Below, in pieces: positions 1-64,000 of a stretch of 64,000 bases of DNA. The number at the start of each line of letters is the position of its first letter. The stretch's first letter is position 1. The notes below the pieces were generated by a model that saw nothing but the letters and a program-made list of their open reading frames with translations, had not been told where the DNA came from and searched no databases. The DNA comes from Ostrinia nubilalis (lineage: Eukaryota > Arthropoda > Insecta > Lepidoptera > Crambidae). Both the position numbers and the translations under genes were made by a program. The DNA lies in assembly GCF_963855985.1 (NCBI RefSeq), contig NC_087111.1:8127001-8191000 (forward strand), given 5' to 3'.

Positions 1-225
1 CCGTCCCGTGAACTTGTTGGGGTCCAGGATGTTCTCCACGGAGAACGCGATGGCCTGCCTCTCAGGAGGCCTGGTCAGCCCCAGCCGCCGCGTCAGGTCC
101 ACCGGAGCCGCCTCCTCCACCCCCACGACGTCCACCTCCCCGTTCGCCTCGCATTCCGCCTCAGTCTCCCCGTCAGGCTCCTCGCGCCTGTCCTCCGATC
201 CTCGCGCCATCGCGAGCATCGTCAT
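1..225 (-). CDS. N-terminal exon of an NK1/slouch-like homeobox protein (partial)
   Basis: Reading the minus strand from an ATG at 225 gives about 75 codons open to the left edge; an in-frame stop lies upstream at 285-283, so the start is reasonable, although Mets at 219 and 210 are alternatives. The segment is acidic and Glu/Ala/Val-rich, then ends in AFSVENILDPNKFTGR (near positions 2-50). A Phe-Ser-Val-x-x-Ile-Leu core followed by DPNKF is the Engrailed-homology-type repressor motif typical of NK1 (slouch/NKX1) homeobox factors, which recruit Groucho-type co-repressors in the nucleus. The homeodomain itself would lie beyond the left edge, so the class is inferred from this motif alone. Other EH1-bearing homeobox classes are possible. 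The flanking 300-800 region is GC-rich, as expected upstream of a developmental regulator. Confidence 0.5.
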   Translation of the reverse strand, partial: MTMLAMARGSEDRREEPDGETEAECEANGEVDVVGVEEAAPVDLTRRLGLTRPPERQAIAFSVENILDPNKFTGR

Positions 226-1646
226 AGCACCGCCTATATCCTGAATACTCGTCGCCAAAACATACGACCGACAACCGTTCGATTAACACTTCCACACATT
301 CGTCCTCATCAAAGTACGTACGAATTCTTAACCCTCAATTCGCACTGTAATCCCACGTCCGGCGCGGCTCAACATTCGGGCATCACAACACGCTGTCAAC
401 TGGCTGGCTAGAGGCGGGCGGGGCACACGCGGTGGGGGCCAGCAGCTCGCGCTCCCGATTGGCGGCGGCAAACGAGGCGTGCCCGGGGTGGAGAAACGTA
501 ATCGAGCAATAAGGTTTAAACAATTTCGTTTAATACGTTGAATTATGTAAGAGAGCGGCGGGCAAGTAATCGCGCACAAGCGATAACGCCATTTGCGCTA
601 CTTCGTTACGTATTAATGGTGCAGGAAATTGACTTATGAATTTTAGAGGTTGAGGTCGCTGAAGATCGGGCTAAAGCGGCCCCCGGCGGCCGTGCGCGGT
701 TATTTTCCTAGTTAAGCGCTGGAACAATGATGTTTATTGAGTTTTGAACTTAATGGGTTTCGGGCCGCGGCCGCCAGCGATTTAAGCTATTAACGTGTTT
801 GTGTTGCGCCGCGGCTCTACGTGTTTACGTGTACCGTTACGTATTCATAAATGGCAAAAAGTCACCGTATTGTTTTCGTACTACTACTTGAAATAAATCC
901 TGAAAGGAAGGACTTCAATTACTTAAAGAAATAATTTAAGCTCCTCTCATCCCCATTACAAAATATTGAAAGAACTAGATTCATATTTCAGCTCTACTTC
1001 AAAAATATATTTTTAAAATTCTCAAACACCTTAAATAAGATCGACAAATACGTAGGTATAAATAAGTACAATTGGGTACCTAAATAGGTCAAAAAGAACA
1101 TTTTGAATTATAAAAAACCGCTTTAGCACTTTAAAAGAGTAATAATAAATATTAAATAAGGCCAAAACCGCACCCATTCTATAAGTCTTTTCAGATATTT
1201 AATAACTTTTCCCAAGTACTTTACGAAATAAAAGTAGTCGTGATGTCGTGAATTCGTGATGGACCTTGCATGGCATTCGCAGGGTTAACGGTCGGTATTC
1301 GCTACACCGTTAGTCCTTTGAACTAGTTAATACACTCGAGGGCACAAAAAAATGCACCTTTTACATATTTTCATACATCTGAACATTCTTAATTTTTGTA
1401 GAGATCTTGTGGTTTAAGATCTTTATTTCTCACAAGAATTGCAATTCACTTACGTGAGATAACTAAATACAATATTTTGTAACAATAGCTTTGGAAAGGT
1501 GGATGAGTCATGTATATAAACAAACAAAAAAATAATAATACATAGTCAGACTTCTTGTTATATTATTATTTGTTTTGTTAGAGAAAATAATGCAATTTTG
1601 GAAAATCTCATTTGTAAGACTGTGATTTGTGTGTAGGAAAATGGTG
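226..1646. other. 5' flank of the homeobox gene, no gene seen
   Basis: The part nearest the gene (about 340-800) is GC-rich, with a reversed CCAAT box (gattgg, near 457) and GC-skewed blocks at 420-480 and 670-780, which suits a promoter or 5'UTR region. From about 850 on it becomes AT-rich with no coding signal. The only sizeable ORF (328-579, minus) has no recognisable motif. Confidence 0.35.
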
Positions 1647-3231
1647 TATATGTTACGGTTAATGTGATAAATTGAAAATTATTAATAATAACCGGTCATT
1701 ATGAATACTTACCGACAGTCGCGGTAAAAGTGATAAATTAATCACATTTAACAGTGATTATTTAATAATTCAACCTTAGTACTAACAAATTTCATAAAAG
1801 AGAACAACATCTTGTGTACGTGCTCGTGTACAGCCAAACTTTTGAACGTTTTGATATCATATATTAATACAGTGTGAGTCACGTTAAAGTGTACATATGA
1901 AAATAGATGAAACTAGACCTATTTTTATCGACAAAAAAGAGGTCAAAAAATTTTTGAGATTTTTTTTTAATTTTTTATAGAATTTTTTTTCTTCCAATTA
2001 CTTATTGTAAAGAAAACGTAATAACTTTTAAACTAAGCGGTATATCCTGATAAAATAAAAACAGTAATAATGCTAAATAACAGCCGATACTAAAAAAATA
2101 CATAAAATACACAAAAAAGGCCAACAAATAATAAAAAATGATACTTTTTGAAAAAAATCTGCTTTTAAATTCGCGTTTTTTTGGTTATTTGATAAATTTC
2201 TCCAAAAAATGCCCCTATAACAGGTGGTTTTTATTACTTTGTATTATTCTCTATCGTATTATCTTTGTAAAACCAAAAATTGCATGTCTCTATCCCTATC
2301 ACAACATTTGCTATGATCGTTTGAACAAAGGCCTGTCACAACATTATTCTCCGCTACAGGTAGAGACAATTTTAATTTAAACTGAAATGCTTATTTTACT
2401 TCGAAATCTTTTGTTTTTATTTGAAATCTAACTTGTCTTTATCAAAATTACAAATCTAGAGCCATTTTCAGTTTCGTTGTTAACGAAGCGTTGAATGGCG
2501 CGCCCGGAGAGGCTTAGTTCAAACGATCATTGCAAAAGTTGTGATAGGGATAGAGACATGCGATTTTTGGTTTTACGAAGGTAATACGATAGAAAATAAT
2601 ACAAAGTAATAAAAACCACCGGTTATAGGGGCATTTTTTGGAGAAATTTATCAAATAACCAAAAAAACACGAATTTAAAAGCAACTTTTTTTCAAAAAGT
2701 ATCATTTTTCATTATTTTTTGGCCTTTTTTGTGTATTTTATGTATTTTTTTTTAGTATCGCCTGTTATTTAGCATTATTACTGTTTTTATTTTATCAAGA
2801 TATACCGCTTAGTTTAAAAGTTATTACGTTTTCTTTACAATAAGTAATTGGAAGAAAAAAAATTCTATAAAAAATTAAAAAAAAATCTCAAAAATTTTTT
2901 GACCTCTTTTTTGTCGATAAAAATAGGTCTAGTTTCATCTATTTTCATATGTACACTTTAACGTGACTCACACTGTATAATGACTTTGGAATGTTTCTCG
3001 CATAATATTACTTTTCCATGATGCATATAACATAATGTTTTGATTTAAAGTGAAAAATAGGTTAAGGTGCGGCGGGGGTGGCCCTTGGGCCACCCCTAAG
3101 CCGCCTATTTAGTTTTATACACACATAAATGATCTCATATTAATCACATTTACCAAATCATGCGGTAATTATTCATAATAACCGGCGATTATTCATAATT
3201 TTCACATTTATCACTTTGACCGTAACATATA
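1647..3231. mobile_element. Outer inverted-repeat element, host of a nested palindrome
   Basis: About 90 bases at 1647-1745 reappear inverted at 3150-3231, beginning tatatgttacgg on one side and ending ccgtaacatata on the other. The arms share ataataaccgg and gtgataaat motifs. The interior holds a second, complete inverted-repeat element (1870-2975), so this looks like an older MITE split by a younger one. No transposase coding is seen. Confidence 0.6.
1870..2975. mobile_element. 1.1 kb long-inverted-repeat (foldback/MITE) element
   Basis: Two arms of about 460 bases (1870-2330 and 2514-2975) are near-perfect reverse complements around a roughly 185-base spacer. Termini are cagtgtgagtcacg and its complement, flanked by TA on both sides, which fits a TA target duplication of the Tc1/mariner kind. 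The two small ORFs (2138-2380 plus, 2514-2705 minus) are the same sequence read from each arm and are not genes. Confidence 0.75.
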
Positions 3232-3283
3232 GACTTTTATGAAGTTTAGTGTACATGACAACCAAATTCTGACTGTGACTTTG

Positions 3284-3671
3284 TATACAGGGTGCCCCAA
3301 AAAGTAGTGTCAAGCCGAAGCCCAGAGGTCATCACTGCTATCCAAATCACCCCCATGTATGTTCCGCGATTTTTGATAGATTTCGAGTTATGATTGTTTG
3401 AAATTTCTGTGCTTAGGCACTTTTTTGGTCACTGTGGCGCGAATAGTCAAGTTACATGCCTGATTTTTTTATTATTATTAGATGAATACTAGGCATAGCT
3501 GATTCAGAAGTATTTACATCTAAGTATAACACGAATGTTAACTAAAATCCTCAATGTTGTAAAAAAAATCATAACTCGAAAACTATCAAAAGTCACGGTG
3601 ATTTGAGTAGCCCTAGTGATGCTCTACCTCTGGGCTTCGGCTTGACACTACTTTTTGGGACACCCTGTATA
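3284..3671. mobile_element. MITE with TATACAGGGTG termini
   Basis: The left end tatacagggtgccccaaaa and the right end ttttgggacaccctgtata are inverted repeats extending about 45 bases, through gtgtcaagccgaagcccaga. The interior is AT-rich without coding potential. Two other elements in the window (5216-5783, 59672-60355) begin with the same ACAGGGTG motif but differ internally. Confidence 0.75.
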
Positions 3672-4408
3672 ATACGTACCGCTAAAACTCCATTGAAGGA
3701 GAAATAATAACTTTTTCCAAATCGATTTATGTTTTGATGCGATGATTTCCGATTAATCTTTCTGTAGGTTTGGGGAAAATTAACAAATAAAAAAATGTGA
3801 TAGATTTTTTTGTCATAGATTTTATTGATTTATTCTTCAATTTTATTTTAATGTATCGGTCTAAATCTGAAGCTTAATTTCAGGAAATGGCTGCTTATGG
3901 AAACATTATAATGTGTACCTGATGAAATAATTATTCTTTCTAAGCCATTTTCAAGCCTTAGTGTTAGAGTTTAAACAACATGCGTCGACTCGTAACATGG
4001 CTGAATCATAATAAGGATTCATGAAATAAAGAGTTACCTACTCCTTTATAAACCAAAAGGAAAGTTTACTACAAAATCTTAAGAAGAATACAGTCATGAA
4101 GAAGATAGATAGTTAAATAGTATAGCGTCAGTATTAATTTATTCTACAATTAAAAACCAGTTAAGACTCTAAAGTCACACGGAAACGTTATCCAAATCAA
4201 CAAAACACCAAATAAATGCTTTTTACTGTTCTGTGATCTGTCCAACGAACAAAAAACGCGTTTCCACACGACGACAGTCGGTAAATCGAGTCGGACACAA
4301 CAAAGCGTCGCCGGAATCGATCAGGAACCAATTTGTCTCCTAATAGCTTTCTTCTGAATATAGCCAATGATCACATCGGTTTGGTTGCGACTGCATAAAC
4401 TAATAACT
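3672..4408. other. Intergenic, no gene seen
   Basis: AT-rich sequence without coding signal. A slightly GC-richer patch at about 4240-4390 is free of recognised repeats and could be regulatory, but nothing specific supports that. Confidence 0.3.
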
Positions 4409-4506
4409 TAGGCTGAACTGCACCACTCTACTTTAACCGTAACTATAACGTTTTTTGTATGGAGTTTGTCAGACTTTTGAAGTAAGGTGGTACAACCCAG
4501 CCTTAG
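4409..4506. mobile_element. MITE, TAGGCTGAGTTGCACCA family, copy 1
   Basis: Ends ttaggctgaactgcacca and its inverted counterpart tggtacaacccagccttag enclose the core ttttttgtatggagtttgtc shared with the other family members. It is one of five copies in the window. Confidence 0.65.
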
Positions 4507-5215
4507 GCCCAAAACACACGGTTTGAAATGGTCGCGTCATGTGTGGTCTCTCAACGGAATCTATAGCAGAAACTTAGATACAACTCAAAAGTAACTAGAA
4601 GTTGCAGTTTCGTTGCAATTGCGTTTCACCGCGTGTTCTGGGCCTTAGACTTACAGAATCGTAATGGGTAATTTTAATAATAATGTTTCGACATGACCTA
4701 TAGGATCAAATTAACTACAATATGAAAATCGCAGTAGATAAATGTTTTTGAGCCAAGTGAAACACCTCTAGGTACATCGGAACTAAAATAAACTTACAGT
4801 ATACTGGCAACTGGGCTTCTAGAAAGAGTAACGTTCTTAAATATGTACTACGAATGAATTTTCTGGTCCCGTGGTAGAAAAAAAAGAAGGAAAATCTTTG
4901 TTGGTAAAATAAAACGTGTTTGGGGTGTAGATTACGCATTATACCAGTTAACCCCACCAGACAAACTAATAAATTACTTATTTATTTTATGATTATGAGC
5001 GAGACCACAAAACACAGACCAGCAGTTGACGAAGATCGATCCTTCTTAAAAGTCTCAAGTCCATACTCTGAGAAGTCCAGTTTGACAGTCCGTCAGTCGT
5101 CAGTGGCCGTTTATTTTTTATTTGCACGGCTAATCGGAGCTAAAGATCTCACAGCCACCAATGACATGCACGATTTCGGCAGTTAGACACGCTGCTTGAG
5201 AAACCACTGGTTTAA

Positions 5216-5783
5216 TACAGGGTGTTATTGTGGTCACTTACAAGCGTTTTGGGGTTACATTAAACCTAGGGCCTTGGTTGGAGCTTTAGTCAGGGCTATA
5301 GAGCTTTGGCTAGAGCTTCAACGCTTGCCAGTAAAGCAACTGATTAGGAACTTATCTTAACTTCTTCTGATTTCAAAAGACTCGGCTTTCTGACAGATAA
5401 AGTCACCACCAGTAACTAGTAAGTAACTTCATTTGTTAGAAAGTGCTCGATTAATATGGGATTTAGCTACTTACTTATCTTTATTTGATTTTTTTCAGGA
5501 AAATTTCTGATAACAACTTGAATAGTCAAGTCAAGGTTTTAATGCACAAATGGAGATTCCTTAAAAAGGATAGTTACTGTACACTACTAACACTGAATAT
5601 CATTATATTCCGATATTACATATTTTATCCTAAAAATATTAACCCTAGGTTACACAATCTTACTTTAACTTAAAGAAACGTCAAAAGCCAGTCAAACTCC
5701 ATACAAAAGCACCGGTTATACGTATAGTTACCAAAGCTGATACAACTCGGCCTAAGAATCAGCTATTAACAACCACCCTGTAT
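5216..5783. mobile_element. ACAGGGTG-ended element carrying a smaller MITE
   Basis: Left end atacagggtgttattgtggt and right end caaccaccctgtata are inverted repeats. Near its right end (5646-5755) it contains a diverged copy of the GGCTGAGTTGCACC MITE family, recognised by aaacgtcaaaagcc and tccatacaaaa. No coding signal. Confidence 0.55.
5646..5755. mobile_element. MITE, TAGGCTGAGTTGCACCA family, copy 2 (diverged)
   Basis: The ends taggttacacaatctta and tgatacaactcggccta are degenerate forms of the family termini. The core keeps the cgtcaaa and tccatacaaaa blocks found in the copies at 6957 and 15507. Confidence 0.5.
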
Positions 5784-6059
5784 ACAATTGAGTTGAAATT
5801 TAAAGAAAAAATGTGAGATTCCGTCGCGTATTACACATTATCGCCGCATGATTACCGCGCGGTGGGACGCGGGGCCCACAAAGACCCCCTACTGGGGCGC
5901 AGAGTGCCCCCTCCGGGGCACAATGGGCCCCCGCCAGCGGACAGCATCAGTCATTTGTGTATCTAATCTGTGGTACAACAAGTCTTTATCAGTCGATAGA
6001 TTGATTTTAGATAGCTGTATGCTGTATACACCTAATTGGCAAGCTAAATATATTATAGC

Positions 6060-6095
6060 TACTAACTGACCCGGCGAACTTCGTACCGCCTATGT
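6060..6095 (-). mobile_element. Helitron-like 3' end fragment
   Basis: The stretch ctaactgacccggcgaact is the reverse complement of the ending found at about 44420-44455 (agttcgccgggtcagctag). This CTAG-terminated end is common in lepidopteran Helitron-type repeats. Only a short end is recognisable. Confidence 0.3.
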
Positions 6096-6254
6096 TCATT
6101 CATTAGAAATAATGTAGGATTATAATGGTGGAAGCTTTTTTCATATCAGTCTAGTACCTAGTTTCGAAGTCTATTAAATACAAACAAACATTCAAACTTT
6201 TCCTCTTTATAATATTAGTGTAGACTGTGTAGTTAGGCGAGGTAGTTTTCTTCC

Positions 6255-6480
6255 CTTCATCATTTCAGCCACATGACGTCCACTGCTGAACACTATCATC
6301 ATCATTTCAGCCCCAGGACGTCCTGCACATAAACCTCCCCTAATGATTTCAAGATTGGCAGGTTAGTACAAAACATCTAACGCCTTCCTGCTACCTTTAT
6401 GAGGTCATCGGTCCACCTTGTAGGTGGACGTCCTACACTGCGCTTGCCGTTACGTGGCTTTCACTCCAGGACCTTGCTGG
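6255..6480 (-). mobile_element. RTE-type non-LTR retrotransposon fragment
   Basis: On the minus strand this matches, in degraded form, the 3' coding end also present at 62690-62930 and 40435-40600: the blocks tttcagccacatgacgtcca, catcggtccacctt and gtaggtggacgtcc are shared. The frame is broken. Confidence 0.5.
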
Positions 6481-6956
6481 CGAATGCAAAAATGCAAAGT
6501 TATGTCCAATAAAGATCTTTGAATGACGATAAATGGTTTTGTAATTTTGTATCACTTATGAATCATCTACTATCTATAACAGAAGCAAGCGTATTCTACA
6601 ATATGTAAAGAACAAAAACAACACAAGCGGAAGTTTTAAAAAAACATCATCCAATTAAAGTATTAAAAGACTAATGAATGAAAGTAAAAAACCTCCTGAT
6701 CGATGCATAAATCCGTGTTAGTGAGCTCCTGTTTTTGTAAAGTGATTAATTAAAAAGTTTTAACGCAAAAGGCCCCACTTCGGCCAATTAACATTCTGTC
6801 TGCCTTCATTTCTCGGCTTTATTTTAGAGCGTGTCACTTACTTTAGTGTTGTGCGGTGTCGATTTAATCAAAAATGTATCGATAATATTCAGAGCTAATA
6901 ATTCTAGTAGGTAAGTTTGTATTCTATAGAGATAGTTTGTGAGATCACAAACAGTA

Positions 6957-7072
6957 AAGCTGAGTCGCACGATCTTACATTAACTTTGACAAACGTCAAA
7001 AATCTGTCAAATTCCATACAAAAAGCATCCGTTATTGTTACGGTTATAATAAGGTAGTGCAACTCAGTCTAA
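6957..7072. mobile_element. MITE, TAGGCTGAGTTGCACCA family, copy 3
   Basis: Termini aagctgagtcgcacgatctta and taaggtagtgcaactcagtct are inverted repeats. The interior carries the family core caaacgtcaaaaatctgtca. Confidence 0.6.
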
Positions 7073-7523
7073 AAGTCAATCGATTGGTGTAGATAAACAT
7101 TTTAGTAGTAATAGCAAATTAGTATCCAAAGTGTAAAGTAAGATTAGGAACTTCAGCGCCATCAAGGCTAAATGCTTAGTAATTATCCAATCATGTTACT
7201 AGAACTGACATCGATAACTCGAGCGAAAACTTTACCGATACCCCGACAACACTGTTGCAGGATCGTTAAGGAATCCACTGCGACAATGTTTATAATAAAC
7301 ATCTGACATTATTAACGAGCTTCCATATTTTATTGGGGCCAATCAACTTTTTGATAATTCAATTAAGTAAGTGGACTTTTAAAATGATTGGGATTTTAAA
7401 AGTACAAAGGGGGATTTATGCGAGATGAAATTAGTTTCGTTAGTTGTTATAGAATTATCTATCTTTAACTTTTTAATTTATTTATCTTTTTATTCTATCT
7501 AATAATACACATAACACACCTCG

Positions 7524-7665
7524 TCTATATCTATAAAAGCGAAATGTCACTGATTAACTGACTCACTCATCACAAAATTTTAGAAACTGCAAGTGCTTTT
7601 GCAAAATTCGAACCCTAAGGGGGGTAAAACGGGTCCACGCGTACTAAGTCGCGGGCGGCTGCTAG
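7524..7665 (+). mobile_element. Non-autonomous Helitron, copy A
   Basis: It begins tctatatctataaaagcga and ends in the hairpin-like gcgggcggctg followed by CTAG and T. A 5' TC, a GC hairpin just before the end and CTRR are Helitron hallmarks. The copies at 8225 and 9489 share the cacgcgtac-aagtcgcggg ending. It is short and has no Rep/helicase coding. Confidence 0.65.
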
Positions 7666-8224
7666 TATGCCATATGAATTGATACTAAAGCGAACTCAGG
7701 GACATATTAAAGACATTCTCTGCCAGTCAACCTTAGGGCTAAATAGACAAAAGAAAAAAAAACCTAAAACTAAATAACTACATAGGTAAGAAGCACCGAA
7801 TCTATTTCAAAATTATTGGACTTCTCATGGTTGAATCAACTCTGCAATATCCAAACCAGGAACAAAATAATTCCTTCTTTTATGAGTCTCGCCAGAGAAC
7901 CGAACCCAGGAACAGTCCGTAACCACCAAGCATACTGACACAAGCTCTTGATTTATACCATCTCATTGCAGTCATCAAAGCGGTGACTAACAATCCCATC
8001 CAATCCAATCCACGGAGTGAATTAGTGTAATATATTTAGAGGACGCCACATTAAAGAAACGATGCATTTATAATTGGCCTCCTGAAAAAAGATGGCGGTA
8101 GTGTGACGGGTTGGAGACATGTGGTTCCGCACGTTTCCAATTACTTGAAATTTTGTATATTTTAAATTAAAAAAATTTGGCAACTGTTTGCAAAATCGCC
8201 TGTATTTTGTGGAAGATAATGTTT

Positions 8225-8434
8225 TCTATATCTATAAAAGCGATAGGTCACTGATTGACTGACTCACTCATCACGAAATCTAAGAAACTACAAGTGCTAA
8301 GAGTCTCAAATTGTGCATGGGGGTTCCTTTTAGAATGTAGATGCTCCCTAAGAACGGATTTTACGAATCTCCACCCCTAAGGGGTAAATCGGGAATACGG
8401 GATCCACGCGTACGAAGTCGCGGGCAGCCGCTAG
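8225..8434 (+). mobile_element. Non-autonomous Helitron, copy B
   Basis: It opens tctatatctataaaagcga and closes with cgcgggcagccgctag. The terminal block gatccacgcgtacgaagtcg is shared with copy C. The interior is longer than in copy A (extra ctcaaattgtgcatgggggt stretch), showing that copy A is internally deleted. Confidence 0.65.
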
Positions 8435-9488
8435 TTAGCCATATTGACAAATCTTTGTCATAGTCATATAAAAGCTCCTCAAGAATAAATAATTGACGAT
8501 TTGCAAATATAATTTAGTTAATTTAGTCCAGTCAAAGTTTTGATTATGATTATTTTCACGGGATAATTGTCAGACAGATAACGCTTCTAATAAAGATTGC
8601 TGGTAACGTTTTTCCAAGACTGTATCCGAAACCTGGGAAAACCCGAAGTTTTCCTGGAAGTTCTTAATAGGCTATCAGAGCTCTCATTAGTACTTCCAGG
8701 AACTTTGTTCAGCTTGGTTTATAAGATAATGCTTAGTTTTATAACTAAGTGGAATGTTATGACTTACCTAGCTACATTAAAAGAAATATTAGCTACTAAG
8801 AAAAATCTGTAAAAAAATATATTATGAAAGCTCAAACAATCGACAGACGATTTCAATAATTTGTAAAATTATTCCGATCCACTTTGACACCAATTTGAAG
8901 GAGCAAACTATTATGAATGAATATTGAGTAATAATTCAAGATAATTATCTTAGTAGGTACCTACTCGTAGAAGTAAAATTACTAAGTATACTTGCGAGTA
9001 TGTTCGTTAAAAAGACTTAAAACTGGAAGAGATGGCGACACGGAAATTTGTAAGACCTTTGTGTATTCATTTACTTAGTAACTTTTTTAAACTTAATTGA
9101 TTTCGTTCATAACATTAGTAATCAAGTCTCGTTTGAAAACGGCCTCGCTAACACCGCGGGCCCCCAAAAGCGCGCCTCCTGAAACAGATTTGTTAAATAC
9201 AAATTGGTTATTAAAATTCCCCGCGCGCTCCGAGATATTTGTGGCGGGAGTTATTAGTTCCTTTGACAGATTCCCGCTTTTTTGCCTTGTCAACTTTAAA
9301 GGAAAGATGTGATAGTGAGAAATACGTTCACTTTGTGTTTGTGATTTGTAATTACAACGTGTAAGTTTGGGATGTAAAGTGAACGCCACTCAATAAGGAC
9401 ATGTCAATTGACTTTAAGGACTAGATTTAAGTGTTTTTGAAGAAGTTGTCCCTTGGAGTAGTTAATTGGTTAACGCTCTACCCAATTG
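8435..9488. other. Intergenic; one GC-richer island, no gene
   Basis: Mostly AT-rich. The stretch 9120-9290 is GC-richer (ccgcgggcccccaaaagcgc, ccccgcgcgctccgag) and open on both strands, which reflects composition rather than a gene. It may be a regulatory island of the homeobox gene. Confidence 0.3.
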
Positions 9489-9672
9489 TCTACTATATAA
9501 AAATAAGTCGGGTTTTCCTCCCTGACGCTATAACTCCAGAACGCACGAACCGATTTCCACGGTTTTGCATTCGTTGGAAAGGTCTCGGGCTCCGTGAGGT
9601 TTATAGCAAAGAAAATTCGGGAAAAGGGGGTAAAACGGGATCCACGCGTACGAAGTCGCGGGCGGCCGCTAG
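9489..9672 (+). mobile_element. Non-autonomous Helitron, copy C
   Basis: It starts at about tctactatataaaaataag and ends gcgggcggccgctag. The last 50 bases match copies A and B, including the perfect palindrome gcggccgc in the terminal hairpin; the interior is different, so this is a related but distinct family. Confidence 0.6.
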
Positions 9673-10419
9673 TATTTTATAATAGTAATTTATTTTACGA
9701 GATTTTCTTGGTAATTTTTTTCAGGAAGGTACCGCTTGAAGGCGCAATTTTTAATTTTGTTTCCTGTCTGCCATTTTGTGGTGGTTTGAATGTGTTTGGC
9801 ACATTAGAAACTTGCATCTCTTCTTTTGATCTGGGAAAACAGTATCTATCCTACGTCTGAGCTTCGAGGTGGCTTTAAAATTATTGTTTTCATACTACAA
9901 CTACTAATTTACGTGTTTACTATGAATAGGTGCTATCGAACATTACCATCAATCCCAACGAAACATTTTCACGTTCTCCCAACTTTTAAATCCAGGGTCA
10001 TTCTGTACAAGTTTCAAGTTAACAATTTCGTCAAATAGCTCGCATTTCTCGCACGTCAGAGCATCCCCTGGATTGATTTCACGGCGGTCGGTTGGTTAGC
10101 CGTCAACAGGCCATCCGCCCGACAGCCGTGGAGAGGCGTGAGAGAATGGCAGAATGACCCTGCTGTTTACTATTTTAATTTGAGCGAAATGATTAGTCGG
10201 AATCGGTAATATGGCACAAAAATAGATTTTATTAGTCTTGATCTTTAAAAGTAGAATTTAAAAATAAATATTTTTGATAGCTTTGTCGAAGTGGATAAAG
10301 CTCTGTTTGAAATGTCTCAGTAAACATAGGGGACGCTGCTTCATGCACCGACGAATTCAAGAATGAGTACCTAAGCAAGGAAGGATGAAGGATGAAAGAA
10401 GGCTCGTGCTCTTGTGAAA

Positions 10420-10690
10420 TTTCTTGGGCGACGCTTATGTCCAGCAGTGGACTGTTATTCGCTGATGATGATAATTTTTCCCGCGGGTGTCGTAAGAGGC
10501 GACTTAGGGACTACACATCAAACAGAGAATGGGCAGCAGCGCTCTCTGAAAAACATCAATCTTTTAAACTGCGATCTCCAACCCGCCTGCCTAGCGTGGA
10601 GATTATGGCAAAACCCTCCACTATAGTGGAGGAGGCTCATAGTCCAGCAGTGGACTGTAAAGGGCTGTTGATGATAATGAAATTGCGTGT
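10420..10690 (+). mobile_element. Non-LTR retrotransposon 3' fragment
   Basis: Contains gtccagcagtggactg twice and gggtgtcgtaagaggcgact, features of the 3' end of RTE/LINE-type repeats that recur elsewhere in the window (51525-51840, 62690-62930). No intact ORF. Confidence 0.5.
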
Positions 10691-11248
10691 ATAGGAAATC
10701 GTATTACGATGCAAAGTTTTTTTTTTAAAGATATTAGAAAAAAGCCTAAGAGTTCCCCCAAAAAAAATGTCTTAAGGGAACTTTGTTTTTAGATACTCCC
10801 AAATCCATGGCGTTAGCGTAGGTGCAATTTTTTTTCTTATATAATCGTATCACAGCTTACTTGAAACCGTCAGTCACTTCTAGATTCCCTAATATACGAG
10901 CATAATACAATGCTGCTCGGCAATATTGCTGAAAAATGCTCATTTACCTACCCTCAAGCAAAATCTTCCCTCAGGAATCCTGTGAGTCTATTTGGAAGTC
11001 TTGCCGACGATAAATCATGGAGCTGTCAGGCGTCCGTGACAAATTGCGCCACCTAGCGGAGATAACTATTTTGGGTTAGCTTGGCATAATGATCTGCGGT
11101 CTAATGGTTCTACCACTTTGATGTTAAAGTTAAGCTGTTGGATAGAGCTGTAGCGCTTATTTTACTTAGCCTGAGTCCGTTTAGTGACGGTCGAAAAGCT
11201 AGTAATTTCACTGATAGCAGGACACAAACGATATAGAATGTATTTGTC

Positions 11249-11373
11249 TTAGGCTGAGTTGCACCACCTAAATTTGACCGTAACTTTGACGATAACCGGT
11301 GTTTTTTGTATGAAGTTTGACAGATTTTTGACGTTTGTCAAAGTTAAAGTAAGATGGTGCAACCCAGCCTTAA
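11249..11373. mobile_element. MITE, TAGGCTGAGTTGCACCA family, copy 4 (best preserved)
   Basis: The ends ttaggctgagttgcaccacc and agatggtgcaacccagccttaa are clear inverted repeats. The interior has two oppositely oriented halves, with gttaaagt near the right end mirroring the tttgaccgtaactttgac block, so the element can fold. Confidence 0.75.
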
Positions 11374-11741
11374 AGTAAGTACTAACATTGTAAATATGAA
11401 TGAAACTCTTTAACTAAGTTAAGTTTCACGCAAGTCCACTGAAAAAATACAACTAATGAAGTTTGATATGTCTACAAAGAGATTAGATTAGGCATTAAAG
11501 AAAACGAACTTACTATAAGTACGTAGTACTTATTATTATTCTGTGCTATAAGTAAGTAACTTAAAGTAACTAAAAATGTCGTGAAATAAACATTTTAAAG
11601 TGTGAAAGGCCTTTGCGAGATGCGTATATCGACATGTTCTGGCAGAGCTTAAGGAAACCTTTTAAAAGTAAAGGCAGAACATTCAAGGTGATTCAAGTTT
11701 GGTTGAATTATGATTATATTGCAATACATTGTAAAGAGCTG

Positions 11742-11870
11742 AAGAAAAAAAGACCAACGACACATTTGGCGCGCTGTCACCTTGTCAAGATGCATTCTGA
11801 AACGCGCGCGCACTCCTAATTGCATGTATCGCTTCTCTCACGAACACATTTATTTTGTCAATAATAAGTG
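11742..11870 (+). repeat. Direct repeat flanking the 11942 palindrome, left copy
   Basis: About 120 bases (ttggcgcgctgtcacct, then ttgcatgtatcgcttctctc, then acgaacacattt) recur at 12258-12395 in the same orientation, on the other side of a large palindrome. Confidence 0.7.
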
Positions 11871-11941
11871 TCGTGCCTTTTTATGCAATTGGCAAGAAAT
11901 CTACATCATAGTACAGAATAATTTAGACTAAGTTAAATACT

Positions 11942-12143
11942 GTACCTCTAGTAGGAAAAACTTTCGAGTTCGTTTCGTTGCGTATTCAAAGTGTCATCGA
12001 AAAATTTTGTATGAAAAATTAAACAGCGCCCCCTAGGGCGGCTATAATATAGGGGGCGCTGTTTAATTTTTCATACAAAATTTTTCGATGACACTTTGAA
12101 TACGCAACGAAACGAACTCGAAAGTTTTTCCTACTAGAGGTAC
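11942..12143. mobile_element. 202-base near-perfect palindrome (hairpin MITE)
   Basis: Arms of about 90 bases read gtacctctagtaggaaaaac inward and its exact complement outward, meeting around a short agggcggctataatat centre. Near-perfect arm identity suggests a recent insertion or ongoing conversion. No coding. Confidence 0.8.
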
Positions 12144-12257
12144 TGAAGTGTTTTAAACGCGTCAGCGCGTTTATGACTTTCTCTAATAGAGCTTATACCC
12201 AGACAAATACGAAGCTGCGGAGTGCGGAGAGAAGCCAGTATAAATATGTTTATAGAG

Positions 12258-12395
12258 CCACAGAAAAAAAAAGTCAACGACATTAATTTTGGCGCGCTGT
12301 CACCTCGTCAAGATGCGTTCGGAAACGTGCGCGCATTCCTTTCCTAATTGCATGTATCGCTTCTCTCACGAACACATTTGTCAATTGACGCGCCT
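12258..12395 (+). repeat. Direct repeat flanking the 11942 palindrome, right copy
   Basis: Right copy of the repeat at 11742-11870 with small differences (a few substitutions and a 5-base insertion, ctttc). The pair may be a segmental duplication created with, or before, the palindrome insertion. Confidence 0.7.
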
Positions 12396-13816
12396 CCTTT
12401 ATAAACGGTGTTTAGTCGCTTATTCTTAGCTGCTTATTAAGATTTCAAATTGAACACAAATTGGGTGTCACGCCTAACAGATTTCTAGTTTCTTTATGGG
12501 TGAAAAATATGCTGGTTGACACGAAGACAGGCTCGTTTTCCGGACATCTAAAAGACATCAGTTAGGGTGGTACTGATTGTAATTGGAAGCTAAAAACGTA
12601 CAGCTAATTTCGCGGCACAAATAGGTTTTGTTGATTATTAATTTAAAACAATTTGTCACTTCATGTTGGATTAAGGGAACGCTAATGAGAAGATTCTACA
12701 GAAGAACTCAGTGCGTTAGTTTTGTTTTATTACCTATTACTTTTTCATGCCAAAGCACCCTGAACAGTTTTCTGAAGAAATGGCTTGGGGTCCAGCTCAC
12801 GCACTCTACCAACTCTACACCTCCTTTGTTAAGTGGACTAACTGTAACAAATGATTTTTTAATTTTTCCTCTTAGAATTGATTCTCAAACCATTTAATCC
12901 CAACGCGTTCTAAAAATGATAAAAATTTGGATTGATGGCCACTGGCCAGTTTCAAATAAAATGTGAAATCGCGAAGTGGAAAAATCGCCAGATGAGAGAG
13001 ATTCAAATTCTCGAAATGATAAAAATAATAAAGATCTTATGGCCCGTGGCAAATCAAATGTGAAAAAAAAGCCAAACCCGTCTAATTAGATGGTGTGTTC
13101 TAATTTGACACAGCAGTCAATCACCTGGAGGAGAGAATTACTGCGCTAAACAAATGACGGCCGACACCTCGTCTCTTCGCGCTTGAAAAAAAAACTAATC
13201 TAATTAAAAAGAAGTTCACAAATTGACACTGTCTGGATACGCTTATGCAAGCCTCAAAGAAAAAAAGATCGATTCGTGTTTGAATTTGAAAATCGAATGG
13301 GATTGGATGCAGCGCCATCTGTGGACGGGCGTACAACGCGCGTCGACAAGCGTGCGGATCGATTCGACATGGTGAGTTTTTTAATCCGACGCCTTTAGTC
13401 TTGGGGACTGGGTAGATTTTGGGGTACATAAGTCTTGTTTAAAAGAGTCCGAAGTGTTTGGAATACCTACATAGTAACGACTGAATAAATCCCGTAGAAC
13501 TAATTAATATTAATTAAAATTTAACATTCATTCAAAATTCGTAGTTTAAGACAGAAACAAAAAACAACAATATTTAAAAAAAATCTTCATAAAAAATCGA
13601 GTAGCAAATAACTACTCTCTGCCTACATGATAGGCAATAATAAAAATAGTCACAATAAATGTGTAGAACATATTTTACACTAATAAGTAGAATACGCAAT
13701 AACAAAAATAGTCACAATAAATGTAGAACATATTTTATACTAATAAGTAGGTTGGATATCAAAATTAGGGAGTAGAGAAAAATAAAATAGTGGATTAGGC
13801 AACCTAGCCGGATTAC
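12396..13816. other. Intergenic, no gene seen
   Basis: AT-rich. At 13311-13372 a GC-richer stretch ends in ATG followed directly by a consensus-like splice donor (gtgagt at 13373), which would suit a 5'UTR exon ending at a start codon, but no downstream partner exon could be linked to it. Short A-rich direct repeats lie at 13620-13750 (aatagtcacaataaatgt twice). Confidence 0.25.
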
Positions 13817-14625
13817 TAATGTTTGGCCAAAAAACGTTTCCCAAATTATCTCATCGCAAACAACGTTTCGCAAATTTTTATTTGGCAAATTCTCATTTGG
13901 CAAAGCAACTTATTGCAAACTTTTAATTCGCAAATGTTTTTTTTGGCATATTATTGTTTAGCAAATTATTGTTTGGCAAAGTATGGTTTGCCAAACGTTT
14001 CATTAGGCAAAAATATTTCACGATAAACTATTTACAAAATAATTTGATTGGTGCATAGAATGGTATACAAATTAGCTTGTGGTTATTATTTTGTTTAGTG
14101 GGGAGTTAATATAAAATTTGTTCTACATTAATTTCCTTATTTCATTCTTTGTATCGAAATTTCCAAATGATTCATTAACAATAGAGGTGATTCTAGCGCT
14201 CGGCGGCCGCTGCCGCGGCACGCTTCGCTCGCCTTCGCGCATTAAGGGTCACTGTTCTAACCTAACCTAACCTACTATTTTCTGCAATACCTACTTTTTG
14301 CAACCATACTATTTTCTGCAATGTTTTACATAAAATTATTGTGAAAACCATGATCATGTGCCTTATGCTTTGATTTGTGGGTAACGGTGGGTAAGTATGT
14401 GAAGTGTCAATTTGACCAAACAAATTATTTGGGATATAATATTTGGCAACATAAAACATTTGCTAAATAAACATTTGCCAAGTAAAATTTATCCAAATGA
14501 TAATTTGACCAAATGAATTAGTTGCGAAAAGTACAGTTGCTAAAAGTTCATTTGGGAAATGAAACTTTGGCGATAAGTTGTTTGCGAAGTGAAATTTGGC
14601 GAAAAGTAATTTGGCCAAACGGAAG
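13817..14625. mobile_element. Inverted-repeat element built of TTTGGCAAA sub-repeats
   Basis: Both ends consist of many degenerate copies of a 17-19 base unit with core TTTGGCAAA or its complement (13817-14030 and 14440-14625). The outermost copies are inverted: tgtttggccaaa at the left, tttggccaaac at the right. The middle (14030-14440) is unrelated AT-rich DNA with a GC-rich block at 14195-14250. No transposase coding is visible. Confidence 0.55.
14257..14275. repeat. Short telomere-like CCTAA run
   Basis: ctaacctaacctaaccta is three and a half units of CCTAA/TTAGG, the insect telomeric repeat. At this length it may be chance or an internal telomere-like remnant. Confidence 0.35.
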
Positions 14626-14854
14626 GATACCAACCTAGCCCCTTGCCTACATAAACCAAACGCACCGAGACGAATTCGGATGCCGAACCATCAATTAGTG
14701 AATGCTCTCACAACACTAAAAAAGCATTCCGTTTTTGAAAAACACACGGCTTTGAAACCGATAGACAGCAAAACGAGAAAGTAACGAGAATCAGTTGCAG
14801 CCGCTCGAGGTGGCGAAAAAAAAGGAATACGCTAGGGCTGGCCATAAACGGAAC

Positions 14855-15010
14855 TATACACTATGTTCCCCGAAGACTATAATCCGGGCCTTTTCAAGGC
14901 GAGAGTGAATAGGCACTTACAGGGCAGATATCACATTGTAACACTTAACAAGGCAGGTATTCGACCACAATCGCACCTGATGTTGAGTGGGATGCAGTCT
15001 AGGATGGTAC
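14855..15010 (+). mobile_element. Non-LTR retrotransposon ORF2 C-terminal fragment
   Basis: Translates to [20 protein letters not shown] and nearly matches 58465-58605 ([18 protein letters not shown], then the same FKARVN block). The WNxLP...VFP...FKxRVN pattern is the usual tail of insect non-LTR ORF2 proteins. Here only the tail remains. Confidence 0.55.
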
Positions 15011-15223
15011 ATTTTCAATACTCAATACGTTTATTGCTTCCATAATAGTAATTATGCATAAAAAAAAGAAACACCTACACGTTTCCCGTTTCCCAAATCC
15101 TAAATCCAGCCCTACAACTTCTGAACTCATGTATAGCCAGGAATTACACCTTGACCGCAAACAAGAGCCATACATGTGAAGCCTCTCGTTCCCATCATTG
15201 AAAGTCCTGCTGTGTAGCCTCAG

Positions 15224-15255
15224 ATCATAGAAGGGATTCGATTCCCTTCTATGAT
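15224..15255. repeat. Perfect 13-base-arm hairpin
   Basis: atcatagaaggga, a 6-base loop, then tcccttctatgat. It sits in non-coding DNA with no gene beside it, so a role as a transcript terminator is not supported. Confidence 0.7.
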
Positions 15256-15506
15256 TTGAGTGTGTAGCGATATGCTGCTTGACCGCCATTATAAACCCAA
15301 AAAATTTAAGTTTGTCCACTAAGACCAGTAGGAAAATTAAAAATGAAGAAGAAAAAGAAAACTTAAACTTTCTCTGCTTGAGCTGTGGTTGACTGGTAGA
15401 GAATGCGTAAAGTCAGCTATGTATGTGCAATAAAGATTATAGTAAGTAAATCACTTAGGTTCACAAACGTACGACTAAGTTGTTGTTTGATCAACAACAA
15501 GACTTT

Positions 15507-15590
15507 GGCTGGGTTGCACCATCTTCTTTTAACAAACGTCAAAAATCTGTCAAATTGCATACAAAACATCGTTATAGTGCAACTCAGCCT
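15507..15590. mobile_element. MITE, TAGGCTGAGTTGCACCA family, copy 5 (internally deleted)
   Basis: Ends ggctgggttgcaccatctt and gtgcaactcagcc. The central block aacaaacgtcaaaaatctgt is shared with copy 3. It is shorter than the others by about 35 bases. Confidence 0.65.
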
Positions 15591-15599
15591 GAGCAATAA

Positions 15600-17600
15600 T
15601 TCAGTTCAGCACAGCCTTAACTAGTAGTACCACCACTAAGGTAGTACCATCATAGAAGTCCTAGCGATTTAAAAATTTGTCTATCGGCTTAAAATTTTTG
15701 AGGAACACGTTTTTCTAACATTGTCAGCCCTGCCCTCTCCGCACGTCCGGAAATCGTTACAGAGTTTCGATTGCGTCCGTAATACGTTCGTTTGATTTGA
15801 TTGAAAAATAAAAGCTTTGTTTTTTTTCTTTCCGGCCATCGTGCAGGGTGATTAATCCCATTGCTTGGAAAAATATTATGGACTCAATGTTTCGCTTCTA
15901 CTCGTGCTGAAACGACGAATAGGGATATTTTCAAAAGTCCAGCTGTGTGACGTCATTGATTGTATGTATCTTACTTTTTAACCGACTTCAAGGAGGTTCT
16001 CGGTTCTCATTGCTGCATGTGTTCTGCAGATGATAAAACTTAGTAATTAAGTAAAACTGGTAAAACTGACCTAACCAACTTAGCAAACCTTACAAAGTGA
16101 GTTATTTCAGGAATCTCCAGTTCTGCTACCAGATGACTAGTATTACTATACATATGTATTATTAGTAATCATAATCATACAGAGTTAAATAATTTGTGTT
16201 ATGGTGTCAGATGAATCGTTTCAAACCCATTGAATTATAGTGATAAAACTATTTACCTTATTCTCCTGTAGCTTCAGATCGATCGATACAGAGTGCCATC
16301 TAGCGACACTTAAAGGAATGACTTACTAACAATGTTTAAGGAAACTCAAATGTAAATAATGAAACATTTAAGTCACACTTAATTGATAAGATGTCGCTAA
16401 CTTAAAAGATTTTAATTGACAAAACAACATGATAAATTTCATATCGAGAAGATTGTTAACTTAACAGGGTGAAGTATTTTTTATTTTGTAAACAATTTTT
16501 ATCATTAGTAATATTTAAATTTTAGTTTTTAAGTAATTTTTAGTTTATGTAAATAAAAGCTTATTTTAACTTAACAGGCTTTCTATTTAACTTCTAATAA
16601 TGTTCGACATAGTCACAAGTCAAATAAGGAAATATTGGAAGCCTCCTCGGTCCTTATTAACGAAAAATATTAGGCATTTTTTTCAACCTCCTTAATAACC
16701 AGCCAGCAAACGCCGTTGCCACAAAAAAGAAAAATCGTCGCTGTAAAAAATGGCGGCAGTCGCCGCGCGGGAAAATCTCCCGCCATAACTGGGGAGGATA
16801 CACATTTTGCTGAAAATTTAGGACAATTTAATAAAACAACAAACTTTCTCAAAATATGCGTTATGTAGGTACCTATAATAATTATGCAAATTCGTATGAG
16901 TAATAACACGACTATGTTACGGATAAGGCGATGGCATTAGGAGCTAAACATGACATCTTATTATAATTATTTAGAGTTGTTTTACAAGTGCGTTATTTGC
17001 TACAAAGTCTGTTGTCCTACTAATAACTCCTAATCTAAGTTAATAGCACATGAGACCGTGCATTTTTGTTGCAAATACCACCTAACCTTAATAACTTAAC
17101 ATACAGCCTGATTTTCCCTGATTTTCATCAGTTTATTTTCCCGAATTTCCCATCATTCTGGCCACCCTACCCATAACGTGGGGCGGAGGCCTAATTGGAA
17201 TCCAGTTACAATAAACGCGTCAACCCCGGCGTCGGGGCGGAAAAATAATCACCCTCCGTGGTTTTTAAACTCGGAAGATGGGATAAAAATACCCAGCCAC
17301 CATAAACGAGGAGGCTGCGAGAGGTGATTGAATGATTTTAATAAATTACAACAAACGTCTGTTAATATTTTGGCCGTGTAATTAAAATAAATAACACACA
17401 TGATTTAGTAAGTAAATAAATCAAATCCAATCAAAATATTTAATATTATGTATGTAGGCCCAAACCAATACTTCGGTACAACATATTATTATGGGTTGGT
17501 GCTGAGAATGGTGGTGTGGTAATTTACCTATTATAATCTATTATCACCTTTTTCATAGCTATTAATTGAGCAAAGTTATTATCACACTAGATACTACTGT
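15600..17600. other. Intergenic with two GC-richer islands, no gene
   Basis: AT-rich background. 16690-16800 (ggcggcagtcgccgcgcggg) and 17165-17340 (gtggggcggaggcctaattg; ccaccataaacgagg) stand out by composition. The second holds TAATTG and CCATAAA, words used by homeodomain proteins. This is compatible with enhancers but not evidence of them. Confidence 0.3.
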
Positions 17601-17619
17601 AGGAAACTGGGTCCGATTT

Positions 17620-17735
17620 CACTTGATACTTTTTTATTTTTATGTGTATCTGGTTTTTTGGGTTCCCTTTTGGGAATCGAACCCAAACCCCGTAGACTGA
17701 CTGTCCCACTCACTACCCACTGGAGCATAGAGTCT
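17620..17735 (-). mobile_element. tRNA-derived SINE head
   Basis: On the minus strand tgctccagtgggtagtgag (A-box-like) is followed about 45 bases later by ggttcgattccc (B box), the internal RNA polymerase III promoter of tRNA-type SINEs, then an A-rich tail. There is no tRNA cloverleaf, so it is not a tRNA gene. Confidence 0.6.
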
Positions 17736-17739
17736 ACTT

Positions 17740-20130
17740 TTGCGGTTTTAACAAATAGGTACTTAGCAAAAAATATACTTACAATAGTAGCGTGACCCAT
17801 TTTCGAACAAGGTCGAAAACGTTTAATTGTCTCAGATCCAATTATGTATAAGTAGTACCTACAATCCTACATAATAATGGGGTTACACTTATTAGACCTA
17901 CAGTAAACGGTTTTTTATTTAAATATTTCAATTATGTATAAGTATCATTGGAAGGTCATTTGTGTAGTTAGTTAGATCTTATTTTATAAGAAGGTACAAA
18001 AATGCAGCTACCAATATTTAATAAATCAACTTAGGTATTAAAATATTATAATTTATTACTTCTTTTTTCCAGTGGCATGCGTACGCGATACCTAAACAAA
18101 CTTCATTTTACGCGAGTGAAGCCGCGGGAAAACACTTGTTTTAATCCAAATATCAATCATCGAAGTCAATAAGGCCTATCCAGTGAAATGATTACCCTTT
18201 CACTCGCTCAAATACTAGAATAAACCTTCGCACTATAATTATAAGAACCAATATCCATTGGCGCCGGTATATTGATTCATGGACGGAAGGAAAGCCACAG
18301 TTTATTTTAATAGCAGTGAGTTACATCTGTTTCAAAGTTGAAGAAATAACAATTTGATGCGAAGAGTGGGTAGAGAGTATTTTCTTTTTTGGGTTAATTT
18401 TTAATAAAAAAATCTGGCTTTCGTGGTTTGCTTTTTCCACGCCGGTGTCAAATAGAGTTAACTATCTACTTAAAGCTATCTGTCCTCTTTCTATCAATTC
18501 CAAACATTTCAGTATTTCAGATATTTGTTTTATCAAAATAATATGTTAGTTAATATCAATAATAGAATATCTACTTCCTACCTATATTTTAAAATTAAAA
18601 AGTCCGCTTGGAAAAACTTGGGAGAAAATAAAACAAAATAAAACCACCAAGTTTTCTTTTTAATCAAAACCTATAGTTTTGAAAAGTTTTATGGCTTTTA
18701 CAACTTGTATACGTTTTGCCACAGCAACTGTGTCATAGTCTTATTGCTCACTTTGACTGTGCTCATTATTCAAGATCAAGGCCAACCGCGGCGATTAGCG
18801 ATAATCGCTGGAATAAAATTAGCGAACTGCGGATAAGTCACCAAGTGTCCTGTTGAACGCCTTGCATTGTTATGCATATTGCTTGGCTAAATAGGTCGGA
18901 CTTGCCTTGGTAACTTTGTTGAGATTGTTTAGTTAGAACAATTAGGCAAAATTAAAAAAAAACATTCCAAGTTTTCAATCATTTTACCTTCCTACCTATC
19001 TTTAAGGTGACACTCAATAATTTCTTATATGAGTGTTAATTTTAAAACATGGCCTTTAAGCAATTGGTCTTTGAAACTATGCCTACCATAGATCTGACAT
19101 AACTTTACACGTAGGTGTACAACACAATGCCTACCATAGATCAGATATACCATACATGCGTAGATACTACAACACATTTCTTATTTTGACCACAGATGGA
19201 TGATAAGTTATGGTTTGACCACGAAAATGTGAGTCGCAACACAAAATTATGATGTTTTTTACGTTTCATAGCCCCGATTAACTCATCATCGTCATTCTGC
19301 TGAACATAAGCCTCCCCCAATGATTTCTAATTAACTTATAAAAAAAAATTGTATTGTCGATGATACTGAATAAACATTTTTTCTTTCTTTCTTTCAAAAT
19401 CTCTCTACACTGTCTCTACAATTAAATAGATCGACTGATGCTGAGAAGAAGTGCTGTCATCTGCTCTACGACAGAATGTCCACTAAAGTCAGCTTATAAA
19501 TTGTAACTGACAAAAAAAGTAAGAGTAAGTAATTGTTTAAACCCCGAAATAACACTAACCCATTACACCAACACAAAAACTCCTCCTAATTTAACGGCAT
19601 TAATGTCTTCATACGGCCTTCTACAAAAAATGCTCATTAAAATCCTTACTATCACTCTCAATCAATTACTTTTTGCAAAGCAGAAAAAATCTTGTGAAGG
19701 GAACGTCGTTGAAAACAAAGGTTTTACACACAGAAGTAATTGTAGCGGCCGACAGGTCGCACGTCTTTGTTATTATCAATTTATCAAAACTTTATTAAAT
19801 ATTTAATTGTGAGAAGTTATTGATAACTTCTGCGTGGGCTGTTTTTAATATGATTGATAACCTTAAGTTGAAATGGCGGCAATATTTGGCAGCTTCCTTG
19901 GGTAAGTGGTAATGATAAGATTGTTTTTTTATGCAGTTATGGAATTGTACATCGTTTCCGGGGTTCAGTTAAATAAGTAGGTACCCAGAAACTTCTTACT
20001 GTTCGTAGTCATCAATGCTACTTATGTGGTGTGTATGATAAATAAATAATTAAAAAAAAACATTTCTTGATTTAAATCGTTAATTTAACTTAACATTTCA
20101 CGAGTGCGTTAACAGGCAGGACACTATATA
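17740..20130. other. Intergenic, no gene seen
   Basis: AT-rich. It contains a possible Helitron scrap (gaagccgcgggaaaacac at 18118), an RTE scrap (cattctgctgaacataagcc near 19290-19330) with a LINE-like tail (ctgaataaacattttttctt), and a short GC-rich island at 18780-18850. A repeated phrase (tgcctaccatagatc) occurs at 19080 and 19128. Confidence 0.3.
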
Positions 20131-20133
20131 TAA

Positions 20134-20279
20134 CGCCCGTATTTACAAACGATACTTACTTAAGTGAAGCAGAAAATCGAATGCACAGCGTTGCATAGAG
20201 CTCTGTGATTGGTTCGTGTGTCACCCTGTGCGTCCACGCGCACTGTGAGACCTCATAGTAATGTTTGTGAATACGGGCG
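20134..20279. mobile_element. 146-base MITE with 3-base TAA target duplication
   Basis: Termini cgcccgtatttacaaac and gtttgtgaatacgggcg are inverted repeats, and TAA flanks both ends exactly. A second copy at 34868-35015 is flanked by TCA on both ends. A 3-base duplication of the form TNA is typical of PIF/Harbinger-type elements. Confidence 0.8.
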
Positions 20280-20282
20280 TAA

Positions 20283-21557
20283 TACACAACGAACCACATG
20301 CCCCAAGACGGGCCGGAGCATGTGGAGAACATGCGGAGTCCATGAAACACACCTGTGTACTGTGCGAATACGACGCGCTAGAACTACTATGATGGGTCTC
20401 CTGGGGTCGGCTTATCGGGAAACAAAACACAAAAGATCCCAATGGTTCGAAGTAAGATAAGATAACATAACATTTAAAGCCTTCATTTAAATCACAATAA
20501 AAAACATTACATTATGTAAAAAATATAGGTAACCTGGTTAACTCTATGAACCTCAACACCTGTCACCTCTTTCTTTTAGGGATGTAATAATCTCTCCTTG
20601 ATATTCTAGCAAGTTACCTTCAAATTAACTTTAGAATAGTAACTAATTTTATGAAATATCTTTCAATAAAATTAAATTAACCTCTACTTTTTTAATACTC
20701 AGATTCAGTCAACCGGGTCAGGCTATGTTCCTACGTTGCTTGTTTACTGTGTTGTTACAATAAACATGACACTGTAAGTTTTTTTTATTGGACATTACCG
20801 ATAGAAGCGGTTAAATTCGTGATTCAAAACAACTGTGGGATTTTTCTGGTTTTTACACAAATAATTGTAATTAAAGAGATTGCAATCAGGTAGGTATTAA
20901 ATTAACTCCGAAAAGAAGAATTGTTAAATGCACGATGAATTGCCAAAACTAAAAGGAAACTTATTGATAGCTCGCACACTAAGTTTTATGAAACTAAATA
21001 GGTAGGCATATTTCATTTTCATGTAGAACAACAAACAAACAAAAACAATGACTCGCGTTTGCACTGGGAATCGAACGGCCAACCAAAAGCCATGTGTGTG
21101 TATGTTGCGAAAGAGTGGTTACTGTTTTCGATACGCCTTTGATTTATTTAAGCTTAAAGATCAAAAGCTCCCCAAGCAGTGAATCATGAATTCATGATGC
21201 TAATAACTACTTATACTCGTACAACTTTTTATTTAAGCTAAATACCTGACACAAAAAGTCTAATAAGCTCCACTAATACCACAGAATAAACTAATACCTA
21301 CGTATAGACAAAAAGGACACAATAAATTAGTACCTATAGACTTAAACCTGTTGCCCTTCACTTCTAAGATTACTTGGTGCTATAAATATTCAATTGGTCT
21401 GTTACTAACAATATTTATTATAGTTAAATACTATTATAAAGAGCCTGCGGGTGCATCTAGTCGATTCGGAATTCCCACCTGGCAAACTATGTTTTATTGA
21501 TGAAAACAATCAGAAAAAAGTAGTTTGAAAGTATTAAGCGCCTACCTCGAAATACTA
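20283..21557. other. Intergenic, no gene seen
   Basis: No coding signal. At 21060-21085 the minus strand carries gttcgattccc, a B-box-like sequence that may be the remnant of another tRNA-derived SINE; no matching A box is clear. Confidence 0.3.
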
Positions 21558-22957
21558 ATAGTCCAGTCATTTAAGCTTAAATTAGGTAAGAATCTCGGAA
21601 TTAGAGATACCCAGCTGTAAGTCTGTAAATACTTGTATATTGACACCCTAAAAGTTGTCTCAAAACCTACATATGGTAGGGTGTAAGCAACTATTAAATT
21701 TTAAGGTCAAAGGTCACAAAAATCGGTTTTTTGCGCTTTTTTTGGAAATATCTCATTTCCTATGGGTTTTTTGCTATTTGTATTTATTATCAATATTGTA
21801 GAATACTAAATTCTCTACAAATTTTGTTTAAAATTTTTTTTTATACGGTGAACCGTTTTCGAGATAGAGGGCGGAGAGCGCGCGGTCACTGCATCACTTC
21901 AGGTCAACTTAAGCGGTTTAGGTTTTTCATACAAAAGGATTTTCCCGCTAATTCCCGTGGGAATTTCGGTAATTACTTGTTGTAAATAAGCTTTAAGTTT
22001 ACTAAGGTACCTACATGCCAAATTTCAAGCGTCTAACTTCCGTTAAGCGTTTATATTTTTCATACAAAAGGATTTTCCCGCTAATTCCTGTTCCCGTGGG
22101 AATTCCTAAGTAAACTATAACCTGCCCAGGTGTATGAAGAATAATTGTACCAAGTTTCGTTAAAATCCATCGAGTAGTTTTTGTTTCTATAAGGAACATA
22201 CAGACGGACAGACAGACAGACAAAAATTTTACTGATTGCATTTTTGGCATCAGTATCGATCACTAATCACCCCCTGATAGTTATTTTGAAAATATATTTC
22301 ATGTATAGAATTCTGTCCGTCTGTATGTTCCTTATAGAAACAAAAACTACTCGACGGATTTTAACGAAACTTGGTACAATTATTCTTCATACACCTGGGC
22401 AGGTTATAGTATACTTAGGAATTCCCACGGGAACAGGAATTAGCGGGAAAATCCTTTTGTATGAAAAATCTAAACGCTTAACGGAAGTTAGACGCTTTAA
22501 ATTTGGCATGTAGGTACCTTAGTAAACTCAAAGCTTAGTTACAACAAGGAATTCCCGAAATTCCCACAGGAATTAGCGGGAAAATCCTTTTGTATGAAAA
22601 ATCTAAACCGCTTAAGTAGACCTGAAGTGATGCAGTGACCGCGCGCTCTCCGCCCTCTATCTCGAAAACGGTTCACCGTATAAAAAAAGTTTTTAAACAA
22701 AATTTGTAGAGAATTTAGTATTCTACAATATTGATAATAAATACAAATAGCAAAAAACCCACAGGAAATGAGATATTTCTAAAAAAAGCGCAAAAAACCG
22801 ATTTTTGTGACCGTTGACCTTGAAATTTAATAGTTGCTTACACCCTACCATATGTAGGTTTTGAGACAACTTTTAGGGTGTCAATATACACGTATTTACA
22901 GACTTACAGCTGGGTATCTCGAATTCCGAGGTGAACTTACTATAATGACTGGACTAT
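21558..22957. mobile_element. 1.4 kb long-inverted-repeat element
   Basis: Two arms of about 650 bases (21558-22210 and 22311-22957) are near-identical reverse complements around a roughly 100-base spacer. Ends are gtccagtcat and its complement, both flanked by TA. ORFs at 21731, 22011, 22081 and 22244 are arm sequence read in different frames and mirror each other; they are not genes. Confidence 0.75.
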
Positions 22958-23470
22958 AATGCCAACCAGTTACTTGAAATTACGTTGAATTATTTAATAC
23001 ATTATTCAGATCTAGGTTCCAGCCAGATGCTTATCCAATATCTAGATTTACCCTGCTCTAAGCTCTAGAGCACTGATACTTTACCAAATGTAGAGCTAGG
23101 TATAGGTAAATGTAATGCAAGGTCTAAACTAAATTATTTTCTCTACTATAACCCGATATATTCTGGATTCAACAATTTGGTGGTGTGTATATGGAAACCT
23201 AGCACCTAGCACTTCATGTTGGTTTGTATTCCTGTGAAATAACTATGCCTATTCAGAAACTTCAACGCGTCAATGTTCATTGATTCTACTGTCCAAAGAG
23301 CCACTATAATTGTTTGTACATGCAATAAACGTTTTGAATTTGAATTTGAACCCACCTGATAGGTGCTTATCAGATCGGAGTGAATCACAAAGAGAATTAG
23401 TGAATTATAACCCTGCAAACTTGAACCGCCACAGTTTCTGATGTATAAATAGAACTTCCTAACTCCACAG
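22958..23470. other. Upstream of transporter exon; LINE-type tail
   Basis: Holds a retroposon-like 3' end (tgcaataaacgttttgaatttgaatttgaa region, 23322-23350) and then the pyrimidine tract and AG acceptor of the first recognised transporter exon. The initiator exon of the transporter was not found here. Confidence 0.35.
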
Positions 23471-23623
23471 CAAGCTACGGCAGCCTCTGCACAGGGATGT
23501 CGATGGGCTGGACGTCGCCCGTGCTGCCTCAGCTGCGCGGACCCAACTCGCCTCTGGCGACGCCACCCACGCTGCAAGAGGAGTCCTGGATCGGATCGCT
23601 GCTGGTGCTCGGAGGACTCTTCG
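23471..23623 (+). CDS. Transporter exon 1 of those found (TM1-TM2)
   Basis: Acceptor ccacag, donor gtaata. It starts with the last two bases of a codon and ends after one base of a Gly codon. It encodes SYGSLCTGMSMGWTSPVLP..., then WIGSLLVLGGLFG, the second transmembrane helix. The WIGSLLxLGxLFG pattern is typical of Tret1-like proteins. Confidence 0.85.
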
Positions 23624-26600
23624 GTAATAATAATCACATAGTTTCAAGTCTATTTGTTACTGTACCTCATACTGAGAGTTGCATTTGCGTGAGAGGAATG
23701 GCAACATTCGTAAAATGTTTTTCGGAGTGAAAGTGAGCCAGATGGTTAAGCTCCAGGCTGCTCCAGGTTTATTAAAAAAAAAATAGGCCTACTGCATAAT
23801 CCATTCATTATTTTGAACAACCACCTGTCCATAGATGATTATGCCACAACTTTCCTCCATCGCGTTTCAACGTACAGTCAGCGTCAAATAGTTTGTGACA
23901 CCCAAAGTCGTAAAAAAATTGATACCACAATTATTTTTAAAAAAAGATTATTCCAATGGTAACAAAGACGTGTTGCGAAGTTTTTGGCTACTGACTGTAT
24001 TTACCACTTGTTGGACTTGGAAGAACGATTCATTTATAAGTTTAAAATGAGATTTAATATTAGATATTGTAATAAACGTTACTATAAGGTCAAAATGGCA
24101 TGTCGTGTGGGAATTATGCTAAATAACCATATTATAATAAAACATGACCGATTAAATTGACGAGAAGAATAAATAGATATTTAATTACATCGCTACGTCA
24201 TTAGTAGTAAAGTAAGATACTTAGCTACCGTGTTTTATTCAGACAACTAAGTAAACCAGTTTTTTCAGACACAACATCATCACTGACTCTACATTTTGCT
24301 GCAAAATTGTTTGGCTTGATGCACAGTATTTGGTTTGTTTGATGTTAACTCTTGTCATAGCAAGTAACTATACCTACAGCAACCAGAACAGTCAGACACT
24401 CAATCTGAATCAGAAATTAAAACCAGTTTTTCATTTGAAAAGGACCTCCCTTCATAATAAACGATCTACTGATTTGACCACTGACATTGACCCACAGAGT
24501 AACCCTCTCTAAAATTTTCGAAGTTTTTACTCTTTGCCTTTTTGCCCTGTAAATGTGAACTCATAACTATCATCATCAAAATATTTAAATACGAGTAGCC
24601 TTATGCTTCAATCACACCAACGCGTGCAGATCGCCATCGCCCGCCGGTGCGATCATATGCCAATGACAGGTCGCGCAACCCTTGACAGTCCGCGCGACTT
24701 TTGTTGACGTTGTTGTGGTTGAAGCTTTACCTCCTTATAACTTTCTACACCCCTTTCCCCAGGCCCCGTGATCACAGTCCTGCTGTCCAAGCACATCGGG
24801 CGCCGCTGGCTGATCATGGGCTCGAACGTGCCGCTGCTGCTGGGCTGGCTGCTGGCCGGAGTGGCCTCCGAGCTGGCCACGCTGTACGCGGCGCGCCTGC
24901 TCTGGGGCTGCGCCACGGGCATGCAGTTCGCGACCATTCCCATCTACATAGGGGAGATCGCTGAGGTCAGAACTGTATGAGCTTCTTCTTTGTGCTATAG
25001 GTAGTCTGGGTCCTTGTTTAATGGAGCTAGCCGTCTACCCAGGAGATATCGTTGAGGTGAGAACTGCTAACTCTTTGTACAATAGATGCGGGACTATAAC
25101 TAGGACTATACCTCCCGTTACCACTGCGCAACTTCTGTGTAGCTAGGATCTACAGCTTGACCGTCAATGTTTTTGCTATAAATAGCCTAGGTCTACATAG
25201 GAGAGTCGCTAAGGTGAGAATTGTCACGAAACTATTCTTTGTTCTATAATAATCTAGCTAGGTCCTCGACTCTTTTGAGGATCTACCCCACTGCTTCGAG
25301 TCTAAATGATGTAACTGGCAGCTGCTGGCTGAAGTCAGCTAACCCAATCACTGATTTCCTAGTTAGCTTTCTGGAAGATTCTTCTTTTTTCTGGGCTCGA
25401 ATATTAGAAACCTCTTTCGTAATGTAGCTGGATGGCTACTGGGTAGCATTGGTCTAGGACTAGGTTCCCGGACCACAGTCCCCTGTCCAAGCACATCGGG
25501 CGCCGCTGGCTGATCATGGGCTCGAACGTGCCGCTGCTGCTGGGCTGGCTGCTGGCCGGAGTGGCCTCCGAGCTGGCCACGCTGTACGCGGCGCGCCTGC
25601 TCTGGGGCTGCGCCACGGGCATGCAGTTCGCGACCATTCCCATCTACATAGGGGAGATTGCTGAGGTCAGAACTGTATGAGCTTCTTTCTGCTATAACCT
25701 AGGTCCTCGTTTAATGGAGCTAGCCATCTACATAGGGAGAGAGAGAGCGCTCAGGTGAGCATTGCCAATTCTTTATGCTATAGATACGGGACTATTCCCA
25801 CCTCTCGTTCTCACCGCTGCAACTCATGTGTAGCCAGGATCTACAGCCTGACCGCCAATGTTTAGAACTGCTAATTCTTTGTGCTATAGATACGGAATTA
25901 TTCCCACCGCTGTAATTTCTGTGAAGCCAGGATCTACAGCTTGACCGCCAAGGTTTGTTCTATAGATAGCGTAGGTCTTCGTCTATATACTGTAACCATC
26001 TACCTAAATAGGAGAATCGCTAAGGTGAGAACTGCTACGAATCTCCTCTTTATAACCTAGCTCCTCATCTATTTAGAGAAGCTACCCATCTAGATTGGAG
26101 AGTCGCTGAGGCGAGAACTACTTCGAGTCTACATGATGTAACTGGCTAGCTGCTGGCTGAAGTTAGCAACATTTTCGTAGTTTAGACTCCTGGAAGATTC
26201 TTCTTTTCTGGGCTTGACTATTGAAAATCTGCTTCGTAATGTAGCTACTTAGATGGCTACTGGGTGGAACTGGTCTAGGTCTAGGTTCCCGGCCCACAGT
26301 CCGCTGTCCAAGCACATCGGGCGCCGCTGGCTGATCATGGGCTCCAACGTGCCGCTGCTGCTGGGCTGGCTGCTGGCCGGAGTGGCCTCCGAGCTGGCCA
26401 CGCTGTACGCGGCGCGCCTTCTCTGGGGCTGCGCCACGGGCATGCAGTTCGCGACCATTCCCATCTACATAGGGGAGATCGCTGAGGTCAAAACTGCTAA
26501 TTCTTTGTACTAGAGATACGGGACTGTTCCCACTGCTGTAATTTCTGTGAAGCCAGGATCTTCAGCTTGATCGTCAAGGTTTGTGCTTTTAGCCGAAGTC

Positions 26601-29600
26601 GTCGTCTATGAGCTACCCAGATGGGTAGCGCACTTCAGCGACTTTCCTATCTAGACAGATAGGAGAGTCACTAATAGATGCTCTCTTATCTAGATAGATA
26701 GGAAAGTAGGTATCTAGATAGATAGGAGAGTCGCTAAAGTGAGAACTACTTCGAGGCTACGTGATGTAACTGGCAGCTGTTGGCTGAAGTTAGCCAATTG
26801 CTGACAAGAAAAGACTGATTTTCTAGTCTGAACTAATGGAAGATTCTTCTTTTTTCTGGGCTCGAATATTAGAAATCTCCTTCGTAATGTAGCTAGATGG
26901 CTACTGGGTGGAACAGGTCTAGGACTAGGTTCCCGGACCACAGTCCTTGTCCAAGCACATCGGGCGCCGCTGGCTGATCATGGGCTCCAGCGCGCCGCTG
27001 CTGCTGGGCTGGCTGCTGGCCGGAGTGGCCTCCGAGCTGGCCACGCTGTACGCGGCGCGCCTGCTCTGGGGCTGCGCCACGGGCATGCAGTTCGCGACCA
27101 TTCCCATCTACATAGGGGAGATCGCTGAGGTCAGAACTGCTGTTTGTACTATAGATACAGGACAATTACCACCGTTATCGTTGACTGACTCCCATCGCTA
27201 CAACTTCTGTGTAAGCCAGGGTCTACAGCTTGACCGCAAAGGAGTGATTTTAGCCGAAGTCGTCGTCTATGAGCTACCCAGGTGGGTAGCGCACTACATT
27301 CCTATCTTTACAGATAGGAGAGATGCTCTCCTATCTAGATAGATAGGAAAGTAGGTATCTAGATAGATAGGAGAGTCGCTAAAGTGAGAACTACTTCGAG
27401 GCTACGTGATGTAACTGGCAGCTGCTGGCTGAAGTTTGCAAATTACCCAATGATCGATTTTCTAGTTTAAACTCCTGGAAGATTCTTCTTTTTTCTGGGC
27501 TCGAATATTAGAAACCTCTTTCGTAATGTAGCTGGATGGCTAGTAGCCTAGCGTAGTTTAGACTCCTGGAAGATTCTTCTTTTCTGGGCTTGACTATTTA
27601 AAATCTGCTTCGTAATGTAGCTACTTAGATGGCTACTGGATGGAACTGGTCTAGAACTAGGTTCCCGGACCACAGTCCCCTGTCCAAGCACATCGGGCGC
27701 CGCTGGCTGATCATGGGCTCGAACGTGCCGCTGCTGCTGGGCTGGCTGCTGGCCGGAGTGGCCTCCGAGCTGGCCACGCTGTACGCGGCGCGCCTGCTCT
27801 GGGGCTGCGCCACGGGCATGCAGTTCGCGACCATTCCCATCTACATAGGGGAGATCGCTGAGGTCAGAACTGCAAACTCTTTGTACTATAGGTACGAGTA
27901 GATACGGAACTGTCCCCATCTCTCGTTCTCACCGCTGCAACTCCTGTGTTGCCAGGATCTACAGCTTGAACGCCAAGATGTTTGTTCTATAGACACGGGA
28001 CTGTTCTCACCTCTCGTTCCCACTGCTGCAATTTCTGTGTCGCCAGGATCTACAGCTTGGTCGCCGACGTCTGTGCTATAGGTAGCTTAGGTCCTTTTAC
28101 AGGAGCTAGCCATCTACATAGGAGATTCGCTAAGATCTGCCACAAAACATGCCTTTGTGCTATAATCTAGCTAGATCTTCGATTCTTTTGAGGAGCTACC
28201 CATCTAGATTGGAGAGTCGCTGATGTGAGAACTGCTTCGCGTCTACATGATGTAACTGGCAAGCAGCTGGTTGACTAGACTCCTGGCAGATTCTTCTTTT
28301 TTCTGGGCTTGAATAATGGTAATCTGCTTCGTAATGTAGCTACTTAGATGGCTACTGGGTGGAATTGATCTAGGACTAGGTTCCCGGCCCACAGTCCTGT
28401 CCAAGCACATCGGGCGCCGCTGGCTGATCATGGGCTCCAGCGCGCCGCTGCTGCTGGGCTGGCTGCTGGCCGGAGTGGCCTCCGAGCTGGCCACGCTGTA
28501 CGCGGCGCGCCTGCTCTGGGGCTGCGCCACGGGCATGCAGTTCGCGACCATTCCCATCTACATAGGAGAGATCGCTGAGGTCAGAACTGCTAATTCTTTG
28601 TACTATAGAAGATTCCGGAGCTCTCATTTCCACCGCTGCAATTTCTGTGTAGCCAGGATCTACAACTTGACCGCCTAGGTTTGCTCGCACACTCACTGCG
28701 GGCGCCCGTCGCACAGTCGCGACAGCAACATAATTACGCGCGAGCGATAGGGATGGGTAGCTTGGGGTCATTGGACGGGATTCTACGTGCTCACGGACCA
28801 GGCTTTACATAGAAGAGTCGCTAAGGTGAGAACTGTCACGAAACTTCTCTTTGTGCTATAATCTAGCTAGGTCCTCGACTCTTTTGAGGAGCTACCCATC
28901 TAGGAAGGAGGGTCGCTGAGATGAGCGCTGTTTCGAATCTACCTTATTATGATGTAGGCTAGCTGATGGCTGAGGTTAGCAACTCACTCCTGGAAGATTC
29001 TTCTTTTCTGGGCTTGAATATTAAAAATCTGCTTCGTAATGTAGCTACTTAGGGCTACTGGATAGAACTGGTCTAGAACTAGCTTCCCGGCCCACAGTCC
29101 TGTCCAAGCACATCGGGCGCCGCTGGCTGATCATGGGCTCGAACGTGCCGCTGCTGCTGGGCTGGCTGCTGGCCGGAGTGGCCTCCGAGCTGGCCACGCT
29201 GTACGCGGCGCGCCTGCTCTGGGGCTGCGCCACGGGCATGCAGTTCGCGACCATTCCCATCTACATAGGGGAGATCGCTGAGGTGAGAGATGCTATGAGC
29301 TTCTTCTTGGTGCTATAAGTAGTCTTGTTGGGAGCGGCGTACAATGACTAACGTCACCTCGGGCCGACAGCGTCATCATCGGCTGCGCTCGGGTCAGACA
29401 CTCGCCTTTGGACATCACCGTCGACGCACGATTACCGCGTATCCTAGATAATCAATTGTAAATTAGGCTGGCGAGAATACAGCACCTATTTTTATACAGT
29501 CCACTATTTTATTTATTACTAATATTCGTTAGGACCCTAACAGTCTAGCTCCTAGTTTAATGGAGCTAGCTGTCTACCCAGGAGATATCGTTGAGGTGAG

Positions 29601-32600
29601 AACTGCTAACTCTTTGTACAATAGATACGGGACTATTCCTAGGACTATACCTCTCGTTACCAGTGCTGCAACTTCTGTGTAGCCAGGATCTACAGCTTGA
29701 TCGTCAAGGTTTGTGCTATTAGCCGAAGTCGTCGTCTATGAGCTACCCAGATGGGTAGCGCACTTCAGCGACTTTCCTATCTAGACAGATAGGAGAGTCA
29801 CTAATAGATGCTCTCTTATCTAGATAGATAGGAAAGTAGGTATCTAGATAGATAGGAGAGTCGCTAAAGTGAAAACTATCACGAAACTCTTCTTTGTGCT
29901 ATAATCTAGCTAGGTTACTCGACTCTTTTGAGGAGCTACCCATCTATATAGGAGGGTCCCTGAGATGAGCGCTGTTTGGAATCTACCTTATTATGATGTA
30001 GGTAACTGGCTAGCTGATGGCTGAGGTTAGCAACTTACTCCTGGAAGATTTTCCTTTTTTTGGGGCTTGAATGATGGAAATCTGCTTCGTAATGTAGCTA
30101 GAAGGCTACTGGGTGGAACTGGTCTTGGACTAGGTTCCCGGCCCACAGTCCTTGTCCAAGCACATCGGGCGCCGCTGGCTGATCATGGGCTCCAGCGCGC
30201 CGCTGCTGCTGGGCTGGCTGCTGGCCGGAGTGGCCTCCGAGCTGGCCACGCTGTACGCGGCGCGCCTGCTCTGGGGCTGCGCCACGGGCATGCAGTTCGC
30301 GACCATTCCCATCTACATAGGGGAGATCGCTGAGGTCAGAACTGCTATGAACTTCTTCATTGTGCTATAGGTACTACCTAGGTCTAGATACCTATTAGGT
30401 AGTCTAGGTCCTCGTTTAATGGAGCTATCTGTCTACCCAGGAGATATCGTTGAGGTGAGATGTGCTAACTCTTTGTACAATAGATACGGGACTATCCCTA
30501 GGACTATACCTCTCGTTACCACTGCTGCAACTTCTGTGTAGCTAGGATCTACAGCTTGACCGTCAATGTTTTTGCTATAGATAGCTTACGTCTACATAGA
30601 AGAGTCACTAAGGTGAGAACTGCCACGAAACTCCTCTTTGTGCTTTGATCTAGCTAGGTCCTCGACTCTTTTGAGGATCTACCCCACTGTTTCGAGTCTA
30701 AATGATGTAACTGGCAGCTGCTGGCTGAAGTAGCAAATTACTTAAACACTGATTTTCTAGTCTAGACTCCTGGCAGATTCTTCTTTTTTCTGGGCTTGAA
30801 TATTGGAAATCTGCTCCGTAATGTAGCTAGATGGCTACTGGGTGGAACTGGTCTATGACTAGGTTCCCGGACCACAGTCCTTGTCCAAGCACATCGGGCG
30901 CCGCTGGCTGATCATGGGCTCCAGCGCGCCGCTGCTGCTGGGCTGGCTGCTGGCCGGAGTGGCCTCCGAGCTGGCCACGCTGTACGCGGCGCGCCTGCTC
31001 TGGGGCTGCGCCACGGGCATGCAGTTCGCGACCATTCCCATCTACATAGGAGAGATCGCTGAGGTCAGAACTGCTAATTCTTTGTACTATAGAAGATTCC
31101 GGAGCTCTCATTTCCACCGCTGCAATTTCTGTGTAGCCAGGATCTACAACTTGACCGCCTAGGTTTGCTCGCACACTCACTGCGGGCGCCCGTCGCACAG
31201 TCGCGACAGCAACATAATTACGCGCGAGCGATAGGGATGGGTAGCTTGGGGTCATTGGACGGGATTCTACGTGCTCACGGACCAGGCTTTACATAGAAGA
31301 GTCGCTAAGATGAGAACTGCCACGAAACTCCTCTTTGTGCTTTAATCTAGCTAGATCCTCGATTCTTTTGAGGAGCTACCCATCTAGATTGGAGAGTCGC
31401 TGATGTGAGAACTGCTTCGCGTCTACATGATGTAACTGGCAAGCAGCTGGTTGACTAGACTCCTGGAAGATTCTTCTTTTTTCTGGGCTTGAATGATAGA
31501 AATATGCTTCGTAATGTAGCTACTTAGATGGCTACTGGGTGGTATATTGGTCTAGGACTAGGTTCCCGGCCCACAGTCCTTGTCCAAGCACATCGGGCGC
31601 CGCTGGCTGATCATGGGCTCCAGCGCGCCGCTGCTGCTGGGCTGGCTGCTGGCCGGAGTGGCCTCCGAGCTGGCCACGCTGTACGCGGCGCGCCTGCTCT
31701 GGGGCTGCGCCACGGGCATGCAGTTCGCGACCATTCCCATCTACATAGGGGAGATCGCTGAGGTCAGAACTGCTATAAGCTTCTTCCTGCTATAACCTAG
31801 GTCCTCGTTTAATGGAGCTAGCCATCTACATAGGGAGAGAGAGAGCGCTCAGGTGAGCATTGCCAATTCTTTATGCTATAGATACGGGACTATTCCCACC
31901 TCTCGGTCCCACCGCTGCAACTCATGAGTGTAGCCAAGATCTACAACTTGACCGCGAATGTTTCTGCTATAAGATAGCCTAGGTCCTCGTCTATTTACAG
32001 GAGCTAGCCATCTTCATAAGAGAGTCGCTAAGGTGAGAACTGCTACGAATCTCTTCTTTGTGCTATAATCTAGCTAGATCTTCGATTCTTTTGAGGAGCT
32101 ACCCATCTAGATTGGAGAGTCGCTGATGTGAGAACTGCTTCGCGTCTACATGATGTAACTGGCAAGCAGCTGGTTGACTAGACTCCTGGAAGATTCTTCT
32201 TTTCTGGGCTTGAATGATGGAAATCTGCTTCGTAATGTAGCTACTTAGATGGCTACTGGGTGGAATATTGGTCTAGAACTAGGTTCCCGGACCACAGTCC
32301 TTGTCCAAGCACATCGGGCGCCGCTGGCTGATCATGGGCTCCAGCGCGCCGCTGCTGCTGGGCTGGCTGCTGGCCGGAGTGGCCTCCGAGCTGGCCACGC
32401 TGTACGCGGCGCGCCTGCTCTGGGGCTGCGCCACGGGCATGCAGTTCGCGACCATTCCCATCTACATAGGGGAGATCGCTGAGGTCAGAACTGTATGAGC
32501 TTCTTCTTTGTGCTATAGGTAGTCTGGGTCCTCGTTTAATGGAGCTAGCTGTCTACCCAGGAGATATCGTTGAGGTGAGAACTGCTAACTCTTTGTACAA

Positions 32601-35600
32601 TAGATACGGGACTATCCCTAGGACTATACCTTTCGTTACCACTGCTGCAACTTCTGTGTAGCTAGGATCTACAGCTAGACCGTCAATGTTTTTGCTATAG
32701 ATAGCTTAGGTCTACACAGAAGATTCGCTAAGGTGAGAACTGCCACGAAACTCCTCTTTGTGCTTTAATCTAGCTAGGTCCGCGACTCTTTTGAGGAGCT
32801 ACCCATCTAGATAGGAGGGTCGCTTAGATGAGCGCTGTTTCGAATCTACCTTATTATGATGTAGGTAACTGGCTAGCTGATGGCTGAGGTTAGCAACTTA
32901 CTCCTGAAAGATTTTCCTTTTTTGGGGCTTGAATGATGGAAGTCTGCTTCGTAATGTAGCTAGATGGCTATTGGGTGAAATTTTGGTCTAGAACTAGGTT
33001 CCCGGCCCACAGTCCTTGTCCAAGCACATCGGGCGCCGCTGGCTGATCATGGGCTCCAGCGCGCCGCTGCTGCTGGGCTGGCTGCTGGCCGGAGTGGCCT
33101 CCGAGCTGGCCACGCTGTACGCGGCGCGCCTGCTCTGGGGCTGCGCCACGGGCATGCAGTTCGCGACCATTCCCATCTATATAGGGGAGATCGCTGAGGT
33201 CAGAACTGCTAATTCTTTGTACTAGAGATACGGGACTGTTCCCACTGCTGTAATTTCTGTGAAGCCAGGATCTTCAGCTTGATCGTCACGGTTTGTGCTT
33301 TTGGCCGAAGTCGTCGTCTATGAGCTACCCAGATGGGTAGCGCACTACAGCGACTTTCCTATCTTTACAGATAGGAGAGTCGCTAATAGATGCTCTCCTA
33401 TCTAGATAGATAGGAAAGTAGGTATCTAGATAGATAGGAGTCGCTAAAGTGAAAACTATCACGAAACTCCTCTTTGTGCTATAATCTAGCTAGGTCCTCG
33501 ATTCTTTTGAGGAGCTACCCATCTAGTAGAATGGTTACGGAGGTGAGAACTGCTACGAGTCTACATGATGTAACTGGCAAGCAGCTGGTGGACTAGACTC
33601 CTGGAAGATTATTTTTTTCTGGGCTTGAATATTGGAAATCTTCTCCGTAATGTAGCTAGATGGCTACTGGGTGGAATTACGACGTGAGTTACGCTTCTAG
33701 AAATTGTATGAAAACTATAAGTGGCGCTTGCTGCGCTTCCTCTCGGCCTCCTCCGCTTCATGTTTGAAAGTGCCCTAAGTTCCTCGATTATTAAAAGAGT
33801 TCCTCTCTAAAACACTGATGAACTGTATTACTATTACTATTAAGCAAAAAATTGACACTGTACTCGTATAGTGTAGGTATAGGTAGGCAAAAATCAGGTA
33901 GGAGGTACCAATCCCAAATAACTTACTGAAAGGTTTTTCTGCTTCTGTCTGGATTTGAACGTTAGAAATCCTTAGCTGGCTGGTTTTTAAGTGGAATTGG
34001 TTGGGAATGCAGCATCTTACGCTACCTTCACCTCCATTAAAGAGGCAGAAAAAGTTTTTAAATAAATAATAATAATAATAAATAAATCTTTGGACAATTT
34101 CACACAGCGCCAGCTAGCCCCAAAGTAAGCAACTTAATGCTTGTGTTATGGGTGCTAGCTTAACGGATATGCTACTTATATACTTTTTTTTTTAATACAA
34201 AAATATTATACATAGTCACACCCAGACCCGTCAGACTACTTATAAAACTGTTTTTGGTTCTACATTTTTTCTTAACATTATTTATATCCTTTTTATGTTT
34301 GTTTGTTTTTCATTCCAGGACAAGATCCGCGGCTCCCTCAGCGCGCTATTCCTGCTCTTCATCAACGTGGGCTTCTTGCTGGCTTACGCCATTGGGCCCT
34401 TCACCTCGTACTGGGGCCTGACTGCGGCGGGAGGGATCCTGTCGCTGTTCTATGTCCCTTTCACCTATTTCATCCCGGAGTCTCCGTTCTTCCTCGTTCT
34501 TAATGGTACGAGATATTTTACTTGTTAAAGAAAACCGAATGGTGTAATTTTATAAAATACCTAGTAGGATTTAAGTGAGTCTTGTTGTACTTAAGGCTGA
34601 TATTGATAAGTACTTAAGTAGGTAGGTCAGTTACTTAAGTACTTAACAATATCAGTTTTGTGCTCCGGGTACAGTTACCCGGAGCACAAATTATATCATT
34701 TTCTTTACGGTTTGGTAATCGTTTTTTTCCGTAAGAAAAACAAAACCGCGTCGTTACGGTAGTATAGGTACGATTACGAGATTTATTCGTGCTCAGGGTA
34801 CTGAAGATGGATCGCAGACAGTTACTAAGTAGGAGTGAATTTTAATAATGCCGTAGTCGTACACTCACGCCCGTATTCACAAACGATGCTTGCTTAGGTA
34901 AGTGAAGCTGCAAATCGAACGCACAGCGTTGAATAGAGCTCTTTGATTGGTTTGTACTGTGCTGTGCGTCCACGCGCACTGTGAGACCTCATAGTAATGT
35001 TTGTGAATACGGGCGTCATTCAATCTTTGATATTCATTCAATTCTTACAACATAATAACGGTTATTCCACAGGTCGTTCAGAAGAAGCATCAGAAGTGCT
35101 TCAGAAACTACGCGGCACTTCAAAAGAGGCCGTACTCCCGGAACTTGAAGGTCTTCAAGCAGTCGTAGCCAGGGAGTTCAAGGAAGAGCCCAGGATTAAG
35201 GACCTGTGGGCTACCAGAGGAAACGTCAAAGCTTTGGGTATGCATTACAACCAAAGTAACCAAATAGTTCGCAACATAATAATATGCCTTTGTTACTCCT
35301 ACTAGTGTTACAGTATTACATCTACTACTGCATCGTTTTCAAAATAATTCCAAGGTTTTCAGGATTCTGATCTTGCTAATACGTAGGTACAATGAAATAA
35401 TGAATCATTCATGTTGACTTTCGATTCCCTTTTTGTCAATTGTTAGGTCTAGCATCTCATCTTCTTGAACTAGAATAAGTAAGTACCTAATGTTAGTAGG
35501 TACGAGAGGGGACGAAAGTGGTTGCTAAGCTTGAAACTTTTCCGAACGTGTGCCATGGAGCTTATCATAGTATAAAGTGACTTGGGGTACATATCTTACG

Positions 35601-38600
35601 ACCCCTCTCGTACTATTATAGTTACACATGAAGTTCGCTAGTTCTTTTCAAGAAAGAAAAATTTTTAATAAACATTTCCATTGTCTATTTTAATTTATTA
35701 TTTAGCTCACTGTAATTCTCCTAAAAGAAGGTGCATTTAAGCAGCAACTTACATTTTCTAGGTATCTGCGTGTTCCTGGCCATGCTTCTCCAGCTGTCTG
35801 GCATTGACGTGCTGCTGTTCTACATGGAAGAATTGCTTGTGAAGGTCGGCGCCTCCATCACTCCTTCTGATGGCACCATCATCATGGGAGTGGTTCAGGT
35901 AACAACTTCAGTCAATAACCCTCCTGGCGCAGTTGGGTAAAAAGAAGTCTCTCACTGCACCAGTGGCGTAGCTAGGTAACCAAGGGCCCTGGGGCAAATA
36001 AAAAAATAGGGCCCCACATTAAACTTACTTACTCCTGATACAGTTTTTTTTTAACCGTTCTCTTCTCTTCACAATAAAACGCACAATGATAAAAAATAAA
36101 CGCACATATCGCTATCCGTCAAACAACACTGCCAACCCACAGAAAGAATTTAGGGGAATTCTCTAGTTATAACTTTCGAATTTATTTTGAAAATGGGAGA
36201 AATTTTCAAAGTTCACTTCAATTGAGATTTTCTGGTAAGAATTCGGGGGCCCCGGGGCACTCCACCGCGTTTTAGAAGAAGCAGCATGAGTCCTCCATAT
36301 TATAAGTCCGTAGTAAGGACAATCTGGTCAGGTCAGGGATTCTTGGATGGCTCAAACATGGAGTGCAGTTTTGTTCCCCAGTCGATGAAGCACATGATGT
36401 CATGCCCTGAGTGCCCGAGCAACTGCACTCAGGAGGATTTAATTAATGCTGCTGACAACGCCACTCTTGTAACGGAGTTTTGGGCTGACACTGTGTAGGT
36501 TTGTTGTCGACACGACAAGAAGAATTTATCACGCAAAAAGTTACTGAACGGACTTTGATAAAACTTTACAGTATTATTGTTTATTACGTCAGAATATGTT
36601 ATGGAAATCCTTGGGGAGACATTTGTCCAGCAATGGACGTCATTTGGCTGAAAATAACGAACGTCACTTATGTGCTATAATTTATGACGATCTGTGACAA
36701 CCTGAATTTCAGGCAAAGCCGTGGGCAAAAGCTACTCGTAGTAAATAACATAAGTAATTTGTGCCTTTTTAACTTATGTGTGTTGTTATTTTTGTATCCA
36801 GGTTGTGACAAGTTGTATAACTCCACTGGTGGTTGACCGGCTCGGAAGAAAACTGCTCATGTGGACCACGTCTCTTGGACTCACAATATTTCTAGTAAGT
36901 TTCCAACATAACGTAGCAATAGCAATATTTTGCCTTTGATAATGTATTTAAAACCAATTACTTTAAACCGCTTACTTATAATGGAATTAATTTAATTAAA
37001 GTTTACATAAAACGTTACATAAATTAATCAAGCACACGGCCGAATACTGAAACACTACTCAAATCTGTCACTCAGCTGACGGGCTCCTAAATTTAAGTAT
37101 CCTTCAATTTTAAATGGTATTCTCAAACGCTACTCAACGGATTTGAAGCCGTGATCAGCTAAGCAGCTCTCAAATGTTTACATAATGGCAACATTTACCA
37201 AAAAAAGTATGTTTTCATTTACACAAATGATAACTTTACGTCTTTTATCCATTACACGCAGCATCGTTTGGTTATGTATTGTCTTTTATGGAAATATACT
37301 CAATCAACTTAACATAGAACAGTTTATTTTTAGTTTCTATTATATATAAATCTCGTTTTATCAGATAAAAATAATAATGCTTGCATTTTTATTTAATTAA
37401 AAAATAATTTTAAATATGATACTTTTTATTGTTGAAATCTATTAAGTGGCGATCGTGGACCGAAACGTAACCACAATTGACATTTATCATTGTTGACTGA
37501 CAGAGCATCAAATTGACAAATCAACTACTCTTGGAAATGCTGCTATGCGAAGTCCCCTTAATCCTCAGAAATAGGCATGTTTATGTAAAGCGATTTCATA
37601 GCAGCTATTTTGGTTGTTACTTCGTGCACTATACGATGCACAGTTGGCTGTTAGATGTGGAAGATATCACCTAGTACACGTTCATAACTTCCCGTTGCGT
37701 AGAACAGTAGGGTTATAATAAGTATTTGGTCCACTGGTTGTATGGCATTTGGTGTGGGGTTTCAAAGAACTTCCAAATTATGAATCCAGAAACAACACCG
37801 TTTCTTTAGAGACGCGGAACCTCGCTCGGAATTGCATGTCATTATAATAATATTTTTCAATAGCGTTCAGCCTTATTGCGTTCCTGCGATTAGATCTAGG
37901 TATTTCCTCGAGGCTCGAAAGAAATGATAACGATGACACACATTATTTACCACTATTTAGGTCGATTTAGGTATAAGAATAGGATTTAAGATACCGCGCA
38001 AGCACTCTCAAATTTAACAGCTGCTTAAGACGATTTGACAGTTGTTTGAGTAATGCTTAGCGTTGAAAGGCGTTTCAGTATGCAAAAATTCATTTAAGTG
38101 GCGTTTGAGTGCAACTTAATTTGAGAGGTGCTTAAAAATTGAGAACTGCTCAGATATTGTTTTGAGTATGCGAAATGTAAGTTTAGGAGCTGCTTAACTA
38201 TTTGAGAAGCCGTCAAATATTTAAATGGCGTTTCAGTATTCGGCCGACAGTCTGTTACCTTCAAAGTAATTGAAAACATCAACAAACGCGAGAAGCTACT
38301 CAGGTTACAGAATTCTTAATTGTTATTTAATTTTTTGTTCTTAATTTTTGTAAACCCCTGCTTAAAAGGCACCCACTGAAAATTTGAGTCTTGGCAGTTA
38401 CACTGTCAAGATGATACTGATGTGGGTGACTTTTTTCTAATTATTAGTGTACCTATTTCTTTTGTTGCCAAATAAATTTCTTTCCTGTCTTTCAAACTGG
38501 GAATGCCTTGATGCTGCTTGTTATTTAACCAAGACGAAACTAAATCCATTATCCCAGTGCCAATTTTTTAGTTTTGTCCTAACTACAAATATTTCAGACC

Positions 38601-41026
38601 CTCATCGGAGTGTACGCGTTACTGGACTCGTACTACAAAGTGGATATGACGTCAGTCGCGTTCCTCCCGCTGCTCTGCCTCATCGTCTACATGATCCTCT
38701 TCACACTGGGTAAGAATATAATATAAGAATTACTAAGTTAACTGCGGAACTAAGATTTTATTCGTTTTATTCCTGTATCCATCTCGCCCGCAACAGTGGA
38801 TGCGCAAATGCATCTGAAAAGAGCCCGCTACACATTCTCGCACTGCTTTTATCTGTGCACCGGTTCCATTGGCGTATCTAGGCTTCTTTTTCAGGGGGAC
38901 CCTGTGCCCTGACATGCCATGTCATGGAAAACCACACCCACACACTGTTTAACAGCTTTGCTACACTTTCTTGCTTCACTCATCTTCGTAGCACAGCTTT
39001 GGTGAAAACGAAGTTTTACCCTGCAGCCTTACCATGTGTACCTATATAACTGAATTTTGTCTCCAGGCGTGGGTCCAGTGCCATGGATCTTAGTGGCGGA
39101 AATGTTCCCCGTGAAGACCAAGTGCTTAGCCAGCGGCATCTGCTCCTTCATGTGCTGGCTCGCCGGGTTCATATGGACGAGGTAATTTATTTGGCCCTGA
39201 TTGGTAGTGTTCACCGGTTTGTGAGTTCATCGAAATAAACTCCATATCATTGCCCTACAGTGGCGACTTGGATTGAATGAGATTTGAAATCCCTGTATCC
39301 AATTAATTCGTGACTCCTTGGCATGGGACACACTGAACATCAAGGTCGTGGCACAGAATAATAATAAGTACTACGTACAGAAGTTTTACTTCGCGAAGGT
39401 ATTTAAAAAAATGTATGCTCAATGTCATTAACAATATGGTGTAATTTAGTCTGTCTCAAGAGTCAAGCACCATTTTGTTGACAGATGTCAGTGATCGGCA
39501 CTGCGCCGAAGCTATAGGGCTGACTTCGGTAAAATTATGTGACATGAGGTGCCAAACTGCGGATAATGGCGGAGGAAATACATGATTTAGCATGAATTAT
39601 CATGAATAATATTAACTACTTATTTACCTCTCAGTGTCTTGAGGCAACTTAAAAAAGTACATTCTGTGTTTTTATTATTATTTAGGCAGTTAAATACTGT
39701 TAAACACAAGAATACGCGTGCGTGAGTCAATATTCGCTCGTATGTGAGGCCTTGTCGAATAGTATCCTGTAGGTGGGCCATCGTCGTGTTTTGTTTTCAA
39801 TGCAAACTCGCGGAGATGAACAGGCCTGGTCGTGGCTACAAAAGCCACGCGGTAACCAGACCTTAGACATCTAAGGTCTGGTTACCATCCAAGCAGAGGA
39901 GACAAGAGAAGATGTAACCAATCAGATTTCGTTATTTGCACATCACATCTCCGCTTAACCTCGGTTCGGAATTCTGATGGGTTATTCAAAACAGACATCT
40001 CTTCTCCGCTGTGGTGGAAATCGGGTCTAAGTATGCAATGGATATCGCGAATGCGCCAAAGTGGTGCTCAGTCACTGTTTCCTCTTTTCGTGTTTTCTTC
40101 TGCTACTGTTGTATTGTGATAATTTGTATGTCTTATAAGGTATGTTTTTCGCAGGTTTTTCCGCGACGTAGCGGCGTCTTACGGAATCTACACAGCGTTC
40201 TGGATCCTGGCAGTGTGCTGCGGAATCGGCTTCGTGTTCAGCGCCACTCTGCTGCCCGAGACGAAAGGCAAGACCTTCGACGAGATACAGGACATGCTCA
40301 ACAACAGGCGAGTGGCAAAAGCACCTTTATTTGTTTAGACATAAGGTTGTTTGGAAGAAATCGTGGATAAACCGAGATATAGAGCAGGCGAGTGGCAAAC
40401 ACAGCCTTAATTGTTTAGATTTAAGGTCGTTCGTTCGTTTCAGCCAAATGACGTCCACTGCTGGACAAAGGCCTCCTCCAAGGTTTTCCACAATGCACGG
40501 TCCTGCGCTGCCCGCATCCAGGCTCTTCCCGCGACCTTTACGAGATCGTCGGTCCACCTAGTAGGAGGCCTGCCCACGCCCGGAGATTTAAGGTCGTTTA
40601 ATAGAAATCGTGAATAGGCCGAGATATCGAGCATTATCAAGAGGAGAGTACACTAGTTTAAAGCAAAATCGCCTTTATTTGTTAAGACTGAAGGTCTTTA
40701 GAAGGAAATTGTGGCTTGGCGTCAAACAAGCCAAGATATTTATTGTAAATTCATTTAGCGCGATATCTGTTGAGTTTCAGATTGAAACCGTGCCCACAAG
40801 AAGGATTTGCCCTACCTATACATAGTTGCCATTATAATATTTAATACTTTTAAATTGTTTTACGTGCCACTGCTAGTCCAATGTGTATTTTGATTTTAAA
40901 ATGTAGTTATGTTCAATAATAGAATAATATTTCGCTATACCAAAATCGCTGCGCGGTGAATCTGAATTAATTTTGTTATTTTATTTCAGGGAAAGCAAAC
41001 AAGAGGTGAAACCAGTAGACGTTTAG
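23471..41026 (+). CDS. Facilitated trehalose/sugar transporter, Tret1-like (SLC2, MFS); ten exons, 5' exon missing
   Basis: Join of 23471-23623, 24763-24965, 34319-34505, 35073-35237, 35762-35898, 36802-36894, 38598-38709, 39067-39181, 40155-40307 and 40990-41026 gives about 451 residues; all junctions are phase-consistent. Family signatures appear in order: YGSLCTGMSMGWTSPVLP (TM1 end), SKHIGRRW (the RxGRR loop), FIPESPFF (PESP), QLSGIDVLLFY (TM7, QQxSGIN position), VVDRLGRK (second RxGRK), GVGPVPWILVAEMFP (TM10) and LPETKGKTFDEIQ (PETKG, C-terminal loop). These define a proton-independent hexose/trehalose facilitator of the plasma membrane; trehalose specificity is inferred only from resemblance to the insect Tret1 group. 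The start codon and the first 20-30 residues are not identified. Exon 2 sits in a 12-copy array, so the transcript may use any in-phase copy. Confidence 0.85.
24763..24965 (+). CDS. Transporter exon 2, copy 1 (ancestral, full length)
   Basis: Acceptor cttttcccc-ag, donor gtcaga. It joins both neighbours in phase and gives GPVITVLLSKHIGRRWLIMG, then PLLLGWLLAGVASELATLYA and ATGMQFATIPIYIGEIAE (TM2 end to TM4). It is the only copy with the complete 5' part (GPVITVL); the other eleven begin near the SKHIGRR codons. It carries the SNV form at the variable site. An internal acag at 24776 would also be an in-phase acceptor. Confidence 0.85.
25479..25665 (+). pseudogene. Exon 2 copy 2, out of phase
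   Basis: Using the acag acceptor, 187 bases are included, so the reading frame does not match exon 1 (which needs 2 + 3n). The exon body is intact and has the SNV form. Donor gtcaga. Confidence 0.75.
26300..26486 (+). pseudogene. Exon 2 copy 3, out of phase
   Basis: Acceptor cccacag, 187 bases, out of phase with exon 1. Body intact, SNV form written tcc-aac-gtg. Donor weakened to gtcaaa. Confidence 0.75.
26944..27129 (+). pseudogene. Exon 2 copy 4, out of phase
   Basis: 186 bases from the accacag acceptor, out of phase. Body intact; SSA form (tcc-agc-gcg). Donor gtcaga. Confidence 0.75.
27676..27862 (+). pseudogene. Exon 2 copy 5, out of phase
   Basis: 187 bases from accacag, out of phase. 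Body intact, SNV form. Donor gtcaga. Confidence 0.75.
28395..28579 (+). CDS. Exon 2 copy 6, in phase (possible alternative exon)
   Basis: Acceptor cccacag and 185 bases give 2 + 183, so it could replace copy 1, producing G-VLSKHIGRR and losing the six residues PVITVL. Body intact, SSA form. Donor gtcaga. Downstream it carries a truncated MITE (28687-28807). Whether it is spliced is unknown. Confidence 0.5.
28687..28807. mobile_element. Truncated MITE (right part), unit 6
   Basis: Matches the complete element at 51081-51260 in its gcgacagcaacataattacg core and ttctacgtgctcacggacca end, but lacks the left terminus. Confidence 0.65.
29098..29282 (+). CDS. Exon 2 copy 7, in phase with canonical donor (possible alternative exon)
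   Basis: 185 bases, in phase like copy 6, SNV form, and the only copy whose donor is a consensus-like gtgaga rather than gtcaga. On sequence grounds it is the best alternative to copy 1. Confidence 0.5.
29326..29542. mobile_element. Solo LTR with GTCT target duplication
   Basis: A 217-base insert starting tgttgggagcgg and ending gaccctaaca (TG...CA termini with the inner inverted match TGTTrGG/CCTAACA), flanked on both sides by gtct. The uninterrupted site (agtctaggtcc) is seen in other units. It explains the 1052-base spacing between copies 7 and 8. Confidence 0.8.
30149..30334 (+). pseudogene. Exon 2 copy 8, out of phase
   Basis: 186 bases from cccacag, out of phase. Body intact, SSA form, donor gtcaga. 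Confidence 0.75.
30878..31063 (+). pseudogene. Exon 2 copy 9, out of phase
   Basis: 186 bases from accacag, out of phase; SSA form. It shares with copy 6 the variant ataggagagatc near the donor and the same truncated MITE downstream, so copies 6 and 9 are recent relatives although three units apart. Confidence 0.75.
31167..31291. mobile_element. Truncated MITE (right part), unit 9
   Basis: Same truncated element with the same left breakpoint as at 28687, so it was copied with the exon unit rather than inserted twice. Confidence 0.65.
31577..31762 (+). pseudogene. Exon 2 copy 10, out of phase
   Basis: 186 bases, out of phase; SSA form; donor gtcaga. The following intron (gggagagagagagcgctcag) matches that after copy 2. 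Confidence 0.75.
32298..32483 (+). pseudogene. Exon 2 copy 11, out of phase
   Basis: 186 bases from accacag, out of phase; SSA form; donor gtcaga. Confidence 0.75.
33013..33198 (+). pseudogene. Exon 2 copy 12, out of phase (last)
   Basis: 186 bases, out of phase; SSA form. The downstream intron (tactagagatacgggactgt) matches that after copy 3. The array then runs on as degraded intron repeats to about 33680. Confidence 0.75.
34050..34240 (-). mobile_element. LINE-type 3' tail, minus orientation
   Basis: An (aat)n tract at 34060-34085 precedes aatctttggacaatttcaca and cagcgccagctagcccc, a combination typical of a lepidopteran non-LTR 3' end read backwards. It lies in the intron before exon 3. 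Confidence 0.5.
34319..34505 (+). CDS. Transporter exon 3 (TM5-TM6, PESP motif)
   Basis: Acceptor ttccag, donor gtacga; phase 0 in, phase 1 out. It encodes DKIRGSLSALFLLFINVGFL (the RGxL start of TM5), YWGLTAAGG and FIPESPFFLVLNG, the PESP signature at the start of the central loop. Confidence 0.9.
34868..35015. mobile_element. MITE with TCA target duplication, second copy
   Basis: Ends cgcccgtattcacaaac and gtttgtgaatacgggcg, flanked exactly by tca; about 80-90% like the copy at 20134. It lies in the intron before exon 4. Confidence 0.8.
35073..35237 (+). CDS. Transporter exon 4 (central loop)
   Basis: Acceptor ttccacag, donor gtatgc. It encodes the cytoplasmic loop between TM6 and TM7: RSEEASEVLQKLRGTS, a charged helix, then KDLWATRGNVKALG. 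Such loops follow PESP in all SLC2 carriers. Confidence 0.85.
35493..35616. mobile_element. Possible small MITE
   Basis: gtaggtacgagaggggacg and cgacccctctcgtactat are inverted at about 120 bases distance, in the intron before exon 5. Confidence 0.45.
35762..35898 (+). CDS. Transporter exon 5 (TM7)
   Basis: Acceptor ttttctag, donor gtaaca; ends in phase 0. It encodes GICVFLAMLLQLSGIDVLLF, then YMEELLVKVG and IIMGVVQ. The usual TM7 signature is QQxSGINxxxFY; here the first Gln is Leu and Asn is Asp. Confidence 0.85.
35958..36275. mobile_element. Repeat fragment beginning GTGGCGTAGCTAGG
   Basis: agtggcgtagctaggtaacc, aagggccctggggca and a mirrored gggggccccggggcac near 36245 are typical of degraded dispersed repeats. 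No coding signal. Confidence 0.35.
36802..36894 (+). CDS. Transporter exon 6 (TM8, second RxGRK loop)
   Basis: Acceptor atccag, donor gtaagt, 31 codons. It encodes VVTSCITPLVVDRLGRKLLM; VDRLGRK is the conserved loop 8-9 motif of sugar porters. Confidence 0.9.
37037..38246. mobile_element. 1.2 kb inverted-repeat element in transporter intron 6
   Basis: It starts cggccgaatactgaaac and ends gtttcagtattcggccg. Subterminal regions contain many gcgtttgagt/agctgcttaa-like words in both orientations, as in large non-autonomous DNA transposons. No transposase ORF. The 38094-38285 minus ORF lies across its end and is not a gene. Confidence 0.65.
38598..38709 (+). CDS. Transporter exon 7 (TM9)
   Basis: Acceptor atttcag, donor gtaaga. 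It encodes TLIGVYALLDSYYKVDMTSV and LCLIVYMILFTLG; phase 0 in, phase 1 out. Confidence 0.85.
39067..39181 (+). CDS. Transporter exon 8 (TM10 signature)
   Basis: Acceptor tctccag, donor gtaatt. It encodes GVGPVPWILVAEMFPVKTKC, the GxGPxPWxxxxExFP signature of TM10, and the next helix SGICSFMCWLAGFIWTR. Confidence 0.9.
39851..39886. repeat. Perfect hairpin in transporter intron 8
   Basis: ggtaaccagaccttaga, two bases, then tctaaggtctggttacc: 17-base arms, two-base loop, no mismatch. Confidence 0.8.
40155..40307 (+). CDS. Transporter exon 9 (TM12, PETKG)
   Basis: Acceptor tcgcag. It encodes FFRDVAASYGIYTAFWILAV and LLPETKGKTFDEIQDMLNN. The donor is non-canonical gcgagt (GC-AG intron). If this intron were retained, the protein would end a few residues later at 40338 (RRVAKAPLFV, stop). 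Confidence 0.85.
40435..40600 (-). mobile_element. RTE-type retrotransposon ORF C-terminal fragment
   Basis: Minus strand reads [20 protein letters not shown], then [16 protein letters not shown], the usual tail of RTE-type reverse transcriptase ORFs. It is truncated, in the last transporter intron, and nearly identical to 62690-62930. Confidence 0.65.
40990..41026 (+). CDS. Transporter last exon and stop
   Basis: Acceptor atttcag. It encodes (R)ESKQEVKPVDV and TAG at 41024-41026, a short cytoplasmic tail as is usual. Confidence 0.75.
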
Positions 41027-41076
41027 ACTTAGCTGATATATTTACTCGTTAATGTTAGACTCTAGTTACTAATGTA

Positions 41077-41082
41077 AATAAA
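41077..41082 (+). promoter_or_regulatory. Polyadenylation signal of the transporter
   Basis: aataaa, 51 bases after the stop codon, followed by T-rich sequence. Confidence 0.6.
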
Positions 41083-41233
41083 CGTTAAATATAGTGTATC
41101 TCTTTTATTTTACATACGATACTTAACAATATTAAGTAAATAAGAAACCATAATGAATCCTGTATAAACTCTAGCGCATTCGAACCGAATTAAACAAATC
41201 ATAAAAACACAATAGTAAAACGCGATACAATAT

Positions 41234-41239
41234 TTTATT
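41234..41239 (-). promoter_or_regulatory. Polyadenylation signal of COPA
   Basis: aataaa on the minus strand, 29 bases after the COPA stop. The two convergent transcripts therefore end within about 200 bases of each other. Confidence 0.6.
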
Positions 41240-41268
41240 TAATCTATAAACTTACAATAATACATTAT

Positions 41269-41732
41269 TTATCTCTGGAACTGCAGGGGACAGATTCGGA
41301 GGCCTAGGACGTCTTTTCCGATTTCGGCGACTCCGCAAATGGGGCATAGTTTTCCTTTGTGTTCCGGCATGAAGGAAGCGCCGCAAAGGGAGCATTTTTC
41401 TTCGGGTTTTCCTCTGTAGATGGGTTTGTAACTGATTCCGCAGATGCTGAAAGGGTTGTGTTCGTCGTATAGAAGTTGGTGTTCGTCTGTGGGTGTTTTT
41501 TCGCAGGCTTGGAGGATCTTTCGGGCTTGCTGGGCGACTTCGGGACGAGGGCCGAGTTCTAGGAGTCTTCGGGCGAAGGAGGCGGCAGTTCTGAAGTTCT
41601 TGAGTTTGAAGAACATGTTGAGAGCAGTTCTCAGGGTCAGGATCTGGTGAACAGGCTGCAGCATGCAGTGTGTGAAGTAAGCGGCCATTTCGCACGTGCG
41701 CTTCTGCTCTTCGAGCGTGTTTTTGGGCATCG
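41269..41732 (-). CDS. COPA: COPA last exon (C-terminal domain)
   Basis: Acceptor cttccag, stop TAA at 41271-41269. It encodes [20 protein letters not shown] through [20 protein letters not shown] and the zinc-ribbon-like CSLCGASF / CPICG cysteine pairs to LQFQR. In this gene the second pair CPICG is intact, so the Cys4 arrangement is complete. Confidence 0.95.
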
Positions 41733-44700
41733 CTGGAAGAGAAACGGTTTTTGAGTACATTATGTTCAGTAATCATCATTTTCCCCTGGTAAATTGGAAA
41801 GAGTCATGTACTAACTAGCAGTAGAGACTTTTGATGATGATATTCAGTAATGGTAATTACTAATTCTGGAAATGGTTAAAAATCAAATTACTTGAAATGA
41901 TGGTCTAAGTATAGTATTGTCATGTGCAATAGTATCGATACTATCTTAAATATCTTCGAGGTTAATTAACTATGGATATCACTATGTTTGCACAACACTA
42001 AACTCACCCTTTCTGTCTGTCTCCATGCGAAGTCCCAGCAAATATTCCCGGCATACAGTCAACAGTTGCTGTGCTTCAGTGAGCTCTGGCTTGGCATCGA
42101 CATGCAGTAGTGGCACGCACTGTACTATGCGCTAGTTTTGTCGAGGCCAACTATCGACAGTGAAACTTACTATCTAACACTCACGTTGCGGGTCCTATGA
42201 CAGATTAACTTGCCCCCGGGACAAACTTGACCTTCACTGGTTGTTTTTTGGCGGGCAAGCTGTAGATCCTGGCTACACAGGAGTTGCAGCGGTGGGAACG
42301 AGAGGTGGGAATAGTCCCGTATCTGACACTCACCCTTTCTGTCTGTCTCCATGCGTAGTCCCAGCAAATATTCCCGGCATACGGTCAACAGTTGCTGTGC
42401 TTCAGTGAGCTCCGGTTTAGTATCGACATGCAGTAGTGGCACGCACTGCACTATGCGCTGCAGCTTGTCGATGGCGTCGGTGAATTTCCCGGCGGTGGTT
42501 AACTGGTAACACTGCTGTAGCTGGTTCACTAGGTCGTTGAGTTTTAGCGCTGGAAAAGGGATAAGATATTTAGAAAAGAAAAGTCTTAGAACAACAAGTA
42601 TTTTAAAAAACTAAAAATAATCAGTGGGTCTACACAAAGTGCACATTATAATCGCAAACCAGTCGAAAAATGGTCGAAAGGCCTTTTTTTGTATGGAGTT
42701 ATGATTATGACGGACTCGATTTTTGATTCGATCAAAAAGTGCAACTTGTCTAGGGGGGCAGGAAACAAGACAGTGGCAGACAAGCATTTTATATTAAAGT
42801 TTTGACTTATAAAGTAATGAAACTATATTTCAGAAGGCAATTATAAATTAATTCAGTTCCTTTTCGTTGGGTCAAGCAAGGCACAATTTTCGTGGGTGCA
42901 ATTTATTGCAGGTAATAGAAATGACACCAAACATTTTACTGAGTTTACTTTGTAATTTTAGATTTTATAGCTAAAATTTGGATTTTATTTTGATTAACAG
43001 ATAATAATTGAACAGCAGTTAGAGCTAAGCACTGGATTCTTATGTAGTTGTAATAAATGCTATGCAACAAAAGTATATAGTCTGATGTGCCATCTGTGCC
43101 TTGGAATTATTGTTTTAACTTGTCAACTATCAAATTCCAATAAAATTCATAATGGCGCAAGTTCACTATGCGGGAAATTGGCCAAGACGTAATAGTGTGA
43201 ACACCATCTCGGTTACTGTCTCCTTCCCCCACCCGTGCGTCGGTACTTCGGAGTCCAGGCTAGCGCTTCGGTTTAGGCAATTTTCCGTAGTGTACTTGCG
43301 CCATAACAGTACTGGTAATAATATCATACAGTATTGTAACTTCATATAACCAGACGAAACGCGAGCTTTCCTTCGAATTTCAAATCTCGGGATGCGGTCG
43401 AGATGCAAAAGTCAGGGGTGTCGCGAATGTGCCGCAGTAACGAACGGACGTCGGTGGCCTTGTGTGAAAATGACTAGTGATTGAATTTGACTGGCCGTCT
43501 TTTACGGTCAAATTGGTCAAAACTAGTCATTAGCTGTCAAAAATGGTCATTTTCAGTCAGTATGATTTGAAATGAAAATTATATTGTATAAAACCAGCTT
43601 TTGCACTTGACTTCGCCCGCCTGAAAAGTATAGTAAGTGGTAACTGGTCATTAAAATTAGTAAAGTTTCAAAATTATTTTAGTAGTTTTTTTTTAATAAA
43701 TCTACTAAGCACAAAACAACACGCATTTTTATCATATGCCATTCACAAAGTATTTTCTTTGTTTAAATTAAAAATAAATTACAATCACAAAACATTCACA
43801 AAACTAGATAGAAATTCTAAATCGGCAGATGTAATTAAAATGGGTACTGAAGGTGGGCAGTCCTATCGCATGTTGTCATACCGTGACGTACCGCGCGGCT
43901 GTTGACATTTATTTCAATAATATGGCCGAGTTGGAATACTGGATAGATAGTATTACCGTGACAGTACTAACTTATAACAGGCAGCAGGTCCTTCCCACTA
44001 GCCTCCTTCCAGTTGCGATGCAGGTGCGCGGTGAGCGGCGGCACGCTGGCCAGCGCTCCGAACGTCACGTGCGAGCGAGACAGCATGCCCAGGAACGTCT
44101 CCAGGTACGGCTCGAAGTTCACCACGCCCACTTGTTCGTTCAGAAGCCTGGGGATATGTTAATTGTTGATTTTGAACCCTATTTTGAGGGTATAAAGTCT
44201 AAAGGATGTTTAGAAAATTAGATAATTGAAGGGTCATCATGCTTGAAATGTTTCGAGGCATGACATAAAGTTGACCACGCCCACTTGTTCGTTTAGAAGC
44301 CTGGGAATATATTTGAAAATTGTCAGGGAGGTAGTTTAGAGCCAGGAGAAGGACATAGGATACTTTTATCCCGTTCGAAATTAAAAAAAAAGTCTGCTTA
44401 TTTATTTTTTTATCTGCTTATTAAGGCGGAACAAAGTTCGCCGGGTCAGCTAGTATGTATTATTTGAAACAATTGAAATGTGATGTCACGAAACTTAGGA
44501 CCCCTCCCACCCCTTGTCACACTTTGTCGACCCCCTCCCCCCCTTTACGTGTGACGTACTTTATGGATGACCCCTAAATTGGAAATCACTTTATTAAAAA
44601 GACACTTCATTCTGGTCTTAAAAACTTAATTAATTTTAAATTATCTGTAAATTACGATTTTTGCTCGCATTGTAATTGAAAAAGTAGTTTATTTGAGTTG

Positions 44701-47700
44701 ACAAAATAGTGACGTCACTTGCTTGTAGTGCCATACAACATCTATGGGAGTTTCCTTTTGACAGTTTTAAAAAGTACGTCAATTGATTGGTGTTGTCAAC
44801 ATGTATATTGGTGTTAGTTTGATTTTAAACCTTATAGTAAAGATATGAAGCTCAAAATGCGTTGAGAAAATCGACATTTGAAGGTTCATCATGCTTAAAA
44901 TGTTTCGAGGAATGGCATATAGTTGACCACGCCCACATGTTAATTCATCACACTGGGAAATGTTTCATGATAATGCAACCGATTTCGAACCTTATGTTGA
45001 AAACATTATGTTCAGAATACGTTGAGAAATCAATCTTCAGTCTACCCGCGACCATGACTCGTGCAACTGAGTTGAAACGAGGGTAAATATCTTATTTACC
45101 GTTATAAAAGATTTGTTGTAAAATCCCGTGGAGTGATAATTTTACGTTGAGAAACTTCGTCATTTTGGGGTAGGTTAACTTGCTTTCGGATGTATATACA
45201 AGCTGTGATGAACTGATAAATAAAACTAAGTAAAACGCTTATCAACAACTCAATTAGTTGAAAGCGAGAAGCGAGACACACTTTGAACCTTACTTCTTGA
45301 ACCTAAGTTTCAAAATCCAAATATATTTTTATCTAAGTGTAATAGTCACCTGAAAGCAATCTCAAACTGTCCAGTAGCAACGTGGTCGTGCGCCGTCCGC
45401 AGCTTGGGCGACATGGCGGCGCTAATCCCACGCGTGGGCGCCACAAAGTATGTCGACGACTCCTCGCCGCCGTCGATGTCCGCTGAAAAAGTGAAATTTT
45501 ATTGTTACTTGATAAAATATTTAGTACAATACAATCTACTCTGTTTTGTATCTCTTTTTCAGTCACTGTTGATCGTAGCTTCGAATTCATGCTCCTATTA
45601 TTACAAAACAGTTAAACGCGTGATGGACACAATTTAAAGTAATGATTTATTTATTTATTTAAAATCTTTATTGCACACCTAAAAATACAGTGGTACAACA
45701 TGCGAGCTTAATGCCATGTGGCATTCTCTTCCAGCTAACCAGAAAATTAAACAAAACAGAGAATTTAAGTACCTAGGCGGTGCAAAATAACTTTTTGTTA
45801 TAAGGGAGTTGAAATTTTTTTAAACCTGCAAAAAGCGATTGCCTTGCCGGGCGACTGCTTTGACCTTTGGGCTACAGAGACACTGACGAAACCCAACGGA
45901 AGTTTAGTGTTTTTTAAATTATTACATACATCAATTTCAGTCGTACACTTTGGCGACAGTCGAGTTTCAATTATGGGAACAAGATGTAGAAAAATGATTG
46001 TTATCTTATTACAATTAAAATAGGGTATTTGACACCACCAATCAATTGACGTACTTTTTAAAACTGTCAAAACGACACTCTCCCATAGATTTTGTACGGC
46101 AATACTAGCATGTGACGTCACAATTTAATAAACTCAATGAAAATACTTTTTTCAATTATAATGCAACCAAAAATCGTAATTTACAGGTAATTAAAAATTA
46201 ATTAAGTTTTTAAGACCAGAAAGAAGTGTCTTTTTAAAATAGTTGTGCTTTAGAATTATTGGGAAATGGTGTCAAATACCCAATTGTAGCTCATAAGTAG
46301 GTATATAACTCACCAGAGACAGGGGCAAGTTCCTCGGGCAACTCCAGGTCTTCATCGCCCACGTCCCAGCCGCCGTCGTCACACGCGTCTTCCATAACTT
46401 CTTCTCCATCACCGTCCTCCTGGAAATTAAATACGATTATGAAGTTTACATCTACGCAGTCAAATTGAGATAGATTATTTAAATTATGTTTGTTTTCAGT
46501 CTACCCGCGGCCTAAGTTTACAATAGCTTATTTATTATCAAATAGCACCAAGTGCGTGGCAAAGCCTTGAAGCGTTTTATGGAGTTTACAGCTAGAGATG
46601 AAACGGATATCCGGTAACTATCCGGTAGGCCGGATATCCGGCCTAAATTTACTATTCGGCCGGATACCGGAAATTAAGAAACTACGACAATTTCCTATTA
46701 ATAAAATGAAATACATTAATCTTTGAGGTAAATATCAATAATATGGCAAAACGTTACAAAAAAGCCATTTAAGGCCTTTCAAAACTAATTTCTTTTTCTG
46801 GGCTATTCACTCTTATGACGAATATATTGCGAAATAAAATAGGCGATTTTTTTTTCACTGATGGTCTGATGACATGATGCAACTAATTACATATTCGTTA
46901 TTCAATCACCCACTCACGATTGCAACCGAAATTGAATTGATCTGCCCCCTAGACAAGTGGCAAAATCTGACATTCTATCGGACGGTTTCGATTTTCGAAA
47001 AGTGTGACTAGTCTAGTCTACTATAGGTCTACCAGAATCTCATGGCAAACAAAAATATTGGAAAAGTGTGTTTTTCATATGGCAATTGTCTATGGTTTAA
47101 TTGTCACCTGTCAAAGAAAATTATGACATCTGTCAGCCGCTGCAAAAATTTTGTAATCTCTTCTTGACTATTTGTTATTTTTGTGAAAAAGTCGAAAAAG
47201 CTCAAGCAAGTCATATTGTTTTCAATGTGAATTGTAAAATAAGGCATAATTCAAAGTCAATCTTTGATTATAAGCGCGTCGTCGAGTTGACAGTAAGTTG
47301 GACTGAAATGTTTTGATACATTTAGTTTATTATTACCCAACTACGTCACACACAAGGAGGGTTATGTTTTTTATATTATTCTTAATAGCTGCTTTATCGG
47401 GGTTTTCAGGTATATCTCACAAATTGGTGCAGAGGAATGGTCAAAATGTTATGACCATGTAAAGAAAATTGAAAAAGATTTCATCTCTTTATCTTGATCA
47501 TCTATTGAAGAACAAGAAATTGCAAGTGGAGTTCTTAGAATCGTTTTCTTGTTCTGAATGAAGTGATAAGTTAAAAGTATGATGCATAATAAAATTAGTT
47601 ACTTAAAGTAATAATACGATTAATTTTTTTTCAAGACATTTTCCTATGTTAAAAACCCGATGTATAACAACATTCTTCATACACATACCTACCTAAAATG

Positions 47701-50700
47701 TATATTCTTACTTCATGTTCATTAATACTAAAGTCATAAAAGTAAAAAATTAAACAGTATCAAGATCGTTTATTCCAATTTCCCCAGTATTGCTCTCAAC
47801 AAAGTTTATTTTCCCTATTTGCCATGAGATTCTGGTACACCTATAATAGACCCACTGATCGCGTTCGAAGCACCTGTGCGGCGCTAAACTCGTCACAACA
47901 TGCAACGAGACAATGGGCCAACTATGGGAGATGTGTGGATGGTGGTATACCTTAGCCAGCACGTCGTCGTCGTCGCCCCAGGCGCCCGCAGCTTCTAAAG
48001 GCTCGTCGCCCACGGAGAGACTCCTGGAGGCGTGTGGATGGTGGTATACCTTAGCCAGCACGTCGTCGTCGTCGCCCCAGGCGCCCGCGGCTTCTAAAGG
48101 CTCGTCGCCCACGGAGAGACTCCTGGAGGCGTGTGGATGGTGGTATACCTTAGCCAGCACGTCCTCGTCCCAGGCTCCCGCAGCTTCTAAAGGCTCGTCG
48201 CCCACGGAGAGACTCCTGGAGGCGTGTGGATGGTGGTATACCTTAGCCAGCACGTCGTCGTCGTCGCCCCAGGCTCCCGCGGCTTCCAAAGGCTCGTCGC
48301 CCACGGAGAGACTCCTGGAGGCGTGTGGATGGTGGTATACCTTAGCCAGCACGTCGTCGTCGTCGCCCACGGCCGCCGCGCCCACACCTCTTAGGCTGGT
48401 TTTAGTATCACGCGGACCGTCAGTGCGGATCGCTCCGCACAGCCGATCTATATGAACTGCTAGGGAGCGAGCGGTTCCTGCGGACCGCATTACTCTAAAA
48501 ACACTCCCTAGAAGTTTGTACAGGTGGGCTGTGTGGAGCGGATTCGCACTGACGGTCCGCGTGACACTAAAACCAGCTTTAGGCTCCTGGAGGCGTGTGG
48601 ATGGTGGTATACCTTAGCCAGCACGTCGTCGTCGTCGCCCCAGGCGCCCGCGGCTTCTAAAGGCTCGTCGCCCACGGAGAGACTCCTGGAGGCGTGTGGA
48701 TGGTGGTATACCTTAGCCAGCACGTCGTCGTCGTCGCCCCAGGCGCCCGCGGCTTCTAAAGGCTCGTCGCCCACGGAGAGACTCCTGGAGGCGTGTGGAT
48801 GGTGGTATACCTTAGCCAGCACGTCGTCGTCGTCGCCCCAGGCGCCCGCGGCTTCTAAAGGCTCGTCGCCCACGGAGAGACTCCTGGAGGCGTGTGGATG
48901 GTGGTATACCTTAGCCAGCACGTCGTCGTCGTCGCCCCAGGCGCCCGCAGCTTCTAAAGGCTCGTCGCCCACGGAGAGACTCCTGGAGGCGTGTGGATGG
49001 TGGTATACCTTAGCCAGCACGTCGTCGTCGTCGCCCCAGGCTCCCGCGGCTTCCAAAGGCTCGTCGCCCACGGAGAGACTCCTGGAGGCGTGTGGATGGT
49101 GGTATACCTTAGCCAGCACGTCGTCGTCGTCGCCCACGGCCGCCGCGCCCACACCTCTTAGGCTGGTTTTAGTATCACGCGGACCGTCAGTGCGGATCGC
49201 TCCGCACAGCCGATCTATATGAACTGCTAGGGAGCGAGCGGTTCCTGCGGACCGCATTACTCTAAAAACACTCCCTAGAAGTTTGTACAGGTGGGCTGTG
49301 TGGAGCGGATTCGCACTGACGGTCCGCGTGACACTAAAACCAGCTTTAGGCTCCTGGAGGCGTGTGGATGGTGGTATACCTTAGCCAGCACGTCGTCGTC
49401 GTCGCCCCAGGCGCCCGCGGCTTCTAAAGGCTCGTCGCCCACGGAGAGACTCCTGGAGGCGTGTGGATGGTGGTATACCTTAGCCAGCACGTCGTCGTCG
49501 TCGCCCCAGGCGCCCGCGGCTTCTAAAGGCTCGTCGCCCACGGAGAGACTCCTGGAGGCGTGTGGATGGTGGTATACCTTAGCCAGCACGTCGTCGTCGT
49601 CGCCCCAGGCGCCCGCGGCTTCTAAAGGCTCGTCGCCCACGGAGAGACTCCTGGAGGCGTGTGGATGGTGGTATACCTTAGCCAGCACGTCGTCGTCGTC
49701 GCCCTAGGCTCCCGCGGCTTCCAAAGGTTCATCGCCCACGGCCGCCGCGCCCACACCTCTTAGGCTGGTTTTAGTATCACGCGGACCGTCAGTGCGGATC
49801 GCTCCGCACAGCCGATCTATATGAACTGCTAGGGAGCGAGCGGTTCCTGCGGACCGCATTACTCTAAAAACACTCCCTAGAAGTTTGTACAGGTGGGCTG
49901 TGTGGAGCGGATCCGCACTGACGGTCCGCGTGACACTAAAACTTTTAGTTTTTGATTCTGTTTAGTATTGTGTTAATATTGTTTTCTTTTTTTGTTTTGT
50001 TTTTTTTTCTCTCTCTCTCTTTTTTTGTGATCACCGTCCATAACGCCCCCTGTTGCGCGCCTTCTTGGCTGGTAGCCTCAATAAGGTCCCAGTCAAGAGG
50101 GCGCGCAATCCGCAATCTTCATCGTGTTGGTTCCCGCTGAAAACCAGCTTCTCGACATGGGGCTTGTTATGTCGCGAATATAGCTGAGCGGACGCCTCTT
50201 CAGCATAGCTTGTAGTTTAATGTTATAATTATGTACTGTATTTTTATTTTATTTTTCTATGCTGAATAAAGTTTTTTTATTCTTAAAACCAGCTTAAGGC
50301 TCCTGGAGGTGTGTGGATGGTGGTATACCTTAGCCAGCACGTCGTCGTCGTCGCCCCAGGCTCCCGCAGCTTCTAAAGGTTCATCGCCCACGGCCGCCGC
50401 GCCCGCTGCCGCCACCGCGCCCTGTTCGCCCGCCGTCGCTCGGGCCGCGCCCGCTACCTCGAAGAAACTCCTGGGGAACAACGGATTGTTTTGAGACACT
50501 TGGAGATGATACACGACAAAAAAAGGGGGTTTAGACGCATAATGTCAAAAGCGCAAAATGTGAAATCCATAAAAATCTTATTTATTTATGTTTTTTTATC
50601 CTATTTTAATTTTGTTGAATAGTTTACCCGCAGTAAAATACGTAGTTAAGTTAGGTTAGATTTAAAATTTGTATGGATTTGACATTATGCGCTTTTGACA

Positions 50701-53700
50701 TTATGCGCCTAAACCAAAAAAGGCTGGCGGCTTTTAAACCGGCCTTCAGTTGCTCGGCTTCCTCTGTTTGGTAGTGTTTGACTACTTTTCAATTCGTTGT
50801 TATAATAACAACCTTAATGCTACATCAATAAAGTCCAAATTCACCTGTCCAACTTATTCAACAGTCGTATGTTTCACTCTCCTAATAACGACGCGTCTTT
50901 GCCGATCTCCACAAAACAACTGTAATTGCAAGTTACTTACACGATCATTGTAAAACCGACCTTAGTCCTACAACAATAGAGTATAATCACCTGTGCAGCG
51001 TTCTTGACGGCTGTTACATAGACCAGGGATATAACACTCACTTGGAAACAGCGAGTAGCTGCGCCTCTTCAGATTGGTGGTAAAGCCTGGTCTGTAAGCA
51101 CGTAGAATTTTGTCCAATGACCCCAAGCTACCCATCCTTATCGCTCGCGCGTAATTATATTGCTGTCGCGACTGTGCGACGGGCGCCCGCAGTGAGTGTG
51201 CGAGTGCGACAGCAACATAATTACGCGCGAGCGTTCTACGTGCTCACGGACCAGGCTTTAGTTGGTTACTTGTCAAATCTATGTTATAATACCGACCTTA
51301 ATACTACAGCAATAGAGTCTATAACACTCACTTGGACACAGCGAGTAGCGGCCAGTTCGGCTGGGCCCTATAGACCGGCAGCGGGGGCCTCAGCTCCACC
51401 GCATCGGGGTTTGAAGCCGGGACGGGCAGGCTGGCAGCCTCTAAGGCAGCCTTCAGTTGCTCGGCAGATTGTTGTTGTAATACCGACCTTAATGCTATAG
51501 CAATGGAGTCTATGTTCGGTGTTTCTTAACGTGATCGAATCAGAAATGAGGAGATCCGTAAACGAACCAAAGTCGCTGACGTAGCCGGACGGATTAGCAA
51601 GATAAAATGGCAATGGGCAGGGCACATAGTACGCAGAACTGACGCCTGATGGGGCAGCAAGATTCTGGAGAAGAGGCCACGTACCGGAAAACGCATCCAC
51701 CATCAAGGTGGACCGATGATCTTATAAAGGCAGCAGGAAGGCGCTCGATGTAGGCCGTTACTAACCGGGCGATATGGAAATCATTGAGAGAGGTCTATGT
51801 CCAGCAGTGGACGTCCTGTGGCTGAAATGATGAACGAAGTCTAGAATACTCACTTGGACACAGCGAGTAGCGGCCAATTCAGCTGGGCCCGGTAAACTGG
51901 CAGCTAGTTTTCAATCCGTGTTGTAATACCGACCTTAATGCTACAGCAATAGAGTCTACAACACTCACTTGGATACAGCGAGTAGCGGCCAGTTAGGCTG
52001 GGCTCTATAGACCGGCAGCGGGGGCCTCAGTTCCACCGCATCGGGGTTTGAAGCCGGGACGGGCAGGCTGGCAGCCTCTAAGGCAGCCTTCAGTTGCTCG
52101 GCTTCCTCAGTTTGGTGGTGGTTGACAGCTGTCAAGTAGGCCAAGGATATCTGGGGAGAAAGTATAATAATCACGATTTATTTACTCATTAACTGACAGA
52201 CAATTATAATGATTGATAATGATTTATTTCCTCACTAACAGACAGCCAAGATATATTGTCTTAATGCCTTTGAATGAGCAGGGCCGACTCCAAATTAAAT
52301 GTGATAAGCACAGAAAAGGAAGAAAAGGTATGCACAATAACTTTGTTACCACAATAAATTGCGACGAGTCTTGAGTCAGCCGTATCTATCTGATAGATCA
52401 ATAGTTATCTCTTCCGACCTTAATTCCAGAACACTAGAGATTATAATCATCTGCCTAGTATTATTAACAGACGTATTCTCTTTTACTTTACCACGTAGGT
52501 AACAACGCCTGAAATGCGAGGGCGCATCTTTCTCGATCTCCGCTATTTCAACTTGCAATTTACTTTTCAGATTAGCATTGTAATATTTGTAATACCGATC
52601 TTAATTCTACAATTATAGAGTCCATAATCACCTGTCCAGCATTCTTCAGCAATCGTATCCTCTCTTTCACATCTCCCAGTAACAATGCCCCTTAGAACTG
52701 AGCAAGCGTTACAGACCTTATTGCTATAAAAATAGAGTGCATAATCACCTGTCCAGCGTTCTTCAGCAGTCGTATCCTTTCTTTCACATCTCCCAGTAAA
52801 AATGCCCCTTGGAACTGCGTACGCGTTGTAATACCTTATTGCTATAGAAATAGAGTGCATAATCACCTGTCCAGCGTTCTTCAGTAATCGTATCCTCTTT
52901 TTCACATCTCCCAGCAACAACGCCCCTTGGAACTGCACAGGCGTTGTAATACCGACCTTATTGCTATAAAAATAGAGTGCATAGTCACCTGTCCAGCATT
53001 CTTCAGCAATCGTATCCTCTCTTTCACATCTCCAAGCAGTAACGCCCCTTGGAACTGCGCAGGCGTTGCAATACCGACCTTATTTCTATAAAAATAGAGT
53101 ACATAATCACCTGTCCAGCGTTCTTCAGCAATCGTATCCTCTCTTTCACATCTCCCAGTAACAATGCTCCTTGGAACTGTGCGGAGACATCTTTCCTGAT
53201 CTCTGCGATCTTACTTATCGGTGTTGTAAAAACGACCTTAATGCTACAATAATAAAGCCCATAATCACCTGTCCAGCATTCTTCAGTAATCGTATCCTCT
53301 TTTTCACATCTCCCAGCAACAACGCCCCTTGGAACTGCACAGGCGTTGTAATACCGACCTTATTGCTATAAAAATAGAGTACATAATCACCTGTCCAGCG
53401 TTCTTCAGCAATCGTATCCTTTCTTTCACATCTCCAAGCAGTAACGCCCCTTGGAACTGTGCGAAGACATCTTTCCTGATCTCTGCAATCTTACTTATCG
53501 GTGTTGTAAAAACGACCTTAATGCTACAACAATAAAGCCCATAATCACCTGTCCAGCATTCTTCAGCAATCGTATCCTCTCTTTGACATCTCCAAGCAAC
53601 AACGCCCCTCAGAACTGCGCAGGCGTTGCAATACCGACCTTATTTCTATAAAAATAGAGTACATAATCACCTGTCCAGCGTTCTTCAGCAATCGTATCCT

Positions 53701-56700
53701 CTTTTTCACATCTCCCAGCAACAACGCCCCTTAGAACTGCGCAGGCGTTGCAATACCGACCTTATTTCTATAAAAATAGAGTACATAATCACCTGTCCAG
53801 CATTCTTCAGCAGTCGTATCCTCTCTTTCACATCTCCCAGTAACAATGCTCCCTGGAACTGTGCGGAGACATCTTTCCTGATCTCTGCGATCTTCATCAT
53901 CTTGCGAAGCTTCTCGAGGTTGCCCGTGATGAGGTATAGGAATGAGAGCTTGTCGAAGTTCTTGGTACGCTGGTAGCACATCTCGACGATCTGCGGATAA
54001 AAATTGTATTAGAAGCTACATTAAACTGAAATCAGACTTGTATAAACCAAGACACATAAGACAAATATCCCCTTATTACAAAAAGTTAGACTCTGGTTGA
54101 TCTCTCTCTGGTTTAAATTGACATTTGGTATGGAAATGTCATTTTAAACCAGAGTTCGTCCCAGGTTTAACTTTTTGTAATAAGGCCCATAATGTCGTAT
54201 AGTGAAACAGGGTGAAAAAACCTATCAGGAAAGCGAGTAGCACGTTTTTACATCTTGACGAAAATTTTTATTTTAGGAAACATGAAGATCTTCCAGATCT
54301 TCCTCTCCATGGCATGCCATGGCCATGCTATGGTCAAAGTAAAAATAATAATTTTACAACGAAATTAAGAAAGTTTTTTCTCAGGAATAATACTACAGCA
54401 TGCTAATAAAATACAGGAACAATGTTAACATACATAGACATTGCGTGTTAAGAAAATTTATATTTTTCTTCTCGAAAAATCGCGGAACTTATGCACTGTC
54501 GCTATATTAGACAACAGAAACAGATACACAGAGGGCGCCACATGACCACATCAAGCTTAACACTATAGTATCTTTTGTAGTTGTAATAGGAACTATTTTG
54601 CAACAAAATTGTAAGTTTTATGTGCTGTCGACTGTACATTGGGAAATTAATCGAGAAAACGGTATAAATTACATCCAATTCATCTTAAATTGATGACTCA
54701 CCTGGTGATTGCCGGTGGCCAAAGCGGACTGTGCCAGTTTGTCCCACGCGTCGGGCTCGTCGAGGCTCTTGGCAGCTTCCAAAGCCACCTCTATGTTCCC
54801 GCACTGCAGTGCTAAGGAGAGACGGGTCCGGGCGTCTTTGACGAAGTGTAGTGCCACTTCTGGGTAGCCTGGATGCGAAAATAGTTGTTATTACTAGCGT
54901 CGTAAAGACTATTATTCAAGAGACGAGTCACTTCTGGGTATTACAGCCCTAAAGACTATTATTAGATAGTTTTCTATCTATGTTGCCGCACTGCAGTGCT
55001 AGGGAGAGACGGGTCCGGGCGTCTTTGACGAAGTGAAGCGCGACTTCTGGGTAGCCTGTGAGCGAAAATAGTTGTTAATACTAGCGGTGTAAGGATATTA
55101 TTTGTTTATTTGGTTACGGAGCCTATAATGCGAAAACGACTGCTATTACAAACGCTGAAAAGACAGCCACATCGCGTGCGAAATGGAATGGTATTATTAG
55201 CGCCGCGCTGAATGTGAAAATAGTTATAATTCGTTCGTTTCATTTCAGACAAATGACATCCAATGCTGGAGAAAGGCCTCCCCCAAGGATTTCCACAACA
55301 AACCCTAAAAAGGGCCCATATGTATACTAATAAAGATTTGAATCAAATTGTTTACCTTTTTCTTGCAAATACGCGATGATGCTCTGCCCGACAAGTTTCG
55401 CTGTCCGCACCATGTGTAACACTTGGTCATACTGGCGTGTCACTAACGCCAATTTGAATCTATAACAATTAATATCAGTTGAATCGTCCATAGAAATATA
55501 TTTTTGGATATGATGATGGCAATTTTTATCAGTTGTAAATTTTTAGACCTAAAATTAAGAAGAGCAAAGATCTAACTCTCCAGGAGATGAAAAAATGAAT
55601 TTATTTCTATTGCATTTGAAGCTGAAAGCATAAAAAATTGTTTAGGCTACCAATTAGGGTTAAAAAAAACACGTGTTTAAACGTTTTTTAAAACTCTACC
55701 TCTGAAGGGTTGAAAAGTATATCTATTTTATTTCAAATTTAAGTTAGCCAAGAGCTTAGTTTACTACATAATGAAAACCAAACCAACCTGTACTCAGTGG
55801 GGTCAATATTGAGCACCTTAGGGCGCGCTTCCCGGTCTAAACAGACCACGCGAGCGCCCGCCTCGTTGGCGACCACTTTAACTGCGTATACGGGCACGTC
55901 CAGCGTGCGAATGATGCCGTAGTCACTGCAGAAATATTCAATATTTTAAAAACTTGAAAAAAATCAGCCTTATTTTTTTTTTATTTTTTTTTTTATTTAT
56001 TTAATAGGACAACCAACAAGACATACACTGGAAGACAATCAATATTTACAACGTATTTAACTTAATCTAAGTGCTGCCTTAATTATAGGTTGCCACGGCA
56101 TGCAATAGTGGACTTATACATAAACAGTGAAGAGTTTCTTCAGCGAGTATTATTTAGCTGGAATAACATTTCGCCTTAATGGGAATTTGAGGTAAGACCA
56201 GATGGGACTATTCCCACCTCTGCAACTCCTGTGTAACTAGGATCTACAGCTTGACCGCCAATAAAAAACCAACTAGTGAAGGTCAACAGCACGGTAATAC
56301 TATCTATACAGTATTCCAACTCGGCCATATTTTTGAAATAAATGTCAACAGCCGCGCGGTACGTCACAGTATGACAACATGCGATAGGGCTGCCCACCTA
56401 CAGTACCCGGTTTAATGAAGAATGTTCACTAATTTTGTTTTTTAGCTTTCTGTATTCTCTGTTAAAAATAAAAAATACACGTGAAAGAATTATTTCGATA
56501 CGTCAATTAGTTTCCAAGATATTGAATTTTAAAAGTGCGGCCGGCCCGCCATTTTATGCGCGTGACGTCATATTACAGTGACTGGCTCATATTTGTATGG
56601 GTGGAATCATGCAAGCTGAATTAAGACCCACTTCCAGGCAACCGATTAAGCTGAAATTTCGCAAACACATGTGATTTGGATGACCATGCAATATTATGAT

Positions 56701-59700
56701 GACATGGAGCTGATCTGATGATGGAGCTGGAAGGTGGCCATAGGAACTCTATAATAAAACGACTTAAATCCATCGAGTTTGGGTTTGTTCGTTTTGTATT
56801 GACGAGTACTTTAAATCTATATAGTAATCAGGGTCTAATGATGGAGCTGGAAGGTAATTCGCAATAAAACGACACAATCGCATCAAGTTTGGGTTTGGTT
56901 CAATTTGAATTTCTGTGATGGGTCTGGGTGTTAATATGTATAATAAGTTTGTATTTACAAAAAAAAATGTATTTAAGTATGTTTATATCCGTTTTCTAGT
57001 GAGCGGATACTGTGAATGTACGTCACGCGGGGTCACGTGACCGTCGGCGGCACTCAATATTTAAGCGAACTTTGAATGCCTATAAAATCATAACTTCTGG
57101 GTATTTTTGAATGAAATAAAAACTAATGTATTTGTAAATGTAAAAGCCTAACCGTAACATAGGTTTTAAGTGATTTTGCATACCTAGTAACATTCTCAAT
57201 TACATCTGCCTACTTAGAATTTCTATCTAGTTTTGTGATTGTATTTTTTTATTTAGTTAGACAAATAAAATACTTTGTGAATGGAATAGGTTAAAAATGT
57301 ATGTTGTTTTGTGATTAGTAGATTTAATTTAGTAAAAACTACTTAAATAATTTCGAAACTTTAATAATCATAATGATCTGTTACTTTAACCATCAAAAAC
57401 AATACTTGTCAAAAAAACCAAGTCTCGCAACTCAGTTGTTCTACGGTAAAAAGTTGTGAGATCCATGTAATACCAAGTCCAGGCCAGGAAATCTTTAACG
57501 TTTTACATAAATATATTGACTTGGCCATCGCATGAAAACACGTGTAAATTAAATTATTTAGTGCGATGGCCAAGTCAATATATTTATGTAAAACGTTAAA
57601 GATTTCCTGGCCTGGACTTGGTATTACATGGATCTCACAACTTTTTACCGTAGAACAACCGAGTTGCGAGACTTGGTTTTTTTGACAAGTATTGTTTTTG
57701 ATGGGATCTCATTTCTTTTTGTATTTTGTAGACAGCAGTTATGTATCTAGAAAACTGGACCGAAATTGAAAAATTTTACTCGACTTGGCGGTTGCACTAC
57801 CGTGCCCCCAAATATTTTAGTTTTTCCTTGATTCATACACCAAACACTACTTATATTCCAAATTTGAAGCTTCTAGGTCTGCTAGAAGTGCCTTAGAATT
57901 TTGATGATCGGTGAGTCAGTGAGTCAGTGAGTGACAAAATTAAGTAACTTTGACCCGTTATAATTCCTAAACTACTGGTTCAAATTGAATGAAATTTTAA
58001 ATATACCGTGTCTTTACAATGCCTGCATAGCTAATGAAAATTCAGCCTTCTAGTTTTATCCACAACGAAGTTACAGGCAGTCGAAAATGGCCTGAATTGC
58101 TTCGAGAAAAGGATGGTACGGCCGTGCCGCTTTTTTGCTCGACTTGGTGGGGGCACTGCCGTGCCCCCAGATTTCGGGCGGGCGAGGTCGTGGGCAAAAG
58201 CTGATACAATATAATTTTCATTTCAAATCAAACTGACTGAAAATGACAATTTGACTAGTTTTTGACCAATTTGACCGTAAATGACGGTCAGTCAAATTCA
58301 ATCAGTTTTGTCATTTTAAACACTTGGCCACCGCCGTCCATTCGGCACATTCGCGACACCCCCGACTTTTGCATACCGAGCGCATACCGAGATTTGAATT
58401 TGGAAAGAAAGTTCTCGTTTCGTCTGTTTATATGAAGTTACAATACTGTATGATATTATTACCGTGTCAACAGCTAGGGACTGGAATGCGTTGCCTACTG
58501 CTGTCTTTCCCGAAGACTATAATCCGGGCGTTTTCAAGGCGAGAGTGAATAGGCACTTACAGGGCAGATATGTACCATCCTAGACTGCATCCCAGTTAAC
58601 ATCATGCCTTGTTATGCATAAAAAAAAAGTTTGTCCTTATGGCTAGTCGGGCCATTGCTCTGACCGCGAGATATTGGGTAACCTTGAAAAAATTTTCAAG
58701 TTTCAGGGCCTCCGCTAAAACTTGCGCGGGTATACGTATACGTGTTTGTATCGGTAAATTCTTGGCGCGGAGTAATACCTCAGCTACACTACTCGCGAAG
58801 TTGGTCGAAGTTGATTGAAGTAGATAGTGTGGATACGCACTTCACTTCGCTTCAAGTAACCTTGGCTCGCCTCGGCAGACTTCCGAAAGTTGTCCATATT
58901 AGTTTAGGGTTACAGTGTCCTTGCCAGAGTAAAACGACCTTTTTAAACTAACTCTAGATAGTGTGGACATGCACTTCGCTCCGCTTCGAGTAATCTCGCC
59001 TCGCCTCGCCAAACTTCCGAAGGTTCTCGACATTAGCTGATTTGCTCCGCTTCGAGTAATCTCGCTTCGCCCGACTTCCGAAGGTTGTCACTATTAGCTG
59101 AGGATTATAATAATTATGCTTGCCAGAGCAAAATGACCTTTAAAACTAGTACTTAAAGCATAAAACTACTCACCCGTCCTTGCAGCAGTACTTGATATGA
59201 TTCGCCGTGGTGTAAATGAACACTGGTTGCGGCGTGGAGTCGTCGAAGCTTCTTAGAGTAGAGGCTGACGGTGTGCCAGAGCAAAATGATCTTTAACACT
59301 AGTAAATAAAGCATAAAACCACTCACCCGTCCTTACAGCAGTACTTGATATGGTTGGCCGTGGTGTAAATGAATACTGGTTGCGGCGTGGAGTCTTCGAA
59401 GCTTCTTAGAGTAAAGGGTGACGGTGTGCCAGAGAAAAAGGACCTTTAAAACTTCCCATTAAGACACAAAACGACTCACCCGTCCTTACAGCAGTACTTG
59501 ATATGGTTGGCCGTGGTGTAAATGAATACTGGTTGCGGCGTGGACTCGTCGAAGCTTCTTAGAGTAAAGGGTGACGGTGTGCCAGGGCAAAATGACCTTT
59601 AAAACAAGTACTTAAAGCATAAAACTACTCACCCGTCCTTACAGCAGTACTTGATATGGTTGGCCGTGGTGTATACAGGGTGGAAACGTTAAGTGATCTC

Positions 59701-62700
59701 ACTCGATTATTTCTAAACTATACAAGATATTTAAAAACTGGTTACTGATCCCGAAAGTGCTTCATGAGCTCTTTCTAACGGTACCAATAATATATTACAG
59801 AATAAACTGGATCTATCTGAAAATTCGATGTTTCCAGCTTCCATACTAAATGTATGCCAGACACACAATATTAGAAGTGTATTTTTTTTATTTAATAATA
59901 AACTCTTAAAATAAACTCGTAAATATTGTATTCTTATTTAAAATTATTCATAGAAAACATTGGTTTTAGGCTTTACTTGCTTATTGTCAAGAGATGAGTG
60001 TCATGACTGTGGTAGTACTAAATGTATGGAAGAAGGAAACATTGAATTTTTGGATACATCCAGTTTATTATGTAACCTACTATCGATACCATTGGATAGA
60101 GCTTGTGAAGCACTTTTAGAATCAGTAATCAGTTTTACGATATCATGTGTAGTTTTTAAAATAATGTGACTTTACCAAATGTATGGAAACTGGAAATATT
60201 AAATTATCGGATAGATCCAGTTTATTCTGTAACCTATTATTAATGCCGTTTGATAGAGCTCATGAAGCACTTTCAGGATCAGTAACTAGTTTATTGATAT
60301 CTTATATAATTTAGAAATAATCGAGTGAGATCACTTATCGTTTCCACCCTGTATAAACACTGGTTGCGGCGTGGAGTCGTCGAAGCTTCTCAGAGTAAAG
60401 GGTGACGGTGTGCCAGAGAAAAATGACCTTTAATACTTGTAATTAAGGCACAAAACTACTCACCCATCCTTACAGCAGTACTTGATATGATTCGCCGTGG
60501 TGTAAATGAACACTGGTTGCGGCGTGGAGTCTTCGAAGCTTCTTAGAGTAGAGGGTGACGGTGTGCCAGAGAAAAAGGACCTTTAAAACTTCCCATTAAG
60601 ACACAAAACGACTCACCCGTCCTTACAGCAGTACTTGATATGGTTGGCCGTGGTGTAAATGAATACTGGTTGCGGCGTGGAGTCGTCGAAGCTTCTTAGA
60701 GTAAAGGGTGACGGTGTGCCAGAGCAAAATGACCTTTAATACTTGCAATTAAGGCATAATTTGACTCACCCGTCCTTACAGCAGTACTTGATATGGTTGG
60801 CCGTGGTGTAAATGAACACTGATTGCGGCGTGGAGTCGTCGAAGCTTCTTAGAGTAGAGGCTGACGGTGTGCCAGAGCAAAATGACCTTTAATACTTGCC
60901 AATAAAGCACAAAACTACTCACCCGTCCTTACAGCAGTACTTGATATGATTCGCCGTAGTGTAAATGAACACTGGTTGCGGCGTGGAGTCGTCGAAGCTT
61001 CTTAGAGTAAAGGGTGACGGTGTGCCAGAGTAAAATGACCTTTAAAACTCGCCATTAAAGCATAAAACTACTCACCCATCCTTACAGCAGTACTTGATAT
61101 GATTCGCTGTGGTATAAATGAACACTGGTTGCGGCGTAGAGTCGTCGAATGCCCCGGACTTGACCCGGGCTCCTTCCGTCACGCTGCATAACTGTTCCAG
61201 CTTCTTGGTGCAGAGGGTGACGGTGTGCTTGCCGAGTAAAGCTACTAAAGACATGTCGGCGTTCCAGACTGCGTAGCGGCATTTGGCGATTTTCACCTAA
61301 AATAAATGAAATTGTGTTAAAAACTGTTTTAGCCGTAAACATGCAAATATTTGCCTTACAATCACTAAAAGACAAATTTGTGTACAATAGTGTGTATCTA
61401 TCAGTATTGTCGCGGTTTCTATCTCCGCACCATGCAAACATTTCATTTTAAAACATTTGTGTACTTTAACATAGGTATTTGTTTGTTTTGGTCTAAGTGT
61501 TTTATAATAATGTGTTTGTAATTTAAAAAAAAACTAAGTTTGTTTATATCCGTTGTCCGCAACACGTCTTTGTCACAATTGGAATAAGGTTGTGTTGTTA
61601 ACTTATTGGCCACTTTAGGTGTCACGAACTATTTGACGCTGATTGTACCATGAGCTGATAACCATAGTAAAAGCTCTGATAAGTTTGGGACTGGACGGCG
61701 CAGTGTAAAATGTGGAATAGAATAGAATATAATAGAATAGAATACCTTTATTCAGCATTAACATTTAGGTGCATACATGTACAGATGTTAAATATTACTG
61801 AGCCATGCTGAAAATGCGCCCGCTCAGCGAAAATCGTGACATGACACACACAAGTCGTCAAGTCACGAAGCTGGTTTTCAGCGGGTACCAACATGGGGGT
61901 TATTACGCCAATTAAGCGCCCTTTTGACAGTGACGGTTTATCAATATAAAATATTATAAAATTCGTGTCGATTCGTAACACTTCCTGGCAAAAAGGCGCG
62001 CAACAGAACGGTATTTATTGGAATGGAACGATATTTATTATTATTATTATACTCACGCTGGCAATGGTCCTCTTCTGCTGGACGTCCAACAGCTGCACAC
62101 TATCGGGTTCGCGCAGCAGTAACATACCGGTGCCTGCGTACATGATCTCCTCGCAGGTAGGGGTCGATATCTTCTTTGAGACCTCGTTCTTTAGGTTCTT
62201 GATGACCAGCTGTTGAAGAAGAAGAATTATTTATTTATTCATTCAGGCATACACAACAGGTAACAAATCAAGGGATTCAATGATTAATAAATGTCGATTA
62301 ACGCCCGTTTTCTATATTCAATCCGTGTCTAAATCCGGATTACAACTGTCACGTTGAATTCAGTTTTAGATTATATTTCCAAATTGTTCGATGCATTTAC
62401 ACATTAATATTGTTTAAATAGTCATCATAAACAATATAAAAATGTAAAAACATCAAAAACCGCAGATATTTTGGCCAAAAACATATTAAAATTTGACAGT
62501 GTCAACTGTCATATTCAATCAATGGATTGAATATAGAAATCCAGCATAAGTGATGAAGAAGTGGAATGAAACGAATTTAACCTAAAATAAAAGGAGACAC
62601 CGAAGTTAGAGGGCTTCGTCGTAATAGTAGCACCGTATATTTATCGTAGTAGCAGCTAATACTGTAGCACTGTACCTTCGTTCGTTCGTTTCAGCCAAAT

Positions 62701-64000
62701 GACGTCTACTGCTGGACAAAGGCCTCCTCCAAGGTTTTCCACAATGCACGGTCCTGCGCTGCCCGCATCCAGGCTCTTCCCGCGACCTTTACCAGATCGT
62801 CGGTCCACCTAGTGGGAGGCCTGCCCACGCTACGTCTTCCAGCCCGTGGTCGCCACTCGAGAACTTTTCTGCCCCAACGGCCATCATCTCTACGAGCTAT
62901 GTGCCCCGCCCACTGCCACATGGTTTTAGCAATTCTGCATGTTTAGCAATTTCTTTTAGCAATTTAGCACTGTACCTATGCCGTAGTATTCTCTCTGCGT
63001 CGTAGTATTGATGCTTTGTTTGTGCGTCGTACATAGCCGTAGCTCATACCGTAGCACTGTACCAGTGCCGTAGCACTCCCGCTTACTCGTAGCAGTTTGT
63101 ATACCGTAGGTCAGGGTTTCCCAATTTTTTTTGCCAAGGAACCCTAATTGATTATACTTTTCCTAGCGGAACCCTCGTACTACTCCGCCCGCACGCCCTG
63201 CCCCTCCCTTGTGCGTAAACAAGTCGGTGCGAGCGAACAACGTCGGTCACGAAACGTGGGATAATATTTTTTACGGAACCCTTGCGGCCTTTCCACGGAA
63301 CTCCAGGGTTCTGCGGACCACCATTCGGGAACCGCTGCCGGTAACCTGTTCTTTGCCCCGTTGTGACATTTTGTTACAAAGCATGATGTGTCGTAGCACT
63401 GTATCTATACCGTAGCACTGAATCTATGCCGTAGCACTGTATTTGTGACGTAGCACTGTATCAATGCCGTAGCACGCCCTGTTAATCGTAGCAGTTGGTA
63501 AACCGTAGCACTTACTAACCTGGTTATTCTTCTCCAATGCCGCGAATCTGTTCCTAGCGACCCAGACAGCGGTCGTGGCCTGTCCTCTGGCCGGTTCTGC
63601 GGTGGCGGCCTCGCCTCCGTCTCGCGGCGCGGAGTACAACTCGTAAGAGCATACTGTAGCACTGTATCGCTGTCGTAGCGCTGTATCTATGCCGTAGCAC
63701 GCTTTATTGGTCGTAGGAGTTCTCACTCACCTGATTTATCGTCTCGAGTGCTAAACGTAGTCGTAGCACTGTATTTATGCCGTAGCACTGAATCTGTGCC
63801 GTAGCCGTCTGTACATTAAAGCACTAACTATCCTGGAAATTCTTCTACAGTGGACTGATCCGTTGTTTTGTCGTAGCAGTGGTTTATGCCGTAGCACTGT
63901 ATCTATGCCGTAGCACTGTACCTATGGTTACTAACCTGGTTATTCTTCTCCAATGCCGCGAACCTATTCCTAGCGACCCAGACAGCGGTCGTGGCCTGAC
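41269..64000 (-). CDS. COPA: Coatomer subunit alpha (COPI), C-terminal two thirds; 14 exons, continues past right edge
   Basis: Exons on the minus strand, 5' to 3': 63653-63520, 62209-62057, 61296-61076, 55925-55788, 55459-55356, 54868-54702, 53990-53793, 52150-51969, 50470-50329, 46419-46314, 45482-45350, 44147-43972, 42549-42334, 41732-41269; about 844 codons, every junction in phase. Recognised blocks include [123 protein letters not shown] and the ending [18 protein letters not shown]. The protein scaffolds the COPI coat on Golgi membranes and binds dilysine cargo signals through its N-terminal WD40 propeller, which lies beyond the right edge. Present here are the WD-associated region, the helical solenoid and the C-terminal epsilon-COP-binding domain. 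At least seven exons have tandem partial copies beside them. Confidence 0.93.
42008..42148 (-). pseudogene. Partial copy of COPA exon 42334-42549
   Basis: About 140 bases with the 3' part of the exon ([20 protein letters not shown], then [12 protein letters not shown]) and its gtgagt donor. Upstream a one-base deletion at the IDKLQRI site breaks the frame, and the exon's 5' half and acceptor are missing. It lies just downstream of the real exon. Confidence 0.75.
42246..42322 (-). repeat. Transporter-intron repeat inside a COPA intron
   Basis: On the minus strand gatacgggactattcccacc through ccaggatctacagcttg matches the sub-repeat found in each unit of the transporter array (for example 25783-25855), about 14 kb away in the neighbouring gene. 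Confidence 0.8.
42334..42549 (-). CDS. COPA: COPA exon ([20 protein letters not shown])
   Basis: Acceptor tttccag, donor gtgagt. It encodes [20 protein letters not shown] to [12 protein letters not shown], part of the C-terminal helical domain. Confidence 0.93.
43300..43967 (+). mobile_element. Dispersed element, copy inverted relative to 56278-58470
   Basis: Blocks atatcatacagtattgtaac, tcattttcagtcagtatgat, aactagatagaaattctaa and gacgtaccgcgcggctgttg recur in the same order but inverted between 58470 and 56278. The two copies frame 12 kb of COPA introns and exons. Confidence 0.7.
43972..44147 (-). CDS. COPA: COPA exon ([18 protein letters not shown])
   Basis: Acceptor ccccag, donor gttagt. 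It encodes [20 protein letters not shown] through [18 protein letters not shown]. Confidence 0.9.
44232..44310 (-). pseudogene. 5' fragment of COPA exon 43972-44147, copy 1
   Basis: Acceptor-like cccag followed by gcttctaaacgaacaagtgg and gggcgtggtcaac, then divergence to tttatgtcatgcctcgaaac. This keeps the exon start, not its donor end. Confidence 0.65.
44420..44455 (+). mobile_element. Helitron-like 3' end fragment
   Basis: aaagttcgccgggtcagctag plus T; inverted counterpart at 6060. Confidence 0.35.
44577..44805. mobile_element. Partial inverted copy of the GGGTATTTGACACC MITE
   Basis: Matches 46023-46281 in reverse: ggtcttaaaaacttaattaa, agtgacgtcact and ttttaaaaagtacgtcaatt. Confidence 0.6.
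44875..44965 (-). pseudogene. 5' fragment of COPA exon 43972-44147, copy 2 (degraded)
   Basis: Shares catcatgcttaaaatgtttc, gaggaatggcatatagttg and accacgcccac with the copy at 44232; the acceptor is blurred. Confidence 0.5.
45350..45482 (-). CDS. COPA: COPA exon ([18 protein letters not shown])
   Basis: Acceptor tttttcag, donor gtgact. It encodes [20 protein letters not shown] through [12 protein letters not shown]. The FxxPT and final FEIAF(R) blocks are the alpha-COP pattern between the acidic linker and the C-terminal domain. Confidence 0.9.
45645..45750 (-). mobile_element. LINE-type 3' tail, minus orientation
   Basis: The (attt)n tract and aaatctttattgcacacc, then catgccacatgg-type words, read backwards as a non-LTR 3'UTR with poly-A tail. 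Confidence 0.5.
46023..46281. mobile_element. MITE with GGGTATTTGACACCA termini
   Basis: Exact inverted ends gggtatttgacacca and tggtgtcaaataccc around a 230-base AT-rich interior. It lies in the intron between two COPA exons. Confidence 0.75.
46314..46419 (-). CDS. COPA: COPA exon (acidic linker, [16 protein letters not shown])
   Basis: Acceptor tttccag, donor gtgagt. It encodes [20 protein letters not shown] and [13 protein letters not shown]; the WDVxxEDLELP motif is a hallmark of alpha-COP. Confidence 0.93.
46590..46680. repeat. Short palindrome cluster of ATCCGG units
   Basis: ggatatccgg, ccggtaggccggatatccgg and ggccggataccgg follow each other within 90 bases, a small self-complementary tandem block. 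Confidence 0.55.
47933..48390 (-). repeat. COPA acidic-exon array, block A (5 copies of the 99-base unit)
   Basis: Minus strand units read [20 protein letters not shown] then [13 protein letters not shown], 33 codons each, in frame throughout. One copy has a 9-base deletion ([11 protein letters not shown]). The upstream end reads [16 protein letters not shown], a shortened form of the genuine exon. Confidence 0.95.
48391..48581. mobile_element. MITE between blocks A and B
   Basis: About 40-base terminal inverted repeats ttaggctggttttagtatca and cgtgacactaaaaccagctt with the cggaccgtcagtgcggat block. It has been copied with the array. Confidence 0.85.
48582..49157 (-). repeat. COPA acidic-exon array, block B (6 copies)
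   Basis: Six 99-base units, all in frame. Some use gcgcccgcggc, others gctcccgcggc, in the same order as block A, so blocks A and B derive from one larger duplication with the MITE included (767-base super-unit). Confidence 0.95.
49158..49348. mobile_element. MITE between blocks B and C
   Basis: Sequence essentially identical to the 48391 copy, supporting copying rather than independent insertion. Confidence 0.85.
49349..49759 (-). repeat. COPA acidic-exon array, block C (4 copies, one with a stop)
   Basis: Four units. The one nearest the genuine exon keeps the original gatgaacct spelling and has GCC-TAG-GGC in place of GCC-TGG-GGC, a premature stop near 49704. Confidence 0.9.
49760..50289. 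mobile_element. Third MITE copy, split by a retroposon
   Basis: The MITE runs from 49760 to about 49942, is interrupted by a 341-base insert, and resumes at 50284 with taaaaccagctt. The third copy shows gatccgcactg where the others have gattcgcactg. Confidence 0.75.
49943..50283 (+). mobile_element. Non-LTR retroposon with TAAAAC target duplication
   Basis: Flanked by taaaac on both sides and ending aataaagtttttttattct. It shares cccgctgaaaaccagcttc and atgctgaataaag with 61730-62035, where the same family sits in opposite orientation. Confidence 0.7.
50329..50470 (-). CDS. COPA: COPA exon (acidic linker source of the array)
   Basis: Acceptor ttccccag, donor gtatac. It encodes [20 protein letters not shown] then [20 protein letters not shown]. 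Family members have an acidic, poorly conserved linker at this place. The 3' half is the source of the 15 array copies. Confidence 0.9.
50528..50715. mobile_element. MITE with GGTTTAGGCGCATAATGTC ends
   Basis: ggtttagacgcataatgtca and tgacattatgcgcctaaacc are inverted, with a second internal repeat of cgcataatgtcaa in each arm. It starts 58 bases upstream (on the minus strand) of a COPA exon. Confidence 0.75.
50740..51080 (-). pseudogene. Mixed fragments of COPA exons 51969-52150 and 53793-53990
   Basis: cttcagttgctcggcttcct, tcacctgtccaacttattca, ataatcacctgtgcagcgtt and cttggaaacagcgagtagc are degraded exon-end pieces from two different exons, interleaved with shared intron words (taaaaccgaccttagt). 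Confidence 0.6.
51081..51260. mobile_element. MITE with TAAAGCCTGG ends (complete copy)
   Basis: taaagcctggtctgtaagca and tgctcacggaccaggcttta are inverted ends. The interior contains two inverted blocks gcgacagcaacataattacg. Truncated copies lie in the transporter array (28687, 31167). Confidence 0.75.
51332..51471 (-). pseudogene. Partial copy of COPA exon 51969-52150
   Basis: Keeps the 3' part ([20 protein letters not shown] to NWPLLAVSK) and a gtgagt donor; the 5' part ([12 protein letters not shown]) is absent. Confidence 0.8.
51525..51840 (+). mobile_element. RTE-type retrotransposon fragment
   Basis: Reads [17 protein letters not shown] and the 3' phrase gtccagcagtggacgtcctg with frameshifts; truncated RTE ORF tail. 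Confidence 0.65.
51845..51905 (-). pseudogene. Short copy of COPA exon 51969-52150 end
   Basis: actcacttggacacagcgag and gtagcggccaattcagctgg only, i.e. the last 20 codons with donor. Confidence 0.7.
51969..52150 (-). CDS. COPA: COPA exon ([20 protein letters not shown])
   Basis: Acceptor ccccag, donor gtgagt; ends after two bases of Lys. It encodes [20 protein letters not shown] to [13 protein letters not shown](K). Confidence 0.93.
52380..52560 (-). pseudogene. Degraded copy of COPA exon 53793-53990
   Basis: [14 protein letters not shown] resembles [13 protein letters not shown], but the donor site is destroyed (atgatt) and the frame is changed. Confidence 0.5.
52632..53792 (-). repeat. 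Array of 9 partial copies of COPA exon 53793-53990
   Basis: Donor ends at 52632, 52748, 52866, 52988, 53110, 53268, 53390, 53548 and 53670. Each keeps [23 protein letters not shown] (with variants) and a gtgatt donor, plus intron words such as ataccgacctta. Spacings are 116-123 bases except two of 158, where the copy extends further 5' ([10 protein letters not shown]). No copy has an acceptor. Confidence 0.9.
53793..53990 (-). CDS. COPA: COPA exon ([20 protein letters not shown])
   Basis: Acceptor tccgcag, donor gtgatt, 66 codons in phase 0. It encodes [40 protein letters not shown] and [20 protein letters not shown]. Confidence 0.95.
54070..54186. mobile_element. MITE with CCTTATTACAAAAAGTTA ends
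   Basis: ccttattacaaaaagtta and taactttttgtaataagg are inverted at 117 bases; the second inner repeat actctggtt/aaccagagt adds a stem. Confidence 0.75.
54702..54868 (-). CDS. COPA: COPA exon ([20 protein letters not shown])
   Basis: Acceptor atccag, donor gtgagt. It encodes [20 protein letters not shown] and [20 protein letters not shown] to GNHQ. Confidence 0.95.
54985..55053 (-). pseudogene. 5' copy of COPA exon 54702-54868
   Basis: Acceptor-side piece ([20 protein letters not shown] region) with small substitutions, lying just upstream of the real exon; the donor end is missing. Confidence 0.7.
55232..55300 (-). mobile_element. RTE 3' end scrap
   Basis: catttcagacaaatgacatc and gagaaaggcctcccccaagg match the RTE fragments at 40435 and 62690. 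Confidence 0.5.
55356..55459 (-). CDS. COPA: COPA exon ([20 protein letters not shown])
   Basis: Acceptor gttatag, donor gtaaac. It encodes [20 protein letters not shown] and [14 protein letters not shown]. Confidence 0.95.
55788..55925 (-). CDS. COPA: COPA exon ([20 protein letters not shown])
   Basis: Acceptor ctgcag, donor gttggt. It encodes [20 protein letters not shown] then [18 protein letters not shown], in the WD-associated region. Confidence 0.95.
56195..56262 (+). repeat. Transporter-intron repeat, second copy in COPA
   Basis: gggactattcccacctctgc and ctaggatctacagcttgacc, the same sub-repeat as in the 24763-33198 array. Confidence 0.75.
57390..57704. mobile_element. 315-base near-perfect palindrome
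   Basis: Arms of about 140 bases (ccatcaaaaacaatacttgt and its complement) meet around about 30 bases near 57548-57576. Apart from one or two mismatches (tcagttgttc versus gaacaaccga) the arms are identical. Confidence 0.85.
57911..57935. repeat. GTGAGTCA short tandem repeat
   Basis: gtgagtcagtgagtcagtga, three units of eight bases. Confidence 0.7.
58465..58605 (+). mobile_element. Non-LTR ORF2 C-terminal fragment
   Basis: Reads [20 protein letters not shown] and [13 protein letters not shown] before a stop; the counterpart is at 14855-15010. Confidence 0.6.
59171..61075 (-). repeat. Array of 8 partial copies of COPA exon 61076-61296
   Basis: Copies begin (3' ends on the minus strand) near 59171, 59324, 59477, 59630, 60461, 60613, 60767 and 60920, spaced about 153 bases apart from the insertion in the fourth. 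Each has [17 protein letters not shown] and a gtgagt donor. All share a deletion of about 50 bases between the AAGAAGCT and TCGACGACTC blocks of the genuine exon, which shifts the frame, and none has an acceptor next to it. Confidence 0.9.
59672..60355. mobile_element. TIR element inserted in the fourth array copy
   Basis: tatacagggtggaaacg and cgtttccaccctgtata at the ends, followed inward by the agtgatctcactcgattatt inverted block; TA duplicated at the insertion site. The interior has further mirrored words (ggatctatctg/cagatagatcc-like). No transposase ORF. Confidence 0.75.
61076..61296 (-). CDS. COPA: COPA exon ([20 protein letters not shown])
   Basis: Acceptor attttag, donor gtgagt. It encodes [20 protein letters not shown] and [20 protein letters not shown] to KYCCKDG. 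It is the full-length source of the neighbouring array. Confidence 0.93.
61730..62035 (-). mobile_element. Non-LTR retroposon, minus orientation
   Basis: A (gaata)n tail at 61718-61742, then on the minus strand cccgctgaaaaccagcttc, cgctgagcgggcgc and atgctgaataaagg, the same family as 49943-50283. Confidence 0.65.
62057..62209 (-). CDS. COPA: COPA exon ([20 protein letters not shown])
   Basis: Acceptor caacag, donor gtgagt. It encodes [20 protein letters not shown] and [20 protein letters not shown] through QQKRTIAS. Confidence 0.95.
62309..62539. mobile_element. MITE with TTTCTATATTCAATCC ends
   Basis: tttctatattcaatcc and ggattgaatatagaaa are exact inverted termini, 231 bases overall. Confidence 0.75.
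62690..62935 (-). mobile_element. RTE-type ORF C-terminal fragment, longest copy
   Basis: Minus strand [20 protein letters not shown] through [20 protein letters not shown] to [11 protein letters not shown], the common tail of RTE-type reverse transcriptases. It interrupts the minisatellite. Confidence 0.75.
63112..63337. mobile_element. hAT-like MITE
   Basis: The left end cagggtttcccaat and the right end cgggaaccgctg resemble hAT-type termini (CAGNGGTTCCCAA). The interior is GC-richer than its neighbours, with ggaaccct repeated. The target duplication is not clear. Confidence 0.45.
63520..63653 (-). CDS. COPA: COPA exon ([11 protein letters not shown]...[10 protein letters not shown])
   Basis: Donor gttagt is clear and phase 0. 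The acceptor (ctacag) lies in minisatellite-like sequence, so the 5' limit is less sure. It encodes [20 protein letters not shown] and [17 protein letters not shown]. Confidence 0.8.
63936..64000 (-). CDS. COPA: Second copy of COPA exon end, cut by window edge
   Basis: [22 protein letters not shown] and the gttagt donor again, 416 bases upstream of the first copy. Which copy is the genuine exon cannot be decided because the sequence ends inside this one. Confidence 0.6.

Follow-up and report, generated by a model that had tools for sequence, protein, structure and literature searches.

Why should the exons of one housekeeping gene be accompanied, again and again, by fragments of themselves? 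The question is raised by a stretch of 64,000 nucleotides from the European corn borer moth, Ostrinia nubilalis (C24:8127001-8191000; hereafter the window), in which the COPA gene lies on the minus strand at 41269..64000 with exons e1 (in part) to e14 and continues to window coordinate 72796. The original prediction held that many COPA exons had independently acquired partial tandem copies through a local process of replication or recombination. Exons e2 to e14, each used once, join into an uninterrupted 2400-nt frame, and the COPA frame (799 aa) is 100% identical to the O. nubilalis protein P0001 over the aligned parts. The assembly, ilOstNubi1.1, was built from 44-fold HiFi reads with a QV of 68.8, as given in the accessible part of its report (PMC11851004). 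Since the window derives from a HiFi assembly and the copies are diverged and broken by insertions, an assembly artefact is very unlikely, although such arrays are difficult to assemble and exact copy numbers may be off.

Partial exon copies in COPA

Partial copies lie near 8 of the 21 COPA exons, the same eight for which extra copies had been proposed. One correction concerns 63520, which had been listed as an exon and is itself a partial copy (63520..63650, minus strand, as are all COPA features below) with the 3′ part and the donor; the genuine e1 spans 63933-64130 and encodes residues 368-433, its window part being 63933..64000. A 19-bp minisatellite encloses this copy (63389-63926). The claim that most copies consist of the 3′ part of the exon, its donor and the start of the intron stands for six of the eight exons and fails for e6 (54702..54868) and e12 (43972..44147). 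Copies of these two are of the reverse type, with the end of the intron, the acceptor and the 5′ part of the exon, and lie upstream of it: a single copy of e6 at 54977..55102, comprising 48 nt of intron end, the acceptor and the first 79 nt of the exon, and two of e12 within 44166..44959, one clear (44268-44313) and one degenerate.

Among the donor-type arrays, that of e3 (61076..61296) occupies 59121..60996 and has eight copies with a donor in a 153-bp unit, plus one 32-bp stub, with an interruption at about 59673-60353. Its exon and intron parts have diverged equally, as expected for unconstrained copies, and its junction carries a shared stretch compatible with slippage. The e7 exon (53793..53990) is followed at 52414..53742 by nine copies and a degenerate one (70% identity), its total being nine copies and three older or displaced ones. 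Four copies of e8 (51969..52150) are found at 50721..51904, interleaved with two e7 copies, which contradicts an independent origin of all arrays. Behind e9 (50329..50470), 15 copies with a 99-bp unit extend over 47927..49752, and an inverted-repeat element of about 200 bp was inserted among them and co-amplified into higher-order blocks (48360-48573, 49127-49340, 49729-49942). Because the unit equals 33 codons, a 287-aa frame stays open through 47750-48613 and could be read through on intron retention. The e13 exon (42334..42549) has one copy, with the 3′ part and the donor, at 42002..42133; dispersed element-like sequence starts close behind its donor (42227-42298) and also occurs at 56211-56286 and in many places within 25103-33281, in the array of the neighbouring gene Tret1.

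Identity of the copies to their exon ranges from 70 to 99% in the COPA arrays; many exon-linked copies exceed 90%, intron portions included, and in young arrays most retain an intact donor. Every exon-linked match has the orientation of its exon, 49 of 49 in COPA and 11 of 11 in Tret1 (60 of 60; these are alignments, not copies, and five matches at 68661-68882 are excluded). The array to which these five belong is intron-only and not among the eight linked to exons. An intron-only, pyrimidine-rich array (L005:4817-5365) lies immediately ahead of the acceptor of one of the 5′ exons of COPA.

Exon-end arrays in other genes and contigs

The exon array noted in the neighbouring gene proved to be of the same kind as the COPA arrays (24763-33678). 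The Tret1 frame is 100% identical to the O. nubilalis protein P0121 over the aligned parts. Its genuine third exon (24763..24967, plus strand) is followed at 25465..33678 by 11 near-complete copies without an acceptor, starting about 10 nt inside the exon, together with short degenerate copies of the exon end. A second Tret1 exon, with a predicted end at 40308 and a putative GC donor, has its last 3 nt, together with the donor and the proximal intron, repeated twice more behind it (40305..40714, plus strand, 80-bp unit), the weakest of the arrays that we counted. Use of the arrays as alternative exons was considered for the protein models and rejected: P0001 and P0121 contain genuine exons only, and in these models the copies all fall inside one intron.

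Upstream of COPA, two exons of a gene with an EXS domain and one exon of a gene with a Snf7 domain are likewise amplified (L007:1428-5932; L007:8644 to L008:470; L008:8244 to L025:2290). These are the next two genes, which we take to be XPR1(-like) and CHMP3. Pfam E values are 1.5e-17 and 0.00036 for the two EXS exons, the second under the curated cut-off; for Snf7 they are 8.5e-10 for a neighbouring exon and 0.0074, under the curated cut-off, for the amplified exon. Local repeats cover 39% of the interval from Tret1 to COPA; they are sparse below the window (2 components in 40 kb), and some exist above 8234 kb. A process limited to this stretch of chromosome 24 is ruled out, as arrays are denser there yet found on other contigs.

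The window had been chosen as striking, unlike two gene families that were surveyed irrespective of arrays. A search with the Adaptin_N profile gave 33 matches, corresponding to about 25 exons in intron-bearing genes, four of which have extra local matches (on C2, C5, C16 and C21; 1 of 8 exons in the C21 gene). All four arrays were read, and each opens with the genuine exon and its acceptor, followed by copies of the 3′ part with the donor. The Cpn60_TCP1 profile gave 68 matches for about 53 exons, five of them affected (C7, C12, C16, C27 and C30); four of these arrays were read at the nucleotide level and are donor-side, and the one on C30 was placed by profile coordinates. This count leaves out another candidate on C27 and a terminal exon duplicated in full on C12. 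The latter occurs twice with equal score, 1.86 kb apart and with the exon start included (C12:2767125-2767289 and 2768982-2769146). Altogether, exon-end arrays occur in four adaptin and five chaperonin genes on eight contigs other than that of COPA, and the genuine exon with its acceptor precedes the copies in all nine (eight read at the nucleotide level). Thus 9 of about 78 exons, roughly one in nine, have copies of their own end, and these counts are lower bounds, because profile searches detect only copies long enough to score. Given these arrays in unrelated genes on other contigs, the idea that the process belongs to a single housekeeping gene and the gene beside it is not supported.

To gauge the background, 10-kb stretches were taken at twelve fixed positions; they contained 16 local-repeat components covering about 5% of the sequence. 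Among the 14 inspected, none had a clear link to an exon, and the one at C1:3003649 is ambiguous. This 61-bp array (L013:3649-4115) follows an open frame and carries sequence resembling that behind COPA donors.

Within the window, the 24 exons when placed at random met 5.5 array components on average, whereas 8 were observed, a difference short of significance (p = 0.08). Fewer exons were touched than at random (9, with a random mean of 11.3), and fewer exonic bases were covered (928, as opposed to 1528 at random), because the arrays themselves fill the introns. The only significant test of exon association in the window concerns the founding unit: a unit of 130-200 bp meets an exon with a probability of 0.14-0.18, and 8 of 14 components do so (binomial p = 0.002 at 0.2 and 0.01 at 0.25). 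The preference for the donor side is clear overall, with 20 donor-side arrays against 2 acceptor-side arrays (p = 0.0001; the e7 and e8 arrays, both counted, are only partly independent), and 19 against 2 without the array at 40308. COPA and Tret1 exon 3 alone give 7 to 2 (p = 0.18, not significant), and the two surveys alone 9 to 0 (p = 0.004). Counted units extend past the exon start by at most a few bases, with a rough p of 0.0015 for donor-side arrays only, from unit lengths entered by hand, some of them inflated by insertions.

How the arrays may have arisen

Orientation, head-to-tail order and position beside the source fit the local replication or recombination process originally proposed. 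We consider it reasonably probable that local tandem duplication recurs over exon borders and is filtered by splicing. Head-to-tail duplications straddling exon-intron borders would arise repeatedly, with slippage during replication or a switch of template at short matches as the probable mechanism. A copy with the 3′ part of the exon, its donor and intron, and without a working acceptor, would lie behind the intact exon and an earlier-transcribed donor and leave the mRNA unchanged. Duplications that fall inside an exon, that take in a complete exon with acceptor and donor, or that place an acceptor copy where it is met first would alter the mRNA and mostly be lost. As a donor-side copy would be met second by the splicing machinery and an acceptor copy first, such a filter could produce the donor bias. 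Persisting copies would drift and grow in number through unequal exchange, and the exon, preserved by selection, could seed further copies. The intact frames of the genuine exons, and database proteins made up of these exons only, support this reading, as do the uniform orientation and local position of all exon-linked matches, the leading place of the genuine exon in the surveyed arrays, the equal divergence within the e3 array and units that scarcely pass the exon start.

Near-complete copies have weaker pyrimidine tracts. On C2, the pyrimidine content of their tracts is 0.24-0.35 against 0.76 in the genuine exon; in the XPR1-like gene it is 0.47 in four of five copies and 0.59 in the fifth, against 0.65. 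Weaker tracts fit what would remain once copies with working acceptors had been removed. The filter would not be absolute, however, since all five XPR1-like copies retain the last 5 nt of the acceptor and the copy with 0.59 falls inside the 0.53-0.82 spanned by the genuine acceptors of COPA. Exon ends are also struck more often than the background of 16 components per 120 kb would lead one to expect, an excess that a filter acting on random duplications leaves unexplained.

This last point favours the main rival to the splicing filter, a mutational process aimed at 5′ splice sites, in which breaks coupled to transcription or splicing, or RNA-DNA hybrids behind the donor, lead to a template switch into the exon. 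The 20:2 bias and the recurrence of very short copies, scarcely more than a donor, speak for it as well; the two acceptor-side arrays and the whole terminal exon duplicated on C12 speak against it, as do a breakpoint-to-donor distance that is not fixed and the absence of a general motif, and we think it unlikely. The common breakpoint motif at donors that had been suggested was not found: breakpoints vary between 3 nt and almost the full length of the exon, and the one sequence shared behind donors is no hallmark elsewhere. That sequence, of 28-45 nt, begins 11-16 nt behind the donors of e7 and e8 (53781 and 51954, minus strand) and of the Tret1 exon ending at 40308 on the opposite strand (40325, 40405 and 40673, plus strand). 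When the model is built without the Tret1 instances, these reach 19-25 bits, while nothing else in the window exceeds 10.3; the sequence is therefore common to COPA and Tret1 donors. The e3 match is weak, missing from the list of the joint model and borderline in the gapless model, and its score of 16 compares with 14 for the best of 300 shuffles. Searching the genome less strictly yielded 18 matches, and 3 with a reversed control, 6 of the 18 in known arrays; 11 of the remaining 12 have no local repeat around them, and the sequence was rejected as a general cause. A bolder form of the donor-directed process, in which the 5′ splice site region is a hot spot of this lineage and a process coupled to transcription or splicing repeatedly duplicates the exon end with its donor and the proximal intron in tandem throughout the genome, leaving introns filled with thousands of exon echoes and decoy donors, is likewise a tentative proposal that we doubt.

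Plain minisatellite formation would need no such targeting, with exon anchoring arising as a detection effect, in that a conserved exon partner keeps duplications recognisable for longer. Background arrays are everywhere and the exonic bases of the window are not over-covered, as it would have it; yet it does not predict the donor bias, and many exon-linked copies are more than 90% identical, in their intron parts as well, making this account rather improbable. The longer detectability of exon-anchored copies is nevertheless part of why exon borders seem to be frequent seeds. Retention for a function, for example as decoy donors tuning splicing, could explain the intact donors of young arrays, but the decay of the copies and their position beside unrelated genes make it very improbable. 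Capture of exon ends by mobile elements and their reinsertion nearby is suggested by the element-like sequence behind several donors, such as those of e9 and e13, and appears just as remote: capture by elements would be expected to show element ends, other sites and both orientations, whereas 0 of the 60 exon-linked matches are inverted, all lie near their source, and the copies run head to tail in arrays that elements interrupt and do not bound.

If the rate of the two surveys held genome-wide, the copying of exon ends would be a large and scarcely described way for introns to grow and for decoy splice sites and the material of new exons to arise. It would also be a natural record of the duplications that splicing tolerates, and would permit a direct test of how far selection on splicing and how far mutation have shaped introns. 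Gene models built from short reads risk confusion from near-identical exon ends.

Relation to known systems

The tandem duplication of whole exons, which are often used alternatively, is a familiar phenomenon. The arrays described here resemble tandem duplication and mutually exclusive exons, as covered in the accessible part of PMC9013439, in being same-strand copies of an exon, adjacent to it within one gene. They differ in that the copies are partial, apparently without a working acceptor, and absent from protein models. Complete exons with both splice sites were not among them; near-complete copies occur in Tret1, on C2 and in the XPR1-like gene, one of which may keep its acceptor. In the same part of that paper, Ivanov and Pervouchine report that 0.08% of the exonic bases of D. 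melanogaster have a local homologue at 80% identity (PMC9013439), against about 22% in COPA (824 of 3765), obtained by another method in a gene chosen for its arrays. Intron gain by tandem duplication of coding sequence with a proto-splice site, as set out in the available part of PMC2891723, likewise starts from exon sequence duplicated in tandem together with a splice site, but here the copies sit within the intron that follows an intact exon, and a new intron is not apparent. The literature searched, which mostly lacks subscription papers, yielded no report of donor-side arrays of partial exons. With minisatellites the arrays share head-to-tail units of about 80-400 bp and higher-order blocks, as in e9; they differ in that an exon-intron border serves again and again as the unit, across many genes of a single genome.
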